From contig NZ_JAGTAS010000051.1 in NCBI RefSeq assembly GCF_025685425.1, forward strand, positions 124,001 through 188,000: 64,000 nt of DNA. Direction: 5' to 3'. The stretch's first letter is position 1. Every line of letters starts with the position of its first letter. The notes below the pieces were generated by a model, which saw nothing but the letters and a program-made list of their open reading frames with translations, made no database searches and was not told the DNA's origin. The position numbers were made by a program, and so were the translations under genes. Below, piece by piece: positions 1-64,000 of the stretch. Source of the DNA: Terriglobus albidus (lineage in GTDB: Bacteria > Acidobacteriota > Terriglobia > Terriglobales > Acidobacteriaceae).

Positions 1-145
<145 letters not shown>

Positions 146-167
146 TCAGCGCTACAACGCTACAGGG

Positions 168-866
168 TTACATGCCCAGCAGCAGGCTGTTGAAGGTGTT
201 CAGCAGCGGGCTGAGGCCGATGGAGATAAGCCTCCCACCGAGGAACATCAGGATCAGGATGGAGAACATGCCGATGCGGTCGTACGTCTCCAGCACGGAG
301 TAGGGGAGAAAGTGCCGCAGCACCTTGCTGCCGTCGAGCGGAGGCAGCGGAATCAGGTTGAAGACGAACAGGGAGAGATTGATCAGCACGCCGAAATAGA
401 GCAGCAGCGCGATGGGAAACAGCGCCGGCAGCCCTTCGGTCGACGCCTGGGGAATGCGGAACGCCACCATCACTGCCGTCAGGACGGATCTTCCGCCGTC
501 AGCCGTTGCATGCTTGATGATCAGCAGCAGCAACAAGCTTGACGTCGCTACAAAGAGATTCGAGGCGGGCCCGGCCAGCGTCACCAGGATGTCATCGCGC
601 TTGTAGTTCTTGAAGTTACGCGGCGTGACCGGTGTCGGCTTCGCCCAGCCGATCAGCGGCATGTGGTAGAACATCGCCATCAGCGGCATGATGACCGATC
701 CAAACGGATCGATATGCTTGACCGGATTCAACGTGATCCGTCCCAGCATCCGTGCTGTCGGATCACCAAGGCGGTTGGCCATCCATGCGTGCGCCGCCTC
801 GTGGATGCAAAAAGCAAACACAAGAACGACAAATTCGAACAGGATCAGAAGGACTTCTTGATTCAT
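168..866 (-). CDS. Site-2 protease family (M50) membrane metalloprotease
   Basis: A 232-residue integral membrane zinc protease of peptidase family M50 without accessory domains. The metal-binding HEAAH (residues 22-26, HExxH type) lies in the first membrane segment. NPVKHIDPFG around residues 48-57 and the NLIPLPPLDG motif around 170-180 supply the other signatures of the family, including the third metal ligand Asp. Such minimal M50 proteins cleave membrane-embedded substrates; the substrate here is unknown. The active site is intact, unlike the M50 relative at 43859-44998. It precedes trpS on the same strand. Confidence 0.85.
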   Translation of the reverse strand: MNQEVLLILFEFVVLVFAFCIHEAAHAWMANRLGDPTARMLGRITLNPVKHIDPFGSVIMPLMAMFYHMPLIGWAKPTPVTPRNFKNYKRDDILVTLAGPASNLFVATSSLLLLLIIKHATADGGRSVLTAVMVAFRIPQASTEGLPALFPIALLLYFGVLINLSLFVFNLIPLPPLDGSKVLRHFLPYSVLETYDRIGMFSILILMFLGGRLISIGLSPLLNTFNSLLLGM

Positions 867-909
867 GGATGGCTCTTACTGAGATGGTAGCAGTCTGGGA
901 GAGCTACAC

Positions 910-995
910 GGCCGGGCGCCCCATCCATTGCTACTCACCCCAACGAACGAAGTTCGTCGGGGACTCCGCACCTGGGGCACCCGGTGTATGGGTGC
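910..995. repeat. Composite palindromic repeat
   Basis: This gap contains CCCCAACGAACGAAGTTCG followed by TCGGGG, a palindrome with GAAC/GTTC arms, and then TGGGGCACCCGGTGTATGGG. Both modules recur in other intergenic gaps of the window, for example near 16010-16075, 23670-23700 and 34005-34070. No coding potential was seen. Confidence 0.75.
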
Positions 996-1000
996 TTCAA

Positions 1001-1546
1001 CTATTTCGCCGTAATCTCGCCGCGTAGTGTCAGTGGCTGGCGGTCGTCCAGTACGACACCGCGGCGGATCACTGTGCTGTCCTCCGCCGTGATGTTGTAG
1101 CCGAAGGTCATCCGGATACCAGAGCAGAGCTCCAGGCCTTTGCCGGCTGAGGCGAAGATGTGACGCGCCAACATGCAGCGGAATCTTTTCCCCAGCCAGT
1201 GATTCAACCCCAGCGGCGAGCGGTCGAAGGCCTCCCAGAAGAAGAGCAGCGGCTTGCGCGGGTAGTAGCGTGCTGCATCCACCTCCGGCAGCAACTCCGC
1301 CTCGAAGGTGAGGTTGCGCGGGTCCAGCGACTCGATCAGCACGTTCATCGGCAGCTCGGTCATCAACGTGGAGTTCAGGCGGCCGCCGTGCGGACGGCCC
1401 AGAACGATTTGGTGCAGCTCATCACGGACGATCTCAGCACGGCGGTCATAGCCCTCGTGCCGGGTGAACTCATCGTTCAGATGCGCAATCCACTTCTTGA
1501 AGATGATCTCGGCTTCGGGCGTTGGTCTGAGGTCGGTCGCTGGCAT
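1001..1546 (-). CDS. Conserved hypothetical, possible acyltransferase-like protein
   Basis: A 181-residue soluble protein without signal peptide or membrane segment. Its C-terminal half (FGYNITAEDSTVIRRGVVLDD) alternates hydrophobic and small residues in a way that recalls the left-handed beta-helix of hexapeptide acyltransferases, but the full repeated hexapeptide is not present, so that assignment is tentative. It starts only 14 bases after the stop of the SIMPL-domain gene, so the two are probably cotranscribed. It may be a lineage-specific protein with an unrelated role. Confidence 0.6.
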   Translation of the reverse strand: MPATDLRPTPEAEIIFKKWIAHLNDEFTRHEGYDRRAEIVRDELHQIVLGRPHGGRLNSTLMTELPMNVLIESLDPRNLTFEAELLPEVDAARYYPRKPLLFFWEAFDRSPLGLNHWLGKRFRCMLARHIFASAGKGLELCSGIRMTFGYNITAEDSTVIRRGVVLDDRQPLTLRGEITAK

Positions 1547-1560
1547 GGCGGCAGTTTAGT

Positions 1561-2298
1561 CTATTCGACCGCAAAGATTGCAGTCACGGTGGCGGCACGC
1601 TCCACCTTGCGGCTATTGATTGCCAGCGGCTGTATCGTCGCCTTGTCAGCGGCGGCCATGGCCATCCGCATCATCGGAACGGGGCGTGGGGCTTGCGGCG
1701 CTTCGTTGCTGGCATAGACCAGCGGTCCCAGCTTTGAGTGCAGGCCGGCCGCCATCTGCTCGGCGATGCGCTGTGCGTGGGCAAGCGCTTTGGCAGCCGC
1801 CTGCGCCTCCAGCGCCAACTCGTCCTTCAACTGCCAGTCGATGGCTCCGCTCTGGTTCGCGCCGGCCTTGACTGCCGTGTCCAGTACCTTGGCCGCGGTC
1901 TCGGGCGAGGTCTTCACGCTCCAGGACTGGACCAGACGGAAGCGGTTCGCGGCGCGGTCCGGAGGAAGCTGCTTGATCTCAAAATCATTCAGCGGCGAGA
2001 GGTTCTGATTTTCGCTTTCGATACTGGCCTTCTCCACGCCGGCGGCGGTCAACGCTCCCATGATGGCGTTGGAGACGCGCGATCCCTCGGCATAGGTTCC
2101 CTGCTCATCGCGGCCCAGCACCTGGAAGCCGACATGGATGATGGCCAGATCGGCATCGGTGGTCACGGAATCTGTTGCGGAGACGGAGATCGTACGGTTC
2201 TCTTTATTGATCTGCAGCGTCGGCGTCTGTGCCAGCGCGGTGAGGGTGGCGGCGGATAACAGGACAACAGCGAAGAGGGGGGACTTCATCAGGGTCAA
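1561..2298 (-). CDS. Secreted SIMPL (DUF541) domain protein
   Basis: A 245-residue exported protein. A clear signal peptide (residues 1-23, cleaved after ALA) precedes a SIMPL/DUF541 domain that starts ISVSATDSVTTDADLAIIHV, the usual first strand of the family. Members form periplasmic ring-like assemblies and some are linked to oxidative stress defence, but no specific activity is established here. It is the first gene of a likely two-gene unit with the downstream 181-residue protein. A small gene lies immediately upstream on the same strand. Confidence 0.85.
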   Translation of the reverse strand: MTLMKSPLFAVVLLSAATLTALAQTPTLQINKENRTISVSATDSVTTDADLAIIHVGFQVLGRDEQGTYAEGSRVSNAIMGALTAAGVEKASIESENQNLSPLNDFEIKQLPPDRAANRFRLVQSWSVKTSPETAAKVLDTAVKAGANQSGAIDWQLKDELALEAQAAAKALAHAQRIAEQMAAGLHSKLGPLVYASNEAPQAPRPVPMMRMAMAAADKATIQPLAINSRKVERAATVTAIFAVE

Positions 2299-2321
2299 AC
2301 TCCTTACCTGCCCTTGGACGT

Positions 2322-2501
2322 CTACGCTTCCTTCTCAGAGAGCAGGTCGGCCAGGGTTTCTTTATGTTTTGCCTTGCGGCTTTCCGCCTTGGCCTTGGTG
2401 TCGGGCAACGTTTGCGACGGCGGCGGCATACCCACACGTTCACGCGCATTGGCCTTGACTGCCTTGGTCGCCGAAAAGACTTCCTTCTTTGGTTTTGCCA
2501 T
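2322..2501 (-). CDS. Small basic hypothetical protein (59 aa)
   Basis: A short ORF that reads MAKPKKEVFSATKAVKANAR at its start and ends in LLSEKEA. The protein is rich in lysine and alanine and highly charged, with no membrane segment or signal peptide. It lies 23 bases upstream of the SIMPL-domain gene on the same strand and is divergent from the zinc-binding protein at 2563. Support comes from clean codon use, a plausible ATG and its fit into an otherwise empty gap. No family is recognised; it could bind nucleic acid, but that is a guess from composition. Confidence 0.6.
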   Translation of the reverse strand: MAKPKKEVFSATKAVKANARERVGMPPPSQTLPDTKAKAESRKAKHKETLADLLSEKEA

Positions 2502-2562
2502 TACGCGAAATTCCCTTGCCGATTATGCAATACTTTGGGACGCTGCTTGAGGTGCAGCCAGT

Positions 2563-2838
2563 ATGGAAGAGCGTGATTTTTTCAATGAACGGGCAGAGAC
2601 CCGCGACCATACACTCACCTGTCCCCACTGCGGCCAGGCCCAGGAATACCAACTCAACTGGCTGGTCCGCCGCAAAAAACCCGCGTTGCAGGGCCGCGCC
2701 GATGAGCGCGACCGGGCTCGCTTCGCCAAAGCCCAGAGCTACATGGTGCTGCGCGACGACCTGGTCGGCTGCAAAAACATCCGTTGCCGGAAGAGGTTCG
2801 AGGTGACTGGCATCAAGACCATGGCCTTTCTGGACTAG
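2563..2838 (+). CDS. Small zinc-ribbon-like protein
   Basis: A 91-residue soluble protein with CPHCGQ near residues 20-25 and a second cysteine pair (CKNIRC) near residues 70-75, a spacing suited to binding one zinc ion. The centre is charged and probably helical (RADERDRARFAKAQ). It is divergent from the small basic protein at 2322-2501 and is followed by a two-span membrane protein 64 bases downstream. No enzyme family is recognised; a structural or nucleic-acid contact role is conceivable. Confidence 0.75.
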   Translation: MEERDFFNERAETRDHTLTCPHCGQAQEYQLNWLVRRKKPALQGRADERDRARFAKAQSYMVLRDDLVGCKNIRCRKRFEVTGIKTMAFLD

Positions 2839-2902
2839 GGCGTACACCGGGCTGGCTGTGGTTTAATAGCAGACAAGCAAGATTTTTCAGGAGACAGGAA
2901 CG

Positions 2903-3187
2903 ATGGCAAACAAGCTGATCCCAGCCGCGGAACGCAACCTTACCCCGGAAGAGGTGGAGATTCTTGATGCTCGCCGCCGCCGCGGACAGTTGCTGCTGAC
3001 GATGGGCGGACAGTGCCTGATCGTCTGCATCGTGCTGACCCTGTGGGCCGGCCAGGATGCGACCTACTCCCCCGGCCTGATCCACCCGATGGTTTACTGG
3101 TGCGCCATCACCGGCATCTTTGCCCTGGCCTTCCTGATCAGCGGCCTGCGTCTGCGCAAGGGAACCAACGAGTTCCAGAGCTACTAA
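2903..3187 (+). CDS. Small two-span membrane protein
   Basis: A 94-residue protein with a charged N terminus (EEVEILDARRRRGQ) followed by two hydrophobic helices at about residues 31-50 and 62-82, and a short polar tail. The ATG is preceded by the purine-rich AGGAGACAGGAACG, which gives a good ribosome-binding site and fixes the start. It follows the zinc-ribbon protein on the same strand. No named family is recognised and no catalytic motif is visible. Confidence 0.75.
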   Translation: MANKLIPAAERNLTPEEVEILDARRRRGQLLLTMGGQCLIVCIVLTLWAGQDATYSPGLIHPMVYWCAITGIFALAFLISGLRLRKGTNEFQSY

Positions 3188-3410
3188 AGCGCTGGGAGCA
3201 GCGGGCTTCAGCCCGCTGATAAGAGATAGAAAATAAATGGGCTTTAGCCCTGGATTTTCCTGAGGATATGGAAGGCCCAGGGCTAAAGCCCATCTTCTTG
3301 ATATGCCATACACCTTGATATGCCATAGACCCGTGGGCTGAGCCCACGGCTCCCACCGATTCCAGCGGAGCTCGATCAGGGCTCGATTCGCGAGCCCCGT
3401 AGTGTATCTG
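3188..3410. repeat. REP-like palindromic intergenic block
   Basis: Three stem-loops follow each other: GCGGGCTTCAGCCCGC, a long-range pair of GGGCTTTAGCCCTGG with CCAGGGCTAAAGCCC, and CGTGGGCTGAGCCCACG. Nearly the same block is found at 15825-15972 and 40211-40360, with related pieces at 29440-29520. It may act as a terminator between the membrane protein and moaA. Confidence 0.8.
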
Positions 3411-3495
3411 CCGGAGTCCAATTTTGGAATCGATCTCATCTATCTGCCATACCCTCGGCCAGGGTGACCGTTTGCGGCCTATACTGAAGCTCCAC

Positions 3496-4557
3496 ATGTC
3501 TTTTCCCTCCATGACCGTGGTGGAAGAGCAAATGCCCACTGGCAACACCCCGATGGGCAGCACGGTACGCCTGCGTGACAAATTCAACCGTGCCATTACC
3601 GACCTGCGGCTCTCGATTACCGACCGCTGCAACTTTCGCTGTGTCTACTGCCGCAGCGGGCAAGGCGCAACCCCGGTGCACGAGTTGCCGATGGCAGACT
3701 ACGCCAGGATTGCCCGCGTTTTTTTGGGAATGGGTATCGAAAAGATCCGGCTGACCGGCGGCGAGCCGCTGCTGCGTCACGATCTGCTGGACCTGGTTGC
3801 CGAGCTGGCCGGGATGCGGACACTCGACGGCGAACGCCCTGATATCGCCCTCACCACCAACGGTCATCGGCTTGCCGAGCTGGCGGAGCCCCTTCGCCGC
3901 GCCGGACTGAGCCGTATCACCGTCAGCATGGACGCAGTGGATCCCGAGACCTTCGCGCGTATCACCCGGGTGCCCCGCAGCTATGAACGCGTTCTCGACG
4001 GCATTCGCGCCGCTAAGGGGGCCGGACTGGCTCCGGTAAAGGTGAACTGTGTGCTCATGCGGGGCTGGAACGACGATCAGATCGAGCGGTTTGCGGAGTT
4101 TGCCCGGTCGGAAGACGTCATTGTCCGCTTCATTGAGTTCATGCCGCTGGAAGAAGACAAGGTCTGGTCCCGCGACCTGGTCATTCCGCTGGAAGAGATC
4201 GTCGGACGTTTGCAGCGCGTGGGCGATCTGAGGGAGCTTGCCCCCAATTCCGCGAGCGAAACCGCCCGGCGGTACGGCTTCAGCGACGGGCGCGGCGAGA
4301 TTGGCATCATCGCCCCTGTCTCCCACCCTTTCTGCGGCCATTGCAGCCGTGTCCGGCTTACGTCCGACGGTAAGATTCGCACCTGCCTTTTCTCGCAGCT
4401 CGACCACGATCTGCACGCGATCATGCGGCGCGGTGGAACTGACGAGGAGATGAGTTCGTATATCAGGCAGATCGTTGACCGGAAAGAAGAGCGGCATCAC
4501 ATCGGCGACACCGGGTTTATTAAACCAGCACGAGCAATGGTGCAGATCGGTGGCTAA
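3496..4557 (+). CDS. moaA: GTP 3',8-cyclase MoaA (molybdenum cofactor biosynthesis)
   Basis: A radical SAM enzyme that catalyses the first step of molybdenum cofactor synthesis, turning GTP into 3',8-cyclo-GTP. The N-terminal cluster motif CNFRCVYC and KIRLTGGEPLLR are typical, as is the C-terminal cluster region HPFCGHCSRVRLTSDGKIRTC. The protein ends in MVQIGG, giving the conserved C-terminal Gly-Gly. The ATG at 3496 gives 353 residues; the ATG at 3532, with GGAAGAG just upstream, gives 341 and is closer to the usual length, so the start is uncertain. An in-frame TTG at 3424 seems too far upstream. mogA lies at 49160-49642. Confidence 0.95.
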   Translation: MSFPSMTVVEEQMPTGNTPMGSTVRLRDKFNRAITDLRLSITDRCNFRCVYCRSGQGATPVHELPMADYARIARVFLGMGIEKIRLTGGEPLLRHDLLDLVAELAGMRTLDGERPDIALTTNGHRLAELAEPLRRAGLSRITVSMDAVDPETFARITRVPRSYERVLDGIRAAKGAGLAPVKVNCVLMRGWNDDQIERFAEFARSEDVIVRFIEFMPLEEDKVWSRDLVIPLEEIVGRLQRVGDLRELAPNSASETARRYGFSDGRGEIGIIAPVSHPFCGHCSRVRLTSDGKIRTCLFSQLDHDLHAIMRRGGTDEEMSSYIRQIVDRKEERHHIGDTGFIKPARAMVQIGG

Positions 4558-4641
4558 ACCGCAATTTAGATTGCGATTACTTTCGTTTTGCAACATTTGT
4601 GGTGTATTTGCTGTACGTTAGCTTCGGGCGGGCTCTCTTAG

Positions 4642-5763
4642 GTGATTCGACGGCGACAGTTCGAAGTTATTGACGGCGGACAGATGGATCAGGTCCGCGT
4701 CTTCCACGATGTGGCGCGGGCGCTGACGTCGCAACTGGAGCTCGGTGTCATTCTGCGGACCATCATGGACAAGATGGCGCAGTTCTTCGCCCCGGAGCGC
4801 TGGTCGCTGCTGATGGTCGACGAAAAGGCCAACGAGCTCTACTACGAGATCGCGATCGGCGAAGAGACGGAATATCTGCGCACGCTGCGCCTGAAGATGG
4901 GCGAGGGCGTCGCCGGGTGGGTGGCCCAGAGCAACCAGGCGCTGGTTGTGCCCAGTGTGACCACCGATCCGCAGTGGTCGGCCTATGCCCGCCGCCATCC
5001 GGAGCTGAATATGCAGTCGTTGGCCTGCGTGCCGATTCAGGCGGACGGCAAGGTGCTGGGAGTCATCCAGCTGATGAACTCCAAGCTCGACCTGATGAGC
5101 GAGTACTCCGTCACCTTTTTGCGCATTCTTTGCGACTACGCCGCGATCGCTATCCAGAACGCTCGCCGGATGGAGCTGATTCAGGAGCTGACCATCACGG
5201 ACGACGTTACCGGCCTGTTCAATGCGCGCTACCTCTACAAGGCCATTGAGGAAGAGGTCCGCAAAGGCCGCCGCCATCACTTCAGCCTGATGTTCATGGA
5301 TATGGATCACTTCAAGGAAGTGAACGACACTCATGGCCATCTGGTTGGCAGCCGCTTGCTCGCTGAAGTGGGAAACCTGCTGCAGCGCGTCTTCGGAACC
5401 TCCAACCCGGCCTTTCGCTACGGTGGTGACGAGTTCGTTGTCCTGATGCCGGGCGTTGAGAAGGAACGTGCGGTCACCCTGGCCCGCACCATCTATGACA
5501 CCCTTGGTGATGCCCGCTTCCTTACCGGCGAGGGCCTTTCGCTCCGTGTGCAGGGAAGTCTCGGCCTGGCAACCTTCCCCGAGGATGGAGATACAGTGCA
5601 CTCCATCATCCGCGCGGCCGACACGATGATGTACGAGGTGAAGAACACCACTCGTAACAATCTCGCGGTGGTAGGTATGGGCCTGCTTTACGATCGCCCG
5701 ATGCAGACTGCTGAACAGCGCGAGGCGCGGGGGACGGCGATTGGGCAGTCGATGGTGACCTAG
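4642..5763 (+). CDS. GAF-GGDEF diguanylate cyclase
   Basis: A soluble 373-residue protein with a GAF sensory domain (about residues 20-170) and a GGDEF domain (about 185-345) that should make cyclic di-GMP from two GTP. The active-site loop RYGGDEF is intact at about residues 259-265. The inhibitory I-site RxxD expected just before it reads GTSN, so product inhibition through that site is probably lost. The start used is a GTG at 4642; an ATG at 4684 is an alternative. The TAG stop forms the first bases of a period-7 repeat array. Confidence 0.9.
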   Translation: MIRRRQFEVIDGGQMDQVRVFHDVARALTSQLELGVILRTIMDKMAQFFAPERWSLLMVDEKANELYYEIAIGEETEYLRTLRLKMGEGVAGWVAQSNQALVVPSVTTDPQWSAYARRHPELNMQSLACVPIQADGKVLGVIQLMNSKLDLMSEYSVTFLRILCDYAAIAIQNARRMELIQELTITDDVTGLFNARYLYKAIEEEVRKGRRHHFSLMFMDMDHFKEVNDTHGHLVGSRLLAEVGNLLQRVFGTSNPAFRYGGDEFVVLMPGVEKERAVTLARTIYDTLGDARFLTGEGLSLRVQGSLGLATFPEDGDTVHSIIRAADTMMYEVKNTTRNNLAVVGMGLLYDRPMQTAEQREARGTAIGQSMVT

Positions 5764-5794
5764 TTGCTGGTTGCTAGTTGCTGGTTCCTAGTTG
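5761..5794. repeat. Period-7 tandem repeat (TTGCTGG/TTGCTAG), left arm
   Basis: The sequence is built of the heptamers TTGCTGG, TTGCTAG, TTGCTGG and TTCCTAG, starting at the stop codon of the GAF-GGDEF gene. An array of the opposite orientation lies at 5873-5908, so the two form an imperfect inverted pair about 148 bases long overall. Confidence 0.85.
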
Positions 5795-5851
5795 AGACAT
5801 AGTCTCGTTTCGTTTGAAATGTAGCCTAGCGGAGAAAACCTGCTCTTCCCG

Positions 5852-7453
5852 ATGAGGAAATCCGGCGCTTCTAACCAACTAGCAACCAGCAACCAGGAAC
5901 TAGCAACTGCGCAGCAAACTGCTGCGCTCATCCGCACCTTCTTCGAGACGCATGCAGCGGCGGCCATCCTGGAGCACGGCACGCTTCTCTTCGATATGCG
6001 CTCGGCGCAGTGGAGCCTGAGTACCGATCACAATCGCTGCACGCTTCATCTGTGGAGTGAGGAGCGGAATCTTACACGGAGGATCTTGTCTGCGGAGGCT
6101 CGTGGGAGCAATCTGCGGCTGAGTGTACAGCGGTTTGGACAGGCGAAGCCTTCGACGCTGGATCTGGTTGCGAAACAGGAGCGGCGGCTGCCGACGACTC
6201 GCGATGCGGCACGCAGGCATTATCTGCGGACGCTGGAACGGGTGCTTGTCCGGAATTTTCCTGAGTGGAAGCCGACGGGCTTCAGCACTGCTATGGATCT
6301 GGAGCGCAGCTTTGGGCCTGCATATGCTCGTGGCGTGATTACGCGAGGGCAGCAGGCGTGGGCAGTGCTTGGTGTGGGGCCGGAGGAGTCGGCACAGACC
6401 ATCGATGGTGTGCTCACGCTGGGCATTCTGTGGCTGCAGCTGTGCCGCGAGCGTGCGATGGGGAAACATCTCTTTGCCGGGCTTCGCATTGTTGTTCCAG
6501 CGGGAACGGCGGCGCTGACGCTGGCGCGTATGGCGTGGCTGAATCCCCGGATTGCGCAGTGGGAGCTGTATGAGCTTGAGTCTCGTTCGGAAGAGTTGAT
6601 CCAACGTGAGCCTGCCGATCACGGTAATCTAAAGACGCGGCTGATTCATGCGCCGAATCCGGATACGACACGCTTCGACAGGGCGATCGCGCAGGTGATG
6701 GAGCTTGTTCCTGCCGATGCGCGTGGGCTTGTGGAACAGCGGCTGCGTTCGTCGACGGAGCTGGCGTTTCTGCTGCATGGGCTTGAGTTCGCACGCGCTG
6801 TGCTGCGGAGTTCCCTGAACTCGTTTGCGCACACGCTTGAGATCACGGTTGGAGCGGGTGCGAATGAGACTGTTCTTGATGATGGGAATCGTGATGCACT
6901 TCGCGCGCTGATCAACGAGCTCTTCAAGCGGCGCAGGCCTGAAGGAGATAGCAACGATCCATTATTCAGGATGCAGCCGGAGCGTTGGATGGAGTCGCGT
7001 CTGAGGACCAGCCTCGAAGATCTCGACGAGGCGTTGCGCCCCATGCCGGTCTATACGCAAGTGCCTGCGTTTGCTGCTACGGATCGAGGCATGCTGGATC
7101 TGCTTGGTGTCACCGATGGCGGGCGGCTGGCGGTGCTTGAATTGAAGGCAGATGAGGATCTTCATCTTGCGTTACAGGCGCTGGATTACTGGATCCGGGT
7201 TCGATGGCATGCGAGGCTTGCTCCGCATGAGATGGTGAATCCGCTGCAGCAGCATGGGTATTTCCCTGGCTTGGCGCTGTCGCAGGAGGCTCCATTGATG
7301 TATCTGGTGGCTCCGGCGCTGCGGATTCATCCGGCTACGGAGGTTGTCTTGCGGCATTTGAAGCCGGAGGTGGAGTGGCATCTGGTTGCTCTGGATGAGC
7401 GTTGGCGTACGGAGATACGGGTGACGTTCCGGAAGCATTCGCCGAAGGGGTGA
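5852..7453 (+). CDS. Large conserved hypothetical with PD-(D/E)XK nuclease-like C terminus
   Basis: A 533-residue soluble protein not assigned to a named family. Around residues 413-450 it reads MLDLLGV, then LAVLELKADED, then LQALDYW. The order Asp, Glu-x-Lys and a following helix with Gln and Tyr is what a PD-(D/E)XK nuclease core looks like, so a nuclease-like fold is inferred rather than shown. The only ATG in frame before the conserved-looking region is 5852. With it, a period-7 repeat array is translated into the N terminus (NQLATSNQELAT). A non-ATG start downstream is the alternative. Confidence 0.65.
   Translation: MRKSGASNQLATSNQELATAQQTAALIRTFFETHAAAAILEHGTLLFDMRSAQWSLSTDHNRCTLHLWSEERNLTRRILSAEARGSNLRLSVQRFGQAKPSTLDLVAKQERRLPTTRDAARRHYLRTLERVLVRNFPEWKPTGFSTAMDLERSFGPAYARGVITRGQQAWAVLGVGPEESAQTIDGVLTLGILWLQLCRERAMGKHLFAGLRIVVPAGTAALTLARMAWLNPRIAQWELYELESRSEELIQREPADHGNLKTRLIHAPNPDTTRFDRAIAQVMELVPADARGLVEQRLRSSTELAFLLHGLEFARAVLRSSLNSFAHTLEITVGAGANETVLDDGNRDALRALINELFKRRRPEGDSNDPLFRMQPERWMESRLRTSLEDLDEALRPMPVYTQVPAFAATDRGMLDLLGVTDGGRLAVLELKADEDLHLALQALDYWIRVRWHARLAPHEMVNPLQQHGYFPGLALSQEAPLMYLVAPALRIHPATEVVLRHLKPEVEWHLVALDERWRTEIRVTFRKHSPKG
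5873..5908. repeat. Period-7 tandem repeat (CTAGCAA/CCAGCAA), right arm inside a coding start
   Basis: Units CTAGCAA, CCAGCAA, CCAGGAA and CTAGCAA follow each other. The array is the inverted counterpart of 5761-5794 and lies within the predicted first 20 codons of the 533-residue protein. Confidence 0.85.
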
Positions 7454-7463
7454 CCACTATACT

Positions 7464-7690
7464 GGGTGCCCCACATACGCGAAGCTTATGTGGGCATTCG
7501 CGCTCCGCGCGAACCGTCTTTTGGTTGTCATCCCGCAGGGATCTGCTTTTTTTCAAACAAAGCGTATCGAGCTCCGCTCGATCCCCCACATAAGCTTCGC
7601 GTATGTGGGGCACCCGGATTCGTAGCGACCCAGACCACCATTCAACAATTCAACTATTCAACTATTCAACTATCGGAGCCAAAGGCTCCG
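7464..7690. repeat. Composite repeat with a long inverted pair and an octamer array
   Basis: GGGTGCCCCACATACGCG near 7464 has an exact reverse complement ending near 7618, giving arms of about 31 bases. Between them lie TTCGCGC-TCC-GCGCGAA (7497-7513) and ATCGAGC-TCC-GCTCGAT. A period-8 array of ATTCAACN units follows at 7640-7671. The block fills the gap between the 533-residue protein and the M61 peptidase. Confidence 0.85.
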
Positions 7691-7708
7691 CCCAACTAGA
7701 ATTCCCCC

Positions 7709-9598
7709 ATGCACTTTCGCTGCGCTCTGGCACTCCTCGCCCTCCCCCTCTCCGCCCTGGCCGCTGACAAAAAGACTGTCGCAAAGACTCCGGAGGCGCC
7801 GTCTGCGCCGATCCGGCTTTCGGTTGATCTGACCGATTCGTATCGCCATCTCGTGCATGGCGCCGAGACCATTCCGGTCACCGCCGGTGCGCTTACGCTC
7901 GAGTATCCGGAGTGGATTCCGGGAACGCATATGCCTGCCGGGCCGATTGCGCAGTTTGCCGGCATCTTCTTTACGGCGAATGGTAAGCCGCTGGGCTGGC
8001 GTCGCGATGATGTCGATATGTATGCCTTCCATCTGGAGATTCCCGCGGGTGTCAGCGAGATTGAGGCGAAGTTCGACTATCTCGATTCCACCGATCAGCG
8101 CGCCTTTACCAGCAACAACCTGGCGGTGCTGGAGTGGAATACGGCTGTGCTGTATCCGGCGAAGATTCCGGTGGCGAAGATCAAGGTGACTCCGTCGATC
8201 ACGCTGCCTGCGGGCTGGCATGGTGGAGGAGCGCTGGTGCCTGCGAACACCAGTGGCAACACCATCACGTTCGAGACCACGGATGTGGAGACGCTGGTGG
8301 ATTCGCCATACATCGCCGGTAAGTACTTCCACGAGATTCCGCTGGCGCCGGAGTGCACGCCGAAGCATTTCCTCGACGTTGCGGCTGACACGGAAGAGGC
8401 TGCCAATCTGCCCAAGGCAACGATCGAGGCGGCCAGCAAGCTGGTGCGCGAGACGCGGCCGCTGTATAAGAGCTCGCATTATCGCGACTATCACTTCGTG
8501 CTGTCGTTGTCAGACAAGATTCGCGGCGAGGGGCTGGAGCATCATCAGTCTTCGGACAACGGTGTGGAGCTGGATGGCTACAGCAACCCGGCGCTTGCGG
8601 TCAGCAATGCCGATCTGTTGCCGCATGAGTTTACGCACTCGTGGAATGGGAAGTATCGCCGGCCGGCTCGGCTGTATCAGCCGGATTACGCTACGCCGGA
8701 GCAAGGCGATCTGCTGTGGGTGTACGAGGGCATGACGCAGTATTGGGGCAATGTGCTGGCAGCGCGTGCTGGCTTCTGGACGGCGGAGAACTATCGCGAT
8801 GCCCTGGCCTCGTCGGCGGCTTCGCTTGATACGCGTCCGGGCCGCCGGTGGCGCAATACCGAGGATACGGCGATCGCGGCACAGTCGATCCGCGGAGGAT
8901 CGCAGGCGTGGGTGAGCTGGCGGCGATCGCAGGATTACTACCAGGAGGGCGAGTTGATCTGGCTGGATGCTGACACGACCATCCGCAGGCTGACCAATGA
9001 TCAGAAGTCGCTGAATGACTTTGCTGCGCTCTTCCTGGGTGCGGGCGGCGATACTCCGGCGAAGGTGCTGCCGTATGACTTCGATGAGCTGGTGAAGGAT
9101 CTCAATCAGGTGGTTGCGTATGACTGGGCGAAGTTCCTGAAGGATCGGATTCTGTCACATGGGCCGGGCGATCCGTCGATCGAAGGGCTGGCGCAGGGTG
9201 GCTACAAGCTGGTTTATACGGACACGATGTCCTCCTACCAGCGCGGTAGTCTGAGCCGTCGTGGCACGGTGGATGCCCTCTATTCTCTGGGCTTCCGGAC
9301 GAATCGGGAGGGTGTGATCAGCGATGTCTATATGGATTCGGTGGCGTACAACGCTGGGCTGGGGCCGGGGATCAGGATTGTGGGTGTGAACAGCACGGCG
9401 TTCTCCGGCGATGCTCTGTATGGAGCCATCAAGGCCGCGAAGGGGACGGACAAGACGATCGATCTGCTGGTGGCGATTGGGAACGATCTCAAGACGATCT
9501 CGCTGAATTATCACGATGGGGAGAAGTATCCGCATCTGGTGCGCGCGGAGGGTACGCCGGGGTATCTGGACGAGATCATCAAGCCGATGACGAACTAA
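7709..9598 (+). CDS. Secreted M61 family metallopeptidase with PDZ domain
   Basis: A 629-residue exported aminopeptidase of family M61 (glycyl aminopeptidase type). A signal peptide (residues 1-19, ending in ALA) comes first, then a beta-rich N-terminal domain. The zinc site HEFTH is at residues 306-310, and the following glutamate is in LLWVYEGMTQYW. A PDZ-like domain sits near the C terminus (SVAYNAGLGPGIRIVGVN). It probably removes N-terminal residues from peptides in the periplasm. The gene is flanked by repeat-filled gaps and seems monocistronic. No strong ribosome-binding site is visible before the ATG. Confidence 0.92.
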   Translation: MHFRCALALLALPLSALAADKKTVAKTPEAPSAPIRLSVDLTDSYRHLVHGAETIPVTAGALTLEYPEWIPGTHMPAGPIAQFAGIFFTANGKPLGWRRDDVDMYAFHLEIPAGVSEIEAKFDYLDSTDQRAFTSNNLAVLEWNTAVLYPAKIPVAKIKVTPSITLPAGWHGGGALVPANTSGNTITFETTDVETLVDSPYIAGKYFHEIPLAPECTPKHFLDVAADTEEAANLPKATIEAASKLVRETRPLYKSSHYRDYHFVLSLSDKIRGEGLEHHQSSDNGVELDGYSNPALAVSNADLLPHEFTHSWNGKYRRPARLYQPDYATPEQGDLLWVYEGMTQYWGNVLAARAGFWTAENYRDALASSAASLDTRPGRRWRNTEDTAIAAQSIRGGSQAWVSWRRSQDYYQEGELIWLDADTTIRRLTNDQKSLNDFAALFLGAGGDTPAKVLPYDFDELVKDLNQVVAYDWAKFLKDRILSHGPGDPSIEGLAQGGYKLVYTDTMSSYQRGSLSRRGTVDALYSLGFRTNREGVISDVYMDSVAYNAGLGPGIRIVGVNSTAFSGDALYGAIKAAKGTDKTIDLLVAIGNDLKTISLNYHDGEKYPHLVRAEGTPGYLDEIIKPMTN

Positions 9599-10117
9599 CG
9601 GTCCGCTAACCACGGAGCCGGGTGCCCCGGGTCCCGCTTCTGGGACCTGGGCATTCGCGCTCCGCGCGAATTGTTTTGCTTAAGGGCACGGCTTTCAGCC
9701 GTGCCGTACGAAGTTTCAACAAAGCAAGCGGCTTCAGCCGCTGAGGTCAATGCCAGGGCTTTGTGGATCTGCCCTCAGGGGCTCAAAGCCCCTTTCCTAA
9801 AACATCCTGAAACGGGACGGCTGAAGCCGTCCCCTTAAGCAAGACATTCGCGCTCCCGCGCGAACTTTTTGTTGGTCATCCCGAAACGGGGTCCCCGACC
9901 AGCTCTGCTGGTTGGGGCAGGAAGGGATCTGCTTTTCCGAGAAAAGAAGCGTATCGAGCTTCGCTCGACGATCCCACCCATTGCTCCGCAATGGATGGGA
10001 CACCCGGTGTTGTGGCTTGTCTAACGACCCCATCTACACGCAAAATCGTTGCTTGGGACAGTAAAGGCCGGGCCCAGGTCCCTAAGGGAACCGGGGGCAC
10101 CCGGTGTATGGGCTGTC
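9599..10117. repeat. Composite palindromic repeat block
   Basis: This gene-free stretch of about 520 bases is a mosaic of modules: GGGTGCCCC with a GGTCCC/GGGACC stem at 9621-9650, TTCGCGC-TCC-GCGCGAA at 9654-9670, GGCACGGCTTTCAGCCGTGCC, a CAGGGGCTCAAAGCCCCT hairpin, ATCGAGC-TTC-GCTCGA, a CCCATTGCTCCGCAATGG stem and a final GGGGGCACCCGGTGTATGGG. No coding potential was seen. Confidence 0.8.
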
Positions 10118-10318
10118 CTAGTCCTTATCCTCACCACACTTGAGGCATTCGAAGGATTTCCCGATCCACTCCGCCCTACCCTCAGGTGTCACCACCCACT
10201 CCCGCTCCTGCCAGGGCGGATCGTGCCGCACATGCCGGGTATGGCCGCACTCCAGATCGGCGACCCAATGCCCGTCATCATCCTGATGAAACCCGACAAT
10301 CTCCCGATGCACGCCCAT
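10118..10318 (-). CDS. Small DUF3565-like protein
   Basis: A 66-residue protein starting MGVHREIVGFHQDDDGHWVA, followed by LECGHTRHVRHDPPWQ and ending FECLKCGEDKD. The pattern of GHWVA, CGHTRHVRH.PPW and a terminal CxxC matches the DUF3565 family of small putative metal-binding proteins of unknown function. The start at 10318 was chosen because a longer reading frame would run through an ATTCAACN repeat array. It is divergent from yggX, with that array between the two genes. Confidence 0.75.
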   Translation of the reverse strand: MGVHREIVGFHQDDDGHWVADLECGHTRHVRHDPPWQEREWVVTPEGRAEWIGKSFECLKCGEDKD

Positions 10319-10343
10319 ACACCCGCTCCCACCACCGAACCCA

Positions 10344-10377
10344 CTATTCAACCATTCAACAATTCCACCATTCAACC
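10344..10377. repeat. Period-8 tandem repeat (ATTCAACN)
   Basis: Four units of ATTCAACN type occur in the gap between the divergent DUF3565-like gene and yggX. The same octamer occurs at 7640-7671, 42955-42984, 48400-48428, 51874-51948 and 55113-55146. Confidence 0.8.
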
Positions 10378-10409
10378 CTGCGGGCACGGCCCGCAGTAAG
10401 ATAGAACCG

Positions 10410-10682
10410 ATGGCACATATGGTTTTTTGCGCAAAGTACAAGCAGGAGATGGAGGGTCTCGATGAGCCTCCGTTCGACTCGGAGCTGGGACAGAAGGTCT
10501 ACAAGACTGTCTCGAAGAAGGCCTGGAATGAGTGGCTTGAGCGCCAGAAGATGCTGCTGAACGAGTATCGGCTGCAGCCCTGGACGCCGCAGGCGCAGGA
10601 GTTCCTGGTCGAGCAGATGAACGACTTCTTCTACGGTTCGGGCGGCGAACTACCCAAGGAATACGTCGCTCCCGAACACTAA
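10410..10682 (+). CDS. yggX: Probable Fe(2+)-trafficking protein / oxidative damage protection protein YggX
   Basis: A 90-residue cytosolic protein of the YggX family, which protects iron-sulfur proteins from oxidation and has been linked to iron handling. The conserved VFCAKYKQEMEGLDEPPF, with the single functional cysteine near residue 7, and the segment KKAWNEWLERQKMLLNEYRL are diagnostic. Length matches the family, which is about 90 residues. It lies upstream of the tRNA-Pro gene on the same strand, with about 100 bases between them. Confidence 0.93.
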   Translation: MAHMVFCAKYKQEMEGLDEPPFDSELGQKVYKTVSKKAWNEWLERQKMLLNEYRLQPWTPQAQEFLVEQMNDFFYGSGGELPKEYVAPEH

Positions 10683-10785
10683 GAGCGGGGCCTCAGGGCC
10701 TCCCCTGCGGCGTGTAGTAAACTTAAAAGACAGCGGGCAATAGCCCCAGCGCCGCCCGGCGCAACCCGCTGCTGTACGTAAGAGT

Positions 10786-10862
10786 CGGGACGTGGCTCAG
10801 CCTGGTAGAGCGCACCCTTGGGGTGGGTGAGGTCGCTAGTTCGAATCTAGTCGTCCCGACCA
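10786..10862 (+). tRNA. tRNA-Pro (anticodon GGG)
   Basis: The sequence folds as a full cloverleaf. The acceptor stem is CGGGACG with CGTCCCG, the D arm GCTC/GAGC, the anticodon stem CACCC/GGGTG with loop TTGGGGT (anticodon GGG, reading proline CCC), and the T arm GCTAG-TTCGAAT-CTAGT. Discriminator A and an encoded CCA follow at 10859-10862. The AT-richer segment that begins right after the 3' end makes this tRNA a candidate integration site. Confidence 0.97.
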
Positions 10863-10868
10863 TTTACT

Positions 10869-11117
10869 TCAGCAACTTAGCAAGCCCGATTGACCCAAAT
10901 GGGTGCAAATGGGTTCAGTTAAGCCGAAACGGCTGTTTCCGCACCGTTGATGGCGTCTTTGGAATACCCGCCCAACACGCACGCATCTATTTGCGGCTTC
11001 CAGTAGCCTTTCTCCTGTGCTGATCTTCGCTTCAGCGCGGCGTTGTTCGTCCCACTTTGCTTTTCTCGTACGAAGTTGGTACCAAACTTGGTTTCGTCTT
11101 TCCTTCTCTGTACCCAC
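10869..11117 (-). CDS. Doubtful ORF, possibly frameshifted, at island edge
   Basis: An 82-codon minus-strand reading frame starts with GTG and reads MGTEKERRNQVWYQLRTRKA, a charged, probably helical N-terminal half. The second half looks less protein-like. A neighbouring frame carries the more plausible tail GGYSKDAINGAETAVSA ending in TAA, so a frameshift within a former gene is possible. Its place directly after a tRNA would suit the end of an integrase, but no tyrosine-recombinase motif can be identified. Treat as uncertain. Confidence 0.25.
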   Translation of the reverse strand: MGTEKERRNQVWYQLRTRKAKWDEQRRAEAKISTGERLLEAANRCVRVGRVFQRRHQRCGNSRFGLTEPICTHLGQSGLLSC

Positions 11118-11186
11118 TTTTACACAGGCCTAGAAATGGGCGGCTAGAGGGTCTCTTCGGTAACCAAAGTCTCTATAAGAGCGAAA

Positions 11187-11210
11187 GCCACCGAGCTGCT
11201 ACTCGGTGGC
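11187..11210. terminator. Perfect stem-loop in the island
   Basis: GCCACCGAG, a CTGCTA loop and CTCGGTGGC form a perfect 9-bp stem. On the minus strand it is followed by TTTCG, which gives only a weak T stretch, so it could be a terminator for minus-strand transcription or simply a structural relic. Confidence 0.5.
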
Positions 11211-11543
11211 AATTCGTATGACTATGCATCACAAAAGGGGAATTCATCCCATAGAAGAGCAAAGTCAACCTAAGTGATACGCATATTAGACAAAATCGGT
11301 CCTCGAACGGTCAAGTTACTAAAGTCTATAAACCAGTCGATACTATTGCCAAAAATACTGTGCAATCCACAGGCATGCACCAGATATAGTGTCTCATTTT
11401 CACTTTACCCAACTCCTTGACAGGCCTACCATTATGTACGTCGGTGAACGCTGCTACGGTCGCCGACCAGCCTACGGGCTGCACTCGGGCAAATGCCTAA
11501 TCGTCGGAGGCTGCTTCTATGAAGCGGTGTGACGCCCATCCCC

Positions 11544-11684
11544 ATGGATGGTCAACCTAAAGTGACCGCAAAGAAGTCCTCGGGCGTTATCTTCCGTAAG
11601 TGGATCACCGTCAACGGTGTTCGCATTTACGCGAAGGATAAGGGCCTGAAGGCTTTCCCGATCCGTCTCGGCAAGAAGAAGTAG
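11544..11684 (+). CDS. Small basic ORF (46 aa) in the island
   Basis: A 46-codon frame starting MDGQPKVTAKKSSGVIFRKW and ending FPIRLGKKK. The middle (WITVNGVRIYAKDKGLKAF) alternates hydrophobic and charged residues like a small beta-rich, basic protein, and codon use is regular. An in-frame GTG at 11529 is another possible start; no good ribosome-binding site was seen for either. Similar-looking very short basic proteins occur on phages and plasmids, but this is a recollection of style, not a family match. Confidence 0.35.
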   Translation: MDGQPKVTAKKSSGVIFRKWITVNGVRIYAKDKGLKAFPIRLGKKK

Positions 11685-11788
11685 CCGAGTCGACCGGGAA
11701 CGGTACCACATCAGCAACGGTGTGGCGCGCTCCTAAACGAGAGCGTTGAAAAGAAGCCTAGGCTGGCAGCCCAGCCGAAGCGTCGTTC

Positions 11789-11944
11789 TCAAGAATGGCG
11801 TGGCGTCCATTCGTCAGATCGGAATGCCACGCTTTCTTCTCCATATAACCACATCATGAAGCGGTACTTCCATGTCCCTTCGACACAGGGTACATACTCC
11901 GGCAAGAACCGGAACATTACACGGCGGATTGCTTCCTTGAACAT
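11789..11944 (-). CDS. Small hypothetical ORF (51 aa) in the island
   Basis: A 51-codon minus-strand frame starting MFKEAIRRVMFRFLPEYVPC, with aromatic residues in KYRFMMWLYGEE. GAGAGG lies nine bases before the ATG, which is a plausible ribosome-binding site, and the preceding frame on the same strand ends 13 bases upstream. The amino-acid mix looks protein-like. No family is recognised. Confidence 0.35.
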   Translation of the reverse strand: MFKEAIRRVMFRFLPEYVPCVEGTWKYRFMMWLYGEESVAFRSDEWTPRHS

Positions 11945-11957
11945 GATGCGCGCCCTC

Positions 11958-12122
11958 TCACTTCTTTGATGCAAGTTCGGTGATCATCATCGCCCGAGCA
12001 GCCACGGCTGTGAAGGAATCCTTCTTGATCCCTACTTCGCCTTGCTGATAAGCACTGAGGTGTACCGATGAAGCGCTCCAATGTGATGATCGACTGATCT
12101 TCCAGGATTCTTTAGGTAGTGG
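11958..12122 (-). pseudogene. Possible gene remnant without start codon in the island
   Basis: An open minus-strand frame of 54 codons ends ITELASKK-stop. It includes HLSAYQQGEVGIKKDSF, which faintly resembles the end of a phage-type helix-turn-helix, where LSAYEQG is common. No ATG, GTG or TTG precedes this part before an in-frame stop, so it would be a truncated or frameshifted gene. It ends just upstream of the 51-residue ORF. Confidence 0.25.
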
Positions 12123-12515
12123 TCAACGCCATGCTTCGTCGTTGGCGCTGTTCTTCGCACCCGGTGTCCGTATCCATGTACGTCATCATGGGGCCCGGAT
12201 GAGGCACGGTACAGCATCCAGCGTTGTCTTCCGGCCTAGCGTAGAGAAGTGCCCATTTATGACCCGTAACGCCTGTCTCCGTGACCGACAATCTCCAAAA
12301 GATGAAAACCTTGGGATACTGGGCCCTCGTCTAATCGTATAGATCCGCCATCCACAGGGAATTTTTGCACTTTCCGCTGGCGTTCGGCATTTATATCCAG
12401 TAGAGGGTGTCTGTTGAGCTGCAGGATCACAAATTCGACTTTTACTCCCTTTTTGCACAACTTTCCGAGTGAATCTAGACGGGAGATAATTGCATAGGAT
12501 TTAGTGCTAATCCAC

Positions 12516-12551
12516 AAAAACAAAGAGGGCGTCATATAGACACCCTCTTTG
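12516..12551 (-). terminator. Rho-independent terminator-like hairpin, minus strand
   Basis: On the minus strand CAAAGAGGG, a 13-base loop and CCCTCTTTG are followed by TTTTTG, a typical intrinsic terminator. It interrupts a 183-codon minus-strand frame (12257-12808), which argues against that frame being one gene. The gene it once served is not recognisable. Confidence 0.55.
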
Positions 12552-13098
12552 ACAATCAGGTTGCCAGCCTCAGCTAGGGTTAATACCCTCGCGAATCTAA
12601 GGTTGGCTTTGGAGGGAGACATGTTGCGCATGCTCTTCTCCGTCGTACACGGGATGTCGGGCGCCAACCCTATTCCCGTTGCCTTGGCGGCTACCGTTGG
12701 TATTCTCAACGGGGCCGCCATAAGGCGCACCTGTAGTTTATGTACTACAGGCATCCCCTGCAAGCTACAAGTTCCTTGGCGCATGGTGCCACAGATAAAT
12801 AGAAGCATCCTATTTACGGTTTAGACCTGAGTGCCAGGATCACTTTATGGCTGCCGGGTAGGTCGCTGACGTGTCGGTCATGCCGCGTACTGGATACGGG
12901 ATGACGCCAACGTGGGTGCAGTATGGGTGCAATAAGCGTTTCGAGACGTCGTCTTCCGCGCTCTAACTGATTGCAAAAAAGGCAAAATTGTCCGGATTCT
13001 CATCAGAACTGAGTTGGGGTGGGTGAGGTTGTTTTGACCAAAGGGTCGCAATCTGCGCCACTACGGAACTGTATACTTGCCCGATTGGCGAGGCGGAG

Positions 13099-13479
13099 AT
13101 GACAGGAGACGTAAGTTTCTTTGGACTGGTGCGGGATATTCCCTTAGGTGAGAACTTCGAGCCGGACTATCGATTTGCAGGAATTCGGAGGTCCCGCGGC
13201 GAGCATGCCCTCGTTTACTCGATTCCGAACAAAAGCGGCGGCCGACGCACAGAAAAGCGAATCGTCGAGTCAGAGTTGGAACTTGCGTACCGAGAATTGC
13301 ACCGGTCAGGAGAATTCACCCTTGGCTGGTTCAAGGAAAACATGCCAAAAGCCTCCACTGATAGTCAGTCTTGCAGCTTCAGAGTGACTGGAGAAGTATT
13401 TGTATTCTTTGATCTCGCTCGCCGCGTTACTTCAGGCCGCGGCCACAAATATGTCTTGCTTGAGAATCGGACTGCCTAA
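13099..13479 (+). CDS. Hypothetical protein (126 aa) in the island
   Basis: A 126-residue soluble protein with no recognised family. It opens MTGDVSFFGLVRDIPLGENF and is rich in charged residues (GGRRTEKRIVESELELAYRE), compatible with a mixed alpha/beta domain. A purine-rich GGCGAGGCGGAG abuts the ATG. It is the longest convincing ORF of the AT-richer segment and is convergent with the MFS gene that follows. Transfer from another genome is likely from its setting. Confidence 0.5.
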   Translation: MTGDVSFFGLVRDIPLGENFEPDYRFAGIRRSRGEHALVYSIPNKSGGRRTEKRIVESELELAYRELHRSGEFTLGWFKENMPKASTDSQSCSFRVTGEVFVFFDLARRVTSGRGHKYVLLENRTA

Positions 13480-13551
13480 GAAGTAATGGTGAAGAGAACC
13501 TTATGAAGTGTGGTTCCGTTAGTTCGCATGCTTCTACTCCACTGCAATCGA

Positions 13552-14661
13552 TTAGTCCTGCCCATTGCTGTCAGTCGTTTCCACGCCAAACGCCAATACA
13601 AACAATGTCCCTGCGCCCAACACCGGCACCACCATTCCCCACCGCAGCGAGTGACTGAAGGCCGAGACCTGGCCGGTCAGCCATGGCAGGGCGGAGGAGG
13701 CTACTCCTGCCAGGAAGAAGATGGTGTTGTTTTGGCGGCGGTCCAGGACCTTTGAGAGGAGTGCTGGATACAGTGGCCCCAGGCCGAAGCCTACTAAGAA
13801 GGCGCAGGTTAGCATCCAGGCGCTTTGCAGGGGGAGCAGCAGGCCTGCGGTGCCGGCGAGGACCAGGAGTGGTAGCCAGCGCCAGCGGGTTTCGAGGTAG
13901 CGGTCTGCTCCGGGGAGGAAGGCCATGGCGCGGCTTAGCAGCAGGCCTGCCCAGAAGCATGAGGGGGCGGCGATCGTGATGGCCAGGCGCATGGCGTAGC
14001 GGTCGGCGTAGGTGGAGAGCCAGCCGGAGCAGGCGGCTTCGATGCCTGGGGCGAGGATAGTGGCGATGATGAGTGCCGTGGGGACTCCGCGCAGGCCTTG
14101 CAGCATGGATGCGTTGGCGTCGAGGCGGGGTGCGGTGATTTGGGTCTTGCTGCTGCGCGACATCAGCCAGGTGATTGCGCCGTAGAGTGCCCAGAATCCA
14201 GCGAAGCTTAGCAGCACTCCGCGGGGGCTGCCGGTGCGGAGTGCCTGGGTGACTAACGCGGGGGCCAGGAGTGCTCCTATGGCCCATACGAAGTTCAGGC
14301 GAACCAGTGCGGCTGCGGACGCTTGTTGTTGTTTGAAGAGGATGCTGGTAGAGGTCATCACCGTACCTAACCCCATGCCCCAGATCAGTGCGGGGAGTTG
14401 GGGCCAGGTTGTTGTCGATGCCCATAGTGCTGCTGCGCATAGCAGCAACGAATAGATGGCGATGAGACGTTGCAGTGTGCCGCGAACTAAGAGCGCTCCC
14501 AGGGATGCGCCGAAGTAGACGCAGAAGAGCATGGCTCCTGCTCCGCGGTCGGTGAGATGCCAGGCGTGTGTGATGGCGGGCAGCATGGCGCCGGGCATGA
14601 TGAGGCTTACGCCGGTGGCCCAGAAGCCGAGATAGGTCCACAGTTTGTTGCGGAGTGTCAC
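13552..14661 (-). CDS. MFS transporter
   Basis: An integral membrane transporter of the major facilitator superfamily with about 12 hydrophobic segments in roughly 369 residues. It begins near VTLRNKLWTYLGFWATGVSL and has the usual glycine-rich first helices and a central break (MSRSSKTQITAPRLDANAS) between two six-helix halves. The substrate is not evident. The GTG at 14661 was chosen because the open frame further upstream (to 14895) only translates repeat DNA. The codon for the true start may differ by a few positions. Confidence 0.8.
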   Translation of the reverse strand: MTLRNKLWTYLGFWATGVSLIMPGAMLPAITHAWHLTDRGAGAMLFCVYFGASLGALLVRGTLQRLIAIYSLLLCAAALWASTTTWPQLPALIWGMGLGTVMTSTSILFKQQQASAAALVRLNFVWAIGALLAPALVTQALRTGSPRGVLLSFAGFWALYGAITWLMSRSSKTQITAPRLDANASMLQGLRGVPTALIIATILAPGIEAACSGWLSTYADRYAMRLAITIAAPSCFWAGLLLSRAMAFLPGADRYLETRWRWLPLLVLAGTAGLLLPLQSAWMLTCAFLVGFGLGPLYPALLSKVLDRRQNNTIFFLAGVASSALPWLTGQVSAFSHSLRWGMVVPVLGAGTLFVLAFGVETTDSNGQD

Positions 14662-14699
14662 CTGTGGAAGTGTATGCGGTTGGGTGGGGTTTGTGAGCC

Positions 14700-15015
14700 C
14701 ATGAACCGGGTGCCCCATCCATCGCGGCGCGATGGGTGGGAGATTCGCGCGGTGCGCGAATCGTTTTTGTACACGGGTAGGCTGCGGAATTATGGAGCGT
14801 GCCTTCAGCCCTTCGTTTTCTAATGGGCCGGATACCCTGGGGCGTTGCCCCAGGCTGGTATAGAGCGCGCCTTCAGCGCTCAGAACCGTTGGCATCTTTG
14901 TTTGTCATCCCGTAGGGATCTGCTTTTCGTATCAGAACAGACGATCTCTGGTAGAGAAGCAGATTTCTCCGCTCCGCTACGAAATGACAAAACAAAAAGA
15001 TTCGCGCTTTGCGCG
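14700..15015. repeat. Composite palindromic repeat block
   Basis: The block has a GGGTGCCCC module with a CCATCGC/GCGATGG stem (14719-14735), TTCGCGC-GGT-GCGCGAA near 14744-14760, and the GGAGCG...TTCAGCCCTT / CCTGGGGCGTTGCCCCAGG / GCGCCTTCAGCGC block (14786-14881). After these come GTCATCCCGTAGGGATCTGC, GTAGAGAAGCAGATTTCTCC and TTCGCGC-TTT-GCGCGAA (15001-15017). No genes seen. Confidence 0.8.
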
Positions 15016-15121
15016 AATCCAAAAGTTGGCAGGAGGTACACGCGGCGTTGCCATTGCGCAGGAATTCGGCGATTATGGCTCGTAGCAGTGCTGTAGCTTT
15101 CATTCGAAAACTAAAACTACT

Positions 15122-15634
15122 ATGCGAATCTCTGGCAAGCTTTGCGCACTCGTCCTTTTCGCCTCAATTTCTGCCCTCGCTGAAAGCAAGAATCCGGCAG
15201 ACTATCCGCTCCGCGTCCACGTCTATCCTCATCAAAAGGTTCACTTCTACAACGGCACCACAGAGCAGGAATCCAAGGGCGAGGGTATCGCGAACCTCTA
15301 TGAAAACGGCCTGCCGCACGGTGTCGAGTTCACCTTTGACTGTTCACAGAACGTTAAAGGAAATCCCGGATTTGAGACCTACCCCGCGAAATGGAAGAAG
15401 CCCAATCAGGAACTGATCGTGCTCGTGCCTGTCTTTGCTAAGACGAACGCGTATTTCACCTGCAACTTCAAAACCAGCGTCAAGGATGAGGTCTACGCGG
15501 TGAATAAGGGCAAGTTAGTCAAAGTGCCAGGCGTTCAATACAAGGATTGGATGACGAAGCACAACTATGATCCGGAACATGGCTTGAACACACCGACGAA
15601 TGTTCAGCAGGAGAAGGAAGACAGCACCCAGTAG
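15122..15634 (+). CDS. Secreted hypothetical protein (170 aa)
   Basis: An exported protein with a signal peptide (MRISGKLCALVLFASISALA, cleaved near residue 20) and a mature domain of mostly beta character (PLRVHVYPHQKVHFYNGTT). Two cysteines (FDCSQN and FTCNF) may form a disulfide. The C terminus is charged and Gln-rich. No family name is recognised. It stands alone between repeat blocks and is followed by a strong hairpin that probably ends its transcript. Confidence 0.75.
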   Translation: MRISGKLCALVLFASISALAESKNPADYPLRVHVYPHQKVHFYNGTTEQESKGEGIANLYENGLPHGVEFTFDCSQNVKGNPGFETYPAKWKKPNQELIVLVPVFAKTNAYFTCNFKTSVKDEVYAVNKGKLVKVPGVQYKDWMTKHNYDPEHGLNTPTNVQQEKEDSTQ

Positions 15635-15648
15635 TGTCTAGAGCACAA

Positions 15649-15691
15649 AGAGAAGCACATCCTGTCGATACTTAGAAGGATGTGCTTCTCT
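15649..15691 (+). terminator. Strong hairpin after the secreted protein gene
   Basis: AGAGAAGCACATCCT and AGGATGTGCTTCTCT form a perfect 15-bp stem around a 13-base loop, starting 14 bases after the stop codon. No clear T tract follows, so it may protect or process the 3' end rather than act as a classical intrinsic terminator. Confidence 0.65.
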
Positions 15692-15707
15692 GAAGGTGAT
15701 TAGGTGA

Positions 15708-15797
15708 CTACTTGTTGTCTCCATCGGCGTGATCACGTTTGAGCTTCATGACATAACGAGACACGACGATCACCAAAGTAATGTGTTGGCTTGTTGC
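15708..15797 (-). pseudogene. Possible 3' remnant of a small membrane protein gene
   Basis: A short minus-strand frame reads ITLVIVVSRYVMKLKRDHAD and ends GDNK-stop: a hydrophobic stretch followed by a basic, polar tail. Upstream it runs straight into a GC-rich palindrome (TGCGCGCGGAACGCGCGCA at 15796-15814), so the 5' part may have been lost when the repeat block arrived. It could also be a tiny single-span protein starting at an in-frame TTG. Confidence 0.3.
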
Positions 15798-16078
15798 GCG
15801 CGGAACGCGCGCACTGGGTGGGAGAAGCGGGCTTCAGTCCGCTGGTATGAGGTTTGTAGATAGTTGGGCTTTTAGCCCTGGGCATTGTTTGGATCGATAG
15901 AAAGGCCCAGGGCTAAAGCCCATTTCTTTATGTGGCCGGTAAACCGTGGGCTGAAGCCCACGGCTCCCACCCGGTTCGCGCGGAGCGCGAACATCCCAGG
16001 TCCCCCGAGGGACCTGTTTACCCCAACGAACGAGTTCGTTGGGAACCCCGGCCTGGGGCACTCGGTATATCGACTCCA
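15796..16078. repeat. Composite palindromic repeat block
   Basis: GCGGGCTTCAGTCCGC, the GGGCTTTTAGCCCTGG / CCAGGGCTAAAGCCC pair, CGTGGGCTGAAGCCCACG, TTCGCGC-GGA-GCGCGAA (15976-15992), GGTCCC-CCGA-GGGACC and CCCCAACGAACGAGTTCGTT follow in order up to the end of the beta-helix protein gene. It closely resembles 3188-3410 and 40205-40550. Confidence 0.8.
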
Positions 16079-17812
16079 CTACTGTGTGGGATAGTCCGTG
16101 ACTTTGGGTTCGATGCGGGGTGGTTGGCCTGCGGAGCTGGTTCTGGTGCTGCCGCCGGTCTGGTTGATGACGTTCAGGATGGCGCCTTTGTCCAATAGCG
16201 CTACCGTGATCATGTGGTGGAACTTTACGCCCCGGGTGTCGGGGACTTCGATGGCGCGGTCCAGCACCACATCGGGATAGCGGAAGACGCTGTAGATGCC
16301 GAGGCCCCAGGCTTCGTGTTCGCGGACGTTGTCCGCCACCTTGTACGAGGCCCAGCCCTTGGCGCCTTTTTCATCGGTCCACTGTTGTTGTGTTGGAGGG
16401 TCGTAGGGAATCTCGGATTGGTAGAAGTAGGTGCGGCCGCGCTCGCCTGCCCAGAGCACCTGGTACTTCTGGTGATGCTCGACGAAGAGGCCGTAGATGG
16501 TAACGTCGTTGCCGTGCACGACCAGGCCGTAGTTGCTCTGGTTCTTGTCCCAGCCGACGTTGTGGCCGTGGTCGGCGCGCCAGATCCAGGTGTGGTCGAC
16601 GATGGTGTCGTTGCTGTCGATCACAAGGTTCGCGTCGGTGCGGCCTTCGCCGGCTCCGCCTACGCGGAAGAAGACATCGTGCAGTGAGATGGGGTTGGTC
16701 TTATGGCGCAGCTTGCTGCCTTGCGTCCCTACATGCAGCAGCGAAGGAGAAGCGACCGTGCCCGCATCGAACAACAGGCCGGAGACCGTAACGCCATCGA
16801 CATCGGCCACCGTAATCGCTTCCGTTCCGTGTACCGGACGCAGTGTGGCGAAGCCCAGGCCGAGCACGATGGTGTTGGCTTTACGGATGTGAATGGGTGC
16901 GTTGAGATCGTAGTTGCCGGGGAGCAGCAGCAGGTCTTTGCCCTTGTCGAGCGCGGCATTGATGGTGACATCAGTATCGCGGTCAGGACGAGCGATGTAG
17001 AAGTGCGAGAGAGGTACTGTGCGCCCTGCGGTTGAGCCCTGCTTCCAGGTGATGCCGGAGGAGTTCTCTCGGATGTTCGGCACACGCACGCTGAAGTTGC
17101 CCTTGCCATCGACCTGCAGGAAGGGCTTTTCGCGGACGATGGGCACGGTGGCGACGTTGGTGAACGGAGGCTTGGGCCACTCGCCTTCGGGTGCGTGTTC
17201 TGCGCCGACGAAGACCATGTTCCAGTTTGCGCCGGTCCACTGGTTCCACTCGGTGTTGCGCGAGATCCATTGCTGCTGTGTGCCGGAGTCGACCGTGCCA
17301 TCGACCAGTGAGTCTGAGAGCCAGCCGCCGCTGGCCCAGCCGCGTTTCTGGTGCAGCACCATGTTGCCCAGCACATGCATGCGCCGCGCCGCGATGGCCT
17401 GCGAGACCGCCCACTGCATCGTGCCTCCGGCGGGCACTACCGAGAAGCCCTCGACGCCCCGCCAGAAGGTGGTGGTAGCGTTGTTGTTTTTGGATGCTGC
17501 GTCGGCATGCACATCACCGGTGACACGGACATCGTCAGGGTTCGCTCCCAGGCCGAGGACCTGAGTGTAGAAGCCCACGGGAATATCGAGGTTGTACTTG
17601 CCCGGCATCAGCAGGAAGGCGTAGCGCGAGCTGCCGAACTCGGCGTGCTGCTGCTCAGCGTAGACCTTGTCGATGGCCTGCTGCATCTCGTCATGGCTCA
17701 TCGACGGAGTGAAGAGCTTTACGTTTGGACCAAAGTCGGGAGACTTCTGCTGCGCTACTGCTACGGCAGAGACAAAACCCAGTACTGCACCTGCAACTAC
17801 TCGCATCTTCAT
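16079..17812 (-). CDS. Secreted right-handed beta-helix protein, putative polysaccharide-active enzyme
   Basis: A 577-residue exported protein with a signal peptide ending AVAVA and two regions of parallel beta-helix character (for example LHVLGNMVLHQ-like turns, ANTIVLGLGFATLRPV and VTVSGLLFDAG). Conserved aromatic and acidic residues (TIVDHTWIWRADHGHNVGWD) suggest a carbohydrate-binding cleft. From memory, close relatives carry misleading names such as adenylyl cyclase or coagulation factor 5/8 protein; a glucanase of GH55-like architecture fits the setting better but is unproven. It starts 13 bases after bglX. Confidence 0.75.
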   Translation of the reverse strand: MKMRVVAGAVLGFVSAVAVAQQKSPDFGPNVKLFTPSMSHDEMQQAIDKVYAEQQHAEFGSSRYAFLLMPGKYNLDIPVGFYTQVLGLGANPDDVRVTGDVHADAASKNNNATTTFWRGVEGFSVVPAGGTMQWAVSQAIAARRMHVLGNMVLHQKRGWASGGWLSDSLVDGTVDSGTQQQWISRNTEWNQWTGANWNMVFVGAEHAPEGEWPKPPFTNVATVPIVREKPFLQVDGKGNFSVRVPNIRENSSGITWKQGSTAGRTVPLSHFYIARPDRDTDVTINAALDKGKDLLLLPGNYDLNAPIHIRKANTIVLGLGFATLRPVHGTEAITVADVDGVTVSGLLFDAGTVASPSLLHVGTQGSKLRHKTNPISLHDVFFRVGGAGEGRTDANLVIDSNDTIVDHTWIWRADHGHNVGWDKNQSNYGLVVHGNDVTIYGLFVEHHQKYQVLWAGERGRTYFYQSEIPYDPPTQQQWTDEKGAKGWASYKVADNVREHEAWGLGIYSVFRYPDVVLDRAIEVPDTRGVKFHHMITVALLDKGAILNVINQTGGSTRTSSAGQPPRIEPKVTDYPTQ

Positions 17813-17825
17813 CTGTAACTCGTCC

Positions 17826-20108
17826 TTACTTGCCTGCTGTTAGGTGGAAGCTCTTGTGCTCCGTCGCGGTGGCGTCGAAGCCTGCCCAGAGATCGAACTC
17901 ACCGGGTTCGAGTACGACCTTCTTTGCAACCGGACTCCAATAGGAGAGCTCCTTTGCCGGAATCTCCAGAGCGACGGTCTTGGTCTCGCCCGGAGCCAGC
18001 CATACTTTTTGGAAGGCCTTCAGCTCACGCGCCGGACGCGCGGCGCTGCCGGCGCGCTTATGGGTGTATACCTGCACTACTTGTGCACCCGCAACCTTCG
18101 AGGTGTTCTCTACAATTGCGCGAACGCAAACAGTTCCGTCGGTGCTGACCGAGTCGGCGTCGAGCGTCATGCCCTTCATGCGGATGTCAGCGTAGCTGAG
18201 ACCGTAGCCGAAGGGATAGAGAGGAGCACTGGAAGCATCCCAGTAGCGGTGCTCTGTGTTGTCAGGGTTTTGGGGAAGCGACTGGTAGTAGTAGAGCGGC
18301 TCCTGTCCGGCTTCGCGCGGCCAGGTTACGGGCAGGTGTCCGCTGGGGTTCACCTTGCCGAGCAACAGATTGGCTGCGGCGTGGCCGCCTTCGGTGCCGG
18401 GATACCAGATGTTCAGAATTGCGGGCACGTGCTGTTGCGCCCAGGTGATGTCGAGCGGGCGGCCGGTCATCAGTACCAGAACGACGGGCTTGCCCAGGGC
18501 TACGACTGCCTCTAACAACCTCTCCTGCTCGCCGGGAAGATTGAGCCGCGCACGCGATGCGGCCTCGCCGCTCATGGTCTGCGCTTCGCCTAATACCAGT
18601 ACTGTCGCTTCAGCATTGCGGGCGAGCTCCACTGCGTGTGCGAAGGCTTCGGCTTTGGCCGCACCGGCGGTGAGCGTCGGCTTCTCCGGAATAACCTGTT
18701 CGTCGAAGATGGTGGCGGAGCCGCGCTCGATCTCAACGCCCACGGCAGCATCGATCTTCGTCTGCGGCAGAGAGTCGCGGAGGCCTTCGACCAGCGTGAC
18801 GGTATCGCGCCGATCGCCGTGGATGGCCCACGAGCCCATGGTGTCGAGCTTGCTATCGGCCAGGGGGCCGATGACGGCCAGGCTTTTCAGATTTGTATTC
18901 AGCGGTAAGAGATGGTTCTCGTTCTTGAGAAGCACCGCGGTCTGCTCGGCCGCGGTGCGCGATGCGGTGCGCTCTTCGATCGAAAGCGTCTCCTGCTGAA
19001 ACTTCTTCAGATCGACATAGGGATTCTCGAAGAGGCCCATGCGGTACTTAATCGCGAGGATCGGGCGGACCAGCGCATCGATTTCGGACTCGGGAATTTT
19101 TCCCGACTTTACCGCTGCGGGAATCCACTTGCGGTAGGTTTCACCGGTCATCTCCATGTTCACGCCGGCCTGCACTGCGCGGATCGCGGCGTCTTCCTCA
19201 TCCCTGGCGAAGCCGTGAGTCTTCATGCTGCCGACCGACTCCCAGTCGCTGACGACGAAGCCTTTGAATCCCCACTCATGCCGCAGCACATCGGTCAGCA
19301 GCCACCGGTTGCCGGTTGCGGGAACGCCGTTGAGATTCTGATAGGCGGACATCATAGTCGCCGCGCCTGCATCGACGCCTGCCTTGTAGGGACGCAGGTA
19401 GACGTTCTGCAACTGCTCGTCAGAGATGTTGGTGCTGTCGTAGTCGCGGCCGCCCTCAGCTGCTCCATAGCCAGCGAAGTGTTTTACCGAGACCAGAATG
19501 TGATCGGGAGCACCGGCGTACTTGCCCTGGAAGCCGCGCACCTGCGCCGCGGCCATCTGCTCGCCGAGGTAGGGGTCTTCGCCTGCGCCCTCCATGATGC
19601 GTCCCCAGCGAGCATCGCGGGCGATGTCAACCATGGGAGCGAAGGCCCAGTGGACACCGGCGGCACGCGCCTCACGCGCGGCCATGGACTGCGTGCGCTC
19701 GACCAGCGCGGGATCCCACGAGGAGGCCATCGCCAGCGGCACCGGCATGATGGTGCGGAAGCCGTGAATGACGTCATAGCCGAAGAGGATGGGGATATGC
19801 AGCCGCGATTCCGTCATCGCGATGTGCTGCAGAGCGTTGATGCGTTCGGGATCGGTGAAGAAGAGGAAGCTGCCGATGCCGTTCTTTGCCAGGGCATCGG
19901 CCTTCTCCTTGGGCGTGTACATGGGCTGGCCGGCGGCCTGCTCCATCTGCTCAACCTTTTCTCCCAGCGTCATCTGCCTGAGTAGCGCATCCACTTTCTT
20001 CTGGATCGCGTCGTCCTTTGCGGTTTGTCCAGGCAGACAGGCCGCAAGGGAGAACAGAAGAGCACCGGCGACGGCGCGGGGAAGGCGATGGGGAAGACGG
20101 TTCAGCAT
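17826..20108 (-). CDS. bglX: Periplasmic beta-glucosidase, GH3 family (BglX-type)
   Basis: A 760-residue exported GH3 enzyme that removes terminal beta-linked glucose from oligosaccharides. It has a signal peptide, possibly a lipoprotein-like one (FSLAACLPG). The TIM-barrel domain carries KHFAGYGAAEGGRDYD, and the nucleophile aspartate lies in GFVVSDWESVGS near residue 291. The alpha/beta sandwich domain and a C-terminal fibronectin III-like domain (QVVQVYTHKR) complete the usual BglX order. Spacing of 42 bases after the esterase gene and 13 before the beta-helix gene suggests one operon. Confidence 0.93.
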   Translation of the reverse strand: MLNRLPHRLPRAVAGALLFSLAACLPGQTAKDDAIQKKVDALLRQMTLGEKVEQMEQAAGQPMYTPKEKADALAKNGIGSFLFFTDPERINALQHIAMTESRLHIPILFGYDVIHGFRTIMPVPLAMASSWDPALVERTQSMAAREARAAGVHWAFAPMVDIARDARWGRIMEGAGEDPYLGEQMAAAQVRGFQGKYAGAPDHILVSVKHFAGYGAAEGGRDYDSTNISDEQLQNVYLRPYKAGVDAGAATMMSAYQNLNGVPATGNRWLLTDVLRHEWGFKGFVVSDWESVGSMKTHGFARDEEDAAIRAVQAGVNMEMTGETYRKWIPAAVKSGKIPESEIDALVRPILAIKYRMGLFENPYVDLKKFQQETLSIEERTASRTAAEQTAVLLKNENHLLPLNTNLKSLAVIGPLADSKLDTMGSWAIHGDRRDTVTLVEGLRDSLPQTKIDAAVGVEIERGSATIFDEQVIPEKPTLTAGAAKAEAFAHAVELARNAEATVLVLGEAQTMSGEAASRARLNLPGEQERLLEAVVALGKPVVLVLMTGRPLDITWAQQHVPAILNIWYPGTEGGHAAANLLLGKVNPSGHLPVTWPREAGQEPLYYYQSLPQNPDNTEHRYWDASSAPLYPFGYGLSYADIRMKGMTLDADSVSTDGTVCVRAIVENTSKVAGAQVVQVYTHKRAGSAARPARELKAFQKVWLAPGETKTVALEIPAKELSYWSPVAKKVVLEPGEFDLWAGFDATATEHKSFHLTAGK

Positions 20109-20150
20109 GAGCTCACTTTCTTTTCGTATCCAAGTCTTGAGGGTTAAGGT

Positions 20151-21656
20151 TCACTGCGTGAGCAGGCCGTTCCACAGGGCCAGCTCTTCGGCCTGCGGAC
20201 GCTGCGCGACATGGCTGGGCACGTCGAAGATCATGGTTCTCTGTTTGTCGCTATCGAAAGTTGGCCATGCGGGCGTACCCGGTGCAGCCATGGCTTCGCC
20301 CTTCAGGAAGGCAGTCCACGCCGCGTTCATAGTGTGAGCGAGATCTTTTGCGTTGGCCGCTGCTTCCGGCCCGAGATGATTCCAGGCAAAGCGCAGGTCG
20401 TAGGAGTGGAAGGCCAGCCCCGCGAAGTGTCCTTCCCCGGGGAAGTCGAGGCGGTATAAGTACGTCCGGTTGCCGCCGCTGGAGTGTGCTTCAGCAACGC
20501 GCATGGTGGGCACCCAGTACTCCTCGGCGGTGACGCTGCGGATGCGGCGCATCTCCGGTGAGAGGTTGGGATAGAGCTTCTTATAGGCCTCGTCGATGGG
20601 ATGGAACTTCTCCACCGTCAGATTGCCGAGGTCCTGGCTGTCGGCATCCTTTGCCGGATGTGTGCCGATGAACGAGGCGCTCTCATCGAGGTTGGTGCCG
20701 ATCAACAGGCGCTTGCCGCGTGTCGAGCCTCCGCGAATGGTGGCAAGGGGTGTTTGCGGGATGAGATCGCCGTCGATTTCCACCCGCAGCGGGAAGTGTA
20801 CGGGCGAGGTGCGGATCATGCGCTCTTGAGCGAGGATCAACTCACCGGGTGCAGCCTTGGTGAGCGGGACGCCGTTGCCGACGGCTTTCCATGCTGCTCC
20901 GAACTCATCGGCGATCTGGTTGGCGCGATCCCTGGGCCAGATGCGTTCCGCTCCACCGCTCTCAGAGATCATCTGATGGAAGAGGCCGGTTGCTGAGGGC
21001 ACGCCCATGAGCAGGCAGGTCAGCTTCGCACCTGCCGATTCGCCGCCGATCGTGACCTTGTTCGGATCGCCGCCGAATGCGCCTATGTTCTGCTTGACCC
21101 AGGTGAGTGAGGCGATGAGGTCCCGTACCGCATTGTTGGCCGAGCCGCGATAGCTGTTGCCCAACAGCGGCTCCATATCGAGGAAGCCAAAGACACCGAG
21201 ACGATATGCGACGGTGACGACGATGATGCCGTTCTTCGCGAAGCCGGTTCCGTCGAACATGGGATCGAAGGAGCGGCCGCCGGTGAATCCGCCGCCGTGA
21301 ATCCACACATAAACAGGAAACGGACCTGCACCCTGCGGAGCCCAGATGTTGAGATACAGGCAGTCTTCGCTCAGGCGATGAGTTTTATCCTGCTGGTACG
21401 CAGCGGGAGCAAACTCCGTCGCATTGCGTACCTGCTTCCAGGGAGTGATCGGCTGCGGCGCACGGAAGCGGAGATCGCCAACCGGGGGCTGCGCGAAGGG
21501 AACGCCGCGGAAGACGCGTACTCCCTCGGTCTGCACTCCGCGCAGTGGGCCTGAGGGAGTCTTGACGACGACCTCCGCTTTCTCTTGTGCAGCCGCATAG
21601 CACAGGCCGCCGATAGCCAGTGTGGCCTGTTGAACAAACTCTCTCCGTGTCAGCAT
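20151..21656 (-). CDS. Type B carboxylesterase, exported
   Basis: A 501-residue alpha/beta hydrolase of the carboxylesterase type B family (para-nitrobenzyl esterase group). The N terminus MLTRREFVQQATLAIGGL looks like a Tat signal. The oxyanion-hole motif IHGGGF and the nucleophile motif GGESAGAK (Ser near residue 205) are present, as is the disulfide-type segment SEDCLYLNIWAP. In this setting it might remove ester substituents from polysaccharide or lignocellulose, but the substrate is not shown. It heads a likely operon with the GH3 and beta-helix genes. Confidence 0.9.
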   Translation of the reverse strand: MLTRREFVQQATLAIGGLCYAAAQEKAEVVVKTPSGPLRGVQTEGVRVFRGVPFAQPPVGDLRFRAPQPITPWKQVRNATEFAPAAYQQDKTHRLSEDCLYLNIWAPQGAGPFPVYVWIHGGGFTGGRSFDPMFDGTGFAKNGIIVVTVAYRLGVFGFLDMEPLLGNSYRGSANNAVRDLIASLTWVKQNIGAFGGDPNKVTIGGESAGAKLTCLLMGVPSATGLFHQMISESGGAERIWPRDRANQIADEFGAAWKAVGNGVPLTKAAPGELILAQERMIRTSPVHFPLRVEIDGDLIPQTPLATIRGGSTRGKRLLIGTNLDESASFIGTHPAKDADSQDLGNLTVEKFHPIDEAYKKLYPNLSPEMRRIRSVTAEEYWVPTMRVAEAHSSGGNRTYLYRLDFPGEGHFAGLAFHSYDLRFAWNHLGPEAAANAKDLAHTMNAAWTAFLKGEAMAAPGTPAWPTFDSDKQRTMIFDVPSHVAQRPQAEELALWNGLLTQ

Positions 21657-21749
21657 TGGAAGTGTCCTGAGTTAATTAGTTCGTGACATAAATCATTTAG
21701 AGCTTTTTGCCATCCGAAGCGTTGAAAAGCAGGTCCTTCACTTCACCAC

Positions 21750-22030
21750 CCCAACCAGCAAGCTGGCTGGGGACCCGTTCGTTCAGGATGACAACGTGTA
21801 CGAGAGCAACTTCTGGAACACCATTTGATTACCGCACTATAGTGCGGGCCTTCAGCCCTTGGAGCTCCTATCTACCGCATACCTGGGGCGTTGCCCCAGG
21901 CTGGTATAGAGCGCGCCTTCAGCGCTTATTCTTCGCAGGTCCTTCACTAGAGCCAGCGAACAAAGTTCGTTGGGGACCCCGTTTGTTCAGGATGACAAGA
22001 TTTTTTCTAAGCACTTCAGATTCACCAAGC
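21750..22030. repeat. Composite palindromic repeat block
   Basis: CCAGCAAGCTGG plus GGGGACCC, a GCGGGCCTTCAGCCC block with CCTGGGGCGTTGCCCCAGG and GCGCGCCTTCAGCGC (21840-21928), and GCGAACAAAGTTCGTTGGGG follow each other. The region separates the GH30 gene from the esterase operon. Confidence 0.75.
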
Positions 22031-22041
22031 TAGAACCTCTC

Positions 22042-23445
22042 TTACCAGACGTAGGTTGTGATGGCGCCGGCGGCCAGCGAGGTATGGAAGGTCTTTCCAT
22101 GGAAACGTACGCTGAACTCACGCGCCTCCGCATCCGGGTTGCTGACCAGCAGAACATACTTTCCCTTGGGCGTGCGCAGTGCCACTTCAGCAGGGCAGCT
22201 TCTTTCACACGACGATCCGATACGAACTGAGCCCGGCGGCACAAACTTCGAGGCGTGTGCCGCGGTGTAATGCGCCACCAGGCGCGTGACCTTGTCACCA
22301 TCCAGCGTCAGCGAGCCAGAGCACATCGGGCAGCCTCCGTTGTTGGTGTGCGGCCCGTTCTGCGGATCGGCCGCGAGGTTCCAGAGCAGCACATTGCGGC
22401 TCCAGTTATTCAGCGCCCCGATCACGACGCGCGCGAAGGGACGAGCGATCGGCATTGGTTCTTTTGCCTTGTAGGCGACGACCATCTGCTCGGTGAAGTA
22501 GATGTTCTTCTGTGGAAAGGCATCGTGTACCTGAGTCATGGCGCTGATGTCGCCGAGGTAGAGATGGAAGCCGGAGCCGTCGGTTACGGGCCCGGACTTT
22601 GGATCCTTCAGCACGGTCTCCGGATAGTTGGGATGGTCGCAGTTGTGATCGAAGGCGATGATCCTGGTCTGCAGACCGGCGGCGTGTAGCGCTGGTCCCA
22701 GGTGCTGACCGATAAACTCAGCCTCTTCGTCAGCGGTCATCACCAGGCTGGGTGTGTTCTTCGGGTTCTCCGGCTCGTTCTGCACGGTGAGCGCATCGAT
22801 GGTGATGCCGTGCGCCTTCATGCCCTGGAGATACTTCACCCAGTACTGCGCGTAGACGGGGTAGTACTCCTTCTTGAGGGCTCCGCCTTTGACGTTTTCG
22901 TTGGTCTTCATCCAGGAGGGCGCGGTCCAGGGAGAGGCAAGGATCCTGATCTTCGGATTGATCGCCAGGATTTCTTTCAGGACAGGGATGACGTCCTTCT
23001 CATCCTCGGCGAGCGTGAAGTGCTTCAGCTCTGGATCGGTCTCACCGGCGGGCATATCGTCGTAGGTGTAGACGTAGGCGTTCATATCGGAGGCTCCGAC
23101 GGAGACGCGGAGATAGGACATGCCGATCTGGCCGTCACGCTTGCCGAAGAGCTCATGCAGCAAAGTGCTGCGGGCCCCGGGTGTCATCTTCATGAGAAGC
23201 TGTGCGGAGCCGCCGGTGAGGGCGTGGCCGAAGCCGTCGATGGTTTGGAAATGTTTTGAGTCATCGATGGAAATTGTGGCGCCGGTGGCGGGGGTCCTGG
23301 TCCATTTCAGGTCGGCCTCACGATGCAGGAGGGTGGCGCCATCGCTCGTCGTGAGCCACATCTGTGCGGGCTTTTGGGCATTGATGGTTGCGGCGCTCAG
23401 CGAGAGGGTGAGGATCAGTAGCTTTTGCGTGATTTTGAATCGCAT
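22042..23445 (-). CDS. Secreted GH30 family glycoside hydrolase
   Basis: A 467-residue exported enzyme of family GH30 (glucosylceramidase / endo-beta-1,6-glucanase group). The signal peptide ends INAQ. The (beta/alpha)8 barrel shows TIDGFGHALTGGSAQLL at its start, the acid/base glutamate in TVQNEPENPKN near residue 226 and the nucleophile glutamate in IYFTEQMV near residue 318, followed by the side beta domain. With GH3 next door, attack on beta-1,6- or mixed beta-glucan is a reasonable guess. It stands between repeat blocks and is probably transcribed on its own. Confidence 0.9.
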   Translation of the reverse strand: MRFKITQKLLILTLSLSAATINAQKPAQMWLTTSDGATLLHREADLKWTRTPATGATISIDDSKHFQTIDGFGHALTGGSAQLLMKMTPGARSTLLHELFGKRDGQIGMSYLRVSVGASDMNAYVYTYDDMPAGETDPELKHFTLAEDEKDVIPVLKEILAINPKIRILASPWTAPSWMKTNENVKGGALKKEYYPVYAQYWVKYLQGMKAHGITIDALTVQNEPENPKNTPSLVMTADEEAEFIGQHLGPALHAAGLQTRIIAFDHNCDHPNYPETVLKDPKSGPVTDGSGFHLYLGDISAMTQVHDAFPQKNIYFTEQMVVAYKAKEPMPIARPFARVVIGALNNWSRNVLLWNLAADPQNGPHTNNGGCPMCSGSLTLDGDKVTRLVAHYTAAHASKFVPPGSVRIGSSCERSCPAEVALRTPKGKYVLLVSNPDAEAREFSVRFHGKTFHTSLAAGAITTYVW

Positions 23446-23469
23446 ATCGTTTGTTTTTCAGAACCAGAG

Positions 23470-23720
23470 TGCCGGATTATGGAGCGGGCCTTCAGCCCTT
23501 TAATTCTTTGGGACTGTCTACCTGGGGCGTTGCCCCAGGCTGGTATGGAGCGCGCCTTCAGCGCTTATTCTTGCCAAGCCGTCGCTAATCGATCAGCAAA
23601 CAAGATTCGTTAGAACCAAACCTTTTAGCGTTCCAGCAGACGAGATCGTGAATATCCCACCCATCGCGATATCACCCCAACGAACAAGTTCGTCGGGGTG
23701 AACGTTCGCAACGCTAGGGT
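23470..23720. repeat. Composite palindromic repeat block
   Basis: The GGAGCGGGCCTTCAGCCCTT / CCTGGGGCGTTGCCCCAGG / GCGCGCCTTCAGCGC block (23476-23569) is followed by CCCCAACGAACAAGTTCG with TCGGGG at 23672-23698. It closely matches 21840-21928 and 58965-59050. Confidence 0.8.
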
Positions 23721-23760
23721 GGGTTCGGAGCGCCCTGAATTCGTAACAAAAACAGAGATC

Positions 23761-23793
23761 TAAAAATAAGAGGCGGGTAGTTGCACCCGCCTC
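23761..23793 (-). terminator. Intrinsic terminator of the TonB-dependent receptor gene
   Basis: On the minus strand GAGGCGGGT, a GCAACT loop and ACCCGCCTC are followed by TTATTTTTA. This perfect 9-bp stem with a T-rich tail begins 13 bases after the receptor stop codon. Confidence 0.85.
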
Positions 23794-23806
23794 TCAGGCC
23801 AGGAGA

Positions 23807-26800
23807 CTAGAACGAGAAGCGACCCATGAGCTGGATTGCTCGCCCGCCGACGAACAGGTTGGTTGAGGTGATCTTTCCGAAGTTTCCGTTGGTGATGGAA
23901 GTGTTCGGATTCGCGAAGACCGGGTGGTTCAGTACGTTGGTTGCGTCGGCGCGCAGCTCAAACTTGTACTGCTCCTTGTAGAGGTTGAAGGTCTTGCCGA
24001 GCGAGGTGTTGAAGCTCACCATGCCGGGGCCGTAGACGTTGTTGCGATGGAAGTTGCCGAAGGTTCCGTTCGCAGGGATGATGTATGCCGCGTTGGTGTC
24101 AGGGCCTACCTTCTGGCCGCTCTGGCTGATGTAGGTGGTGTTGAACCAGTGATCGCGGGTGCGATCGCTGAGCGTGGGATTGCCGGCCCAGTTCGGATAC
24201 ATGTTGCCCGAACCGGCATAGGTCTGCGCCAGCGTTGATGGAATGGTGACGGTCATCGGGTTACCCGACTGCAGCACGTAGGTGGTAGAAAGCTGCCATC
24301 CACCGAGGGCCTGATCAACCACGTAGTTGTTGTTCAGGAAGCGCTGTCCCTTGCCGAAGGGAAGCACATAGATCACGTCTCCCTTGAAGGCGTTGCGAAC
24401 ATCGAAGTTCGACGGACCGTAGTTGGCTCCCACGTCGTACGAGTTCTGGTAGGTGGTGGTGCCGTTGCGGCTGCCCCACGCGGATGAGTCAAACTCGTTG
24501 AGGAACTTCGACCACACATAGCTGGCATCGAAGGACAGGCTGTGGGTCAGACGCTTCTGAAGCGTAGCCTGCAGCGAGTTGTAGTTGGCATCGGAGTTGA
24601 AGGTGCTGCCGTTGATGGTGGTGAACTGCGGGAACGGGCGGAACTGCTGATCGTTGACGGCCAGCTTGTCTACGGGCACCTGATTGATATCGCGGCTGAA
24701 GGTCAGGTTGACTGAGCGGCTGCCTACATATGCGAGGCTCGCCTTCATGTCGCTGCCGATCTGCTTCTCGACGGTGATGTTGTACTGGTGGATCTTGGTC
24801 ACCGGCGTATGCTGGTTGGTGAAGTTGACACCCTGTCCGTTGTACGCGCCTGAGTCGGTCGTCGGTCCGATGTACGGGAACTGCGGATTCGCGGCTGACA
24901 GCTTACCGACCGCGGTCTGGCCGTTGCTGGTATCCGACAGCGATCCCTTGAAGCCGAAGGCCGAGCCCTCGTCGCTACCGTAGGTATCCAGGCTCCAGAG
25001 GTAGGCATACAGACCGTAGCCGCCGCGGATCACAAAGCCCGGCTGGTACTGCCAGGCAAAGCCGACGCGCGGAAGAACGGTGTCATAGACGTTGTTCTGC
25101 AACTGCGAGCGTCCGTTTGCCTTGGTGCTCGCGTACCACATGCCGCCCAGCGTGTTGGTGACACTGTTGGTCACGTTGGGATCGAAGGTACGCTGGTTGC
25201 CCTTGGTGTCAGACCAGCCTTCCATGATCTGGTAGCGCAGGCCGAGGTTGACGGTAAGGTTCGGCGTCAGCTTCCAGTCGTCCTGGATGAACATCTGCGG
25301 AGCCTTCTGGCGTCCGGCAAACTCAGGCGTGACCTGTGCTGACCAGCTGTTGATCTGCTCGGTGTAGAGATCGGCCCAGGCATTGCCCGTGGAGGCCTGA
25401 TTGCCGCCTGCCGCCGTCTGGCAGTAGGTGCACTGCGTATACACGCCGGTGAAGCCGAGGGTCGATCCGTTGATGTTGCCGTATGCGGTCGAGTTGTCCT
25501 GGAAGATCATGTACTCGCCGCCGACGTGGAGGATGTGCTTGCCGCGGATCATCGTCACCACGTCCGAAGGATCGTAGTTGTGCTCCTTGTAGGTGAAGGG
25601 CGAGAGCGGCTGGTTGATGCCCGAGTAGGACGAGACGTTGAAGGTCGGAATGATGTCGAACTTCAGGTACGGGAGACCGAGTGACGGTCCAAGGCCGGTG
25701 CCCTGTGTGTCCGGGATAAAGAAGTTGAGCTGGTTGGTGTAGCCCAGACGCGCTTCGTTGATGGTGCGCGAGCTGATGTTCCACACATCGGTGATCTGCG
25801 AGTTGTAGCTGCTGACATCACCGGTCATACAAACCAGCGGGCATCCCAGACCGTTGACGTAACGTGCCGGGTTGTCACGCTCGGTGACCGATCCGGTCAG
25901 ACGGTTCGACGGCGAGATGTCGTAGTCGAAGCGGCCGAAGAAGCGGCTGTAAGGATTGCTGGAGCGGAGGTTGTAGTAGTAGTTGTTCGCCGTAACGCCG
26001 GTCGTCGGGCTGGTGGACGAGTTCGGACCGTTGTAGTTCGCCTTCGGGTACAGCGCCAGCACCTTCGCGGCGGTCGGAGAGATCGGTACCTGGTTGTTCG
26101 CGAACTGGGTGCGCTTGATGTAGGTCTTTCCGCCGACCGTCACCTGCGAGGTGGTCGAAGGATCATAGACCGGAGCCATGCCGGAGAAGTCGCCGCGACG
26201 CATCGCATCGGTGGGTACAGTCTGGTAGCCGGTGCTCGCGCTCAGGCTGATGGTGCGGTCGTAGTTGAAGTAGAAGAACAGGCGGTTCTTTCCACCCAGC
26301 GACTGCGGCAGCCATACCGGTCCGCCGATCGATCCGCCGAAGTCGTGGTAACGGCGATAGGGCTTCGAGGTCTGGTAGAAGCTGCGCGCATTCAGAGCAT
26401 CGTTCTGGAAGTACTCGTAGAGCGCTCCGTGGAAGGTAGAGGTCCCGCCCTTGCTGATCTGGTTCATGATCACACCGCCGGTACCGAACTGCGCGGAGAA
26501 GGCCGAGGTATTGACCTGCACCTCCTGCACCGTCTCGAAGGTCGACACGTCGGCATTGCCGGAGTGCGACAGGGCGGACGAGGCGCCGTCTGCCAGCACA
26601 GCGTTATAGGGCAGGTTGCCATTTACGGAGTAGGCCTGGCCGGTGTTGGTGGTTCCGGAGGTCGAGGTCGCGGTCGCGCCCGGAATTAGCTTGATGAAGT
26701 TCTGCCAGTCCGGCGTGGGGTTCGGCAGCTTCGACAGAACCTTGCTCTCGAGCGTGGTGGACTGCTCGCCGCTCTCAGTCTGGATCAGCGGAACATCTTC

Positions 26801-27169
26801 GGCCACAACGACCGAGGTCTCGGTGGTGCCTACCTTCAGTTGCGCGTTCACCGTGATGACGCCGACCTGCAATGTGATCTGCGAGCGGACGTAGCTGGAG
26901 AAGCCTTCTTTGGCGACGGTGATCTGGTAGTTGTCGGTAACGATCGGGCCGGTGTCGTACAGGCCGGATGCGTCCGTGGTGTAGGTAGTGGTGACGCCCT
27001 TGTCCTTATCGAGAACAGTGACGGTTGCTCCGGCGATCACGGCTCCTGTCGGATCAGTGACTACGCCGCGGATATCGCCTGCATTCGCATTCTGAGCCTC
27101 TGCCGAGTACGTCGCCAGAGAAAGTAAAAGAACGCCCGCTGCAGCAAGCTGCCTGCGAGAGATTGTCAT
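23807..27169 (-). CDS. Oar-like TonB-dependent receptor with carboxypeptidase-regulatory-like domain
   Basis: A 1120-residue outer-membrane receptor. After the signal peptide (MTISRRQLAAAGVLLLSLAT) comes an immunoglobulin-like carboxypeptidase-regulatory domain (GDIRGVVTDPTGAVIAGATV), then a plug domain and a long beta barrel that ends in LMGRFSF, with the C-terminal Phe expected of outer-membrane proteins. Such receptors are abundant in Acidobacteriota and are thought to import large ligands such as oligosaccharides. The start at 27169 is set by GGAGG nine bases upstream and by the signal peptide; the frame stays open for 50 more codons. Two palindromic operators and a promoter lie upstream. 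Confidence 0.92.
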   Translation of the reverse strand: MTISRRQLAAAGVLLLSLATYSAEAQNANAGDIRGVVTDPTGAVIAGATVTVLDKDKGVTTTYTTDASGLYDTGPIVTDNYQITVAKEGFSSYVRSQITLQVGVITVNAQLKVGTTETSVVVAEDVPLIQTESGEQSTTLESKVLSKLPNPTPDWQNFIKLIPGATATSTSGTTNTGQAYSVNGNLPYNAVLADGASSALSHSGNADVSTFETVQEVQVNTSAFSAQFGTGGVIMNQISKGGTSTFHGALYEYFQNDALNARSFYQTSKPYRRYHDFGGSIGGPVWLPQSLGGKNRLFFYFNYDRTISLSASTGYQTVPTDAMRRGDFSGMAPVYDPSTTSQVTVGGKTYIKRTQFANNQVPISPTAAKVLALYPKANYNGPNSSTSPTTGVTANNYYYNLRSSNPYSRFFGRFDYDISPSNRLTGSVTERDNPARYVNGLGCPLVCMTGDVSSYNSQITDVWNISSRTINEARLGYTNQLNFFIPDTQGTGLGPSLGLPYLKFDIIPTFNVSSYSGINQPLSPFTYKEHNYDPSDVVTMIRGKHILHVGGEYMIFQDNSTAYGNINGSTLGFTGVYTQCTYCQTAAGGNQASTGNAWADLYTEQINSWSAQVTPEFAGRQKAPQMFIQDDWKLTPNLTVNLGLRYQIMEGWSDTKGNQRTFDPNVTNSVTNTLGGMWYASTKANGRSQLQNNVYDTVLPRVGFAWQYQPGFVIRGGYGLYAYLWSLDTYGSDEGSAFGFKGSLSDTSNGQTAVGKLSAANPQFPYIGPTTDSGAYNGQGVNFTNQHTPVTKIHQYNITVEKQIGSDMKASLAYVGSRSVNLTFSRDINQVPVDKLAVNDQQFRPFPQFTTINGSTFNSDANYNSLQATLQKRLTHSLSFDASYVWSKFLNEFDSSAWGSRNGTTTYQNSYDVGANYGPSNFDVRNAFKGDVIYVLPFGKGQRFLNNNYVVDQALGGWQLSTTYVLQSGNPMTVTIPSTLAQTYAGSGNMYPNWAGNPTLSDRTRDHWFNTTYISQSGQKVGPDTNAAYIIPANGTFGNFHRNNVYGPGMVSFNTSLGKTFNLYKEQYKFELRADATNVLNHPVFANPNTSITNGNFGKITSTNLFVGGRAIQLMGRFSF

Positions 27170-27204
27170 ATCGTGCCTCCAAATGAGCAGCCCGGTGCGC
27201 CATG

Positions 27205-27218
27205 AACAATCGATTGTT
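27205..27218. promoter_or_regulatory. Proximal LacI-type operator
   Basis: AACAATCGATTGTT is a perfect 14-bp palindrome with a central CG, as in LacI/PurR-family sites. It lies 36 bases upstream of the receptor ATG and 43 bases, centre to centre, from a second copy. Confidence 0.75.
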
Positions 27219-27248
27219 TTGAAAAGGCGTATTTCTCCACTCGTGAAG

Positions 27249-27260
27249 ACAATCGATTGT
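27249..27260. promoter_or_regulatory. Distal LacI-type operator
   Basis: ACAATCGATTGT repeats the core of the proximal operator as a perfect 12-bp palindrome. It lies just downstream of the predicted transcription start, where a bound repressor would block elongation or support looping with the other site. Confidence 0.75.
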
Positions 27261-27289
27261 TTGATAGAGACGCAGGTCTGCCGGCAGTC

Positions 27290-27319
27290 ATTAGAGGCTT
27301 TGGCAAATAATACTGTCAA
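27290..27319 (-). promoter_or_regulatory. Sigma-70-type promoter of the receptor gene
   Basis: On the minus strand TTGACA (27314-27319) and TCTAAT (27290-27295) are separated by 18 bases; the first is a perfect -35 and the second matches 5 of 6 bases of TATAAT. The -35 lies right after the lacI-type stop codon, so the receptor gene has its own promoter. Confidence 0.7.
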
Positions 27320-27322
27320 GCT

Positions 27323-28414
27323 CTATTTTGCAGAGGCGCGCCCAACCGGATACCGGTACGGCGCCCGGCCGGTGGACTCGCGGATGATCAGCTCGGGCTC
27401 AACGGCAATGTCGTCGCCGTCCCGCTCTCCTTTGAGACGATTAAGCAGGACCTTGGCGGCGGTTTCACCCATCTCCTGCAGCGGCTGGCGGATGGTGGTG
27501 ATCGATGGCCGGGCGAAGACCGAGACGCGGATGTCATCGAAGCCGATGATCGAGACGTCCTCTGGAACGCGCAGACCGGCGTCACCGACGGCACGGATGG
27601 CGCCCAGGGCCGCGATGTCGTTGAAGCAGACGATCGCGGTGAAGTCGCGCGACTGCTTCATCAGCTTCTGCACCACGGTGTAGCCCAGCTCCGGCGAGGT
27701 GATATCCCGGTCGAGCTGCATCACCAGCCCTTCGGGAATGGAGATCTTGAAGTGCTTTGCGGCTTCGGACATGGCCGTCCAGCGGCTTTCGGAGTCGGAG
27801 CTGAAGGCCTGTCCGCGGATGAAGGCGATGCGCTTATGGCCGAGGTCGCGGAGGTGGCGCATGGTCAGCTCGGCGGCGTGCTCGTGGTTCAGCATCACGT
27901 TGGTAATGCCGGGAATGTGCGCATGGCCGGCGACGGCGACACAAGGCACCTGCAGCGACCGGGTCAGACGTGTGTCGATCGAGATGAAGCCCTGAACGCC
28001 GCGCGAGATCAGCATCTCGATGTAGGCTTCGGTCTTCTCTTCACTGTGGCGATGCTGTGCGATCAGGTAGGAGTACTGGTTGCGCTCCAACTCACTGGCG
28101 ACACCGCTCAGCACCTGGGCGTGGTATTCCTCGCCGACGAGAGGCAGCAGGATGCCGACAGTGCGGGTGTCCTGCTGGCGGAGAGAGCGCGCCAGAAGGC
28201 TGGGGCTGTAGTTGAACTCTTTGGCGGCATCCTTGATGCGCTGGCGGGTGGCCTGCGAGATCGAGCGGCCGGGGACGTCGTTCAGCACCACGGAGACGGT
28301 CGAGGGGTCGACCTTCAGGTAGGCGGCAAGCTCCTTGAGGCTGATGCGTTTTCCCGTGACGGACGGCTTTGCCGGCGCCGGCTTGCGACCACGACCTTTT
28401 GTCGATTCGGACAC
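27323..28414 (-). CDS. LacI family transcriptional regulator
   Basis: A 363-residue DNA-binding regulator. A basic leader (KGRGRKPAPAKPS) precedes the helix-turn-helix ISLKELAAYLKVDPSTVSVV and the hinge region SPSLLARSLRQQDTRTVGIL. A periplasmic-binding-protein-like sensor domain follows, with VSIIGFDDIRVSVFARPSIT, a typical sugar-sensor signature. It lies upstream of the TonB-dependent receptor on the same strand, and the two CG-centred palindromes in the gap are the obvious targets. The regulator probably releases them when a sugar from the target glycan binds. Confidence 0.92.
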   Translation of the reverse strand: MSESTKGRGRKPAPAKPSVTGKRISLKELAAYLKVDPSTVSVVLNDVPGRSISQATRQRIKDAAKEFNYSPSLLARSLRQQDTRTVGILLPLVGEEYHAQVLSGVASELERNQYSYLIAQHRHSEEKTEAYIEMLISRGVQGFISIDTRLTRSLQVPCVAVAGHAHIPGITNVMLNHEHAAELTMRHLRDLGHKRIAFIRGQAFSSDSESRWTAMSEAAKHFKISIPEGLVMQLDRDITSPELGYTVVQKLMKQSRDFTAIVCFNDIAALGAIRAVGDAGLRVPEDVSIIGFDDIRVSVFARPSITTIRQPLQEMGETAAKVLLNRLKGERDGDDIAVEPELIIRESTGRAPYRYPVGRASAK

Positions 28415-28555
28415 TCGTTAGACCAGGAACACTTTCGAAGTAGCGGGCCCGCCGGCTTGGGACAGGCCCGCTCTCAGTATGCAGAATTTTCTGCCGTGCA
28501 CGGAACATCTCTTTATGACGTGCTCTTATGCGACTTGGGCTACATGACCTTTTAA

Positions 28556-29074
28556 CTAGGCGCTGGTCGCGCTGATGAGCACAAAGCTGACGCTGGTCTT
28601 GGTGACGCGCTTGTGCGGGGTCATGCGGGGGATGAAGAAGTAGTCGCCCTTCTTGAGCGTGACGGCGGTTGCTCCTTCGGAGTCGGGGCAGAGGAACTCG
28701 CCCGGCTTGGTCTGACGCGGATTCTTCGGGGTTCCGCCGACATAGTAAGTCGCCTCGCCGTCGAGAATCTGGAAGACATGGTCACGGGTCTGGTGATACT
28801 CGAACTCGGGAGCGGCCTTCGCGACCTCGTTGGTCAGCACCATGGTCACGGCAGTTCCCTTGCCATCGACCAGGTCCTTGTTGCCCGGCTTCTGATGGAC
28901 GGCCTGCAGCAGCTCGGCAAGCTTCTCGGCGGTGATCGGCTGGAAGGCAACCGGAGGACCGGAAGGAGCAGCCTGCGCAGAGGCCTCCTTCGACGACAGG
29001 GCAGCAGCACCCAACCCAAGCGCGGCCGCAGACGCGGAACCGAGGAACGAACGGCGTGACGAACGTGTCTTCAT
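28556..29074 (-). CDS. Tat-exported cupin domain protein
   Basis: A 172-residue protein with a twin-arginine signal (SSRRSFLGSASAAALGLGAA) and a single cupin beta barrel. The likely metal ligands are in FEYHQTRDHVFQILDGEATY (His, His and Glu pattern) and IPRMTPHKRV. The function could be an isomerase, a dioxygenase or simple small-molecule binding; nothing decides among them. It precedes the LacI gene on the same strand by about 140 bases, so a link to the carbohydrate locus is possible but not shown. Confidence 0.8.
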   Translation of the reverse strand: MKTRSSRRSFLGSASAAALGLGAAALSSKEASAQAAPSGPPVAFQPITAEKLAELLQAVHQKPGNKDLVDGKGTAVTMVLTNEVAKAAPEFEYHQTRDHVFQILDGEATYYVGGTPKNPRQTKPGEFLCPDSEGATAVTLKKGDYFFIPRMTPHKRVTKTSVSFVLISATSA

Positions 29075-29214
29075 ACGTGAAAGCCTCTTTTCGAGGATCA
29101 GAGTATCAGGTTGGGGAGATCAGAGGCGTTGATAGCTAATTCTCCTATGCTTTGCGGATCATATGATTTTTAGTTTCGGTCTTCATAGAAAGTCAGGGGT
29201 GATTTGGGAGGCAA

Positions 29215-29590
29215 AATCCTTGCGCGCCACTGCGTCGATATCAAGCGGCGCCCCCCAAGCAGCCTGCCCTAGCGTTGCGAGCGTTCACCCCAACGAACAA
29301 GTTCGTCGAGGACCCCGACGGTGGGGCACCGGGCAATATATAAGCGCTGAAGGCGCGTTCTATACCAGCCTAGGGGCAACTCCCATGTTTGTTGCCCACA
29401 AGATGTTAAAGGGCTGAAGGCCCTGCGCCTTCTTTGTTATTCAAGAAAGCCCAGGGCTAAAAGCCCATTCCTACTTAGGCCAGTAACCGAGGGCTGAAAG
29501 CCCTCGGCTCCCACCCAGTTCGAGCTTCGCTCGAATATCCCACTCAGGCTTACACGTGACCACCCCGGACATAGGGAACCCAGTGCATGG
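29215..29590. repeat. Composite palindromic repeat block
   Basis: CCCCAACGAACAAGTTCGTC, AGCGCTGAAGGCGC, a reversed copy of the CCCCAGG-type block (29341-29428), CCCAGGGCTAAAAGCCC, GAGGGCTGAAAGCCCTC and TTCGAGC-TTC-GCTCGAA (29519-29535) occupy this 370-base gap between the cupin and monooxygenase-like genes. Confidence 0.8.
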
Positions 29591-29612
29591 GCAAAAGCTG
29601 TTGCGATGCCCA

Positions 29613-30008
29613 TCACTTCGACTTGAGCAGCAAGGGCTCCGTCTCGATGAGCCGTAGAGACTTCACCATTTCTGCGGTCGCGCCTTTGTACTTCTTGAAA
29701 TGCATCGATTGCAGATGCGCCTGGTATGCCGCCTGGTTCGCGTACATCTCGAACAGCCTGATCTGGTTGGGGTGGTCCTTTACCGCAACGGCATATAGGG
29801 CGAGGACGCCTGGCTCGACGCGGACGGATGTTTCAATCTCTTCGCGGAGGGCTGCTCGATAGGCGGTTAGCTGTGCCGCATCGATCTCCAGTTCCGCGAG
29901 CCTTACAAGGCGTTCCGGATGCATCTCAGTGGCCTGGGAAGGTGAGCTTAAGGCCAGCATTCCGGCGAGCATGGCGACGGCTGCAATCGTGAGTGTCTTT
30001 GTCTTCAT
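29613..30008 (-). CDS. Exported antibiotic-biosynthesis-monooxygenase-fold (ABM) protein
   Basis: A 131-residue exported protein with a signal peptide (MKTKTLTIAAVAMLAGMLAL). Its single ferredoxin-like ABM domain is typical of YgiN-type putative quinol monooxygenases: VRLAELEIDAAQLTAYRAAL near the start, VEPGVLALYAVAVKD, then FEMYANQAAYQAHLQSMHFK. The start at 30008 is supported by GAGAGG three bases upstream of the ATG; the frame is open for 65 more codons but without coding character. It is divergent from the next gene. Confidence 0.8.
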   Translation of the reverse strand: MKTKTLTIAAVAMLAGMLALSSPSQATEMHPERLVRLAELEIDAAQLTAYRAALREEIETSVRVEPGVLALYAVAVKDHPNQIRLFEMYANQAAYQAHLQSMHFKKYKGATAEMVKSLRLIETEPLLLKSK

Positions 30009-30121
30009 TTCCTCTCCGCATTTTCTATGTTCAAAAGGTATGCTTTCGTCGATGGGAGCACGACAGGAAGAAGCTTTGCTCGAGACCTCACCAGGATCGT
30101 AGCTCCCTGCCAGGACATAGA

Positions 30122-30679
30122 TTGAAACCAATTCTGCTTCATTTATTGACTCTTTGCCTTGTACTGTCTGCCCAACCATCCTTCGCACAAACCGCCTCTC
30201 CACCTCAAGGCCAATCGAAGGGGGAAGATGCCTCGGCGCCTCCTAAATCTCCCGACCAGGCGCTGGTGACCTTCTTCTCCAGCGGACATTTTCTGAAATC
30301 TGCCTTACCCGGATATAAGCACGGAGAGTTCCTCGGCAGAATCATGGACAAAGATGGCCAGCTTGCAATGCTGACCTTCGATCATTTCGTCACATTTCGT
30401 GTTGATGCAGGCCCGCACACCTTCTCTGCAAATTCGTGGTTGCTGCCTACCCCTCAGACGGGAGGCCACCTGAAACTGGATCTCGTTGCGGGCAAACACT
30501 ATTTCGTCGGGGCCTATACGCAGTCATTCCTGTACTACACGAGATTTCGCCTTGAAGCACATACGTGTCAGGAGGCGAAGGAGATAAACGAAAAGACTGA
30601 ACCTCTCGATCCGAAGCATCTCAAAGACCATGGGAAAGCCATGTACATTCCCGAAACGGCTTTTCCGGACTGCTTGTAG
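30122..30679 (+). CDS. Exported hypothetical protein, weakly DUF2846-like
   Basis: A 185-residue exported protein. A TTG start with AGGA seven bases upstream gives a clean signal peptide (KPILLHLLTLCLVLSAQPSF). The mature part has the pattern of small beta-sandwich proteins: FRVDAGPHTFSANSW, then LDLVAGKHYFVGAYTQ, somewhat like DUF2846 domains, which carry PG.H and GK.Y.V motifs. An ATG is not available at this position, and the frame stays open back to 29993, inside the divergent gene's 5' end. Role unknown. Confidence 0.65.
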   Translation: MKPILLHLLTLCLVLSAQPSFAQTASPPQGQSKGEDASAPPKSPDQALVTFFSSGHFLKSALPGYKHGEFLGRIMDKDGQLAMLTFDHFVTFRVDAGPHTFSANSWLLPTPQTGGHLKLDLVAGKHYFVGAYTQSFLYYTRFRLEAHTCQEAKEINEKTEPLDPKHLKDHGKAMYIPETAFPDCL

Positions 30680-30699
30680 GAAAGGCGCTGCAACTGCAG

Positions 30700-30850
30700 C
30701 GGGGTAGTCCAACGTGTCCACGCACGGAGCGTTTGGCGACCGAGTGAGACGGTACGCCCTCAGGGGCTGAAAGCCCCCTTTTTACTGGCCGTTGGTGTGG
30801 GACGGCTGAAAGCCGTCCCCTTAAGCACGGCATTCGCACCTTTGGTGCGA
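30700..30850. repeat. Palindromic repeat block
   Basis: CAGGGGCTGAAAGCCCC, ACGGCTGAAAGCCGT and the TTCGCACC-TTT-GGTGCGAA hairpin (30834-30852) recur in altered form at 9676-9840 and 54989-55064. The hairpin has the same overall shape as the TTCGCGC-NNN-GCGCGAA elements but different stem bases. Confidence 0.75.
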
Positions 30851-30961
30851 ATTGGCTGCACTGCGTGCAGCGGAAGAAGCGGGTCCTTCGCCTTCAGCTC
30901 GGGATGACAACATTTGTATCCGTCCAATCTAGACTATTGATAGCGGCTGCGGTCGTTGTTG

Positions 30962-31714
30962 ATGCAGCGCGCCATGGAATGTGCAGAGGCCACACGTCTT
31001 ATGCAGCCCCTTCCCGAGAGACACGTGGTTCCGAATGCTCCGCGGTTCTATGTCAGTGAGCGGCAGCCGATACGGCGTAGTGCTGTGCTGCTCGCGATGG
31101 TGGTGGCGATTGCCGTGCTCTTCGCGGTTGCGTATGCGTTGCGTCACAATGGGCACATTCGTTTCAGGCCGGATGAGGATGAGGTCTCACGTTCGTCCGG
31201 CAGTAGTGCTTCGGCGAGGGCTCCTGCGGATGACAACGACGATCCGAACCAGATCGACACCATTGTGCTTTCCGATCCGGCGGATGCTCCGGTGCCGGCG
31301 CGTAAGGGAGATCATGTGAGTCCGGTTCATCCCACGCTGCTGGTTCATCTGCCTCGTTATGGCAATCAGACCGGGCTGATTCCTGACAGTCCGGCGGGGC
31401 ATCTGCTTTATAAGTGGCTGGCTGCTTTCAACCAGGCGAGTGCGGCCGACCTAGCCAATGCTGTTCCTACGCTGGCGAGTGACGACGTTGTTGCGGCGCA
31501 GATGGATTTGCGGGAGCAGACCGGGGGATTTGCTCTGCTGTCGGCGAAGGAGGTGCAGCCGGGGGTGCTTGTGTTTCGGCTGCATAGTCAGAAGCCGCCG
31601 GCGTTTGAAGCGCTGGGGACGTTGCAGGTGCGGGCTAATTCGAATCCTGCGAGCATTGCCAGTTTTAGTCTTCGTGGGGTTGAGCCGAGGACGAGTGCCG
31701 GGGCGGTGAAGTAA
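30962..31714 (+). CDS. Membrane-anchored hypothetical protein (250 aa)
   Basis: A protein with a short cytoplasmic N terminus, one membrane helix (AVLLAMVVAIAVLFAVAYAL), a charged and disordered linker, and a folded periplasmic domain. That domain reads LLYKWLAAFNQASAADLANA followed later by REQTGGFALLSAKEV, which resembles a helper domain found before secreted hydrolases in Acidobacteriota; the resemblance is from memory. The ATG at 30962 was chosen; an ATG at 30974 is equally possible, as no clear ribosome-binding site is visible. A putative lipoprotein gene follows. Confidence 0.65.
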   Translation: MQRAMECAEATRLMQPLPERHVVPNAPRFYVSERQPIRRSAVLLAMVVAIAVLFAVAYALRHNGHIRFRPDEDEVSRSSGSSASARAPADDNDDPNQIDTIVLSDPADAPVPARKGDHVSPVHPTLLVHLPRYGNQTGLIPDSPAGHLLYKWLAAFNQASAADLANAVPTLASDDVVAAQMDLREQTGGFALLSAKEVQPGVLVFRLHSQKPPAFEALGTLQVRANSNPASIASFSLRGVEPRTSAGAVK

Positions 31715-31722
31715 GCGCCGTC

Positions 31723-32175
31723 GTGGTCCAACCCGGATCAGGTTCGCAGAATCAAAGGGTTGTGCGCAGGATAACGATAACCTGTGCTCTTTCCATCCTG
31801 ACTCTGAGCGTCTCCGGATGCGGTAAGAGCAAGTCTCTCAGCGATGATGAACTTCGGTCAGAGCTCAAGACTCTGGGATCTGTTGCGTCAGAGGCTGTGA
31901 TGTTCTCCCGGCAGGTCCAAGAAGACAGAGTGACACGCACCTTCGCATCGGCGCATTTCAGGTATCTGCGCGACCAGGCTGATGAGGACCTTCAGACCTT
32001 AGCGAAAGCTCAAAGCTCCAATGGACACGAGACGGTATTGCAGGAGGCGCGCATGGAAGCCTCTGCCCTGCGAGAAGAACTGACAAAGCTGTCTGACGCG
32101 CCGGCCGGAAACGCGGTCGACCGCATGGACGAGATCCAGCACAAGAGCAAGAGTCTCGAGGACTCTTTGCGATGA
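31723..32175 (+). CDS. Putative lipoprotein, coiled-coil
   Basis: An exported lipoprotein of about 120 mature residues. The signal peptide with lipobox VSGC (ITITCALSILTLSVSGC) is clear, and the mature part is long, charged and helical (DEIQHKSKSLEDSLR), suggesting a coiled coil in the periplasm. A GTG at 31762 gives a tighter signal peptide than the upstream GTG at 31723. The stop codon overlaps the ATG of the NRAMP-like transporter by four bases (ATGA), which shows translational coupling and a shared task. Confidence 0.7.
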   Translation: MVQPGSGSQNQRVVRRITITCALSILTLSVSGCGKSKSLSDDELRSELKTLGSVASEAVMFSRQVQEDRVTRTFASAHFRYLRDQADEDLQTLAKAQSSNGHETVLQEARMEASALREELTKLSDAPAGNAVDRMDEIQHKSKSLEDSLR

Positions 32176-33407
32176 AGAAGCTGCTTGGCATTACGCTGGG
32201 CATCATGACCGCGCTTGGCGGTTTTGTTGACCTTGGCCAGATTGTCTTTACCACGCAAGCGGGGGCTCTTTTTGGTTATCGCCTGCTTTGGGCGATCGTG
32301 CTGGGAACAGTCGCCATTATCGTCTACATGGAGATGTGCGGCCGCGTCGCCGTTGTCGCACAGGAACCGGTCTTCGCGGTGGTGCGGACGCGGCTCGGCC
32401 CGAAGCTTGGGCTGGCGACATTGATTGCGTCGAATCTGCTGAACCTTCTGACCTGCGCCGCGGAAGTAGGCGGCCTCGCGATTGGTGTCCATCTGCTTAC
32501 CGGCTGGCCGGAACGAACGGTTCTGGTCGGTGTTTCAGCTTTATTAGGCGTGCTGATCTTCGTTCTGAGCTTTCAGTGGATTGAGCGGTTGTTCGGGCTC
32601 TCCGGGCTGCTGATGATCGTCTTTGCGATCTCCGCCTATACGCTCCATCCGAACTGGAGAGAACTGGTAGCTGGACTTTCGCCGACGTGGCATCCCTCGG
32701 GAAGAAATCAGATACTGCTGTATCTCTATTTCGCCGTTGGAATCTTCAGCGCCATGCTGATGGAGTATGAGGTTCATTTCTATTCGTCAGGGGCAATGGA
32801 AGAGGACTGGAAACCCGAGGATCTGAGCGAAAATCTGATGGTGGCATCGCTGGGATCGCTTCTGGGTTCTTTGCTGACCGTCGGCCTGATGGTGCTTGGC
32901 GTGATTCTGTTTTTGCCTCATGGCATTTTTCCAGAGCAATTGAGCACAGCGGTCTTTGCGGGATCGTTTCCCTTTGGGCAGAGAGTGCTGACGATCGCCA
33001 TCGTCGGAACGCTTGCATGCATTGGAGGGGCGGCGGTGGAGACGGCTCTTTCGGGTGCTTATAACGTCTGCCAGTTTTTCAACTGGCCATGGGGTAAGAA
33101 CCTGCCGGCGAGATCCGTGCCAATCTACACCGCGACCTGGATTGGAATGCTTGTGCTGGGGACAGTTATCGCGTTTTCCGGGGTGCGGCCTCTTCAACTT
33201 ATAAATATTTCCATCATCTTCGGAATGGCCATTATGCCGCTGACCTACTACCCGATTCTGCGTGCCGCAGCCGATGAGAAGCTTATGGGTCGCCATGTAA
33301 ATACCAAAGGCAATACGGCGGTGGGGATGTTCTTCCTGGCCCTTATTGTCGTGGCGGCGATTGCGGCGTTTCCGCTGATGTTGCTTACTCACTCCGGAAG
33401 GCCGTGA
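32172..33407 (+). CDS. NRAMP-like transporter with altered metal-site motifs
   Basis: A 411-residue membrane protein with about 11 helices that follows the NRAMP fold. The first helix reads GGFVDLGQIVFTTQAGALFG, where canonical NRAMP has DPGN in place of DLGQ. The sixth has AMLMEYEVHFYSSG, where MPH of the metal site is replaced by MEY. The aspartate is kept, but the methionine-histidine context is lost, so the substrate may not be manganese or iron; magnesium or another ion is conceivable. It is coupled to an upstream lipoprotein gene and followed three bases later by an outer-membrane barrel gene. Confidence 0.75.
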   Translation: MKKLLGITLGIMTALGGFVDLGQIVFTTQAGALFGYRLLWAIVLGTVAIIVYMEMCGRVAVVAQEPVFAVVRTRLGPKLGLATLIASNLLNLLTCAAEVGGLAIGVHLLTGWPERTVLVGVSALLGVLIFVLSFQWIERLFGLSGLLMIVFAISAYTLHPNWRELVAGLSPTWHPSGRNQILLYLYFAVGIFSAMLMEYEVHFYSSGAMEEDWKPEDLSENLMVASLGSLLGSLLTVGLMVLGVILFLPHGIFPEQLSTAVFAGSFPFGQRVLTIAIVGTLACIGGAAVETALSGAYNVCQFFNWPWGKNLPARSVPIYTATWIGMLVLGTVIAFSGVRPLQLINISIIFGMAIMPLTYYPILRAAADEKLMGRHVNTKGNTAVGMFFLALIVVAAIAAFPLMLLTHSGRP

Positions 33408-33410
33408 ATC

Positions 33411-33929
33411 ATGTTGAAGCTTGCACTCTGCGGATTGCTGTTGACGTCGTCTTTGCTGGCCCAGTCACGCCAGCTTGATCTGACGGCCGGCTACAACTAT
33501 CAGAACAGCGACCAGGGACAGGGCCTGCGAACGAATCTCAACGGATGGTTCGGTGCTGCGCAGTTTGATCTTTCCCACACGCTGGCGATCACGGCCGAGG
33601 TGGATAACTATTTTGGCGCTCTGCATGGAGAGGGGGTACGGCAGCAGAACTTCGTGATTGGTCCGCAACTCACCTTCGGAGGTGAGAACGCAAAACTCAA
33701 CCCATATTGCTACCTGCAGGGAGGAGACCAGCGATCCTCTTCCGCGGGCATGGTGGAACACGCGTTCAATTTACAGGTGGGTGGCGGAGTGCAATGGAAA
33801 CTGAATGAGAAGCTTGCGCTGCAGGTGACACCGCTGGAATACAGTCTGGTGACTGCCGCCAGTGGGCCGACGCACAGCTTCGGCAGTAAGGTTGGCATTT
33901 CGTGGACGGTTTGGAAAGGAAGGTCTTGA
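33411..33929 (+). CDS. Small outer-membrane beta-barrel protein
   Basis: A 172-residue exported protein whose signal peptide ends LLAQ. Mature strands alternate polar and aromatic residues (LDLTAGYNYQNSDQGQG, NLQVGGGVQWKLNEKLALQV, GSKVGISWTVWKG) as in eight-stranded OmpA-type barrels. It starts three bases after the NRAMP-like transporter, so lipoprotein, inner-membrane carrier and outer-membrane barrel form one operon that could span the envelope. Whether the barrel is a pore or only structural cannot be told. Confidence 0.75.
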   Translation: MLKLALCGLLLTSSLLAQSRQLDLTAGYNYQNSDQGQGLRTNLNGWFGAAQFDLSHTLAITAEVDNYFGALHGEGVRQQNFVIGPQLTFGGENAKLNPYCYLQGGDQRSSSAGMVEHAFNLQVGGGVQWKLNEKLALQVTPLEYSLVTAASGPTHSFGSKVGISWTVWKGRS

Positions 33930-33954
33930 CGATGTCGCAGGAAGACAACTTTTG

Positions 33955-34090
33955 AACGGTTCACCCCACGTTCGCCCGGGACCAAGGGATCCCACATCTG
34001 CTTGCACCCCAACGAACGTAGTTCGTCGGGGACCCCGCGGCGCAGATATGGGGCACCCGGTGTATGGGCGAGGCGAAGGTCACCATTCAA
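33955..34090. repeat. Composite palindromic repeat block
   Basis: CCCCAACGAACGTAGTTCG with TCGGGG (34006-34031), GGGGCACCCGGTGTATGGGC and a single TTGAATGG octamer (on the minus strand) next to the aminotransferase stop codon. Confidence 0.75.
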
Positions 34091-35437
34091 CTAATCCGCA
34101 ACTAGCGCATCTGCGATGGCCAGGTGCTCGTCCAGCGCAGTGAGAGCGAACTCGATCTCTTCTTTGGAGACAATGAGTGGTGGGGCGATGACGAAGTGGT
34201 TCATCCAGGCCTGGAGGAAGATTCCGGAGGCCATCATCTTACCGGCGATCTGGTCGACGACCAGGGTCTTGCCGTCGAGCTTTTCCTGCCAGACATTGAA
34301 GGGTGTCTTCTTTGCCTGATCTTTTACCAGCTCGACTGCCCAGAAGAGTCCGAGGCCGCGGACGTCTCCGATGGATTTATGTTTCGCCTTCAGGGCCTGC
34401 AGCTTTTCACCGAGGTAGGCGCCTACTTCGACGGCGCGTTCTACCAGGCCTTGCCGCTGCATCTCGCGGATGGTGGCGATGGCTGGGCCCAGTGTCAATG
34501 GGTGTGCCTCATACGTGTGGCCGTGAGCGAAGAGATTGTCTTCAAAGAAGGCAGAGATCTTTTCGGAGACAGCGGTGAGACCGAGCGGGACGTAGGCCGA
34601 GGTGATTCCTTTGGCGGTGGTGAGGATGTCGGGCTGCACGCCCCAGTGGTCGATGGCGAACCACTTGCCGGTGCGTCCCCATCCGGCCATCACTTCATCG
34701 GCGATCAATAGGACATTATTTTCGTCGCAGATGCGGCGCAGCTTCTGGTAGTAGCCGGGCGGCGGGATCAGTACGCCGTTGGTGCCCACGACGGTTTCGG
34801 CAAGAACGGCGGCGACGTCGCCTTCGTTCTGGATCATGTATTCGAGGTAGTCCGCGCAGGCGATGCCGCAGTCTGGATACGAGTGCTTCAGTGGGCACTT
34901 GTAGCAGTTCACCTCGGGAGAGAAGACTACTCCGGGCAGTTTGCTGCGAGGCTCCGAGGGCCATCGGCGCGCATCGCCCGTGGCTCCGATCGAGGAGGCC
35001 GTTGAGCCATGATACGAACGATAGCGGCCGATGATCTTGGTCTTGCCGGTATACATGCGGGCGATCTTGAAGGCGGCCTCATTTGCGTCAGTGCCTGAGG
35101 TGCAGAAGAAGAACTTAGTCAGGCCTTTGGGCAGGATCTCCAGCAGCAACTGGCTCAGTTCGGCGCGCGCTGTCGTCGTGTAGGAAGGCTGGATGTATGC
35201 GAGCTCGGCGGCCTGTTGCTGGATCGACTGGATCACAGCCTGGTTGTTGTAGCCGAGGTTCACGCACATCAGCTGTGCGGAGAAGTCGAGGTAGCGCTTT
35301 CCGTTGGCGTCGGTAAACCAGCAACCGTCACCGCTAACCACGTGCAGCGGGTTCCATTGTTTGCCCCGGCGCCAGGTGCCGAAGTTGTGTTGTTTGGTGA
35401 TGTCGACGACCTGCTGCGAACTGAGTGTTTCGGCCAT
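34091..35437 (-). CDS. Class III (omega) aminotransferase
   Basis: A 448-residue PLP enzyme of the class III aminotransferase family. The substrate-side signature LIADEVMAGWGRTGKWFAI and the PLP lysine in TTAKGITSAYVPLG (near residue 277) are present, as is SGTDANEAAFKIAR for phosphate binding. A cysteine-bearing insert (NCYKCPLKHSYPDCGIACA) is typical of one subgroup that acts on taurine, beta-alanine or similar amines; the exact amino donor is unknown. The TAG stop abuts an octamer repeat unit. The gene stands alone. Confidence 0.88.
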   Translation of the reverse strand: MAETLSSQQVVDITKQHNFGTWRRGKQWNPLHVVSGDGCWFTDANGKRYLDFSAQLMCVNLGYNNQAVIQSIQQQAAELAYIQPSYTTTARAELSQLLLEILPKGLTKFFFCTSGTDANEAAFKIARMYTGKTKIIGRYRSYHGSTASSIGATGDARRWPSEPRSKLPGVVFSPEVNCYKCPLKHSYPDCGIACADYLEYMIQNEGDVAAVLAETVVGTNGVLIPPPGYYQKLRRICDENNVLLIADEVMAGWGRTGKWFAIDHWGVQPDILTTAKGITSAYVPLGLTAVSEKISAFFEDNLFAHGHTYEAHPLTLGPAIATIREMQRQGLVERAVEVGAYLGEKLQALKAKHKSIGDVRGLGLFWAVELVKDQAKKTPFNVWQEKLDGKTLVVDQIAGKMMASGIFLQAWMNHFVIAPPLIVSKEEIEFALTALDEHLAIADALVAD

Positions 35438-35559
35438 GGTGCTGCACCCCTGCGATTGGAGATAGCAGTATAGCCAGAAACAAATGGCGGCTTGGTGGTT
35501 TTCATGGAGGCTTTACCAGGGTGGTTAAGGTAGGTTGATGTATAGAACCGGAAAGACAT

Positions 35560-35700
35560 GGTACAGAAGCAGATTTCTCCGCTTCGCTGCGAATGACAAA
35601 CAAAAAGACGGTTCGCGCGTAGCGCGAATACCCACATCTCGGCGTAGCCGAGATATGGGGCACCCAGCGTATTTGGGGCGCCCCGGTGTATGGGCCTCTT
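35560..35700. repeat. Composite palindromic repeat block
   Basis: GAAGCAGATTTCTCCGCTTC, AATGACAAACAAAAAGACGG, TTCGCGC-GTA-GCGCGAA (35611-35627), CCCACATCTCGGCGTAGCCG with AGATATGGGGCACCC, then two further GGGGC-type pieces. The same series is seen at 42890-42945 and 46310-46430. Confidence 0.8.
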
Positions 35701-35742
35701 ATTGAAAACCCCACAGGTTTGCGTGCAACAATCGAAACTGTC

Positions 35743-36183
35743 ATGTCACATCCGATTACGATTCGTACCCGTCGCCTTCACCCTGAAGCTCGTTTGCCGC
35801 GCTATGCGCATGATGGTCCGTGGGGGGATCTGGCGGCTGATCTTTATGCCGCTGAGGCTACGACACTCACGCCGGGGCAGACGGCTCTGGTGCCTACCGG
35901 ATTGGCCATGGAGTTTCCGGATAACTATGGGGCGCTGGTGCAGGACCGTTCCGGCCTGGCCGTGAAGGGTGTCACCACGCTGGCCGGTGTTATCGATCCT
36001 GGGTATCGGGGTGAGATCAAGGTGGTGATCACTAACCTGTCGCAGCAGCCGATCACGCTGGCGGTTGGTGATCGTGTGGCGCAGCTTCGTATTGTGCAAC
36101 GGTTGACGGCGCACTTTGAGGAGTCTGAGGTGATTGCTGAGGCTCCGCGTGGGGCCGGTGGTTTTGGGTCGACTGGGGCATAA
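35743..36183 (+). CDS. dut: Deoxyuridine 5'-triphosphate nucleotidohydrolase (dUTPase)
   Basis: A 146-residue trimeric dUTPase that hydrolyses dUTP to dUMP and pyrophosphate, keeping uracil out of DNA and feeding dTMP synthesis. Motif 1 appears as GDLAADLYA, motif 2/3 as DRSGLAVKGVTTLAGVIDPG followed by YRGEI, motif 4 as RVAQLRIV and the C-terminal P-loop-like arm as RGAGGFGSTG. The ATG at 35743 gives the usual length, whereas a longer frame to 35686 only adds repeat sequence. purL follows on the same strand after about 240 bases. Confidence 0.93.
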   Translation: MSHPITIRTRRLHPEARLPRYAHDGPWGDLAADLYAAEATTLTPGQTALVPTGLAMEFPDNYGALVQDRSGLAVKGVTTLAGVIDPGYRGEIKVVITNLSQQPITLAVGDRVAQLRIVQRLTAHFEESEVIAEAPRGAGGFGSTGA

Positions 36184-36199
36184 ACGAGGCGAGATAGTT

Positions 36200-36300
36200 T
36201 CTGGGTAGAGAAGCGGATTTCTCCGCTGTCGCTACGAGATGACAAAAAAAAGCAGATCGAGCTGCGCTCGACGTCCCAGGTCCCTTGGGGGGACCTGGGC
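36200..36300. repeat. Composite palindromic repeat block
   Basis: GTAGAGAAGCGGATTTCTCC, GAGATGACAAAAAAAAGC, ATCGAGC-TGC-GCTCGA and CCCAGGTCCC with GGGGGGACCTGGG. It lies between dut and the purL leader. Confidence 0.75.
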
Positions 36301-36304
36301 CAAA

Positions 36305-36392
36305 CACGGTGTGGGCTAACTCTTTCAAATAGCGGGAAATCCACGGGTGCACTGTTTCCGGTGCAGCCGTCGCGCACTGTAACCGGGCAGCA
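36305..36392 (+). promoter_or_regulatory. Cobalamin-riboswitch-like leader of purL (tentative)
   Basis: The leader contains, in order, GCGGGAAATCC, CGGGTGC, TTTCCGGTGCAGCC and GTCGCGCACTGTAACCGG. This recalls the cobalamin riboswitch core (GGGAA, GGUG, AAUCC, GCUGCC, CGCAACUGUAA, CGG). The 3' B12 box is not clear (at best GACAATCAAGGTAGCC), and purL is an unusual target. It may be a degenerate copy, another structured RNA, or chance. Confidence 0.35.
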
Positions 36393-36419
36393 ACGTGCGA
36401 CAATCAAGGTAGCCAAGCT

Positions 36420-38735
36420 ATGCCTAACGAAACGCAAGCCCAGGCCACCCAAGTTCCCACTCCGGCTCGCATAACTCCCGAGCTGCTCAAACTGCACAGC
36501 ATTACCGCCGAAGAATACGCTCGTATTGAGCAGGCGCTCGGCCGTACTCCGTCGCTGACGGAGCTGGGCATCTATTCGGTGATGTGGAGCGAACATTGCT
36601 CCTATAAGTCGTCGCGCGTCCATTTGAAGCGCCTTCCCACGAAGAGCGAGCTGGTCGTCCAGGGTCCTGGCGAGAACGCCGGCATCATCGACGTCGGCGA
36701 CGGCTGGGCATGCGCCTTTAAGATCGAGAGCCACAACCATCCCAGCTACATTGAGCCCTACCAGGGCGCGGCGACGGGTGTTGGCGGCATTCTGCGCGAC
36801 ATCTTCACCATGGGTGCGCGTCCGCTGGCGGTGATGGATTCGCTCCGCTTCGGTCCGCTGGACGACACAACGCTGCCCAAGGAGATCACGCACAAGAATC
36901 ACGCCGTGGTTGAGGGTGTGGTTCACGGCATCGCCGGTTACGGCAACTGCTTCGGAGTTCCTAACCTGGGCGGCGAGACGCGGTTTGAGCCCTGTTACAG
37001 CGGCAATCCGCTGGTGAACGCCTTTGCGCTGGGCCTGGTGAAGCGCGATGAGATCTTCTATGCCAAGGCGACCGGTATTGGAAATCCGGTGATCTATGTC
37101 GGCGCTAAGACCGGCCGCGACGGTATCCATGGCGCGACCATGGCCAGCGAGGAGTTCAAGGAAGGCTCGGAACAGAAGCGCCCGAATGTGCAGATGGGCG
37201 ATCCGTTTATGGAGAAGCTGCTGCTCGAGGCCTGCCTCGAGGTGATGCAGATTCCGGGCGCGGTTGCGGGTATTCAGGATATGGGCGCCGCAGGGCTGAC
37301 CTGCTCCACTTGCGAGATGGGCGCCCGTGGCGGCGTCGGGCTCGAGGTCGAGCTGGACAATGTGCCCCAGCGCGAGACCGGCATGAACAGCTACGAGATC
37401 ATGCTGTCGGAGTCGCAGGAGCGCATGCTGCTGGTGGCCAATGAGGGCCGCGAGCAGGAGGTTCTGGATGTCTTCGCCAAGTGGGGTCTGGATGCTCGCA
37501 TCGTCGGTAAGGTGATTGCCCAGAACCGGATGCGCATCTTCCATCACGGTGAGCTGGTGGCTGACCTGTCGAATGAGTCGCTGACGGACGATGCTCCGCT
37601 CTATCACCGTCCGGTTGGCACCTGGGCGCCTCCGGTGGCGAAGGAAGCTCCGGCGGGTGTGCTGGATAAGGCTGTGGACTATACCGCCGCGCTGACAAAG
37701 CTGCTGGCCGCCTCGAATATCTGCGACAAGCGCTGGGTCTTTGAGCAGTACGACTCGATGGTGCAGACCAACACGGTGCAGGGCCCGGGCAATGAGGCAG
37801 GTGTGATGCGCATCAAGGGCACCAGCCGCGCGCTTTCGATGGCGCTGGCGGGCAATGGACGGTGGTGCTATCTCGATCCGCTGACCGGCGCGAAGCACGC
37901 GGTCGCCGAGGCGGCACGTAAGGTCGCCTGCACCGGCGCGAAGCCGGTGGCCGCGACCAACTGTCTGAACTTCGGTAATCCGGAGAAACCCGAGATCATG
38001 GCGCAGCTCTCTGCCGCGATCGACGGTATCGCAGAGGCCTGTAACGCGCTGGGCACCCCGGTGACCGGCGGCAATGTCTCGCTCTACAACGAGACGCGCG
38101 GCGTGGGCATCTATCCGACTCCGGTGCTGGGTATTGTCGGCATTCTGGACGACGTCACCAAGGCGACTCCGGCGCACTTCAGCCAGGCTGGCGATGTCAT
38201 CGTGTTGATCTCGCCCAATACCGCCAAGCCGTCTAACTGGCAGGCGGAGTTTGGTTCGACCGAGTTTGCCAAGACCGTTGTGGGCGAGCTGTGGGGTGTT
38301 CCTCCGGCGATCGACCTGGACAACGAAGCGGCACTGCACCAGATGTTGCAGCTGCTGGCGCGGCGGAACTTCATTACCTCGGCCTCTGATATTTCGGACG
38401 GCGGCCTGGCGGTTGCACTGGCGAAGGCCACCTTCCGCGCGGGTCTGGGCGCCGAAGTGAAGATCGATACCGAGCTGGGCGGGCTGCAAACCCTTTTCAG
38501 CGAGCCGGCGACCACCGTCCTGGTGACCTGTTCGCATAAATCTGTAGAAGCCCTGGTGGGCACGATCGAGAAGGATGGTACATTGATGGCGCAGCCGATC
38601 GGCACAGTGACAGCGGAGGCAACGCTGTCGGTCACGGTAGGCAGTGAGAACGTGATCCGCGCGGCTGTTGGTGAGTTGAAGCAGGTCTGGTCCCAGGCTC
38701 TTGAATCACGCCTGGCGACGGAGGTGCTGGCGTAA
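36420..38735 (+). CDS. purL: Phosphoribosylformylglycinamidine synthase, synthetase subunit PurL
   Basis: A 771-residue ATP-dependent enzyme of purine synthesis, converting FGAR to FGAM with ammonia delivered by partner subunits PurQ and PurS, which are not in this window. The length fits the small PurL of bacteria with a three-subunit complex. Motifs include [17 protein letters not shown] near residues 50-66, [20 protein letters not shown] and two tandem ATP-binding halves ([10 protein letters not shown] in the second). The stop TAA overlaps the purF start (TAATG), so the two are translationally coupled. Confidence 0.96.
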
Positions 38736-40201
38736 TGAATCACGTACAGCCGGACGAGATCGAACTCGACGCCACTCCCTTTGACAAGCTGCGCGAAGAG
38801 TGCGGCGTGATGGCGGTGTACGGTCACCCTGAAGCCGCGCGCATGACCTACTGGGGCCTGTACTCGCTGCAGCATCGCGGGCAGGAGTCGGGTGGTATCG
38901 CCACCTCGAACGGCGAAGACATTATCGACGTCAAAGGCATGGGCCTGGTCTCGGAGATCTTCACTGACGACGTCCTGCAGAAGCTTCCCGGGCAGATGGC
39001 CATTGGCCACACCCGCTACTCCACCACGGGCGACTCGGCACTGCTGAACGCGCAGCCGATCCGGGTGGAGTCGACCAAGGGTTTGATCGCGATTGCGCAT
39101 AACGGCAACCTGGTGAACCTGGGCACCGCTAAGGAGCGTCTGGAGCGCGACGGAGCAGTCTTCCAGACGACGAGCGATACCGAGATCATCGTGCAGTTGA
39201 TTGCGCACTCCGCGGAGACGACGCTGGTCGACTGCATCGCCGACTCGCTCTCGCAAGTTGACGGCGCCTTCTCCATCGTGATGATGACGCGCAACCGCAT
39301 CTTCGCGGCGCGCGATCCTCGCGGCTTCCGTCCGCTATGCATGGGCCGTATTCCCGGCGTCGACGGCAAGCCCGATACTTTTGTTTTCGCCTCGGAGACA
39401 TGCGCTCTGGATCTGCTGCACGCCAAGTACGAGCGTGATGTGCAGCCGGGGGAGCTGGTGATGGTTTCGGAAGACGGCGTCACTTCGCGCTACTTCAACA
39501 CCACCACCAAGCAGGCAAGCTGCATCTTCGAGCATGTTTACTTCGCGCGCCCTGATTCGAAGGTCTTTGGCCGTTGGGTGCAGAAGAGCCGCGAAGAGAT
39601 GGGACGCCAGCTCGCGCGCGAGTCGGCTGTAGAAGCCGATCTGGTGGTTCCAGTGCCGGACTCCGGTGTGACCGCCGCTATCGGCTATTCCGCTGAATCA
39701 GGCATTCCGTTCAACTTTGGCCTGATCCGTAACCACTATGTGGGCCGTACCTTCATCGAGCCGACACAGCGGGTGCGCGACTTTGGCGTGCGTATGAAGC
39801 TGAATCCGTCGCGTGCGCTGCTGGAAGGCAAGCGGATCATCCTGATCGATGACTCGATCATCCGCGGCACCACGAGCCGTAAGATCGTCCGCATGTGCCG
39901 CGCCGCCGGAGCTAAAGAAGTGCATATGCGCATCTCTTGTCCGCCGACGATTTCGCCTTGCTTCTATGGTGTCGATACGCCCAGCACCAAGGAGCTGATC
40001 GCGGCCAATAACACCATCGATGAGATCTGTAAGTTTATCGAGGCGGACTCGCTAGCCTATCTGTCGCTTGGTGGTGTGTTGAAGGCATGTGGAGCGTATG
40101 AGCCGCATGGCAACAGTTATTGCACGGCATGTTATACGGGGAACTATCCGACGCAATGGGTAGATGTGGATGAGATTCTGCCGGCGGTGGCGAAGGTTTA
40201 G
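38735..40201 (+). CDS. purF: Amidophosphoribosyltransferase PurF
   Basis: A 488-residue enzyme that commits PRPP to purine synthesis by adding ammonia from glutamine. After a short leader, Cys23 in REECGVMAVYG is the N-terminal nucleophile of the class II glutaminase domain, so the leader is probably cleaved off. The PRPP loop is IILIDDSIIRGTTSRK. The C-terminal cysteines (ISCPPTISPCFYG and YCTACYTGNYP) match the iron-sulfur form known from Bacillus. It is coupled to purL by an overlapping stop/start. Confidence 0.96.
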   Translation: MNHVQPDEIELDATPFDKLREECGVMAVYGHPEAARMTYWGLYSLQHRGQESGGIATSNGEDIIDVKGMGLVSEIFTDDVLQKLPGQMAIGHTRYSTTGDSALLNAQPIRVESTKGLIAIAHNGNLVNLGTAKERLERDGAVFQTTSDTEIIVQLIAHSAETTLVDCIADSLSQVDGAFSIVMMTRNRIFAARDPRGFRPLCMGRIPGVDGKPDTFVFASETCALDLLHAKYERDVQPGELVMVSEDGVTSRYFNTTTKQASCIFEHVYFARPDSKVFGRWVQKSREEMGRQLARESAVEADLVVPVPDSGVTAAIGYSAESGIPFNFGLIRNHYVGRTFIEPTQRVRDFGVRMKLNPSRALLEGKRIILIDDSIIRGTTSRKIVRMCRAAGAKEVHMRISCPPTISPCFYGVDTPSTKELIAANNTIDEICKFIEADSLAYLSLGGVLKACGAYEPHGNSYCTACYTGNYPTQWVDVDEILPAVAKV

Positions 40202-40204
40202 GCC

Positions 40205-40550
40205 GGGTAGGTGGGAGCAGCGGGCTTCAGCCCGCTGATAAAGGATAAAAAGTGAATGGGCTTTAGCCTTGGGCCTTTCGTTACAGAAAGAAAAGGCCCA
40301 GGGCTAGGAAGCCCATTTCTTTTAGAGCCGATAGACCGTGGGCTGAAAGCCCACGCCTCTACCCCTGCCAGCAAAGCTGGCTGGGGACCCCGATGCTCCC
40401 AGCTGATTCGAGCTTCGCTCGAATAGTTCACCTCAGCGAACCAAATTCGCCGGGACCACAACATTCCCACCCATCGCGCTCCCACCCCACCGAACACGTT
40501 CGGAGGGAACCCCGATATGCGATGGATGAGGCACCCAGTGTATGGGTTCG
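40205..40550. repeat. Composite palindromic repeat block
   Basis: GCGGGCTTCAGCCCGC, the GGGCTTTAGCC / GGCCCAGGGCTAG pair, CGTGGGCTGAAAGCCCACG, CCAGCAAAGCTGGCTGGGG, TTCGAGC-TTC-GCTCGAA, CACCGAACACGTTCGGAGGG and GGCACCCAGTGTATGGG follow in order in this 350-base gap after purF. No genes seen. Confidence 0.8.
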
Positions 40551-40554
40551 CCCC

Positions 40555-41022
40555 CTACTTCTTCGAGCGGGCGGCTACGACCATGACTTCGATCAGGCCG
40601 GTGGGGACTACCAGGCGGCTGACCTGGACTGTGGCGCGGACTGGTTTGTTGGGTTGTTCTTTGCTTCCGAAGCGTGACTGGTAGGCGCGGTTCATGCCGT
40701 CCAGGTCCATGACGCCCGTCTTAGGGTCGGGTGCGAGGAAGACCTGCATCTGTACGATATCGCCGAGACCGAGGCCTTGTTCTTTCAGTACCTTCTCGAT
40801 GTTGCGGAAGGCGCCGAGGGTCTGCTGTTCGGTGTTCTGGTGAAAGACCGGCGGTGTGCCCGGCTCATCCGGCGTGCCCATGACACCGCAGACGTAGAGC
40901 AGGTCGCCTACCCAGATCGCCGGCTCAATCTTTACATCCGGTGCGCCGAGGCGCTTCACGACTACTCCCTGTTGGGCGAAGAGGGTGCCGGAGAGCAGCA
41001 GAGCGGCCATTGCACGTTTCAT
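40555..41022 (-). CDS. RidA family protein with signal peptide
   Basis: A 155-residue RidA/YjgF-fold protein, a family of reactive imine/enamine deaminases and related enzymes. The fold is visible from AIWVGDLLYVCGVMG through EKVLKEQGLGLGDIVQMQVF to PVRATVQVSRLVVPTGLIEV, the last including the conserved Arg near the active site. An N-terminal signal-like segment (MKRAMAALLLSGTLFAQQ) suggests export, which is unusual for the family. It overlaps the DinB gene by four bases (ATGA) and is the third gene of a likely purD-dinB-ridA operon. Confidence 0.85.
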   Translation of the reverse strand: MKRAMAALLLSGTLFAQQGVVVKRLGAPDVKIEPAIWVGDLLYVCGVMGTPDEPGTPPVFHQNTEQQTLGAFRNIEKVLKEQGLGLGDIVQMQVFLAPDPKTGVMDLDGMNRAYQSRFGSKEQPNKPVRATVQVSRLVVPTGLIEVMVVAARSKK

Positions 41023-41516
41023 ATCCGTCTCGCGGCTACGAAGAGGTAGTCCAGAGGGAACTTCATGGTGATTCCGTGCTGACGCAACAGCGTGGTGATC
41101 TGCGCGTAGTGGCGGATGGCGTGGGTCAGCGCGTGGAAGAAGATTGCCTTGCGCGTCGCTACCATCGCGCCGAGGGAGCGAGTGACGAACTCGATCTCTT
41201 CGTCCCAGTTCACATTGCTGTCGGCAAGCACCTTCCGATAAAGCTCCAGCGCGCGGTCGTGCGTGGCGTAAACTTCGGCCACAGTGCCGTAAGGAATCGT
41301 GTCGTACTCGGTCGTCGGCACTCCTGCCAGACGTTCGGCGTAGCGCAGCTCGACAGCGACGATGTGCTGTAGCAGGCCGCCGAGCGTGCTTGCCTTTGCG
41401 ATATCGCAGGGGAGGGCGAGAGCCTCAGGATGCTGTTCCAACAGACCACGGAAGCGGTCTGAGGTCTGGGTGTGCCACAGTAACATCTCGTCTGCGGAGA
41501 GAACAGGTGCGCTCAT
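41019..41516 (-). CDS. DinB/YfiT-like four-helix metal-binding protein
   Basis: A 165-residue four-helix bundle of the DinB/YfiT superfamily. The metal-binding histidines are likely those in LLQHIVAVELRYAERL and FFHALTHAIRHYAQI, as in bacillithiol- or mycothiol-transferase-like relatives. The reaction is not known. It begins three bases after purD and overlaps the RidA gene by four bases, so it is cotranscribed and probably translationally coupled with both. Confidence 0.85.
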   Translation of the reverse strand: MSAPVLSADEMLLWHTQTSDRFRGLLEQHPEALALPCDIAKASTLGGLLQHIVAVELRYAERLAGVPTTEYDTIPYGTVAEVYATHDRALELYRKVLADSNVNWDEEIEFVTRSLGAMVATRKAIFFHALTHAIRHYAQITTLLRQHGITMKFPLDYLFVAARRI

Positions 41517-41519
41517 GCT

Positions 41520-42797
41520 TTATCCTTCCTTTGCCAGGGCACGATGCCCGATATCACGGCGATAGAACATGCCTTCGAACTGAATGCTTTCCAGCCGGCC
41601 GTAGACCATCGCCAGTGCAGTCTTGAGATCGTCGGCAGCGGCGGAGACTGCGAGCACGCGTCCGCCGGCGGTGCGGAACTCGCGGTCCATGAGCGAGGTT
41701 CCGGCATGGAAGACCTGCACGGCGCCGGTGTCGCTGGTCGGGGTGAGGCCATCGATCTTCAGACCGGAACGATAGCTGCCGGGGTAGCCTCCGCTGGCCG
41801 CGATCACGCAGGCGCTGGCGCCGGGCTTCAGACGGACAGCGATCTCATTCGCGCGACCGTCGATGGCGGAATCGAAGAGGTCGAAGAGGTCGGTCTCCAA
41901 ACGAAGCACGATTGCTTCGGTCTCGGGATCGCCCCAGCGTGTGTTGAACTCCAGCACCATGGGGCCGCGAGCCGTCATCATGAGGCCGCAGAACAGGATG
42001 CCGGTGAAAGGCGTGCCCTCCAGCGCCATGCCGTCGACGACGTTCTGAGTGACGTGCGTGGTGAGCCAATCCACCATCGTGGGTTCCAGAAGAGCGTCAG
42101 TGCAGTATGCGCCCATGCCGCCGGTGTTCAGGCCGGTATCACCCTCGCCGACGCGCTTATGGTCCTGCGCTGCAGCGATGGGAATGGCGTGGGCGCCATC
42201 GCAGAGTGCGAAAAAGCTGACCTCTTCGCCTTCCAGGAACTCTTCCAACACCAGGCGGGTGTCGCTCGATCCGAGCAGCGAGCCGGAGAAGATGCCGGCG
42301 GCGACCTCTTCTGCCTCCGCCTTGGTCTGGCAGATGACTACGCCCTTCCCGGCTGCGAGGCCATCGGCCTTCACCACCAGAGGCGTATGGAAGATTGGCA
42401 GCGACTTCCGCACCTCTTCCAGAGAGGCGCAGACGGCGTAGTGTGCCGTCGGAATGCGGCGGCGCTGCATGAATTCCTTGGCGAAGGCCTTGCTGCTCTC
42501 CAACTGGGCTGCGGCCTGCGTGGGTCCGAAGACGCGGAGACCGCGCTGCTGCATGGCATCGACGATGCCGGCGGCGAGGGGGACCTCTGGGCCGATGACG
42601 GTCATCCCGGGCTGTTCCTGCTCGACGACGGCGAGCATCGAGGGAATGTCTTTCACATCCGCAGGAAGGCAGCGCGCGATGGCGGCGATGCCGCCGTTGC
42701 CGGGCGCACAGACGACTTCACTTACTTTGGGACTCTGCTGCAACGACCAGACGAGAGCGTGTTCGCGTCCGCCTCCACCGATTACCAGAACCTTCAT
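41520..42797 (-). CDS. purD: Phosphoribosylamine-glycine ligase PurD
   Basis: A 425-residue ATP-grasp ligase that joins glycine to phosphoribosylamine in purine synthesis. The N terminus MKVLVIGGGGREHALVWSL is diagnostic. GPEVPLAAGIVDA, VKADGLAAGKGVVIC and VLEFNTRWGDPETEAIVL mark the nucleotide- and metal-binding parts. The ATG at 42797 was chosen over one six codons upstream because the family begins at this methionine. It probably leads an operon with the DinB and RidA genes. Confidence 0.95.
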   Translation of the reverse strand: MKVLVIGGGGREHALVWSLQQSPKVSEVVCAPGNGGIAAIARCLPADVKDIPSMLAVVEQEQPGMTVIGPEVPLAAGIVDAMQQRGLRVFGPTQAAAQLESSKAFAKEFMQRRRIPTAHYAVCASLEEVRKSLPIFHTPLVVKADGLAAGKGVVICQTKAEAEEVAAGIFSGSLLGSSDTRLVLEEFLEGEEVSFFALCDGAHAIPIAAAQDHKRVGEGDTGLNTGGMGAYCTDALLEPTMVDWLTTHVTQNVVDGMALEGTPFTGILFCGLMMTARGPMVLEFNTRWGDPETEAIVLRLETDLFDLFDSAIDGRANEIAVRLKPGASACVIAASGGYPGSYRSGLKIDGLTPTSDTGAVQVFHAGTSLMDREFRTAGGRVLAVSAAADDLKTALAMVYGRLESIQFEGMFYRRDIGHRALAKEG

Positions 42798-42829
42798 ATG
42801 CTTCGAGCCTAGCAAACTTTTGTGGCTTC

Positions 42830-42984
42830 CTTGCCCACCCTCACTCCGTGAGGGTGGGGCACCCAGGTGGGATCACAAAAAAAGCGGTTCGCGCGAAGCG
42901 TGAATACCCACATCTCAGCGTGGCCGAGATATGGGCACCCGGTGTATGGGCTGGATTATTCAATCATTCAATTCTTCAATCATT
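42830..42984. repeat. Composite repeat block with octamer array
   Basis: CCCACCCTCACTCCGTGAGG with GTGGGGCACCC, TTCGCGC-GAA-GCGTGAA, CCCACATCTCAGCGTGGCCG with AGATATGGGCACCC and GGTGTATGGGC are followed by a TTCAAT-type octamer array at 42955-42984 that ends 11 bases before the rsmI stop. Confidence 0.8.
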
Positions 42985-42995
42985 TCCGTCCGCCT

Positions 42996-43862
42996 TTAGC
43001 GGCGGGTCTTTTCGCGTTGCCACTGGCGGTAGACTTCGCTCTTGCCCATGTTGCGGTCGCGGGCTACCTGTTTGAGGGCGTCTTTCTCGGAGAAGCCTTG
43101 TTTCATCAGGGTCTCGACAGTCGACGCGATGGAGGCCGGTGCGGCTTGTGCAGCCTCTTCTGCAGGACGTTCTCCGCTGAGCAGCAGGACGAACTCTCCT
43201 CGGATTGCGTCACGGTTTTTGAGAGCTTTCAGCACGTCAATGACAATGCCGCGCAGGTGTTCTTCATGCAACTTGGTCAGCTCGCGTGCGAGCGCTACCG
43301 GATGCTCCGGACCAAAGACTGCTGCCACGTCTTCCAGAGTCTCCACGATGCGGTGGGGAGCTTCGTAGAAGATGTGCGTTGTGCCGTTGAGCATGAGCGA
43401 CTCTAACTGCGTTCGGCGCTGGCCTGCCTTGGGTGGCAGAAATCCATGAAAGGTGAAGCTTTCAGTCGACAGACCGCTGGCAATGAGCGCGGAGATCGCG
43501 GCGTTTGCTCCTGGAATTGGGTAGACCGGAATGCCGGCTGCGATTGCTGCCGCGACCACTTCAGCGCCTGGGTCAGCGATGCCCGGCGTGCCGGCGTCGG
43601 AGACGATAGCGATACGTTGCCCGGACTGCAGCGCGGACAACAACTCATCGCTACGTGAACGTTCATTGTGCTGGTGATAGCTGATGGTCGGCTTCTGGAT
43701 CTGGAAGTGGTTCAACAGCTTTTGCGTCTGGCGTGTGTCTTCGCAGGCGATGCGGTCGACCGACTGCAAGACCCGCAGCGCTCGTAACGTGATGTCTTCC
43801 AGGTTGCCGATCGGCGTAGCGACGAGATAGAGGCCCGGCGCCAGCGGCGCAGGCTCACTCAC
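42996..43862 (-). CDS. rsmI: 16S rRNA (cytidine(1402)-2'-O)-methyltransferase RsmI
   Basis: A 288-residue SAM-dependent enzyme that 2'-O-methylates C1402 in the ribosomal P site. The start PGLYLVATPIGNLEDITLRA, ACEDTRQTQKLLNHF and VSDAGTPGIADPGAEVV are hallmarks of the tetrapyrrole-methylase-like RsmI family. A C-terminal helical extension (FSEKDALKQVARDRNMGKSE) is normal for RsmI. The ATG overlaps the stop of the M50/CBS gene by four bases, so it is translated in an operon with it. Confidence 0.95.
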   Translation of the reverse strand: MSEPAPLAPGLYLVATPIGNLEDITLRALRVLQSVDRIACEDTRQTQKLLNHFQIQKPTISYHQHNERSRSDELLSALQSGQRIAIVSDAGTPGIADPGAEVVAAAIAAGIPVYPIPGANAAISALIASGLSTESFTFHGFLPPKAGQRRTQLESLMLNGTTHIFYEAPHRIVETLEDVAAVFGPEHPVALARELTKLHEEHLRGIVIDVLKALKNRDAIRGEFVLLLSGERPAEEAAQAAPASIASTVETLMKQGFSEKDALKQVARDRNMGKSEVYRQWQREKTRR

Positions 43863-44998
43863 GACTGCTGCTCCTCAAAGTTGCGCATGCGGCGCTTGAG
43901 GGCAAGCAGGCTCATCGATTGATTTAGATTCTGCGGTGTGATGATGCCTACGATCCGCTCACCGTCGAGCACGGGGACGAGCTGGGCCTGGGCGCGTGGG
44001 CCCATCATGCGGCGGAGTGTCTGCACCAGCGAGTCGCTGGACTGTGCTGTATGGAAGGCCCGCGACATGATTGCCTGCACATAGCCGTTGCCCTCGGATT
44101 GCAGGGCCTCCAGGATGCTCTGCCGGCTGATGACGCCCACGAGGTTATTGCCACGAGTCACAGGGAAGACATCCTGCATGGAGTGGATCGACTTTTCCAA
44201 CGCGTCTTCCAGCGTGTCGGAAGCGGAGAGGGTGGCGAACTCGGTCAGCATGACATCGCGCATCAGCACCGTATCGACCGAGCTCTGCAGCATGAGGCCG
44301 TGATCTTCCATCTGTGCGCCGATCAGGACAAAAGCGCCAATCAGCAGAAGCCACATGTTGAAGGTGACGATGCCGGCGATGATCATCACCAGTGCGATCA
44401 TCTGGCCGAAGCCGACCGCGGCGCGGGTGCCGCCGGCCAGTCCGCGGGAGCGAGAGAATTCACCACGCAGCACGCGGCCCGCATCGAGCGGCCATGCCGG
44501 CAGCAGATTGATGGCGCCCAATAGAAGCTGAATCCAGAAAGCGGCGCGCAGCAGGTGGAAGGGTGTAATCCACGGGCGGCTCAGCATGTCCACGTTCGGT
44601 GTGGCCGCGAAGATCAGCAGGCCGATAACAGCCCCGAAGAGGAAGCTGGTGATCGGTCCGACGATGGCGATCTTGCGTTGAACGGCGCCTTCGTTGGCGC
44701 GCTCCATGGAGTCGGCGGTGGCGAACTGGATCAGGCCGCCGGTGGGCAGCAGCTGGATGGAACGCAGCTCCAGGTTGAACCACGAGCAAGCCAGCAGCCG
44801 TGCGATCTCACGCACCACCACGGCGAAGACGAGAATCAGCCAAAGGGCGACACCGCGCATGCCGTTATGGTTCGACATCGAAGCCCAGCTCACCGAGAGC
44901 GCGAGCAGCAGCACGAAGAAGGTGTGCATACGTATCTCTACGCCGAACCAACGGCCGAGCGGGATGGACCAGGAGCGCATGAGGTTTATTGTAGTCAC
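43859..44998 (-). CDS. M50-like membrane protein with CBS domains, active-site histidines replaced
   Basis: A 379-residue protein built like a site-2 protease of the M50B type with two C-terminal CBS domains (VMLTEFATLSASDTLEDALE onward, to about residue 365). Where family members have HExxH, this one reads REIAR (R63-E64-I65-A66-R67), so both metal-binding histidines are arginine. The later aspartate motif survives as LLPAWPLDAGRVLRG. Zinc binding and proteolysis are therefore unlikely; a regulatory or scaffold role through the CBS domains is inferred. The start used is GTG at 44998; the ATG at 44980 is an alternative. It is coupled to rsmI and divergent from rsmD. Confidence 0.85.
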   Translation of the reverse strand: MTTINLMRSWSIPLGRWFGVEIRMHTFFVLLLALSVSWASMSNHNGMRGVALWLILVFAVVVREIARLLACSWFNLELRSIQLLPTGGLIQFATADSMERANEGAVQRKIAIVGPITSFLFGAVIGLLIFAATPNVDMLSRPWITPFHLLRAAFWIQLLLGAINLLPAWPLDAGRVLRGEFSRSRGLAGGTRAAVGFGQMIALVMIIAGIVTFNMWLLLIGAFVLIGAQMEDHGLMLQSSVDTVLMRDVMLTEFATLSASDTLEDALEKSIHSMQDVFPVTRGNNLVGVISRQSILEALQSEGNGYVQAIMSRAFHTAQSSDSLVQTLRRMMGPRAQAQLVPVLDGERIVGIITPQNLNQSMSLLALKRRMRNFEEQQS

Positions 44999-45001
44999 GG
45001 G

Positions 45002-45577
45002 ATGAGGATCATCGGTGGGAAGTGGAGATCTAGGCAGATTGCGGCGCCGAAAAGCGAGGCAACCAGGCCGACGAGCGACCGTCTGCGCGAGACGCTCTTT
45101 AACGTGCTGGGACAGGACTGTACGGGCTTGCGTGTGCTGGATTTATACGCCGGCTCCGGCGCTGTGGGCCTGGAGGCGCTGAGCCGCGGGGCACGCCGCG
45201 TCTGGTTTGCGGAAAAGTCTTCGCCCGCCCTGGCCACGCTACGGGCCAACCTGCGGGCACTGGGAGCGGAGGGAGCGGTCGTCGACAACAGCGGCGTTTC
45301 GACTCTTCTGTCCAAACTCGCCAGGGAAAAGACCGCGATTGACCTTATCTTCCTTGATCCTCCATGGGATATGGCACAGGAGTACGAACGCACCCTGGGC
45401 TTTCTGGGCTCGCATGAAGAGCTGCTGAACGATGGAGCCCGGGTCGTCGCCGAACATCGCAGCAAGGTGGAGCTCCCGGCGCGCGTCGGCAACCTGGAAC
45501 GCACGCGCGTGCTCAAACAAGGGGACGCTTCCCTGAGTTTTTACCAGTGGAGCGATGAAGGCGACACAACAAGCTGA
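45002..45577 (+). CDS. rsmD: 16S rRNA (guanine(966)-N2)-methyltransferase RsmD
   Basis: A 191-residue SAM-dependent methyltransferase acting on the 30S subunit. MRIIGGKWRSRQI and RPTSDRLRETLFNVL are the RsmD N-terminal signature, VLDLYAGSGAVGLEALSRGA is the SAM-binding motif I and LIFLDPPWD is the catalytic DPPY-type motif. The ATG at 45002 is the family start. It is divergent from the M50/CBS gene, with only three bases between the two start codons used here. maf follows. Confidence 0.93.
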   Translation: MRIIGGKWRSRQIAAPKSEATRPTSDRLRETLFNVLGQDCTGLRVLDLYAGSGAVGLEALSRGARRVWFAEKSSPALATLRANLRALGAEGAVVDNSGVSTLLSKLAREKTAIDLIFLDPPWDMAQEYERTLGFLGSHEELLNDGARVVAEHRSKVELPARVGNLERTRVLKQGDASLSFYQWSDEGDTTS

Positions 45578-45582
45578 AGCTT

Positions 45583-45650
45583 CGATCCTTCAATTCTTCA
45601 TTTTCTTCAATCGTTTCAATGCTTCACTCATTTGGTTATTCAATAGACAT
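45583..45650. repeat. TTCAAT-type short repeat array
   Basis: Irregular units of TTCAATTC, TTCATTTT, TTCAATCG and TTCAATGC type fill the gap between rsmD and maf. They belong to the period-8 family found near other gene ends. Confidence 0.65.
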
Positions 45651-46211
45651 ATGCGTTTGATTCTTGCCTCCGCCTCTCCTCGTCGCCGGGAACTTCTAAC
45701 CCAGGCCGGCATTACCTTCACTGTGGAGACGGCTGACATCAACGAGTCGCAGTATCCCGGAGAAGATCCGATCGCCTATACCACCCGCCTGGCCCGTGAG
45801 AAGGCGCAGATCGTGCTCGCCAGGCATCCCTGTGAACACGATCTGGTGGTGCTGGGCGCCGATACTACCGTGACACTCGACAACACGTTGCTGGGAAAAC
45901 CAACAAGCCCCGCTGACGCCACCGTGATGCTGCGCGCTCTGAGCGGGCGGGTGCATCAGGTGGTCACCGGAGTTGCGCTGCTGTCGTTTCAGAAAGCGGT
46001 GACCCATGCCGAAACGACCAGCGTCTTCTTCCAGGTGATGACCGAGCAGGAGATTGCGGAGTACATCGCTACTGGGGAGCCGATGGATAAGGCCGGGGCG
46101 TATGGGATCCAGGGAAGCGCCGCGCGGTTTATTCCTCGGATTGAAGGGGACTATTCCAATGTTGTCGGTTTGCCGATTGCGGCGGTGGCGAATCTTTTGA
46201 AGAGTTTTTAG
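45651..46211 (+). CDS. maf: Maf-like nucleoside triphosphate pyrophosphatase
   Basis: A 186-residue enzyme that hydrolyses non-canonical or modified nucleoside triphosphates to monophosphates; some members also restrain division. The N terminus MRLILASASPRRRELL is diagnostic, and VVLGADTTVTLDNTLLGKPT and AYGIQGSAARFIPRIEGDYS complete the family pattern. The ATG at 45651 gives the normal length; the frame open further upstream is only repeat DNA. It follows rsmD on the same strand. Confidence 0.92.
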   Translation: MRLILASASPRRRELLTQAGITFTVETADINESQYPGEDPIAYTTRLAREKAQIVLARHPCEHDLVVLGADTTVTLDNTLLGKPTSPADATVMLRALSGRVHQVVTGVALLSFQKAVTHAETTSVFFQVMTEQEIAEYIATGEPMDKAGAYGIQGSAARFIPRIEGDYSNVVGLPIAAVANLLKSF

Positions 46212-46470
46212 AGGACCACAGAACTGGGTGCCCCATCCATCACATCGTGATTGGGTGGGATGTCTCGCGGAGCGAGACGCTTTTCCCTCCTGGGCACCGA
46301 AAGAGTACTGGTAGAGAAGCAGATTTCTCCGCTCCCGTTTGGAGCTACGAAATGACAAACCAAAAAGCAGGTTCGCGCGTAGCGCGAATGCCCACATCTC
46401 GGCCTAGCCGAGATATGGGGCACCCATTCGGTGGCTCAACTAGCAACCAGGAACTAGCAACTAGCAACCA
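46212..46470. repeat. Composite repeat block with period-7 array
   Basis: GGGTGCCCC with a CCATCAC/GTGATTGG stem, the GTCTCGC-GGA-GCGAGAC hairpin (46262-46278), GTAGAGAAGCAGATTTCTCC, TTCGCGC-GTA-GCGCGAA, CCCACATCTCGGCCTAGCCG with AGATATGGGGCACCC and, at 46438-46470, a CTAGCAA/CCAGGAA period-7 array. The array contains the stop codon of the M20 peptidase gene. Confidence 0.85.
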
Positions 46471-47554
46471 TCTGCGCGAGCAGATTGGTGCGTGGGGCTA
46501 TGTGGGCAATCTCGGTCTGTTCGTGTGCTGCGTGAGCGCCGATGCCGACAGCGCCCATGCCATCGAGCGTTGGAGCGAAGGGGGCGGTGAAGTTACCGTC
46601 TGAGCCTCCGCCGGTTGCTGCTTCATCGAGCGAGAAGCCGAGGCCAGCGGCGAGCTTTTTCGCCTGCCGGTAGAGCCGCACCGTGCCCGCAGAGCGTTCC
46701 ATGGGAGGACGATTGATGCCGCCGGTGACGGTCACTGTACATGCCTTGTCCATTGCTTTCAGTGCACGCAGCTTGCGGTCGATGCGTTCTCCATCGCGCA
46801 TGGTTGGGATTCGCAAGTCGATCTCGGCCCACGCCTCGGCGGCGATCACGTTCGACTTGGTGCCGCCGCCGATGACGCCGGCGTTCAACGTGATGCCGCG
46901 CTTCAGATCGTTCAGCTCAGCGAGCTTCAATAACTGCCGCGAGAGCTCCAGCGTCGCTGAGTGGCCCTTCTCAGGATCTACGCCTGCATGCGCGCTGACG
47001 CCGGTTACCGCAATACGGTAGTTGCCGATACCCTTACGCTGTGTCTTATAGGCCCAGTTCGGGGCCTGTGCCGGCTCCAGTACAAAAACCGCTTCGGCCG
47101 TCTGTGCGATCTTCTCCGTGATGGGCCGTGAAGCAGGACTGCCGATCTCCTCGTCGGAGACGAGCAGCAACACCACCTCACGTTGCAATTCGGAGGCACG
47201 CAATGCTTCCAACGCCATCACGACGCCGAGCTTCATGTCCAGCACGCCTGGGCCGTACAAATGCGTTGCTGTCCGCCGCCAGGGCATCGTCTTCAGTGTG
47301 CCGATGGGCCATACGGTATCGAGATGGCCGAGGAGGACAACCGGCTTGCGTCCTCTGCGTTTTGGGCCGAAACGCAGCTCCAGCAGGTCACCATGCTGCT
47401 TCTGCCGGTGGCGCTTAATCTGCGGCTGCAGCCCGGCGGCAAGCTCCAACAGAGCATCGTTGCAGCGATCAACGGCGGCTTTATCGTCGGATGGTGACTC
47501 GATCTCCACCAACTTGCGTGTCTGGCTGATGACGCGGGCGACATCGACGGTCAT
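46454..47554 (-). CDS. M20 family peptidase (glutamate carboxypeptidase-like)
   Basis: A 366-residue zinc hydrolase of the M20 family, nearest in motif style to carboxypeptidase G2. GHLDTVWPIG and GPGVLDMKLGVV provide metal ligands, VSDEEIGSPASRP contains the catalytic Glu pair, and the dimerisation domain lies at about residues 170-280. The ATG at 47554 overlaps the stop of the upstream class I amidotransferase-like gene by four bases. The last residues (VASC-stop) are encoded by a period-7 repeat array. Removal of C-terminal glutamate from peptides or folate-like compounds is plausible. Confidence 0.88.
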   Translation of the reverse strand: MTVDVARVISQTRKLVEIESPSDDKAAVDRCNDALLELAAGLQPQIKRHRQKQHGDLLELRFGPKRRGRKPVVLLGHLDTVWPIGTLKTMPWRRTATHLYGPGVLDMKLGVVMALEALRASELQREVVLLLVSDEEIGSPASRPITEKIAQTAEAVFVLEPAQAPNWAYKTQRKGIGNYRIAVTGVSAHAGVDPEKGHSATLELSRQLLKLAELNDLKRGITLNAGVIGGGTKSNVIAAEAWAEIDLRIPTMRDGERIDRKLRALKAMDKACTVTVTGGINRPPMERSAGTVRLYRQAKKLAAGLGFSLDEAATGGGSDGNFTAPFAPTLDGMGAVGIGAHAAHEQTEIAHIAPRTNLLAQMVASC

Positions 47555-48321
47555 GCGATGGAGTCCTTGATCTCGCGCGGCTTCCACTGCCGTGCCTCTT
47601 CGACGAAGCGCTCAAAGATTGCACGCGAGGCAGGTGAGTGATCGAAGGTACGCTCCGGATGCCATTGCACTCCCAGCACAAAATGTCCGGGATGCTGGCC
47701 ACCTTCTACGGCCTCAATGACGCCGTCCACGGGGCACCGCGCCACGATCCGAAGGCCATCGCCGGGATCCTGCAGCGCCTGGTGATGGCTGCTGTTCACC
47801 GGCAGGGTGAGCATGTGTTCGTGCTCCGGAACGCCGGTTGCCGCGACGATTGCACCCAGCATCGAATCGGCTGCAACTTCGGCTGGATGAGCTTCCATCA
47901 CTTCGCGGCCGGCACGATGATCGATCCCGGTGCCTTCCACATGCTGCACGAGCGATCCTGTGCGCCATACGTTCAGCATCTGCACGCCGAAGCAGATACA
48001 GAGCAGAGGCTTGTGCATGTTGTGCGCATCCTGCAGCAGCAACTCATCGACGTTTTCGCGCGCGGGGTCGGCATCGGCGGTCTCAGGATCGCGCGACTGA
48101 CCATACTTCTGCGGATTCACATCGGCGCCGCTGCCGGGCAGAAGAAAGGCCTGACAACTGTTGGCAATCCTGGCAATCTCAGCGTTGGTGCTGTCCAGCG
48201 GCACCGGGACCGGCTCGGCTCCGCAACGCCGAAGCGCCTCAGCATACTGCGGCCACGCACGCTGGGAGTAGGCTGCATCGGTCGACCAGGGAATGGGGAT
48301 GGCAATACGGGGGGTGTTCAT
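47551..48321 (-). CDS. C26 family gamma-glutamyl hydrolase (PuuD-like)
   Basis: A 256-residue class I glutamine-amidotransferase-fold hydrolase that cleaves gamma-glutamyl bonds. The nucleophile cysteine lies in PLLCICFGVQMLNV, in the context of C-F-G rather than the common C-R-G, and the catalytic His-Glu pair in LGVQWHPERTF. VNSSHHQALQDPGDGL is also family-typical. It overlaps the M20 peptidase gene by four bases, so a joint pathway for breaking gamma-glutamyl peptides or conjugates is likely. Confidence 0.85.
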   Translation of the reverse strand: MNTPRIAIPIPWSTDAAYSQRAWPQYAEALRRCGAEPVPVPLDSTNAEIARIANSCQAFLLPGSGADVNPQKYGQSRDPETADADPARENVDELLLQDAHNMHKPLLCICFGVQMLNVWRTGSLVQHVEGTGIDHRAGREVMEAHPAEVAADSMLGAIVAATGVPEHEHMLTLPVNSSHHQALQDPGDGLRIVARCPVDGVIEAVEGGQHPGHFVLGVQWHPERTFDHSPASRAIFERFVEEARQWKPREIKDSIA

Positions 48322-48334
48322 GAAACCCCTATTT

Positions 48335-48428
48335 TATTGAATGATTGAATAACGGAATAATTGAATAAACCAGAGCACCGAAGCTGCAGGGACACTATTC
48401 AATTTTTTACTTATTCAATTCTTCAATT
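48335..48428. repeat. TTGAAT / ATTCAA short repeat arrays
   Basis: Units such as TTGAATGA and TTGAATAA (48335-48365) and ATTCAATT and TTCTTCAATT (48400-48428) flank a short unique piece. The second array contains the stop codon of the DedA gene (TGA at 48423-48425, on the minus strand). Confidence 0.7.
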
Positions 48429-49094
48429 GGTTCCCGGTTCAGCCGTGCCGTTCTCCTCCACCGGAAAACGGTCGCCCTTGCGGCGGTCGAAGAGTTTGCG
48501 CACAATCCAGAAGCCCACCAACAGCACGAGGAGGCCGCCAATACCGATGACATAGCCGGTGTGCTCATGAATCATGTTGCCGGCGGTGTCGATAATCTGA
48601 GGGCCGTAGAGGATCGTGATGAGGGCCTCGGCTCCGAAGCGCAGGAACTTGCCCAGGAAGATCGCCAGGAAGAACGCCGCCGTGCGCATCTCGAAGACAC
48701 CGGCGGCAAACTCGAAGAGCTTGATCGGTGTCGGGGGCGGCAGCATGGCAGGAATCATGATGGCCAGGAACTCCTGACGCTCAAAGCGGTCGCGGAGCTG
48801 CTCGTAACGCTTGCGGTTGATCCGCTTCAGCAGAAACAGCTCTCCGCCGGCACGGCCGACGAAAAAGGGGACCAGGCTTCCAATGGCGGAACCCGCCGCA
48901 GCCAGCAGCACAAACAGGAACGACTTGGGATGGTCGTGGACGACATAGGCGATGAGCAAAGCGTCGATCGGGACCGGGATGGTGGCCGAATCGATGAGCG
49001 CCAGAGCGCCGATACCCCAGAAGCCGAGCGGCAACAGCAATTTGAGCAGCCAGGCAAGAAACTTGTGAATAAGTGCTGAAGGCGAAGATTTCAC
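48423..49094 (-). CDS. DedA/VTT family membrane protein
   Basis: A 223-residue membrane protein of the DedA (SNARE-associated, VTT-domain) family, whose members move lipid carriers such as undecaprenyl phosphate or phospholipids between leaflets. AAAGSAIGSLVPFFVGRAGGE fits the glycine-rich reentrant loop, and RFERQEFLAIMIPAMLPPPT carries the conserved arginine/proline region before the final helices. It lies downstream of mogA and upstream of the gamma-glutamyl hydrolase on the same strand. The C terminus runs into an octamer repeat array. Confidence 0.85.
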   Translation of the reverse strand: MKSSPSALIHKFLAWLLKLLLPLGFWGIGALALIDSATIPVPIDALLIAYVVHDHPKSFLFVLLAAAGSAIGSLVPFFVGRAGGELFLLKRINRKRYEQLRDRFERQEFLAIMIPAMLPPPTPIKLFEFAAGVFEMRTAAFFLAIFLGKFLRFGAEALITILYGPQIIDTAGNMIHEHTGYVIGIGGLLVLLVGFWIVRKLFDRRKGDRFPVEENGTAEPGTN

Positions 49095-49159
49095 GGAAGT
49101 CCCATTTTATCGTGCCCATTAGCGTGCCCGGTTGGCTTCATCGATTCCACGCCGGGGCG

Positions 49160-49642
49160 TTATCGGTTCAAGCCAGCGTGGTCGGTATGCCCCGCCAGAA
49201 GTTCGAGGGCATGCGGCAGAAGAGGAAGCACCGTCTCCAGCGACTCCTGGGCGCCGATGGGGCTTCCCGGAAGGTTGATGACCAGCGTGCGGTCGAGGAT
49301 GCCACAGACACCCCGGCTGAGTGCCGCCAGCGGTGTCTTTTTTGCGCCCTCAGCGCGCATACGTTCCGCCAGACCGGGAACCAGACGCGTGCACACAGAG
49401 CGGGTCGCCTCCGGCGTGACATCCCGCTCCGCCAGGCCCGTTCCCCCGGTGGTAACTACGAGTTGCACCGCCTGCGCCGCCTCCCGCAGGGTGGCTGTAA
49501 TGGCCTCCACATCGTCCGGAACCAGCCGCTGCTCGACCGTAAACCCTGCCGCTTCAAGCATCTTCCTCACCTGGGGACCGGAAAGATCCGGCCTTTGGCC
49601 GGCGAAGCTGCTGTCGGAAACGGTAATGACTGTGGCGCGCAC
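49160..49642 (-). CDS. mogA: Molybdopterin adenylyltransferase-like protein (MogA/MoaB family)
   Basis: A 160-residue protein that adenylylates molybdopterin, or a close MoaB paralogue. TVITVSDSSFAGQRPDLSGP at the N terminus and LVVTTGGTGLAERDVTPEAT are the family signature (TTGGTG...RD.TPEA), and TLVINLPGSPIGAQESLE is the C-terminal one. The start is a GTG at 49642. With moaA at 3.5 kb and a molybdopterin oxidoreductase at 52 kb, it supports active Moco use in this organism. The upstream gap to the TonB-like gene is divergent. Confidence 0.88.
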   Translation of the reverse strand: MRATVITVSDSSFAGQRPDLSGPQVRKMLEAAGFTVEQRLVPDDVEAITATLREAAQAVQLVVTTGGTGLAERDVTPEATRSVCTRLVPGLAERMRAEGAKKTPLAALSRGVCGILDRTLVINLPGSPIGAQESLETVLPLLPHALELLAGHTDHAGLNR

Positions 49643-49753
49643 CCGGTCATTGTACGGGGCTGAGTTAAGAAGTATGGGGAGGGGGGTGAGAAAATAGCGA
49701 GAAGGTCAACTGTCGGCGAGACTTCCCGTCCGCAGTAGAAGTCTTATCTCAAG

Positions 49754-50833
49754 ATGACGCCAGTGGAAACGCCACCCAACGCTCCTTCGCCGGAGCTTAG
49801 CGGCCGCAAAGCTCGCCGCTACGACGAGATGGAGCACCATGAGCTGCTCCACCTGATGGATGAGATCGACGATGAACGCGCCCGGGCGCGCTTCCGTGAG
49901 TCGATCTATATCTCGGTCATCGTCTGGCTCATCCTTGGCTGGTTCATGCTCTATGGCCCAAGAGTGCTCTTCCACCAGGGCAAAGTGATCTCGGTTGTGG
50001 ATGCTCTGAAGGAGCGCGACAAGGAATTGCGCTACCTCGATCTGCCGCCGGATGTGAGCAAGAAGCTGCCGAAGAAACCCACGGACATCATCAGTGACAA
50101 GGACCGCGTCGCCCAGACGAAGACGCCGACACTCGATAAGAAGACCTTGCAGCAGTTGCAGGCCATGCAGCGCTCTGCGCCGCCGGCTCCGGTACAGGCG
50201 CCTCCCGCGCCCCAGCCTGCTCCGCAGCAGGCAGCCCCTGCACCTGCTCCGGCTCCACAGCAGCCGGCGCCGCAACAGGCACAGCAGCAGCCACTTCCTT
50301 CTACGCCGTTGCCCCAGCATCAGCCTCCGCCACAGCAGCAGGCGGCTCTGGATGCGCCTAAGCCTAATTTCAATACCAATCGCGCAGCTACCGGATTCGG
50401 CAATCTCGTGCAGCAGGCCGCACAGGCGGCCCGGAGTGGCGGTGGCGGCGGCAATTATGGGCAGAACGCGAACCCGCAACATCCGGGCCTGCAGGCTGGC
50501 GCTGAGATTCTCTCCGACACCATGGGCGTGGACTTCGGCCCGTACATGCGCCGCCTGCGGAACGACATCCAGCGTAACTGGGATCCACTGATTCCTGAGT
50601 CGGTCCGTGCGCCGATCCTGAAACAAGGCGTCACTGGTATTCGCTTCGTAATTCTTCCTGACGGCCGCATCGGCAACATTCTGCTGGAGACCAAGTCCGG
50701 CGATGTCGCGCTCGACAAAGCCGCATGGGGCGCCATCACCGCCGAAGGACAGTTTCCGCCGTTACCCAAGGAGTTCAAAGGTCCCTACCTTGAGCTGCGC
50801 TGCGGCTTCTTCTACAACATGCCCGTGCAATGA
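49754..50833 (+). CDS. TonB-like energy transducer protein
   Basis: A 359-residue inner-membrane protein. A charged cytoplasmic N terminus of about 50 residues is unusually long for TonB. One membrane helix (SVIVWLILGWFMLYG) follows, then a Pro/Gln/Ala-rich periplasmic spacer (about residues 130-200) and a C-terminal TonB-type domain (GVTGIRFVILPDGRIGNILL). Such proteins transmit energy from ExbB-ExbD to outer-membrane receptors like the one at 23.8-27.2 kb. The stop overlaps the start of a 42-codon gene by four bases. Confidence 0.85.
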   Translation: MTPVETPPNAPSPELSGRKARRYDEMEHHELLHLMDEIDDERARARFRESIYISVIVWLILGWFMLYGPRVLFHQGKVISVVDALKERDKELRYLDLPPDVSKKLPKKPTDIISDKDRVAQTKTPTLDKKTLQQLQAMQRSAPPAPVQAPPAPQPAPQQAAPAPAPAPQQPAPQQAQQQPLPSTPLPQHQPPPQQQAALDAPKPNFNTNRAATGFGNLVQQAAQAARSGGGGGNYGQNANPQHPGLQAGAEILSDTMGVDFGPYMRRLRNDIQRNWDPLIPESVRAPILKQGVTGIRFVILPDGRIGNILLETKSGDVALDKAAWGAITAEGQFPPLPKEFKGPYLELRCGFFYNMPVQ

Positions 50834-50958
50834 AGCCTGATGCGTTAACCTCTATCGCGCGCGGTCTTCTTCTGCTGGCTCTTTTGGTGATCGCCGTGGC
50901 TCTGTGGCGTGCGCATCACCATCACACGCTGGGGGCCGGATGGTGGAAGGCATGGTAG
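50830..50958 (+). CDS. Small membrane peptide with histidine cluster (42 aa)
   Basis: A 42-residue ORF coupled to the TonB-like gene by ATGA. It has one hydrophobic helix (GLLLLALLVIAVALW), then RAHHHHTL and a Trp-rich end GAGWWKAW. The layout of single helix, four histidines and three tryptophans could bind a metal and sit at the membrane surface. It overlaps the 5' end of miaA by 19 bases. Support is the tight coupling and its regular membrane-protein composition; no family is recognised. Confidence 0.55.
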   Translation: MKPDALTSIARGLLLLALLVIAVALWRAHHHHTLGAGWWKAW

Positions 50959-51881
50959 AGCCTCTGTTGGTCGTGCTCGTCGGTCCGACGGCAAGCGGCA
51001 AAACCGCTCTCGGTATTCACCTCGCGCAACGCTTCGGCGGCGAGATCGTGAGCTGTGATTCGGTATCGGTCTATCGCGGCATGGATGTCGGATCAGCGAA
51101 GCCATCGCTGGAGGAGCGTGCCGCCGTTCCTCATCATCTGATCGACATCCGTAACCCCGATGAGCCCTGCACCGCAGGCGACTACAGCCGTGAGGCACGT
51201 GCTGCGATTGCCGAGATTACCGCACGCGGCCACCTGCCGATTGTCAGCGGAGGCACCGGCCTGTATCTGCGGGCGCTTACCGATGGCCTCTTTGCAGGCC
51301 CGCAGCGCGACGAGGAACTGCGGGAGCGGCTGCGTCAGCGTGCTGCCGCTCGTGGCAGCGAGTATCTGCATCGCCTGCTCATGCGTCTGGATCGCAAGGC
51401 ATCGGAGAGCATCCACGCGAATGACACTCCGAAGCTGATTCGCGCCATCGAGGTCTGTCTCGCCGCAAGGACGCCGATGACCGAGGCCTGGCAGCAGCAG
51501 GGCCGCGACCCGCTCACCGGGTACCGCATTGTGCGCCTCGGTCTGAATCCTGACCGCACGCTGCTTTACGACCGCATCAACCGCCGCGCCGCCGCTATGT
51601 TCGAACACGGCCTCGTAGAAGAAACCGCAATGCTTGCGCAGGAATATGGCGCCGACGTCCGGCCCTTGACCTCATTGGGCTACGCCCAGGCGCTTGCCCT
51701 GCTACAAGGCTCCATGACTCGCGAAGAGGCCATCGCTGCCGCACAACAGGGCCACCGCAACTACGCGAAGCGCCAGCTCACCTGGTTCCGCCGCGATCAG
51801 GATGTTCATTGGTTGAGTGGTTTTGGAGATGAGGTGAGGGAGGAAGCGGTGGAACTGGTAAAGGAGGGGTTGAATGGTTGA
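50940..51881 (+). CDS. miaA: tRNA dimethylallyltransferase MiaA
   Basis: A 313-residue enzyme that adds a dimethylallyl group to A37 of tRNAs reading codons that start with U. The P-loop LVGPTASGKTALG, SCDSVSVYRGMDVGSAKP and PHHLIDIRNPDE are typical, as are IVSGGTGLYLRAL and the C-terminal RNYAKRQLTWFRRD. Starts at 50940 or 50952 are both possible. The last codons (GLNG-stop) come from a GTTGAATG octamer array that begins inside the gene, so the native stop seems to have been replaced. Confidence 0.94.
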   Translation: MVEGMVEPLLVVLVGPTASGKTALGIHLAQRFGGEIVSCDSVSVYRGMDVGSAKPSLEERAAVPHHLIDIRNPDEPCTAGDYSREARAAIAEITARGHLPIVSGGTGLYLRALTDGLFAGPQRDEELRERLRQRAAARGSEYLHRLLMRLDRKASESIHANDTPKLIRAIEVCLAARTPMTEAWQQQGRDPLTGYRIVRLGLNPDRTLLYDRINRRAAAMFEHGLVEETAMLAQEYGADVRPLTSLGYAQALALLQGSMTREEAIAAAQQGHRNYAKRQLTWFRRDQDVHWLSGFGDEVREEAVELVKEGLNG

Positions 51882-51948
51882 ATGGTTGAATTGTTGAATT
51901 GTTCCGCCAATGAGCGACTGGGGTGCGTTTCACCATTCAACTATTCAA
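51874..51948. repeat. Paired octamer arrays (GTTGAATN / ATTCAACN)
   Basis: Direct GTTGAATG and GTTGAATT units at 51874-51902 contain the miaA stop codon. An inverted ATTCAACT array at 51933-51948 contains the stop of the small membrane protein gene on the other strand. The two arrays face each other between convergent genes. Confidence 0.8.
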
Positions 51949-52156
51949 CCTTTTGCGGCATCCTTACCTTGCTCTTTGCCTTCCCCCACTTTTCCTTCAC
52001 GCGTTCCAGAAGCCGTGCCGCCCAGAGGCGGTCTACTGCTAAGACAGCCAGACCGGCGATCAGGAGAGGAATTCCAGGGATTACGGGCAGGACACAGCCT
52101 ACCACTCCGATAAGGATCAGAAGCCAGGCGCCGGTCTCACGAAGGAATCGCTTCAC
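51941..52156 (-). CDS. Small membrane protein (PGPGW- or DUF454-like)
   Basis: A 71-residue protein with a hairpin of two hydrophobic segments around IGVVGCVLPVIPGIPLLIAG and then AVDRLWAARLLERVKEKWGK, a pattern shared by PGPGW-type and DUF454-type membrane proteins of unknown function. It sits six bases after the molybdopterin oxidoreductase gene on the same strand and is probably in its operon. Its final codons GTT GAA TAG are formed by an octamer repeat unit. Confidence 0.65.
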   Translation of the reverse strand: MKRFLRETGAWLLILIGVVGCVLPVIPGIPLLIAGLAVLAVDRLWAARLLERVKEKWGKAKSKVRMPQKVE

Positions 52157-52162
52157 CTGTCG

Positions 52163-54292
52163 TTAGACGCAGGATTTGCGAACTTCAACCAATGTGGAAT
52201 AAAAAGTCGGGCCCCCGCCGATATCGGTGAGGCGTTCGCTGGTCAGCAGATTGATGCCCTGACCCTCCGCATGTGTCTTATTCCAGGAGAGACGCGCGGC
52301 CACCACGCCCTCCGGCACCGTGCCGTCGACGTGAGCGGTAAGCTGCATCCGTCCGCGATCGTTAAAGATTTCCACCATATCACCGCTGGCGATGCCGCGC
52401 TGGGCGGCGTCGGTGCGATGCATCTCCAGCACGCCGATTCGTCCGGACTCCAGCTTCTGGTGGCTCTCCAGGTTGGCAAAGGTGGAGTTCATGTAGTTGT
52501 CGGCCTTACGCGGCAGAAACTCCAGCGGATAGATCGCGGCCTGCGGACTTAGCCGTGACTCGCTGGGAGCGTGGAAGGTTGGAAGGGCATCGCTTCCCGC
52601 CTCGGCGATCGCCGCGGAAGAAAACTCGCCTTTTCCTGATGGCGTACGGAACCACTCCGGCGAAGAAAATGGATGACCTTCCGGCAGATTCAGCCGGACA
52701 TGGCCCTCCTTCTCCAGGCGCTCCGGCGTAATTCCGGCAAACCAAGGATGCGAGGTCTCGTACGCCTGCGCGATCAGGTCATCTTCGGTGTCGTGGAAGC
52801 AGACCTCTGGAAATCCCATGCGCTGGCCCAGCTGACCGAAGAGCCATACATTCGACTTCGCCTCGCCCAGCGGTGCGATGGCTGGTGTGGAAAGCTGTGC
52901 GAAGAGATGCCCGTAGGCACCCTGCGTGTCTTTCACTTCCAGGAAGGTCGGTGCGGGCAGCAGGACATCTGCGTAATCGGCCGTGTCGGTGAAGAACTGC
53001 TCATGCACCACGGTGAAGAGGTCTTCGCGAGCCATGCCGCGCAGCACCGCGTTCTGATTCGGAGCTACCGCCGCGGGATTGCTGTTGTAGACAAACATCG
53101 CCTTCACGGGGGGATCGTTCAGCTCTGTCAGCGCCTGACCGAGCTGGGACATATTCACCACGCGCGCCTCACGCTTCAGCGGACTGGCCAGCATCAGCTC
53201 CGGCATCTGCAGGCGCGCCGAATTGAAGGGGAATGAGCCTGAGGTCGAAAGCTGTACCCCGCCGCCGCGATGCATCCACGCTCCGGTCAGAAGGGGCAAC
53301 ATCAGCACCGCGCGAGCGCCGGCGCCGCCGTTCTCGCTGCGCTGGATACCATAGTTCAACCGAATCGCCGAGGGCACCGCACGCGCATACTCCCGCGCCA
53401 GGCGCTCGATATCGGCGGCGGCTACACCTGTAACCTTCTCCACCTGTGCCGGAGCGTATTCCGGTTGCAGCACATGGCGCTTGAGGTCATCGAAGCCGTG
53501 CGTGCAGCGGGCGATGTACTCCTTGTTCTCGAGGCCGTCGCGCACAATGACATGCATCATGCCGAGCGCCAGCGCGGTATCCGTTCCCGGATGGATGGCG
53601 ATGTGCCAGTCCGCCAGAGCCGCGGTGCGGGTCTTATACGGATCGATGACGATCAGTTTTGCTCCATTGCGGCGCGCCTGTTCGATGAAGGGCCACAGAT
53701 GGATGTTGTTGCCGTGAATGTTCGCACCCCAGGCGATGATGTAGCGTGCATGGGCGAAGTCCTGCGGCTCAACACCGAGCTTTACGCCGTAGACGCTAAT
53801 CATTGCGGCGCCGCCGGCGCTGGCGCAGATGGTGCGATCGAGCTGCGAGGCTCCCAGACGATGAAAGAAGCGGCGGTCCATGGAGCCATAGCCCAACTGG
53901 CCGATAGTGCCCGCATAGGAATAGGGCAGTACTGCCTCCGGCCCGTACGTCTCCGTGATGGTCTTCAGGCGCCCAGCCACGAGATCCAGCGCCTCATCCC
54001 AGGAGATGCGCTCGAAGACCGCAGCTTCGTTGCCCTTCTCCAGCGGACCTTTGGGAACGTCCGCGCGGCGGCGCATGGGATAGAGCAGGCGATCCGGCGA
54101 ATAAACACGGTCGAGATACTTGGCGACCTTGCCGCAGAGAAAGCCGCGGGTCACCGGATGCGAGGGATCGCCCTGCATCTTGACAGCGCGTCCGGTCAGC
54201 GTGTCGACCGTCACCAGGACACCACAGGAGTCCGGGCAGTCATGCGAACAAACGGCGTGCACCACTTTCGTATTGGCCTGCGCGTGGGGCAT
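52163..54292 (-). CDS. Molybdopterin-dependent oxidoreductase (BisC / formate dehydrogenase-like)
   Basis: A 709-residue enzyme of the DMSO reductase family. Near the N terminus CSHDCPDSCGVLV with GFLCGK supplies four cysteines for a 4Fe-4S cluster. YSYAGTIGQLGYGSMDRRFF, IAWGANIHGNNIHLWPFIEQ and PALVLGMMHVI-like segments follow the bis-molybdopterin domain order. No signal peptide is visible, so it is probably cytoplasmic. No electron-transfer subunit is encoded nearby. The substrate could be formate or an S- or N-oxide. Only 15 bases separate it from the divergent gene at 54308. Confidence 0.88.
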   Translation of the reverse strand: MPHAQANTKVVHAVCSHDCPDSCGVLVTVDTLTGRAVKMQGDPSHPVTRGFLCGKVAKYLDRVYSPDRLLYPMRRRADVPKGPLEKGNEAAVFERISWDEALDLVAGRLKTITETYGPEAVLPYSYAGTIGQLGYGSMDRRFFHRLGASQLDRTICASAGGAAMISVYGVKLGVEPQDFAHARYIIAWGANIHGNNIHLWPFIEQARRNGAKLIVIDPYKTRTAALADWHIAIHPGTDTALALGMMHVIVRDGLENKEYIARCTHGFDDLKRHVLQPEYAPAQVEKVTGVAAADIERLAREYARAVPSAIRLNYGIQRSENGGAGARAVLMLPLLTGAWMHRGGGVQLSTSGSFPFNSARLQMPELMLASPLKREARVVNMSQLGQALTELNDPPVKAMFVYNSNPAAVAPNQNAVLRGMAREDLFTVVHEQFFTDTADYADVLLPAPTFLEVKDTQGAYGHLFAQLSTPAIAPLGEAKSNVWLFGQLGQRMGFPEVCFHDTEDDLIAQAYETSHPWFAGITPERLEKEGHVRLNLPEGHPFSSPEWFRTPSGKGEFSSAAIAEAGSDALPTFHAPSESRLSPQAAIYPLEFLPRKADNYMNSTFANLESHQKLESGRIGVLEMHRTDAAQRGIASGDMVEIFNDRGRMQLTAHVDGTVPEGVVAARLSWNKTHAEGQGINLLTSERLTDIGGGPTFYSTLVEVRKSCV

Positions 54293-54307
54293 AGATACAT
54301 TCTAGTC

Positions 54308-54751
54308 ATGCGCCGTATTTTGCTCGCCCTGATCTTTGCCTCTGCCACCCTTGCACCTGCCCAGTTGGGAACCGTACCCCAGCAGACATTGGACTGCATC
54401 AAGGTGCTGCTCGCGCAGGAACGGTCCTGGAACGCAGGGGATATTGATGGATTTCTGACCGGCTACAAAGACTCGCCGGAGACGATCTTCGTCAGCCGTG
54501 GCGTGCATAAGGGATTTGCGGAGCTGGCGGATAACTACCGCAGGAGCTATCCGACGAAGGCCGCGATGGGGACGCTGAGCTTCAGTGATTTCGATGTGAA
54601 ACAGCTTGATGAGAACTTTGCGGTGGTGCTGGGCAGGTTCCATCTGGAGCGGAAGAAGCAGGATGGTGGGAATGCGGAAGGTGTCTTTTCGCTGGTGATG
54701 GAGAAGACGGATGCGGGATGGAAGATCGTGGTGGATCACACGACGTCGTGA
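54308..54751 (+). CDS. Exported SnoaL/DUF4440-like protein
   Basis: A 147-residue exported protein with a signal peptide (MRRILLALIFASATLAPA) and one NTF2-like domain: LLAQERSWNAGDIDGFLTGY at the start and GVFSLVMEKTDAGWKIVVDH at the end, the common DUF4440/SnoaL-type pattern. The ATG at 54308 was chosen from the signal peptide; the long frame upstream is antisense to the oxidoreductase. It may bind or isomerise a small molecule, but no catalytic residue pattern settles that. Short TTGAAG-like repeats follow the stop. Confidence 0.8.
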   Translation: MRRILLALIFASATLAPAQLGTVPQQTLDCIKVLLAQERSWNAGDIDGFLTGYKDSPETIFVSRGVHKGFAELADNYRRSYPTKAAMGTLSFSDFDVKQLDENFAVVLGRFHLERKKQDGGNAEGVFSLVMEKTDAGWKIVVDHTTS

Positions 54752-55157
54752 AGTAAGTTGAAGAGTTTCAAAGTTGAAAGTTGAAGACGTACGGGTGGGT
54801 GAGACTAGTTGCTGGTTGCTAGTTGCTGGTTGAGGCTTGGGTGAGAGGAACTTTTGACCTGTCATCCTGAGCGAGCCGGGGTCCCCGGCGAACTTTGTTC
54901 GCTGGGGTGACAAAGCGAAGGACCTGCTTCTGCTTCTCATTCTTCGTAAAGCGAAGAATGAGACATTCGCGCCACGCGCGAACCGTTTGCTTAAGGGCAC
55001 GGCTTTCAGCCGTGCCGGAAAAACATCCGGGAAAAACGCGGCTTCAGCCGCTGAGGGCCGTGCCTGTTAGGACACCAATGCCAGCCTCAGCCAATAGGAC
55101 TGGGGCAACGAGACCATTCAACTATTCAACGATTCAACCATTCAACAAACCAGCCGC
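54752..55157. repeat. Composite repeat block with period-7 and period-8 arrays
   Basis: From left to right: TTGAAAG units, a period-7 array (CTAGTTGCTGG type, 54804-54832), GGGGTCCCCGGCGAACTTTG with TTCGCTGGGG, TTCGCGC-CAC-GCGCGAA (54968-54984), GGCACGGCTTTCAGCCGTGCC, GCGGCTTCAGCCGC and an ATTCAACN octamer array (55113-55146). No coding potential seen. Confidence 0.8.
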
Positions 55158-56843
55158 TTACTTCGCGGTTGGATACAACCCTTCGAGCGGCTTCGGCACA
55201 CTGAGGTTCACTGTCTTCCTCGGCATCATGGCGTCCCGCTGGGCTGCGTTCCATAGGAAGATCGCCATGATGGTTGCTGCCTGGCGCAGGTCTGGTTCTG
55301 AGAGACGCTCGTAGGTGTCGAGTGCGGTGTGATGGGTGCGGGTCTCGTAGTCGCGAGGATCCTGAATGAATTGGAAACCCGGCAGGCCGGCCTGGTCGAA
55401 GCTCACGTGATCGGTCGCGCCGGTCGCGCGCTCTGAGATGGTGGTAAAGCCAAGGTCTTTTACCGGCTCCATCCATTGGCGGAAGATGTTCGCGGCTTCA
55501 CTGTTGCCTTCGGCAAAAATGCCGAGGAACTTGCCGGTGCCGTTGTCCATGTTGAAGTAGGCATCGAAGTTCGCGTAATCGGCCTTTGGAGTGACACTGC
55601 TCGGCAGCATGACGAACGGAGGAAGGTTCTTGTACTTCTCTCCCTCCGGATACTTCACGCTTGCCAGATGGTTCACGACGTAACCGCGCGAGCCATAGAT
55701 ACCCTGTTCCTCACCGCCCCACAGGGCGACACGGATGGTTCGCCGCGGCTTGAGATCGAGCGCCTTCAAAATGCGCAGCGCCTCCATCGCCACCACTACA
55801 CCCGCGCCATCATCGGTGGCGCCGGTGCCGGCGATCCAGCTATCGAGATGCCCGCCTGCCATTACGATCTGGTCCTTTACCGCGGGATCGTCGCCGGGAA
55901 GGTCGGCGATGACGTTCAGACCGTCCACTTTGTCGCCTGTGAACTCCGTCTGGATGTTGATGCGCACGCTCACGGGAACCTTGTGTTCGAGCAAGCGAAA
56001 GATGCGCAGGAACGATTCCGTATTGATCACTGCGCCGGGAATCATCTGCCGGTGTTCCGGCTTGAAGACAAACCAGCCAAAGCCCGCAGTACTGGTGTCG
56101 TCATGCAGCGCTCCGTTGCTTCCGCCGGGAATCAGGGCAGCGACGGCATGCTCATTGGCAAAGAACTTCGCGAGGTCCTCTTTGAAGGTCGTAAAGCGTT
56201 TGGACCAGTAGTCGGGATCGGTGGGAAGCACATCCGTCTCGCCCTGGTCGCCGTTCAACGGGAATTCGGACAAGTGCTGCAGCTTGGCGGCATCGTAGCT
56301 CTCGATCGGCGCCGGCGGATTGGGTGAGGTCTTCGGGGCATCTCCGTAGAGAACCACCTTCCCGGCCAGCTTGCCCTTCCATTTATCGAGGTCAGCCGGT
56401 GTGTGCAATGTGGGTACGGCAATCACCTCGGCCGTGATCTCGCCTTTGGTCGCGGGTGACCATGGATCCGCCTGGGCGAGCATGGTGGCGGTTCCCGGCT
56501 GGGTCATCAGCACCGAGGTGCCGATCTGGCGCCATCCCATACCGGTCTCGCCAAAGCTCTCGGTATGCGCGTTCACGAGCCCCATGTGCTTGAACTGCTC
56601 GACGGACCAGTCGGCGGCCTTCTGGTAGTCCGGCGAAAAGGTCAGGCGCGGACCGGAGAGGTCGAAGAGCGCCGCCGCGTACTCCATCACGTGGGACCGG
56701 CTGATGCCTTCCTCGCGGATACGGGCGATGGTGGCCAGGTCGAGCGTCTCGGCTGCGGGCTGCGCCGACTTGGCCGTGGAGGGCTTGTCAGCAGCGAACG
56801 CCGTCAGGCTCAGGGCGAGAGGGAGGGCAAAGTAGCGGTGCAT
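55158..56843 (-). CDS. Secreted M28 family zinc peptidase with PA domain
   Basis: A 561-residue exported aminopeptidase/carboxypeptidase of family M28. The signal peptide ends LTAFAA. A protease-associated domain lies around residues 140-220 (WKGKLAGKVVLYGDAP). The zinc site shows HLDSWIAGTGATDDGAGVVV and ALWGGEEQGIYGSRGYV, including the catalytic Glu-Glu, with a later His in RATGATDHVSFDQAG. It probably breaks down peptides in the periplasm. Repeat arrays lie at both ends of the gene. Confidence 0.92.
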   Translation of the reverse strand: MHRYFALPLALSLTAFAADKPSTAKSAQPAAETLDLATIARIREEGISRSHVMEYAAALFDLSGPRLTFSPDYQKAADWSVEQFKHMGLVNAHTESFGETGMGWRQIGTSVLMTQPGTATMLAQADPWSPATKGEITAEVIAVPTLHTPADLDKWKGKLAGKVVLYGDAPKTSPNPPAPIESYDAAKLQHLSEFPLNGDQGETDVLPTDPDYWSKRFTTFKEDLAKFFANEHAVAALIPGGSNGALHDDTSTAGFGWFVFKPEHRQMIPGAVINTESFLRIFRLLEHKVPVSVRINIQTEFTGDKVDGLNVIADLPGDDPAVKDQIVMAGGHLDSWIAGTGATDDGAGVVVAMEALRILKALDLKPRRTIRVALWGGEEQGIYGSRGYVVNHLASVKYPEGEKYKNLPPFVMLPSSVTPKADYANFDAYFNMDNGTGKFLGIFAEGNSEAANIFRQWMEPVKDLGFTTISERATGATDHVSFDQAGLPGFQFIQDPRDYETRTHHTALDTYERLSEPDLRQAATIMAIFLWNAAQRDAMMPRKTVNLSVPKPLEGLYPTAK

Positions 56844-56863
56844 TGTGAAGGAATCATACTTCC

Positions 56864-56982
56864 AGTTGCTAGTTCCTAGTTGCTGGTTGCTAGTTCCGAA
56901 ACATCACCGATGAGTACAGGGAGGTCGCGCTTGCCTGGGCTGTCAGTCACTAGGAACCAGCAACTAGCAACCAGCAACTAGG
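56864..56982. repeat. Inverted pair of period-7 arrays
   Basis: TTGCTAG/TTCCTAG/TTGCTGG units at 56864-56897 face CTAGGAA/CCAGCAA/CTAGCAA units at 56949-56982 across 51 bases of unique DNA. The arrangement matches 5761-5908 and fills the gap between the divergent M28 and yceD genes. Confidence 0.85.
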
Positions 56983-56988
56983 TAGATA

Positions 56989-57555
56989 ATGGAACAGGGA
57001 GAAACGCTGGTGCTCATTACGCCGCTGTTACTGGAAAAAGAGCCACTGGAGCTGGACGAGAGGCTTCCCGCGCTGGACTATGCTCCGGATGTCCGCCAGA
57101 TCGGCGGTCTGTCCGTGAATGGCCGGGCTGAGCTGCTGGCGGAGCATCGTGGGCCCCGCGAGATTGTGCAGGATATCCGCCTGCGGGCCAAATACTCCGG
57201 TGACTTCGAGGTGCTCTGTGCCCGGTGTGTGGACCCGGTTCCGCAGCACATTGAAGGCGAGTTCGACCTGCTGTTCCGCCCCTCGGGGGTGGATGGCGAG
57301 CAGGGAGAACGATCCATTTCGGAGGCGGAGACCGAAATCGGGTATTATGAAGAGAGCGGCCTCGTGCTGGAGGACGTCGTGCGGGAACAGGTGTTGCTCT
57401 CCCTGCCCGGACGGACGCTCTGTCGCGAAGACTGCAAAGGACTTTGCCCGAGTTGCGGACAGAATCTGAATCAGGGAAGCTGCGACTGCGAGGACCGTAC
57501 GGTCGATCCGCGGTGGAACGCTCTCGCAGATCTGGCCAGCCGGTTGAAATCTTGA
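56989..57555 (+). CDS. yceD: YceD/DUF177 family protein
   Basis: A 188-residue protein of the DUF177 family (YceD), almost always encoded before rpmF and linked to large-subunit ribosomal RNA accumulation. VLCARCVDPVPQHIEGEFDL and the C-terminal cysteine-rich LCREDCKGLCPSCGQNLN with GSCDCED are characteristic and probably bind zinc. The ATG at 56989 lies seven bases after a period-7 repeat array, which must therefore be part of its promoter/leader region. rpmF follows. Confidence 0.9.
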   Translation: MEQGETLVLITPLLLEKEPLELDERLPALDYAPDVRQIGGLSVNGRAELLAEHRGPREIVQDIRLRAKYSGDFEVLCARCVDPVPQHIEGEFDLLFRPSGVDGEQGERSISEAETEIGYYEESGLVLEDVVREQVLLSLPGRTLCREDCKGLCPSCGQNLNQGSCDCEDRTVDPRWNALADLASRLKS

Positions 57556-57634
57556 AAATCTCAAGGATTGTGCCGTAGAAGCGCGCGGAGTACTGATGAG
57601 CGCGCCACTGCGGTGATGTGAAAGGAACACTGCC

Positions 57635-57820
57635 ATGCCGAATCCGAAACGGCGTCACTCCAAGCAGCGCACAGCGAAGCGCCGCAGCCACGACTTCCTC
57701 GTTCCCACGGGCGTTTCCGAGTGCCCGAACTGCCACGAGCGCAAGCTGCCCCACCGTGCGTGCCCCAAGTGCGGCACCTACAAGGGCCGCGAAGTTCTCG
57801 CCGTGAAGAGCGAAGCCTAA
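57635..57820 (+). CDS. rpmF: 50S ribosomal protein L32
   Basis: A 61-residue ribosomal protein of the large subunit. MPNPKRRHSKQRTAKRRSHD is the usual basic N terminus, and CPNCHERKLPHRACPKCGTY gives the four zinc-binding cysteines (C+ form). AAAGGA eight bases before the ATG is a good ribosome-binding site. It is the middle gene of yceD-rpmF-plsX. Confidence 0.97.
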   Translation: MPNPKRRHSKQRTAKRRSHDFLVPTGVSECPNCHERKLPHRACPKCGTYKGREVLAVKSEA

Positions 57821-57853
57821 CTTCTGACATCTGAAAGAGACCCCTGGCGCTGA

Positions 57854-58882
57854 ATGCTGATTGATATCGTTCTGGACGCGATGGGCTCTGATAAGGCCCC
57901 CGAGCCCGAGCTTCGTGGGGCCATCCTTGCCTGCCGTCATCTGCCGGTCAGGGTCCACCTCGTTGGACCCCAGGACGTTTTGCGCCCTGCGCTCCACCAG
58001 CATCTGCGCGGCGAACGGCTACCGATCGAGATCGTTCACGCCAGCGAATGGATCAGCATGGAGGATAAGGCGGCGCAGGCCGTCCGCTCCAAGCGCGACT
58101 CCTCCATGCGTGTCGGCCTGAAGATGGTCCGTGAGGGACGCGCCGCCGGCTTCTTTACCGCCGGCAACACGGGCGCCGCCATGGCCACGGCCAAGATGGT
58201 GCTGGGCAGCCTGGAAGGTGTGGACCGTCCGGCACTGGCGACGATTCTGCCGACCCAGACCGGACTCCCGTGCCTGCTGCTGGATGTGGGCGCGAATGTC
58301 GATTCGGAGCCGAAAAACCTGCTGGACTTCGCCATCATGGGCAAGGTCTACAGCGAGCAGGTGCTGAAGACCAGAGATACTTCCGTCGGCCTGCTGTCGA
58401 TCGGCGAGGAGGACTCCAAGGGCAATGCGCTCACCCGGGAGACCCTGCCGCTGCTGCGCGATCTACTGGGGCCGAACTTCATCGGCAACGTGGAAGGCCG
58501 CGATCTCTACAACGGCCGCGCCGACGTCGTGGTCTGCGACGGCTTTACCGGCAATGTCGCCCTCAAAACCAGCGAGGGGTTAGTTAAGTTGGTCACGTCC
58601 TCGCTTAAGAACTCTTTGAAGTCGACCGTGACCTCACAGGTCGGGGCGCTGCTCTCCCGCAAGGCCTTCAACAACTTCAGACACAAACTCGATTATTCCG
58701 AGTACGGCGGAGCTCCGCTTCTGGGCGTGCGTGGCGTGTGCGCCATCGGCCACGGCAGCTCCAATGAGCGCGCGATTATGAATGGTATCCGTGTCACCGC
58801 CGAAGTCGCCCAGGCCAACGTTAATGCGCAGATTGAAGCGGCGCTCCGTACCAGCAATGGCGCCGCCGATATGACGTTGTAG
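57854..58882 (+). CDS. plsX: Phosphate acyltransferase PlsX
   Basis: A 342-residue enzyme that makes acyl-phosphate from acyl-ACP, the first step of the PlsX/PlsY route to phospholipids. [20 protein letters not shown] is the N-terminal signature, and [20 protein letters not shown] and [20 protein letters not shown] complete the family pattern. It begins 33 bases after rpmF on the same strand. The downstream gap is filled with palindromic repeats. Confidence 0.96.
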
Positions 58883-58929
58883 CGGTTTGAGATTGGAGCC
58901 GTAGGAGTTCGAGCGATCGAATATCCCGC

Positions 58930-59060
58930 CCTTTGTTGGACGTTTAGATTCAGTGCCGGAATTATGGAGCGGGCCTTCAGCCCTTTTCGCGTTTGGGCCT
59001 GAGACCTGGGGCGTTGCCCCAGGCTGGTATGGGGTGCGCCTTCAGCGCTTTGAGCCTGTG
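58930..59060. repeat. Composite palindromic repeat block
   Basis: The GGAGCGGGCCTTCAGCCCTT / CCTGGGGCGTTGCCCCAGG / GCGCCTTCAGCGC block lies at 58965-59050, nearly identical to 23476-23569 and 21840-21928. It separates plsX from the convergent GGDEF gene. Confidence 0.8.
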
Positions 59061-59136
59061 CCCCTCTCTAGCGAAAGGTGAACGCTCGTCACGCTGGGGC
59101 AAGGAGCGTTGGACGGCCGCCTGGAGATCGGCCTTG

Positions 59137-60438
59137 CTACTTCACGATGGAAATGCCCAGGTCGCGGGAGCTTATGCTGCCTGAGGTCGGCCGCCGCGGC
59201 TTGTCGCGATACATGCGGTCATCAGCGAACCGCAGAAGTTCCGCAACCGTAAAGGCGTCCTGAGGAAAGACCGCTGCACCGACCGCGGCTTCAACGTGAA
59301 ACGTATGTCCCTGCACCTCATAGTCTCTGGCTCCGGCTCGCCGCATCGCATCCACTAACCGGTCCATGGGCTGGCCCCGGACGATATCCCCGACGACCAC
59401 CACGAATTCGTCGCCGCCATACCGCGCCAGTGTATCGGCAGCCCGTACCGCCTTCTTCAGCTCCTCCACAAACTGACACAGGATCTGGTCGCCGGCGGCG
59501 TGGCCGAGAGTATCGTTCACCCGTTTGAAGCCATTGAGATCCAGCATGATGACCGCCGCACTGCTTCCGTTTCTCTCCGCCCGGGCCATCGCCTGGGCCA
59601 GTCTGTCTTCCAGCAGACGGCGATTGGGCAGACCGGTCAGGTCGTCATGCAACGCCAACGAATGACTGTGGGCGATCTGTTCATCGAGCAGGACCATCAG
59701 CATGCCGACCATGATGATGAACTTCTGCAGGTCCCAGAACCGGCTCATGATAGGTCCCCAGAACCCGTGGTCACTCACGAAGGGATGCGTGCCGAAACAG
59801 AGGGCCCAGAGAGTGAATCCCGCCACGATGGCGAGTTTGCCGGCGCCGCCGCGCTCCAGAGACTGGTGCATGCTGATAGCGGCGGCAAGAAACAGAGTCG
59901 CCAGCAGCCAGTACACGGCGGAACGGACCTGGTGCGTATACAGAAAGCCGATCGCCGGTCCCCAGATGAGAATGCGGAAGACGAGATAGGTTCCCAGGCG
60001 GCTGGACAGGCTGCTGCGAAAGATGGTCGCCATCAGTGCACCGGTGACCAGCGCAAAAGCACAACATGCGTAGTAAGGAACCAGGCTGTCGCGATATTCC
60101 GCACCGTACATCGTAGTGATAACCACAATGGGAAGTACGTTGACCGCGTGCACCACAAACCGGGTGATCCAGGGAATTGCGTTCCGGTGCGCGCTGTAGA
60201 CAAAGATCGTTCCGGCGATCACATAGGAGTCCAGCGCAACGACGTGGAGGAACCGGTGATAAGGAGCGTGGTGCTCGTAAAACATCCGCGCCAGGCATTC
60301 CACGAAGATCCAGAGCATGCCGATCAGCCACAGCCGCACCCGTTCCTGGGGGTGACGACGTCGAAAGACCTCCAGCAGCGCGATCAGCGTTACCAGGGCA
60401 ACTGTATCCGGAATGAGTTGGGCATTCAGCATCAGCAC
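59137..60438 (-). CDS. Membrane-bound GGDEF diguanylate cyclase
   Basis: A 433-residue protein with about seven N-terminal membrane helices (to roughly residue 250) and a cytoplasmic GGDEF domain. RYGGDEFVVVV is the active-site loop, DDLTGLPNRRLLEDRL the start of the domain, and RAADTLARYGGDEF carries the RxxD inhibitory site at the right distance, so it should be subject to product inhibition, unlike the GAF-GGDEF protein at 4.6 kb. It probably senses a membrane or small-molecule cue. The gene is convergent with plsX. Confidence 0.9.
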   Translation of the reverse strand: MLMLNAQLIPDTVALVTLIALLEVFRRRHPQERVRLWLIGMLWIFVECLARMFYEHHAPYHRFLHVVALDSYVIAGTIFVYSAHRNAIPWITRFVVHAVNVLPIVVITTMYGAEYRDSLVPYYACCAFALVTGALMATIFRSSLSSRLGTYLVFRILIWGPAIGFLYTHQVRSAVYWLLATLFLAAAISMHQSLERGGAGKLAIVAGFTLWALCFGTHPFVSDHGFWGPIMSRFWDLQKFIIMVGMLMVLLDEQIAHSHSLALHDDLTGLPNRRLLEDRLAQAMARAERNGSSAAVIMLDLNGFKRVNDTLGHAAGDQILCQFVEELKKAVRAADTLARYGGDEFVVVVGDIVRGQPMDRLVDAMRRAGARDYEVQGHTFHVEAAVGAAVFPQDAFTVAELLRFADDRMYRDKPRRPTSGSISSRDLGISIVK

Positions 60439-60543
60439 ATGCGCTCAGCAGGCTGGTCCTGCTATGCCGTACCCGAAAAGCTTACCTTACGCCGATAGCT
60501 CGATCTTGCCCTTCCATCGAAGCAATCCGGGTCTCAATCCCTT

Positions 60544-61125
60544 TTAGGGAAGATAGGCGACGCTCAATCCTTTTCCGATGGGTATGACAGTATGGGCAAC
60601 GCCGGGTAACTCGTCGACACGCCGGAGATAGTCCCGAATTTGATCTGGATGGGAGAGCGCATTATCGGCGAGCAACAGGGCGGGGCGAGACAACTTCGGC
60701 AACAGCAGATCGAGTTGAGCGGGAGCACTGATACGGTCGGCGTCGAAGAACACACAGTCGTATGGGCCGGACAGAGCTGCGACGATCTCGGTCGCCTCGC
60801 CCAGCTTCCAATCCACATGATCTGACAAACCTGCTTCGGCAATATTTGTCTTTGCCTTCGCCTGCTTGACGGAATCACGCTCAATCGTCGTCACCCGTCC
60901 ACCGTGTTCCTGGAGCACGGACGCGATACAGATCGTGCTGTAGCCGGTGGATGTGCCGATCTCCAGGACATTGTGCACGCGAGAGAGTTTGAGAAGGAGC
61001 GAAAGGAGGGACCCCGTCTCAGGTTCGAGATTGAGCCACTTCCGGGCGTGCTCTGACTCGCGATTGTCGTTCTCTGCCCCTTCCGCTTCGATTCGTTTCA
61101 AAACACTCAATGTCAAGGGGTTCAT
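60544..61125 (-). CDS. SAM-dependent O-methyltransferase
   Basis: A 193-residue enzyme of the catechol O-methyltransferase-like family (methyltransferase family 3). NVLEIGTSTGYSTICIASVL is SAM motif I, VTTIERDSVKQAKAK the second strand and YDCVFFDADR the metal-binding motif, with LLLADNAL the post-motif strand. The methyl acceptor is unknown. The ATG at 61125 was preferred to one seven codons upstream from alignment with the family start. It is divergent from the flavoprotein gene that follows. Confidence 0.88.
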   Translation of the reverse strand: MNPLTLSVLKRIEAEGAENDNRESEHARKWLNLEPETGSLLSLLLKLSRVHNVLEIGTSTGYSTICIASVLQEHGGRVTTIERDSVKQAKAKTNIAEAGLSDHVDWKLGEATEIVAALSGPYDCVFFDADRISAPAQLDLLLPKLSRPALLLADNALSHPDQIRDYLRRVDELPGVAHTVIPIGKGLSVAYLP

Positions 61126-61220
61126 GCGCGATCGACCTCGGCGCAATGGTACACGGCATCGAGAACAAACAAAGCTCTGCGGTACGATAGGGCGGCCCTA
61201 GTAATCTGGGAGCGAAATCT

Positions 61221-62483
61221 ATGAACGACATTGATGTGATTGTGGTGGGCGCCGGTCCGTCCGGGTCCACAGCTGCCAAATGCCTTGGCGAGGCCGGCGT
61301 GCGTGTGCTCGTGTTGGAAAAAGCCGACACCTTCCCCCGTGAAAAGCCCTGCGGAGGCGGCCTCTCTGCTCGCATGCTGACACGCTTTCCGTATGTCAGA
61401 GACGTCCTCTCCGAGATCGGCACCAATCCTATCCGTCGTGTCTACCTGGAGTCGCCCGACGGCACCGGCGTGACCTGGGAACAAGCCGATCCCATCATGT
61501 ACCTGATACGCCGCTGGGAGTTCGACGCTGCTCTCTTCCGGCGCGCCCAGGCAGTGGCGCCGGTGGAGCTGGGCGTCACGGTCCGGGCATTACGCGTTTT
61601 CGCGGAAGGTATTGAGCTCGAAGCCACGGATGGCCGCATCTTCCGCGCAAAGATGGTTCTGGGCTGCGACTCGGCTAACTCGGTCATCGCACGCCACAGT
61701 GGCCTGCGTGTCGGAGACATCCGTTCCGAATACGCTGTCGACATGATGGAGGAGACGCCCGTCACCCGACTGCAGGCAGCGCGGCCTGATACGGTTTCGC
61801 TTTTCCTCACGCTGACCAAGACCTTCGGCTACGGCTACATCTTCCCCAAAACCGACCACTGTAACCTCGGGTTCGGGTGCAAGCTCGATTACTACCTGGA
61901 AGAGCTGCGCGGCAAAGGCAAAGAGCATCATGCCGCCTGGGTGGAAGAGATGAAGCAGAAGGGCTTCGTCACCGGCGAGACACAGAAGGACGGCTATAAG
62001 GCATTCCCGATTCCTGTCGGCGGTCCGCTGGCGAAGACCTATACGCACCGCGTTCTTCTGGCAGGCGACGCCGGCGGATTCGTCAATGCCTTCACCGCCG
62101 AAGGGATCTTCTACGCGATGACCTCGGGAGCTCTGGCTGCCGAAGCGGCGATCGCCGCCATTCAAGCCGATGACTTCTCCGAAGCGCAGTTGAAGAGCTA
62201 CGAACGCGCATGGAAGGCGGAGGTCGGCGGCGAACTCGAACATGCGGTCGATATTCAGCGCCGTCTGTTCAACGACTCCGGCCGAATTGACCAGATCGTG
62301 CGCGCCGCCGAGCGCGATAAAGACCTTCTGCGGCTTCTTATCGGCTACAGCATGGGCGCAGTCCGCTATGAGGAGCTGCGGAACTACATGGCAGCCTCTG
62401 CGTTGCCCAAGTGGGTGATGAGCAAGGTCATCTCTGTCTTTCGCTTTGGCTCGAAAGACAAGCCAACCGTATCCAGCGTCTAA
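61221..62483 (+). CDS. Geranylgeranyl reductase family FAD-dependent protein
   Basis: A 420-residue flavoprotein. DVIVVGAGPSGSTAAKCLGE is the FAD-binding Rossmann motif, EKPCGGGLSARML the family-specific segment near the flavin, and LLAGDAGGFVNAFTAEGIFY the GD motif. Relatives reduce geranylgeranyl chains in archaeal lipids, chlorophyll or isoprenoid quinones; in this organism an isoprenoid or unsaturated lipid is the likely substrate, but it is not identified. Its stop overlaps the start of the serine hydrolase gene by one base. Confidence 0.88.
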   Translation: MNDIDVIVVGAGPSGSTAAKCLGEAGVRVLVLEKADTFPREKPCGGGLSARMLTRFPYVRDVLSEIGTNPIRRVYLESPDGTGVTWEQADPIMYLIRRWEFDAALFRRAQAVAPVELGVTVRALRVFAEGIELEATDGRIFRAKMVLGCDSANSVIARHSGLRVGDIRSEYAVDMMEETPVTRLQAARPDTVSLFLTLTKTFGYGYIFPKTDHCNLGFGCKLDYYLEELRGKGKEHHAAWVEEMKQKGFVTGETQKDGYKAFPIPVGGPLAKTYTHRVLLAGDAGGFVNAFTAEGIFYAMTSGALAAEAAIAAIQADDFSEAQLKSYERAWKAEVGGELEHAVDIQRRLFNDSGRIDQIVRAAERDKDLLRLLIGYSMGAVRYEELRNYMAASALPKWVMSKVISVFRFGSKDKPTVSSV

Positions 62484-63895
62484 TGGAAAAACCGATGCCG
62501 ATACAGACAAGAACCTACGGAACTCTCGCCGCGGCGGCGCTGTGGACCCTCTGCGCGGCTTTGCCTGCACAGGAGATCTCACCGGAGCTTAAGCAGAAGA
62601 TCGACGAGACCACGCAGAAGGTGCTGAAGGATACCGGCGTCCCCTCGGCCTCGATCGGCATTGTGAAAGACGGTGCGATCGTCTACACGACTGCCTTCGG
62701 AAAATCGCGCCTCGACATCAACGCTGATGCCATGCCGGAGATGGCTTATGCCATTGGCTCTATCAGTAAGCAGTTCACCGCGGCATGCATCCTGCTGCTG
62801 CAGGAGGAAGGCAAGCTCAAGCTCGACGATCCGGTGGCGAAGTGGTTTCCGGAGCTGACTCGCGCGAAGGACATCACCCTGCGCAACCTGCTGACGCATA
62901 CCTCCGGTTACTCCGACTACGCTCCGCAGGATTACACCATTCCCGAATGGACCAAGCCCGGTGATCCGCTCAAGCTGGTCCAGACCTGGGCCGGGAAGCC
63001 GCTGGATTTCGAGCCGGGAACGAAGTGGCAGTACTCGAACACCAACTTCGTTCTCGCGGGTCTGATCGTGGAAAAAGCGAGCGGGATGAAGTTCGCCGAC
63101 TTCCGCCGTCAGCGCATCCTGGAACCGCTGCATATGCAGCATGTGCTCGATCTCAATACCGATCAGGCTCAGTTACGGGTTGCCGGCTACTTCCGCAATG
63201 CACTTGGTCCACTGCGCAAGGCTACTCTGGAAGCTCCCGGCTGGTACTTCGCCGATGGCGACCTGGCGATGCCGGTAGAAGACCTGCTGACCTGGGATAT
63301 CAGCGTGATGAACCAGACGCTGCTCAAGCCGGAGAGCTATCGTGAACTGACCACCAGCTTCAAGCTGAAGGACGGCACCGACACCCACTATGGCCTGGGA
63401 ATCGCCGTCGGCGATCGCAACGGACATCACGTCGTCTCGCACACCGGCGAGGTCGGCGGCTTCGTTGCCTCCAACAGCGTTTTCCCGAATGAGAAGATCG
63501 CCATTGCCGTCCTTACCAACCAGGAGGCCAGTTCCGCCGCCGGTGCGATTGCGCGCGGCATCGCCGGCGCCTTGCTGCCGCCAGGACCGAACGCTGCCGC
63601 CGGCCCTGAAACCCAGGTGAAGACCATCCTTGCCGGCCTGCAGCAGGGCAAGATCGACCGCTCACTCTTTACCGGCAACGCCAACTTTTATTTCAATCAG
63701 GAGGCACTGGATGACTTTTCCTCCAGCCTCGGCCCCCTGGGTGAGGTGAAGTCTGTCGTCAAGCAGGACGAAAGCCTGCGAGGAGGCATGACTCTGCGTA
63801 TTTTCGCGGTGACCTTTGCCGGAGGCAAAGAGGTCAGGCTGTCCACGTTCACCACCACCGACGGCAAACTGGAGCAGTTCCTGATTATTCCGTGA
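62483..63895 (+). CDS. Secreted serine hydrolase, class C beta-lactamase fold
   Basis: A 470-residue exported protein. A signal peptide (ALWTLCAALPAQ) precedes a beta-lactamase/DD-peptidase domain with the SxxK motif in IGSISKQFTA, the YxN motif in WQYSNTNFVL and an H-T-G motif in VVSHTGEVGGF. A C-terminal domain of about 110 residues follows. Acidobacteria have many such proteins; substrates may be peptidoglycan fragments, D-amino peptides or esters. It overlaps the preceding flavoprotein gene by one base (TAATG), so they form one operon. Confidence 0.88.
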   Translation: MEKPMPIQTRTYGTLAAAALWTLCAALPAQEISPELKQKIDETTQKVLKDTGVPSASIGIVKDGAIVYTTAFGKSRLDINADAMPEMAYAIGSISKQFTAACILLLQEEGKLKLDDPVAKWFPELTRAKDITLRNLLTHTSGYSDYAPQDYTIPEWTKPGDPLKLVQTWAGKPLDFEPGTKWQYSNTNFVLAGLIVEKASGMKFADFRRQRILEPLHMQHVLDLNTDQAQLRVAGYFRNALGPLRKATLEAPGWYFADGDLAMPVEDLLTWDISVMNQTLLKPESYRELTTSFKLKDGTDTHYGLGIAVGDRNGHHVVSHTGEVGGFVASNSVFPNEKIAIAVLTNQEASSAAGAIARGIAGALLPPGPNAAAGPETQVKTILAGLQQGKIDRSLFTGNANFYFNQEALDDFSSSLGPLGEVKSVVKQDESLRGGMTLRIFAVTFAGGKEVRLSTFTTTDGKLEQFLIIP

Positions 63896-63939
63896 TGTGG
63901 CCATGGATCTTTTACTGGACATTCCAGGATAGGGAGCAT

Positions 63940-63960
63940 CAGGCAGGGAACGCCTGCCTG
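63940..63960 (+). terminator. Hairpin after the serine hydrolase gene
   Basis: CAGGCAGG, a GAACG loop and CCTGCCTG form an 8-bp stem 45 bases after the stop codon. There is no T tract, so it may be a weak terminator or an RNA end stabiliser. Confidence 0.45.
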
Positions 63961-64000
63961 CGGTCTTGAATCAAACCCTTTAGAAGTAGAAGGAGCGGCG

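What the first reader, a model, noticed from the sequence alone, without database searches (positions are those of the whole stretch)
5761..55157. Stop codons of several genes lie inside or against short tandem-repeat arrays
At least five genes end within an array and one abuts a single unit: GAF-GGDEF (TAG at 5761, period-7), M20 peptidase (TAG at 46454, period-7), DedA (TGA at 48423, period-8-like), miaA (TGA at 51879, period-8), the 71-residue membrane protein (TAG at 51941, period-8) and, against one unit, the aminotransferase (TAG at 34091). The units CTAGTTG and GTTGAATN contain TAG and TGA. The pattern suggests that arrays arise or insert at gene ends and replace the native stop, so last residues such as VASC and GLNG are repeat-encoded.
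Basis: seen in the sequence. Interest (0 to 1): 0.72.

Follow-up and report, generated by a model that had tools for sequence, protein, structure and literature searches.

The report
Paired repeat arms at gene ends
Short tandem arrays in this bacterium are mostly the two mirror-image ends of small scattered DNA elements that tend to sit right at the ends of genes, sometimes supplying the gene's stop codon, and sister species carry differently worded versions at the same spots.

Summary
In detail: the six stops lie in or against period-7/8 arrays. The arrays are not free tandem repeats. Each is an 'arm' of near-fixed length (4 units, 5 in one class; 28-35 bp) with position-specific units; about half form inverted pairs, mostly of one class, around a variable core. 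Arms abut a sense stop far beyond chance: 97 of 175 against 13.3 expected.

'Replaces the native stop' is half right. Against orthologues in array-poor sister genome G017, C-termini differ in 12 of 16 genes whose arm overlaps the stop, 1 of 12 whose arm follows it, 43 of 162 without a detected arm.

Beyond the finding: four sibling species carry three classes at the GGDEF stop; arms' outer edges abut perfect host-derived hairpins in 31 of 240 cases, 1-3 expected; one word also lies near gene ends in other phyla. I read these as interspersed inverted-repeat elements, laid and re-laid at gene 3' ends by an unknown process. Slippage is rejected; RNA-level terminator selection is not supported; RVT_1 reverse transcriptases were not found in the four array-rich genomes.

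The parts
5762..5794 (+). class B arm (heptamer units, left arm), begins inside the TAG of the GAF-GGDEF gene
   Evidence: stop TAG 5761-5763 native (same in G017)
5874..5908 (-). class B right arm, partner of 5762-5794; followed by a perfect 8-bp hairpin
   Evidence: RNA fold of 5760-5908 z -6.3
7639..7673 (-). class A arm upstream of the 629-aa gene start; followed by a perfect 7-bp hairpin; an arm of the same class lies there in G002
10345..10376 (-). class A arm on a start side; followed by a perfect 8-bp hairpin; an arm of the same class lies there in G002
34085..34093 (-). single class A unit behind a class B remnant; holds the aminotransferase stop (TAG at 34091)
   Evidence: by eye
42950..42984 (-). 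class D arm 11 bp behind the stop of the gene 42996-43862; stop native
45580..45645 (-). two degenerate class D arrays
46437..46469 (-). class B arm holding the last codons (VASC) and TAG of the M20 peptidase gene
48335..48366 (+). class D arm, partner of 48397-48428
48397..48428 (-). class D arm holding the TGA of DedA
   Evidence: fold of 48335-48428 z -5.2
51869..51903 (+). class A arm holding the last codons (LNG) and TGA of miaA
51935..51949 (-). two-unit class A right arm holding the TAG of the 71-aa membrane protein
   Evidence: by eye; fold of 51861-51955 z -6.3
54755..54785 (+). weak class-C-like array behind the 493-aa ORF
54807..54834 (+). class B arm
55115..55146 (-). class A arm 11 bp behind the stop of the 561-aa gene (55158-56843); class D at that end in G002
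56864..56895 (+). class B left arm between two divergent gene starts (counter-example)
56949..56979 (-). class B right arm of the same pair
   Evidence: fold of 56860-56981 z -5.9

Best explanation
The arrays are the ends (arms) of a family of small interspersed inverted-repeat elements. Shown: each arm is a defined 28-35 bp sequence of four or five 7/8-bp quasi-repeats in fixed phase; neighbouring arms point inward from the flanking genes; arms abut the 3' ends of genes; classes differ between species at the same site; outer edges sometimes abut a perfect foldback of the host sequence. Shown: the strand of an arm read out of the gene closes two or three frames in 154 of 175 cases. Inferred: elements are repeatedly laid down or re-laid at gene 3' ends by a break-and-join type event (the foldbacks look like snap-back junctions), and survive mainly where they do little harm. 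Inferred: because the sense strand closes most frames, an arm placed a few codons before the native stop simply becomes the new stop. The enzyme is unknown.
For: Near-fixed unit number and phase with position-specific variants (240 arms of G000 and G002): 63 of 84 class A arms have exactly 4 units; unit 2 departs from the word in 42 of 84, unit 3 in 5 of 84; GTTCCT is unit 3 in 40 of 60 occurrences. Pairing: of 52 neighbouring arms within 400 bp, 45 are left-to-right, 0 right-to-left, 7 same strand; 40 of 45 pairs are of one class. Stops: 97 of 175 vs 13.3 expected, antisense stops 4; frames closed by real arms in sense 0/1/2/3: 1/20/56/98, antisense 80/42/41/12. Turnover: at 328 orthologous G000-G002 gene ends, both have an arm in 26, of different class in 14; 8 only G000, 7 only G002. 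GGDEF site: B in G000, A in G002 and G012, D in G015, none in G017, the arms of each pair matching. Foldbacks: 31 of 240 arms have a perfect hairpin of 7 bp or more ending -4..+3 from the outer edge, where 1-3 are expected; in 16 of 19 stop-side hairpins of 6 bp or more the 5' stem is wholly coding sequence.
Against: No target-site duplication stands out (4 of 51 vs 3.5% across pairs). Cores are mostly unrelated, also between species at one site (4 of 26 alignable), unlike a normal MITE. Left and right arms of one pair are no more alike than arms of different pairs of the class. In one gene (C18a 23416-24366) the arm alone differs (B in G000, A in G002) while both flanks stay homologous, which simple insertion of a whole element does not give. 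100 of 240 arms in G000 and G002 are not within -36..+40 of a sense stop. 85 of 175 G000 arms have no detected partner. Y1 transposases do not clearly track the arrays. One foldback (C28b 276269) is shared by G000 and G002 under arms of different class, so hairpins may be older than the arm beside them.
Confidence: 0.58

Rival explanations
1. The pairs are bidirectional transcription terminators kept by selection on the RNA hairpin, as inverted pairs of DNA uptake sequences are in Neisseria.
For: Position right behind stops; 67 of 168 arms lie between convergent genes although these hold 37.9 of 186 kb of intergenic DNA; four window elements fold with z -5.2 to -6.3; 7 of 50 cores hold a perfect 7-bp hairpin against 0.8 in shuffles.
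Against: Only 2 of 50 cores hold a terminator-like site by a strict test (shuffles 0.2). No pairing beyond shared class. For 26 pairs between tandem genes, mismatches that G-U pairing on the mRNA strand would tolerate (21) are not more than those it would not (31). In at least two cases an ordinary hairpin with T-tract precedes the arm (L084, L119).
Confidence: 0.2
2. Ordinary microsatellites grown by replication slippage at gene ends.
For: They are tandem 7/8-bp repeats and intergenic.
Against: Near-fixed unit number, non-interchangeable unit positions, the same words at very many sites, inverted pairing with class matching.
Confidence: 0.03
3. Uptake-signal-like words spread by transformation bias, with lineage dialects.
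For: Lineage-specific words and inverted pairs behind genes, as described for neisserial DUS dialects (PMC3630211, PMC2397512; passages read).
Against: Arms are about 30 bp and rarely reach deep into genes (3 of 168 by more than 45 bp), and the same word recurs in unrelated phyla, which uptake dialects would not predict.
Confidence: 0.07
4. Chance: the units contain TAG/TGA, so any array near a gene end closes it.
For: Sense arms close all three frames in 98 of 175, so overlap with the stop follows from nearness.
Against: Explains the overlap but not the nearness (97 vs 13.3), nor the arms 0-10 bp behind native stops.
Confidence: 0.1

Closest known systems
Inverted pairs of DNA uptake sequences (Neisseriaceae DUS and its dialects)
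   Same: short words scattered through the genome, inverted pairs associated with terminators, words differ between related lineages (PMC2397512, PMC3630211; passages read)
   Different: DUS are single 10-12-mers, mostly intergenic but also common inside genes; here each arm is 4-5 units long, several classes per genome, and a word crosses phyla
TAACTGA heptamer direct repeats of marine Beggiatoaceae (PMC4679880; abstract, outline and sections 7 and 24 read)
   Same: 7-bp words in short, mostly intergenic arrays containing stop codons, patchy across phyla
   Different: most point at start codons, have 2-6 copies, and only one inverted repeat was found in that genome; here near-fixed copy number, inverted pairs, stop side
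REP/BIME elements with RAYT (Y1) transposases
   Same: small extragenic inverted repeats, often behind genes (recalled; PMC2817692 seen only in a search listing)
   Different: arms are tandem-unit blocks, not palindromes; no Y1_Tnp match in G017, which seems to have its own words
MITE-like small mobile sequences (PMC2229807, search listing only)
   Same: inverted ends, interspersed
   Different: no target duplication, no shared core, arm-only difference at one gene
Cyanobacterial short tandemly repeated repetitive (STRR) heptamers (recalled)
   Same: 7-bp tandem units in high copy
   Different: not compared here

Membership tests
REP/BIME with RAYT | short palindromic unit with a tetranucleotide tag (recalled; PMC3733652 title and abstract start in a listing) | tested here: not met
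   arms are 4-5 direct units, not palindromes
REP/BIME with RAYT | presence tracks a Y1 (PF01797) transposase | tested here: inconclusive
   matches: G000 10, G002 7, G015 4, G012 1; the 15 other genomes of the genus 0-5; G017 0
MITE | terminal inverted repeats | tested here: met
   45 of 52 neighbours are left-to-right pairs, 40 of 45 same class; 85 of 175 arms unpaired
MITE | target-site duplication | tested here: not met
   4 of 51 pairs share a word of 5 or more vs 3.5% across pairs
MITE | related internal sequence between copies | tested here: not met
   six core pairs with short hits among the cores of 51 elements, one of them (C28b 276146 and L084 5563) clear; 4 of 26 between species
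Intrinsic terminator | GC-rich hairpin followed by T-tract | tested here: not met
   2 of 50 cores; no T-tract in the arm consensus
Microsatellite/VNTR | interchangeable units of variable number | tested here: not met
   number between isolates of one species not testable here
DNA uptake sequence | single short word, common within genes too | tested here: not met
   arms of 4-5 units; 3 of 168 reach more than 45 bp into a gene
DNA uptake sequence | raises uptake of DNA carrying it | not testable with these tools
   needs an assay

The most novel reading that the evidence does not exclude
A general, undescribed process rewrites the 3' boundaries of bacterial genes: at a break near the end of a gene each DNA end folds back on itself, then receives the same short word four or five times, and the two tagged ends are rejoined. 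Words are lineage dialects, so siblings carry different words at one stop codon, and the process supplies or shifts stop codons. RVT_1 reverse transcriptases were not found in the four array-rich genomes, so the word would need another template or enzyme.
Probability: 0.12. Interest if true: 0.9.

Novelty: new variant of a known kind. Interest (0 to 1): 0.7.

Why it matters
It shows a repeat family placed within a few bases of stop codons, rewriting C-termini and differing in word between sibling species whose genes are mostly around or above 90% identical. It gives a test bed for how intergenic repeats come to gene ends, and it warns that last residues of many proteins in such genomes are repeat-encoded. 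The recurrence of one word near gene ends in other phyla hints at a general mechanism still to be found.

Tried and rejected
Slippage: rejected by near-fixed unit number and position-specific units. RNA-hairpin selection: no within-pair fit beyond class, no G-U asymmetry. Target duplications: none beyond chance. Y1/RAYT: no clear link. Reverse transcriptase (RVT_1, PF00078): no match in G000, G002, G012 and G015 (G012 and G015 are 94 and 91% complete). Integron attC: considered from memory only (GTTGAAT fits the recalled GTTRRRY core site, but the two ends stand the other way round); Rho sites: considered only, neither tested. Word-free periodicity: a strict scan found period 8 in 15 of 404 stop windows and 2 of 434 start windows of G000, but period 7 in 8 and 7, and no excess in G017 (periods 7 and 8: 0 and 1 of 248 stop windows). 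A looser scan of G017 gave 9 windows at lag 7 against 0-4 at other lags. G017's 'own words' rest on that and on reading by eye. Literature: nine searches listed no description of these arms; listings were capped and most subscription journals are missing.

Of the 1.32 Mb of G000, C28:1-400000 was taken when the octamer list showed no hit there, and most of the rest because it showed hits. 7 of 175 arms without scored genes on both sides were dropped. Some weak arms are doubtful (for example C18b 543). In one search ends without a right arm were compared over 60 bp of downstream sequence. In one search arrays close to a record's end were dropped.
Full report
What was checked. The window is C57:124001-188000 of genome G000 (6,104,258 bases).

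What the arrays are. I examined 1.32 Mb of G000: 864 kb in contiguous stretches including the window, and 40 array-centred stretches. A scorer for four words found 175 arms: class A (GTTGAATN) 65, B (RGTTGCT) 56, C (AGTTGAA) 31, D (RATTGAAN) 23; other words may exist. With 65 G002 arms added (240), 63 of 84 class A arms have exactly 4 units, 28 of 34 class C have 4, 37 of 71 class B have 5, 29 of 51 class D have 4. Units are not interchangeable: class A unit 2 departs from the word in 42 of 84 and unit 3 in 5 of 84; the GTTCCT variant of class B is unit 3 in 40 of 60 occurrences. Slippage does not make this. Of 52 neighbouring arms within 400 bp, 45 stand left-to-right, none right-to-left, 7 on one strand; 40 of the 45 pairs are of one class; spacing 11-384 bp. 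85 of 175 arms have no detected partner.

Where they sit. Of 168 arms with scored genes on both sides, 110 have a stop on the side they face away from, and 93 of these start between 36 bp before and 10 bp behind the stop's end. Against random placement touching intergenic DNA, 97 of 175 arms abut a sense stop where 13.3 are expected; in the contiguous stretches 30 of 69 against 5.3; antisense stops are abutted by 4 of 175. 3 of 168 reach more than 45 bp into a gene. Against a pure stop link: 58 of 168 arms have a start, not a stop, on that side, and the window's pair 56864-56979 stands between two divergent starts. A word-free scan agrees for period 8 (15 of 404 stop windows, 2 of 434 start windows) but not for period 7 (8 and 7), as expected if right arms lie before starts.

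Is the stop replaced? Read out of the gene, real arms close 0, 1, 2, 3 frames in 1, 20, 56, 98 of 175 cases; read the other way in 80, 42, 41, 12. An arm placed just before a native stop therefore becomes the stop. I compared G000 with sister genome G017, which lacks the ATTCAACNATTCAAC word and has 6 scored arms in 500 kb. C-terminal ends differ in 12 of 16 genes whose arm overlaps the stop, 1 of 12 whose arm lies 0-60 bp behind it, and 43 of 162 without a detected arm (190 of 205 orthologue pairs, those of 70% identity or more). The first figure is partly built in. In the window, miaA, M20 and DedA end differently from G017 by that test, the 71-aa protein and the aminotransferase by eye, while the GGDEF gene has the same end and TAG. 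miaA ends EGLNG in G000, EKLND in G012, EKELND in G015, RELNNGRME in G002 and EKQIFPG in G017.

Turnover. Of 61 genomes searched (G000 and 60 relatives), the octamer pair word occurs in G000 (110), G002 (83), G015 (63), G012 (55) and once in G028. At 328 orthologous gene ends of G000 and G002, 26 have an arm in both, of the same class in 12 and a different class in 14; 8 only in G000, 7 only in G002, 287 in neither. At the GGDEF stop G000 carries B-B, G002 and G012 A-A with a similar core, G015 D-D, G017 no such arm. In one gene (C18a 23416-24366) only the arm differs, B in G000 and A in G002, with homologous sequence on both sides. Sequence behind the arm aligns between G000 and G002 in 4 of 26 ends. 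At three window ends (genes ending 7453, 9598, 42996) G017's intergenic region is 9-48 bp where G000 and G002 have about 200-820 bp; at others, such as DedA and GGDEF, it is not shorter.

Foldback junctions. In 31 of 240 arms (G000 and G002) a perfect hairpin of 7 bp or more ends within -4..+3 bp of the arm's outer edge; other 4-bp bins hold 0-3, and controls give 0.5-1.3 per bin. Of 19 stop-side hairpins of 6 bp or more, 16 have the whole 5' stem in coding sequence and the stop in the loop or the 3' stem, as if the gene's end had been copied back on itself. By eye the gene at L122 1980 has its 11-bp hairpin in G000 but not in G002 or G017, with the same protein end; but the hairpin at C28b 276269 is shared by G000 and G002 under arms of different class. 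Of arms not at a stop 12 of 100 have one of 7 bp or more, of arms overlapping a stop 3 of 69, of inner edges 13 of 240. I read these as snap-back junctions; selection for hairpins at gene ends is not excluded.

Function. Four window elements fold with z -5.2 to -6.3, convergent regions are favoured, and 7 of 50 cores hold a perfect 7-bp hairpin against 0.8 in shuffles. But own pairs fit no better than foreign pairs of the same class, G-U compatible mismatches are not favoured on the mRNA strand between tandem genes (21 vs 31), and 2 of 50 cores hold a terminator-like site. A terminator role is possible but not shown.

How wide. G017 appears to have its own degenerate heptamers behind orthologous stops (for example GTTGTCA, GGTGCGA), on weak statistics. 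The class B word occurs in 2 of 150 genomes of the family, but its letters read backwards, meant as a control, hit seven others. Of these I looked only at 104 kb of G092: six heptamer arrays of three or more units, four near an ORF end, without a random control. In the GTDB collection the word gave 77 stretches from Acidobacteria and many other phyla. Outside Acidobacteria, 14 of 41 arrays start near a sense ORF end against 2.8 expected, with an inverted partner downstream in 16 and upstream in 2. Those loci were chosen by the word, so this is not a survey.

Machinery. Y1 transposases do not clearly track the arrays. No RVT_1 reverse transcriptase was found in the four array-rich genomes, against a telomerase-like origin by that family.

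Verdict. It is best described as a family of interspersed inverted-repeat elements with tandem-unit arms, placed within a few bases of gene 3' ends and differing in word between lineages; the process is unknown.

Noticed in passing
window 7454-7636, 9599-10343, 46212-46436, 54835-55112: Intergenic regions are mosaics of other palindromic modules (GGGTGCCCCA...TGGGGCACCC, GGCACGGCTTTCAGCCGTGCC, CATTCGCGCTCCGCGCGAA); some also appear in G017 (by eye).
   Followed up: partly
G000 and G002 arms, e.g. C28b 276269, L126 1044, L122 3236: Perfect hairpins abut the outer edges of some arms, built from the last codons of the gene.
   Followed up: yes
G066, G069, G092, G109, G118, G133, G147 (control columns): The class B pattern read backwards, meant as a negative control, hits seven other genomes of the family; in G092 heptamer arrays of other words were seen, the other six were not looked at.
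   Followed up: partly
L166, L168, L174, L188, L193, L198, L217: One Firmicutes bin (HGW-Firmicutes-8) carries many class-B-like arrays, some with more than ten units.
   Followed up: partly
C28b 276146-276269 and L084 5563-5684: Two distant class B pairs share much of their core including a terminator-like hairpin: a possible recent copy.
   Followed up: no
window 41520-42815: Both strands hold a long ORF over the same stretch (422 aa plus, 431 aa minus); which is the gene was not settled.
   Followed up: no
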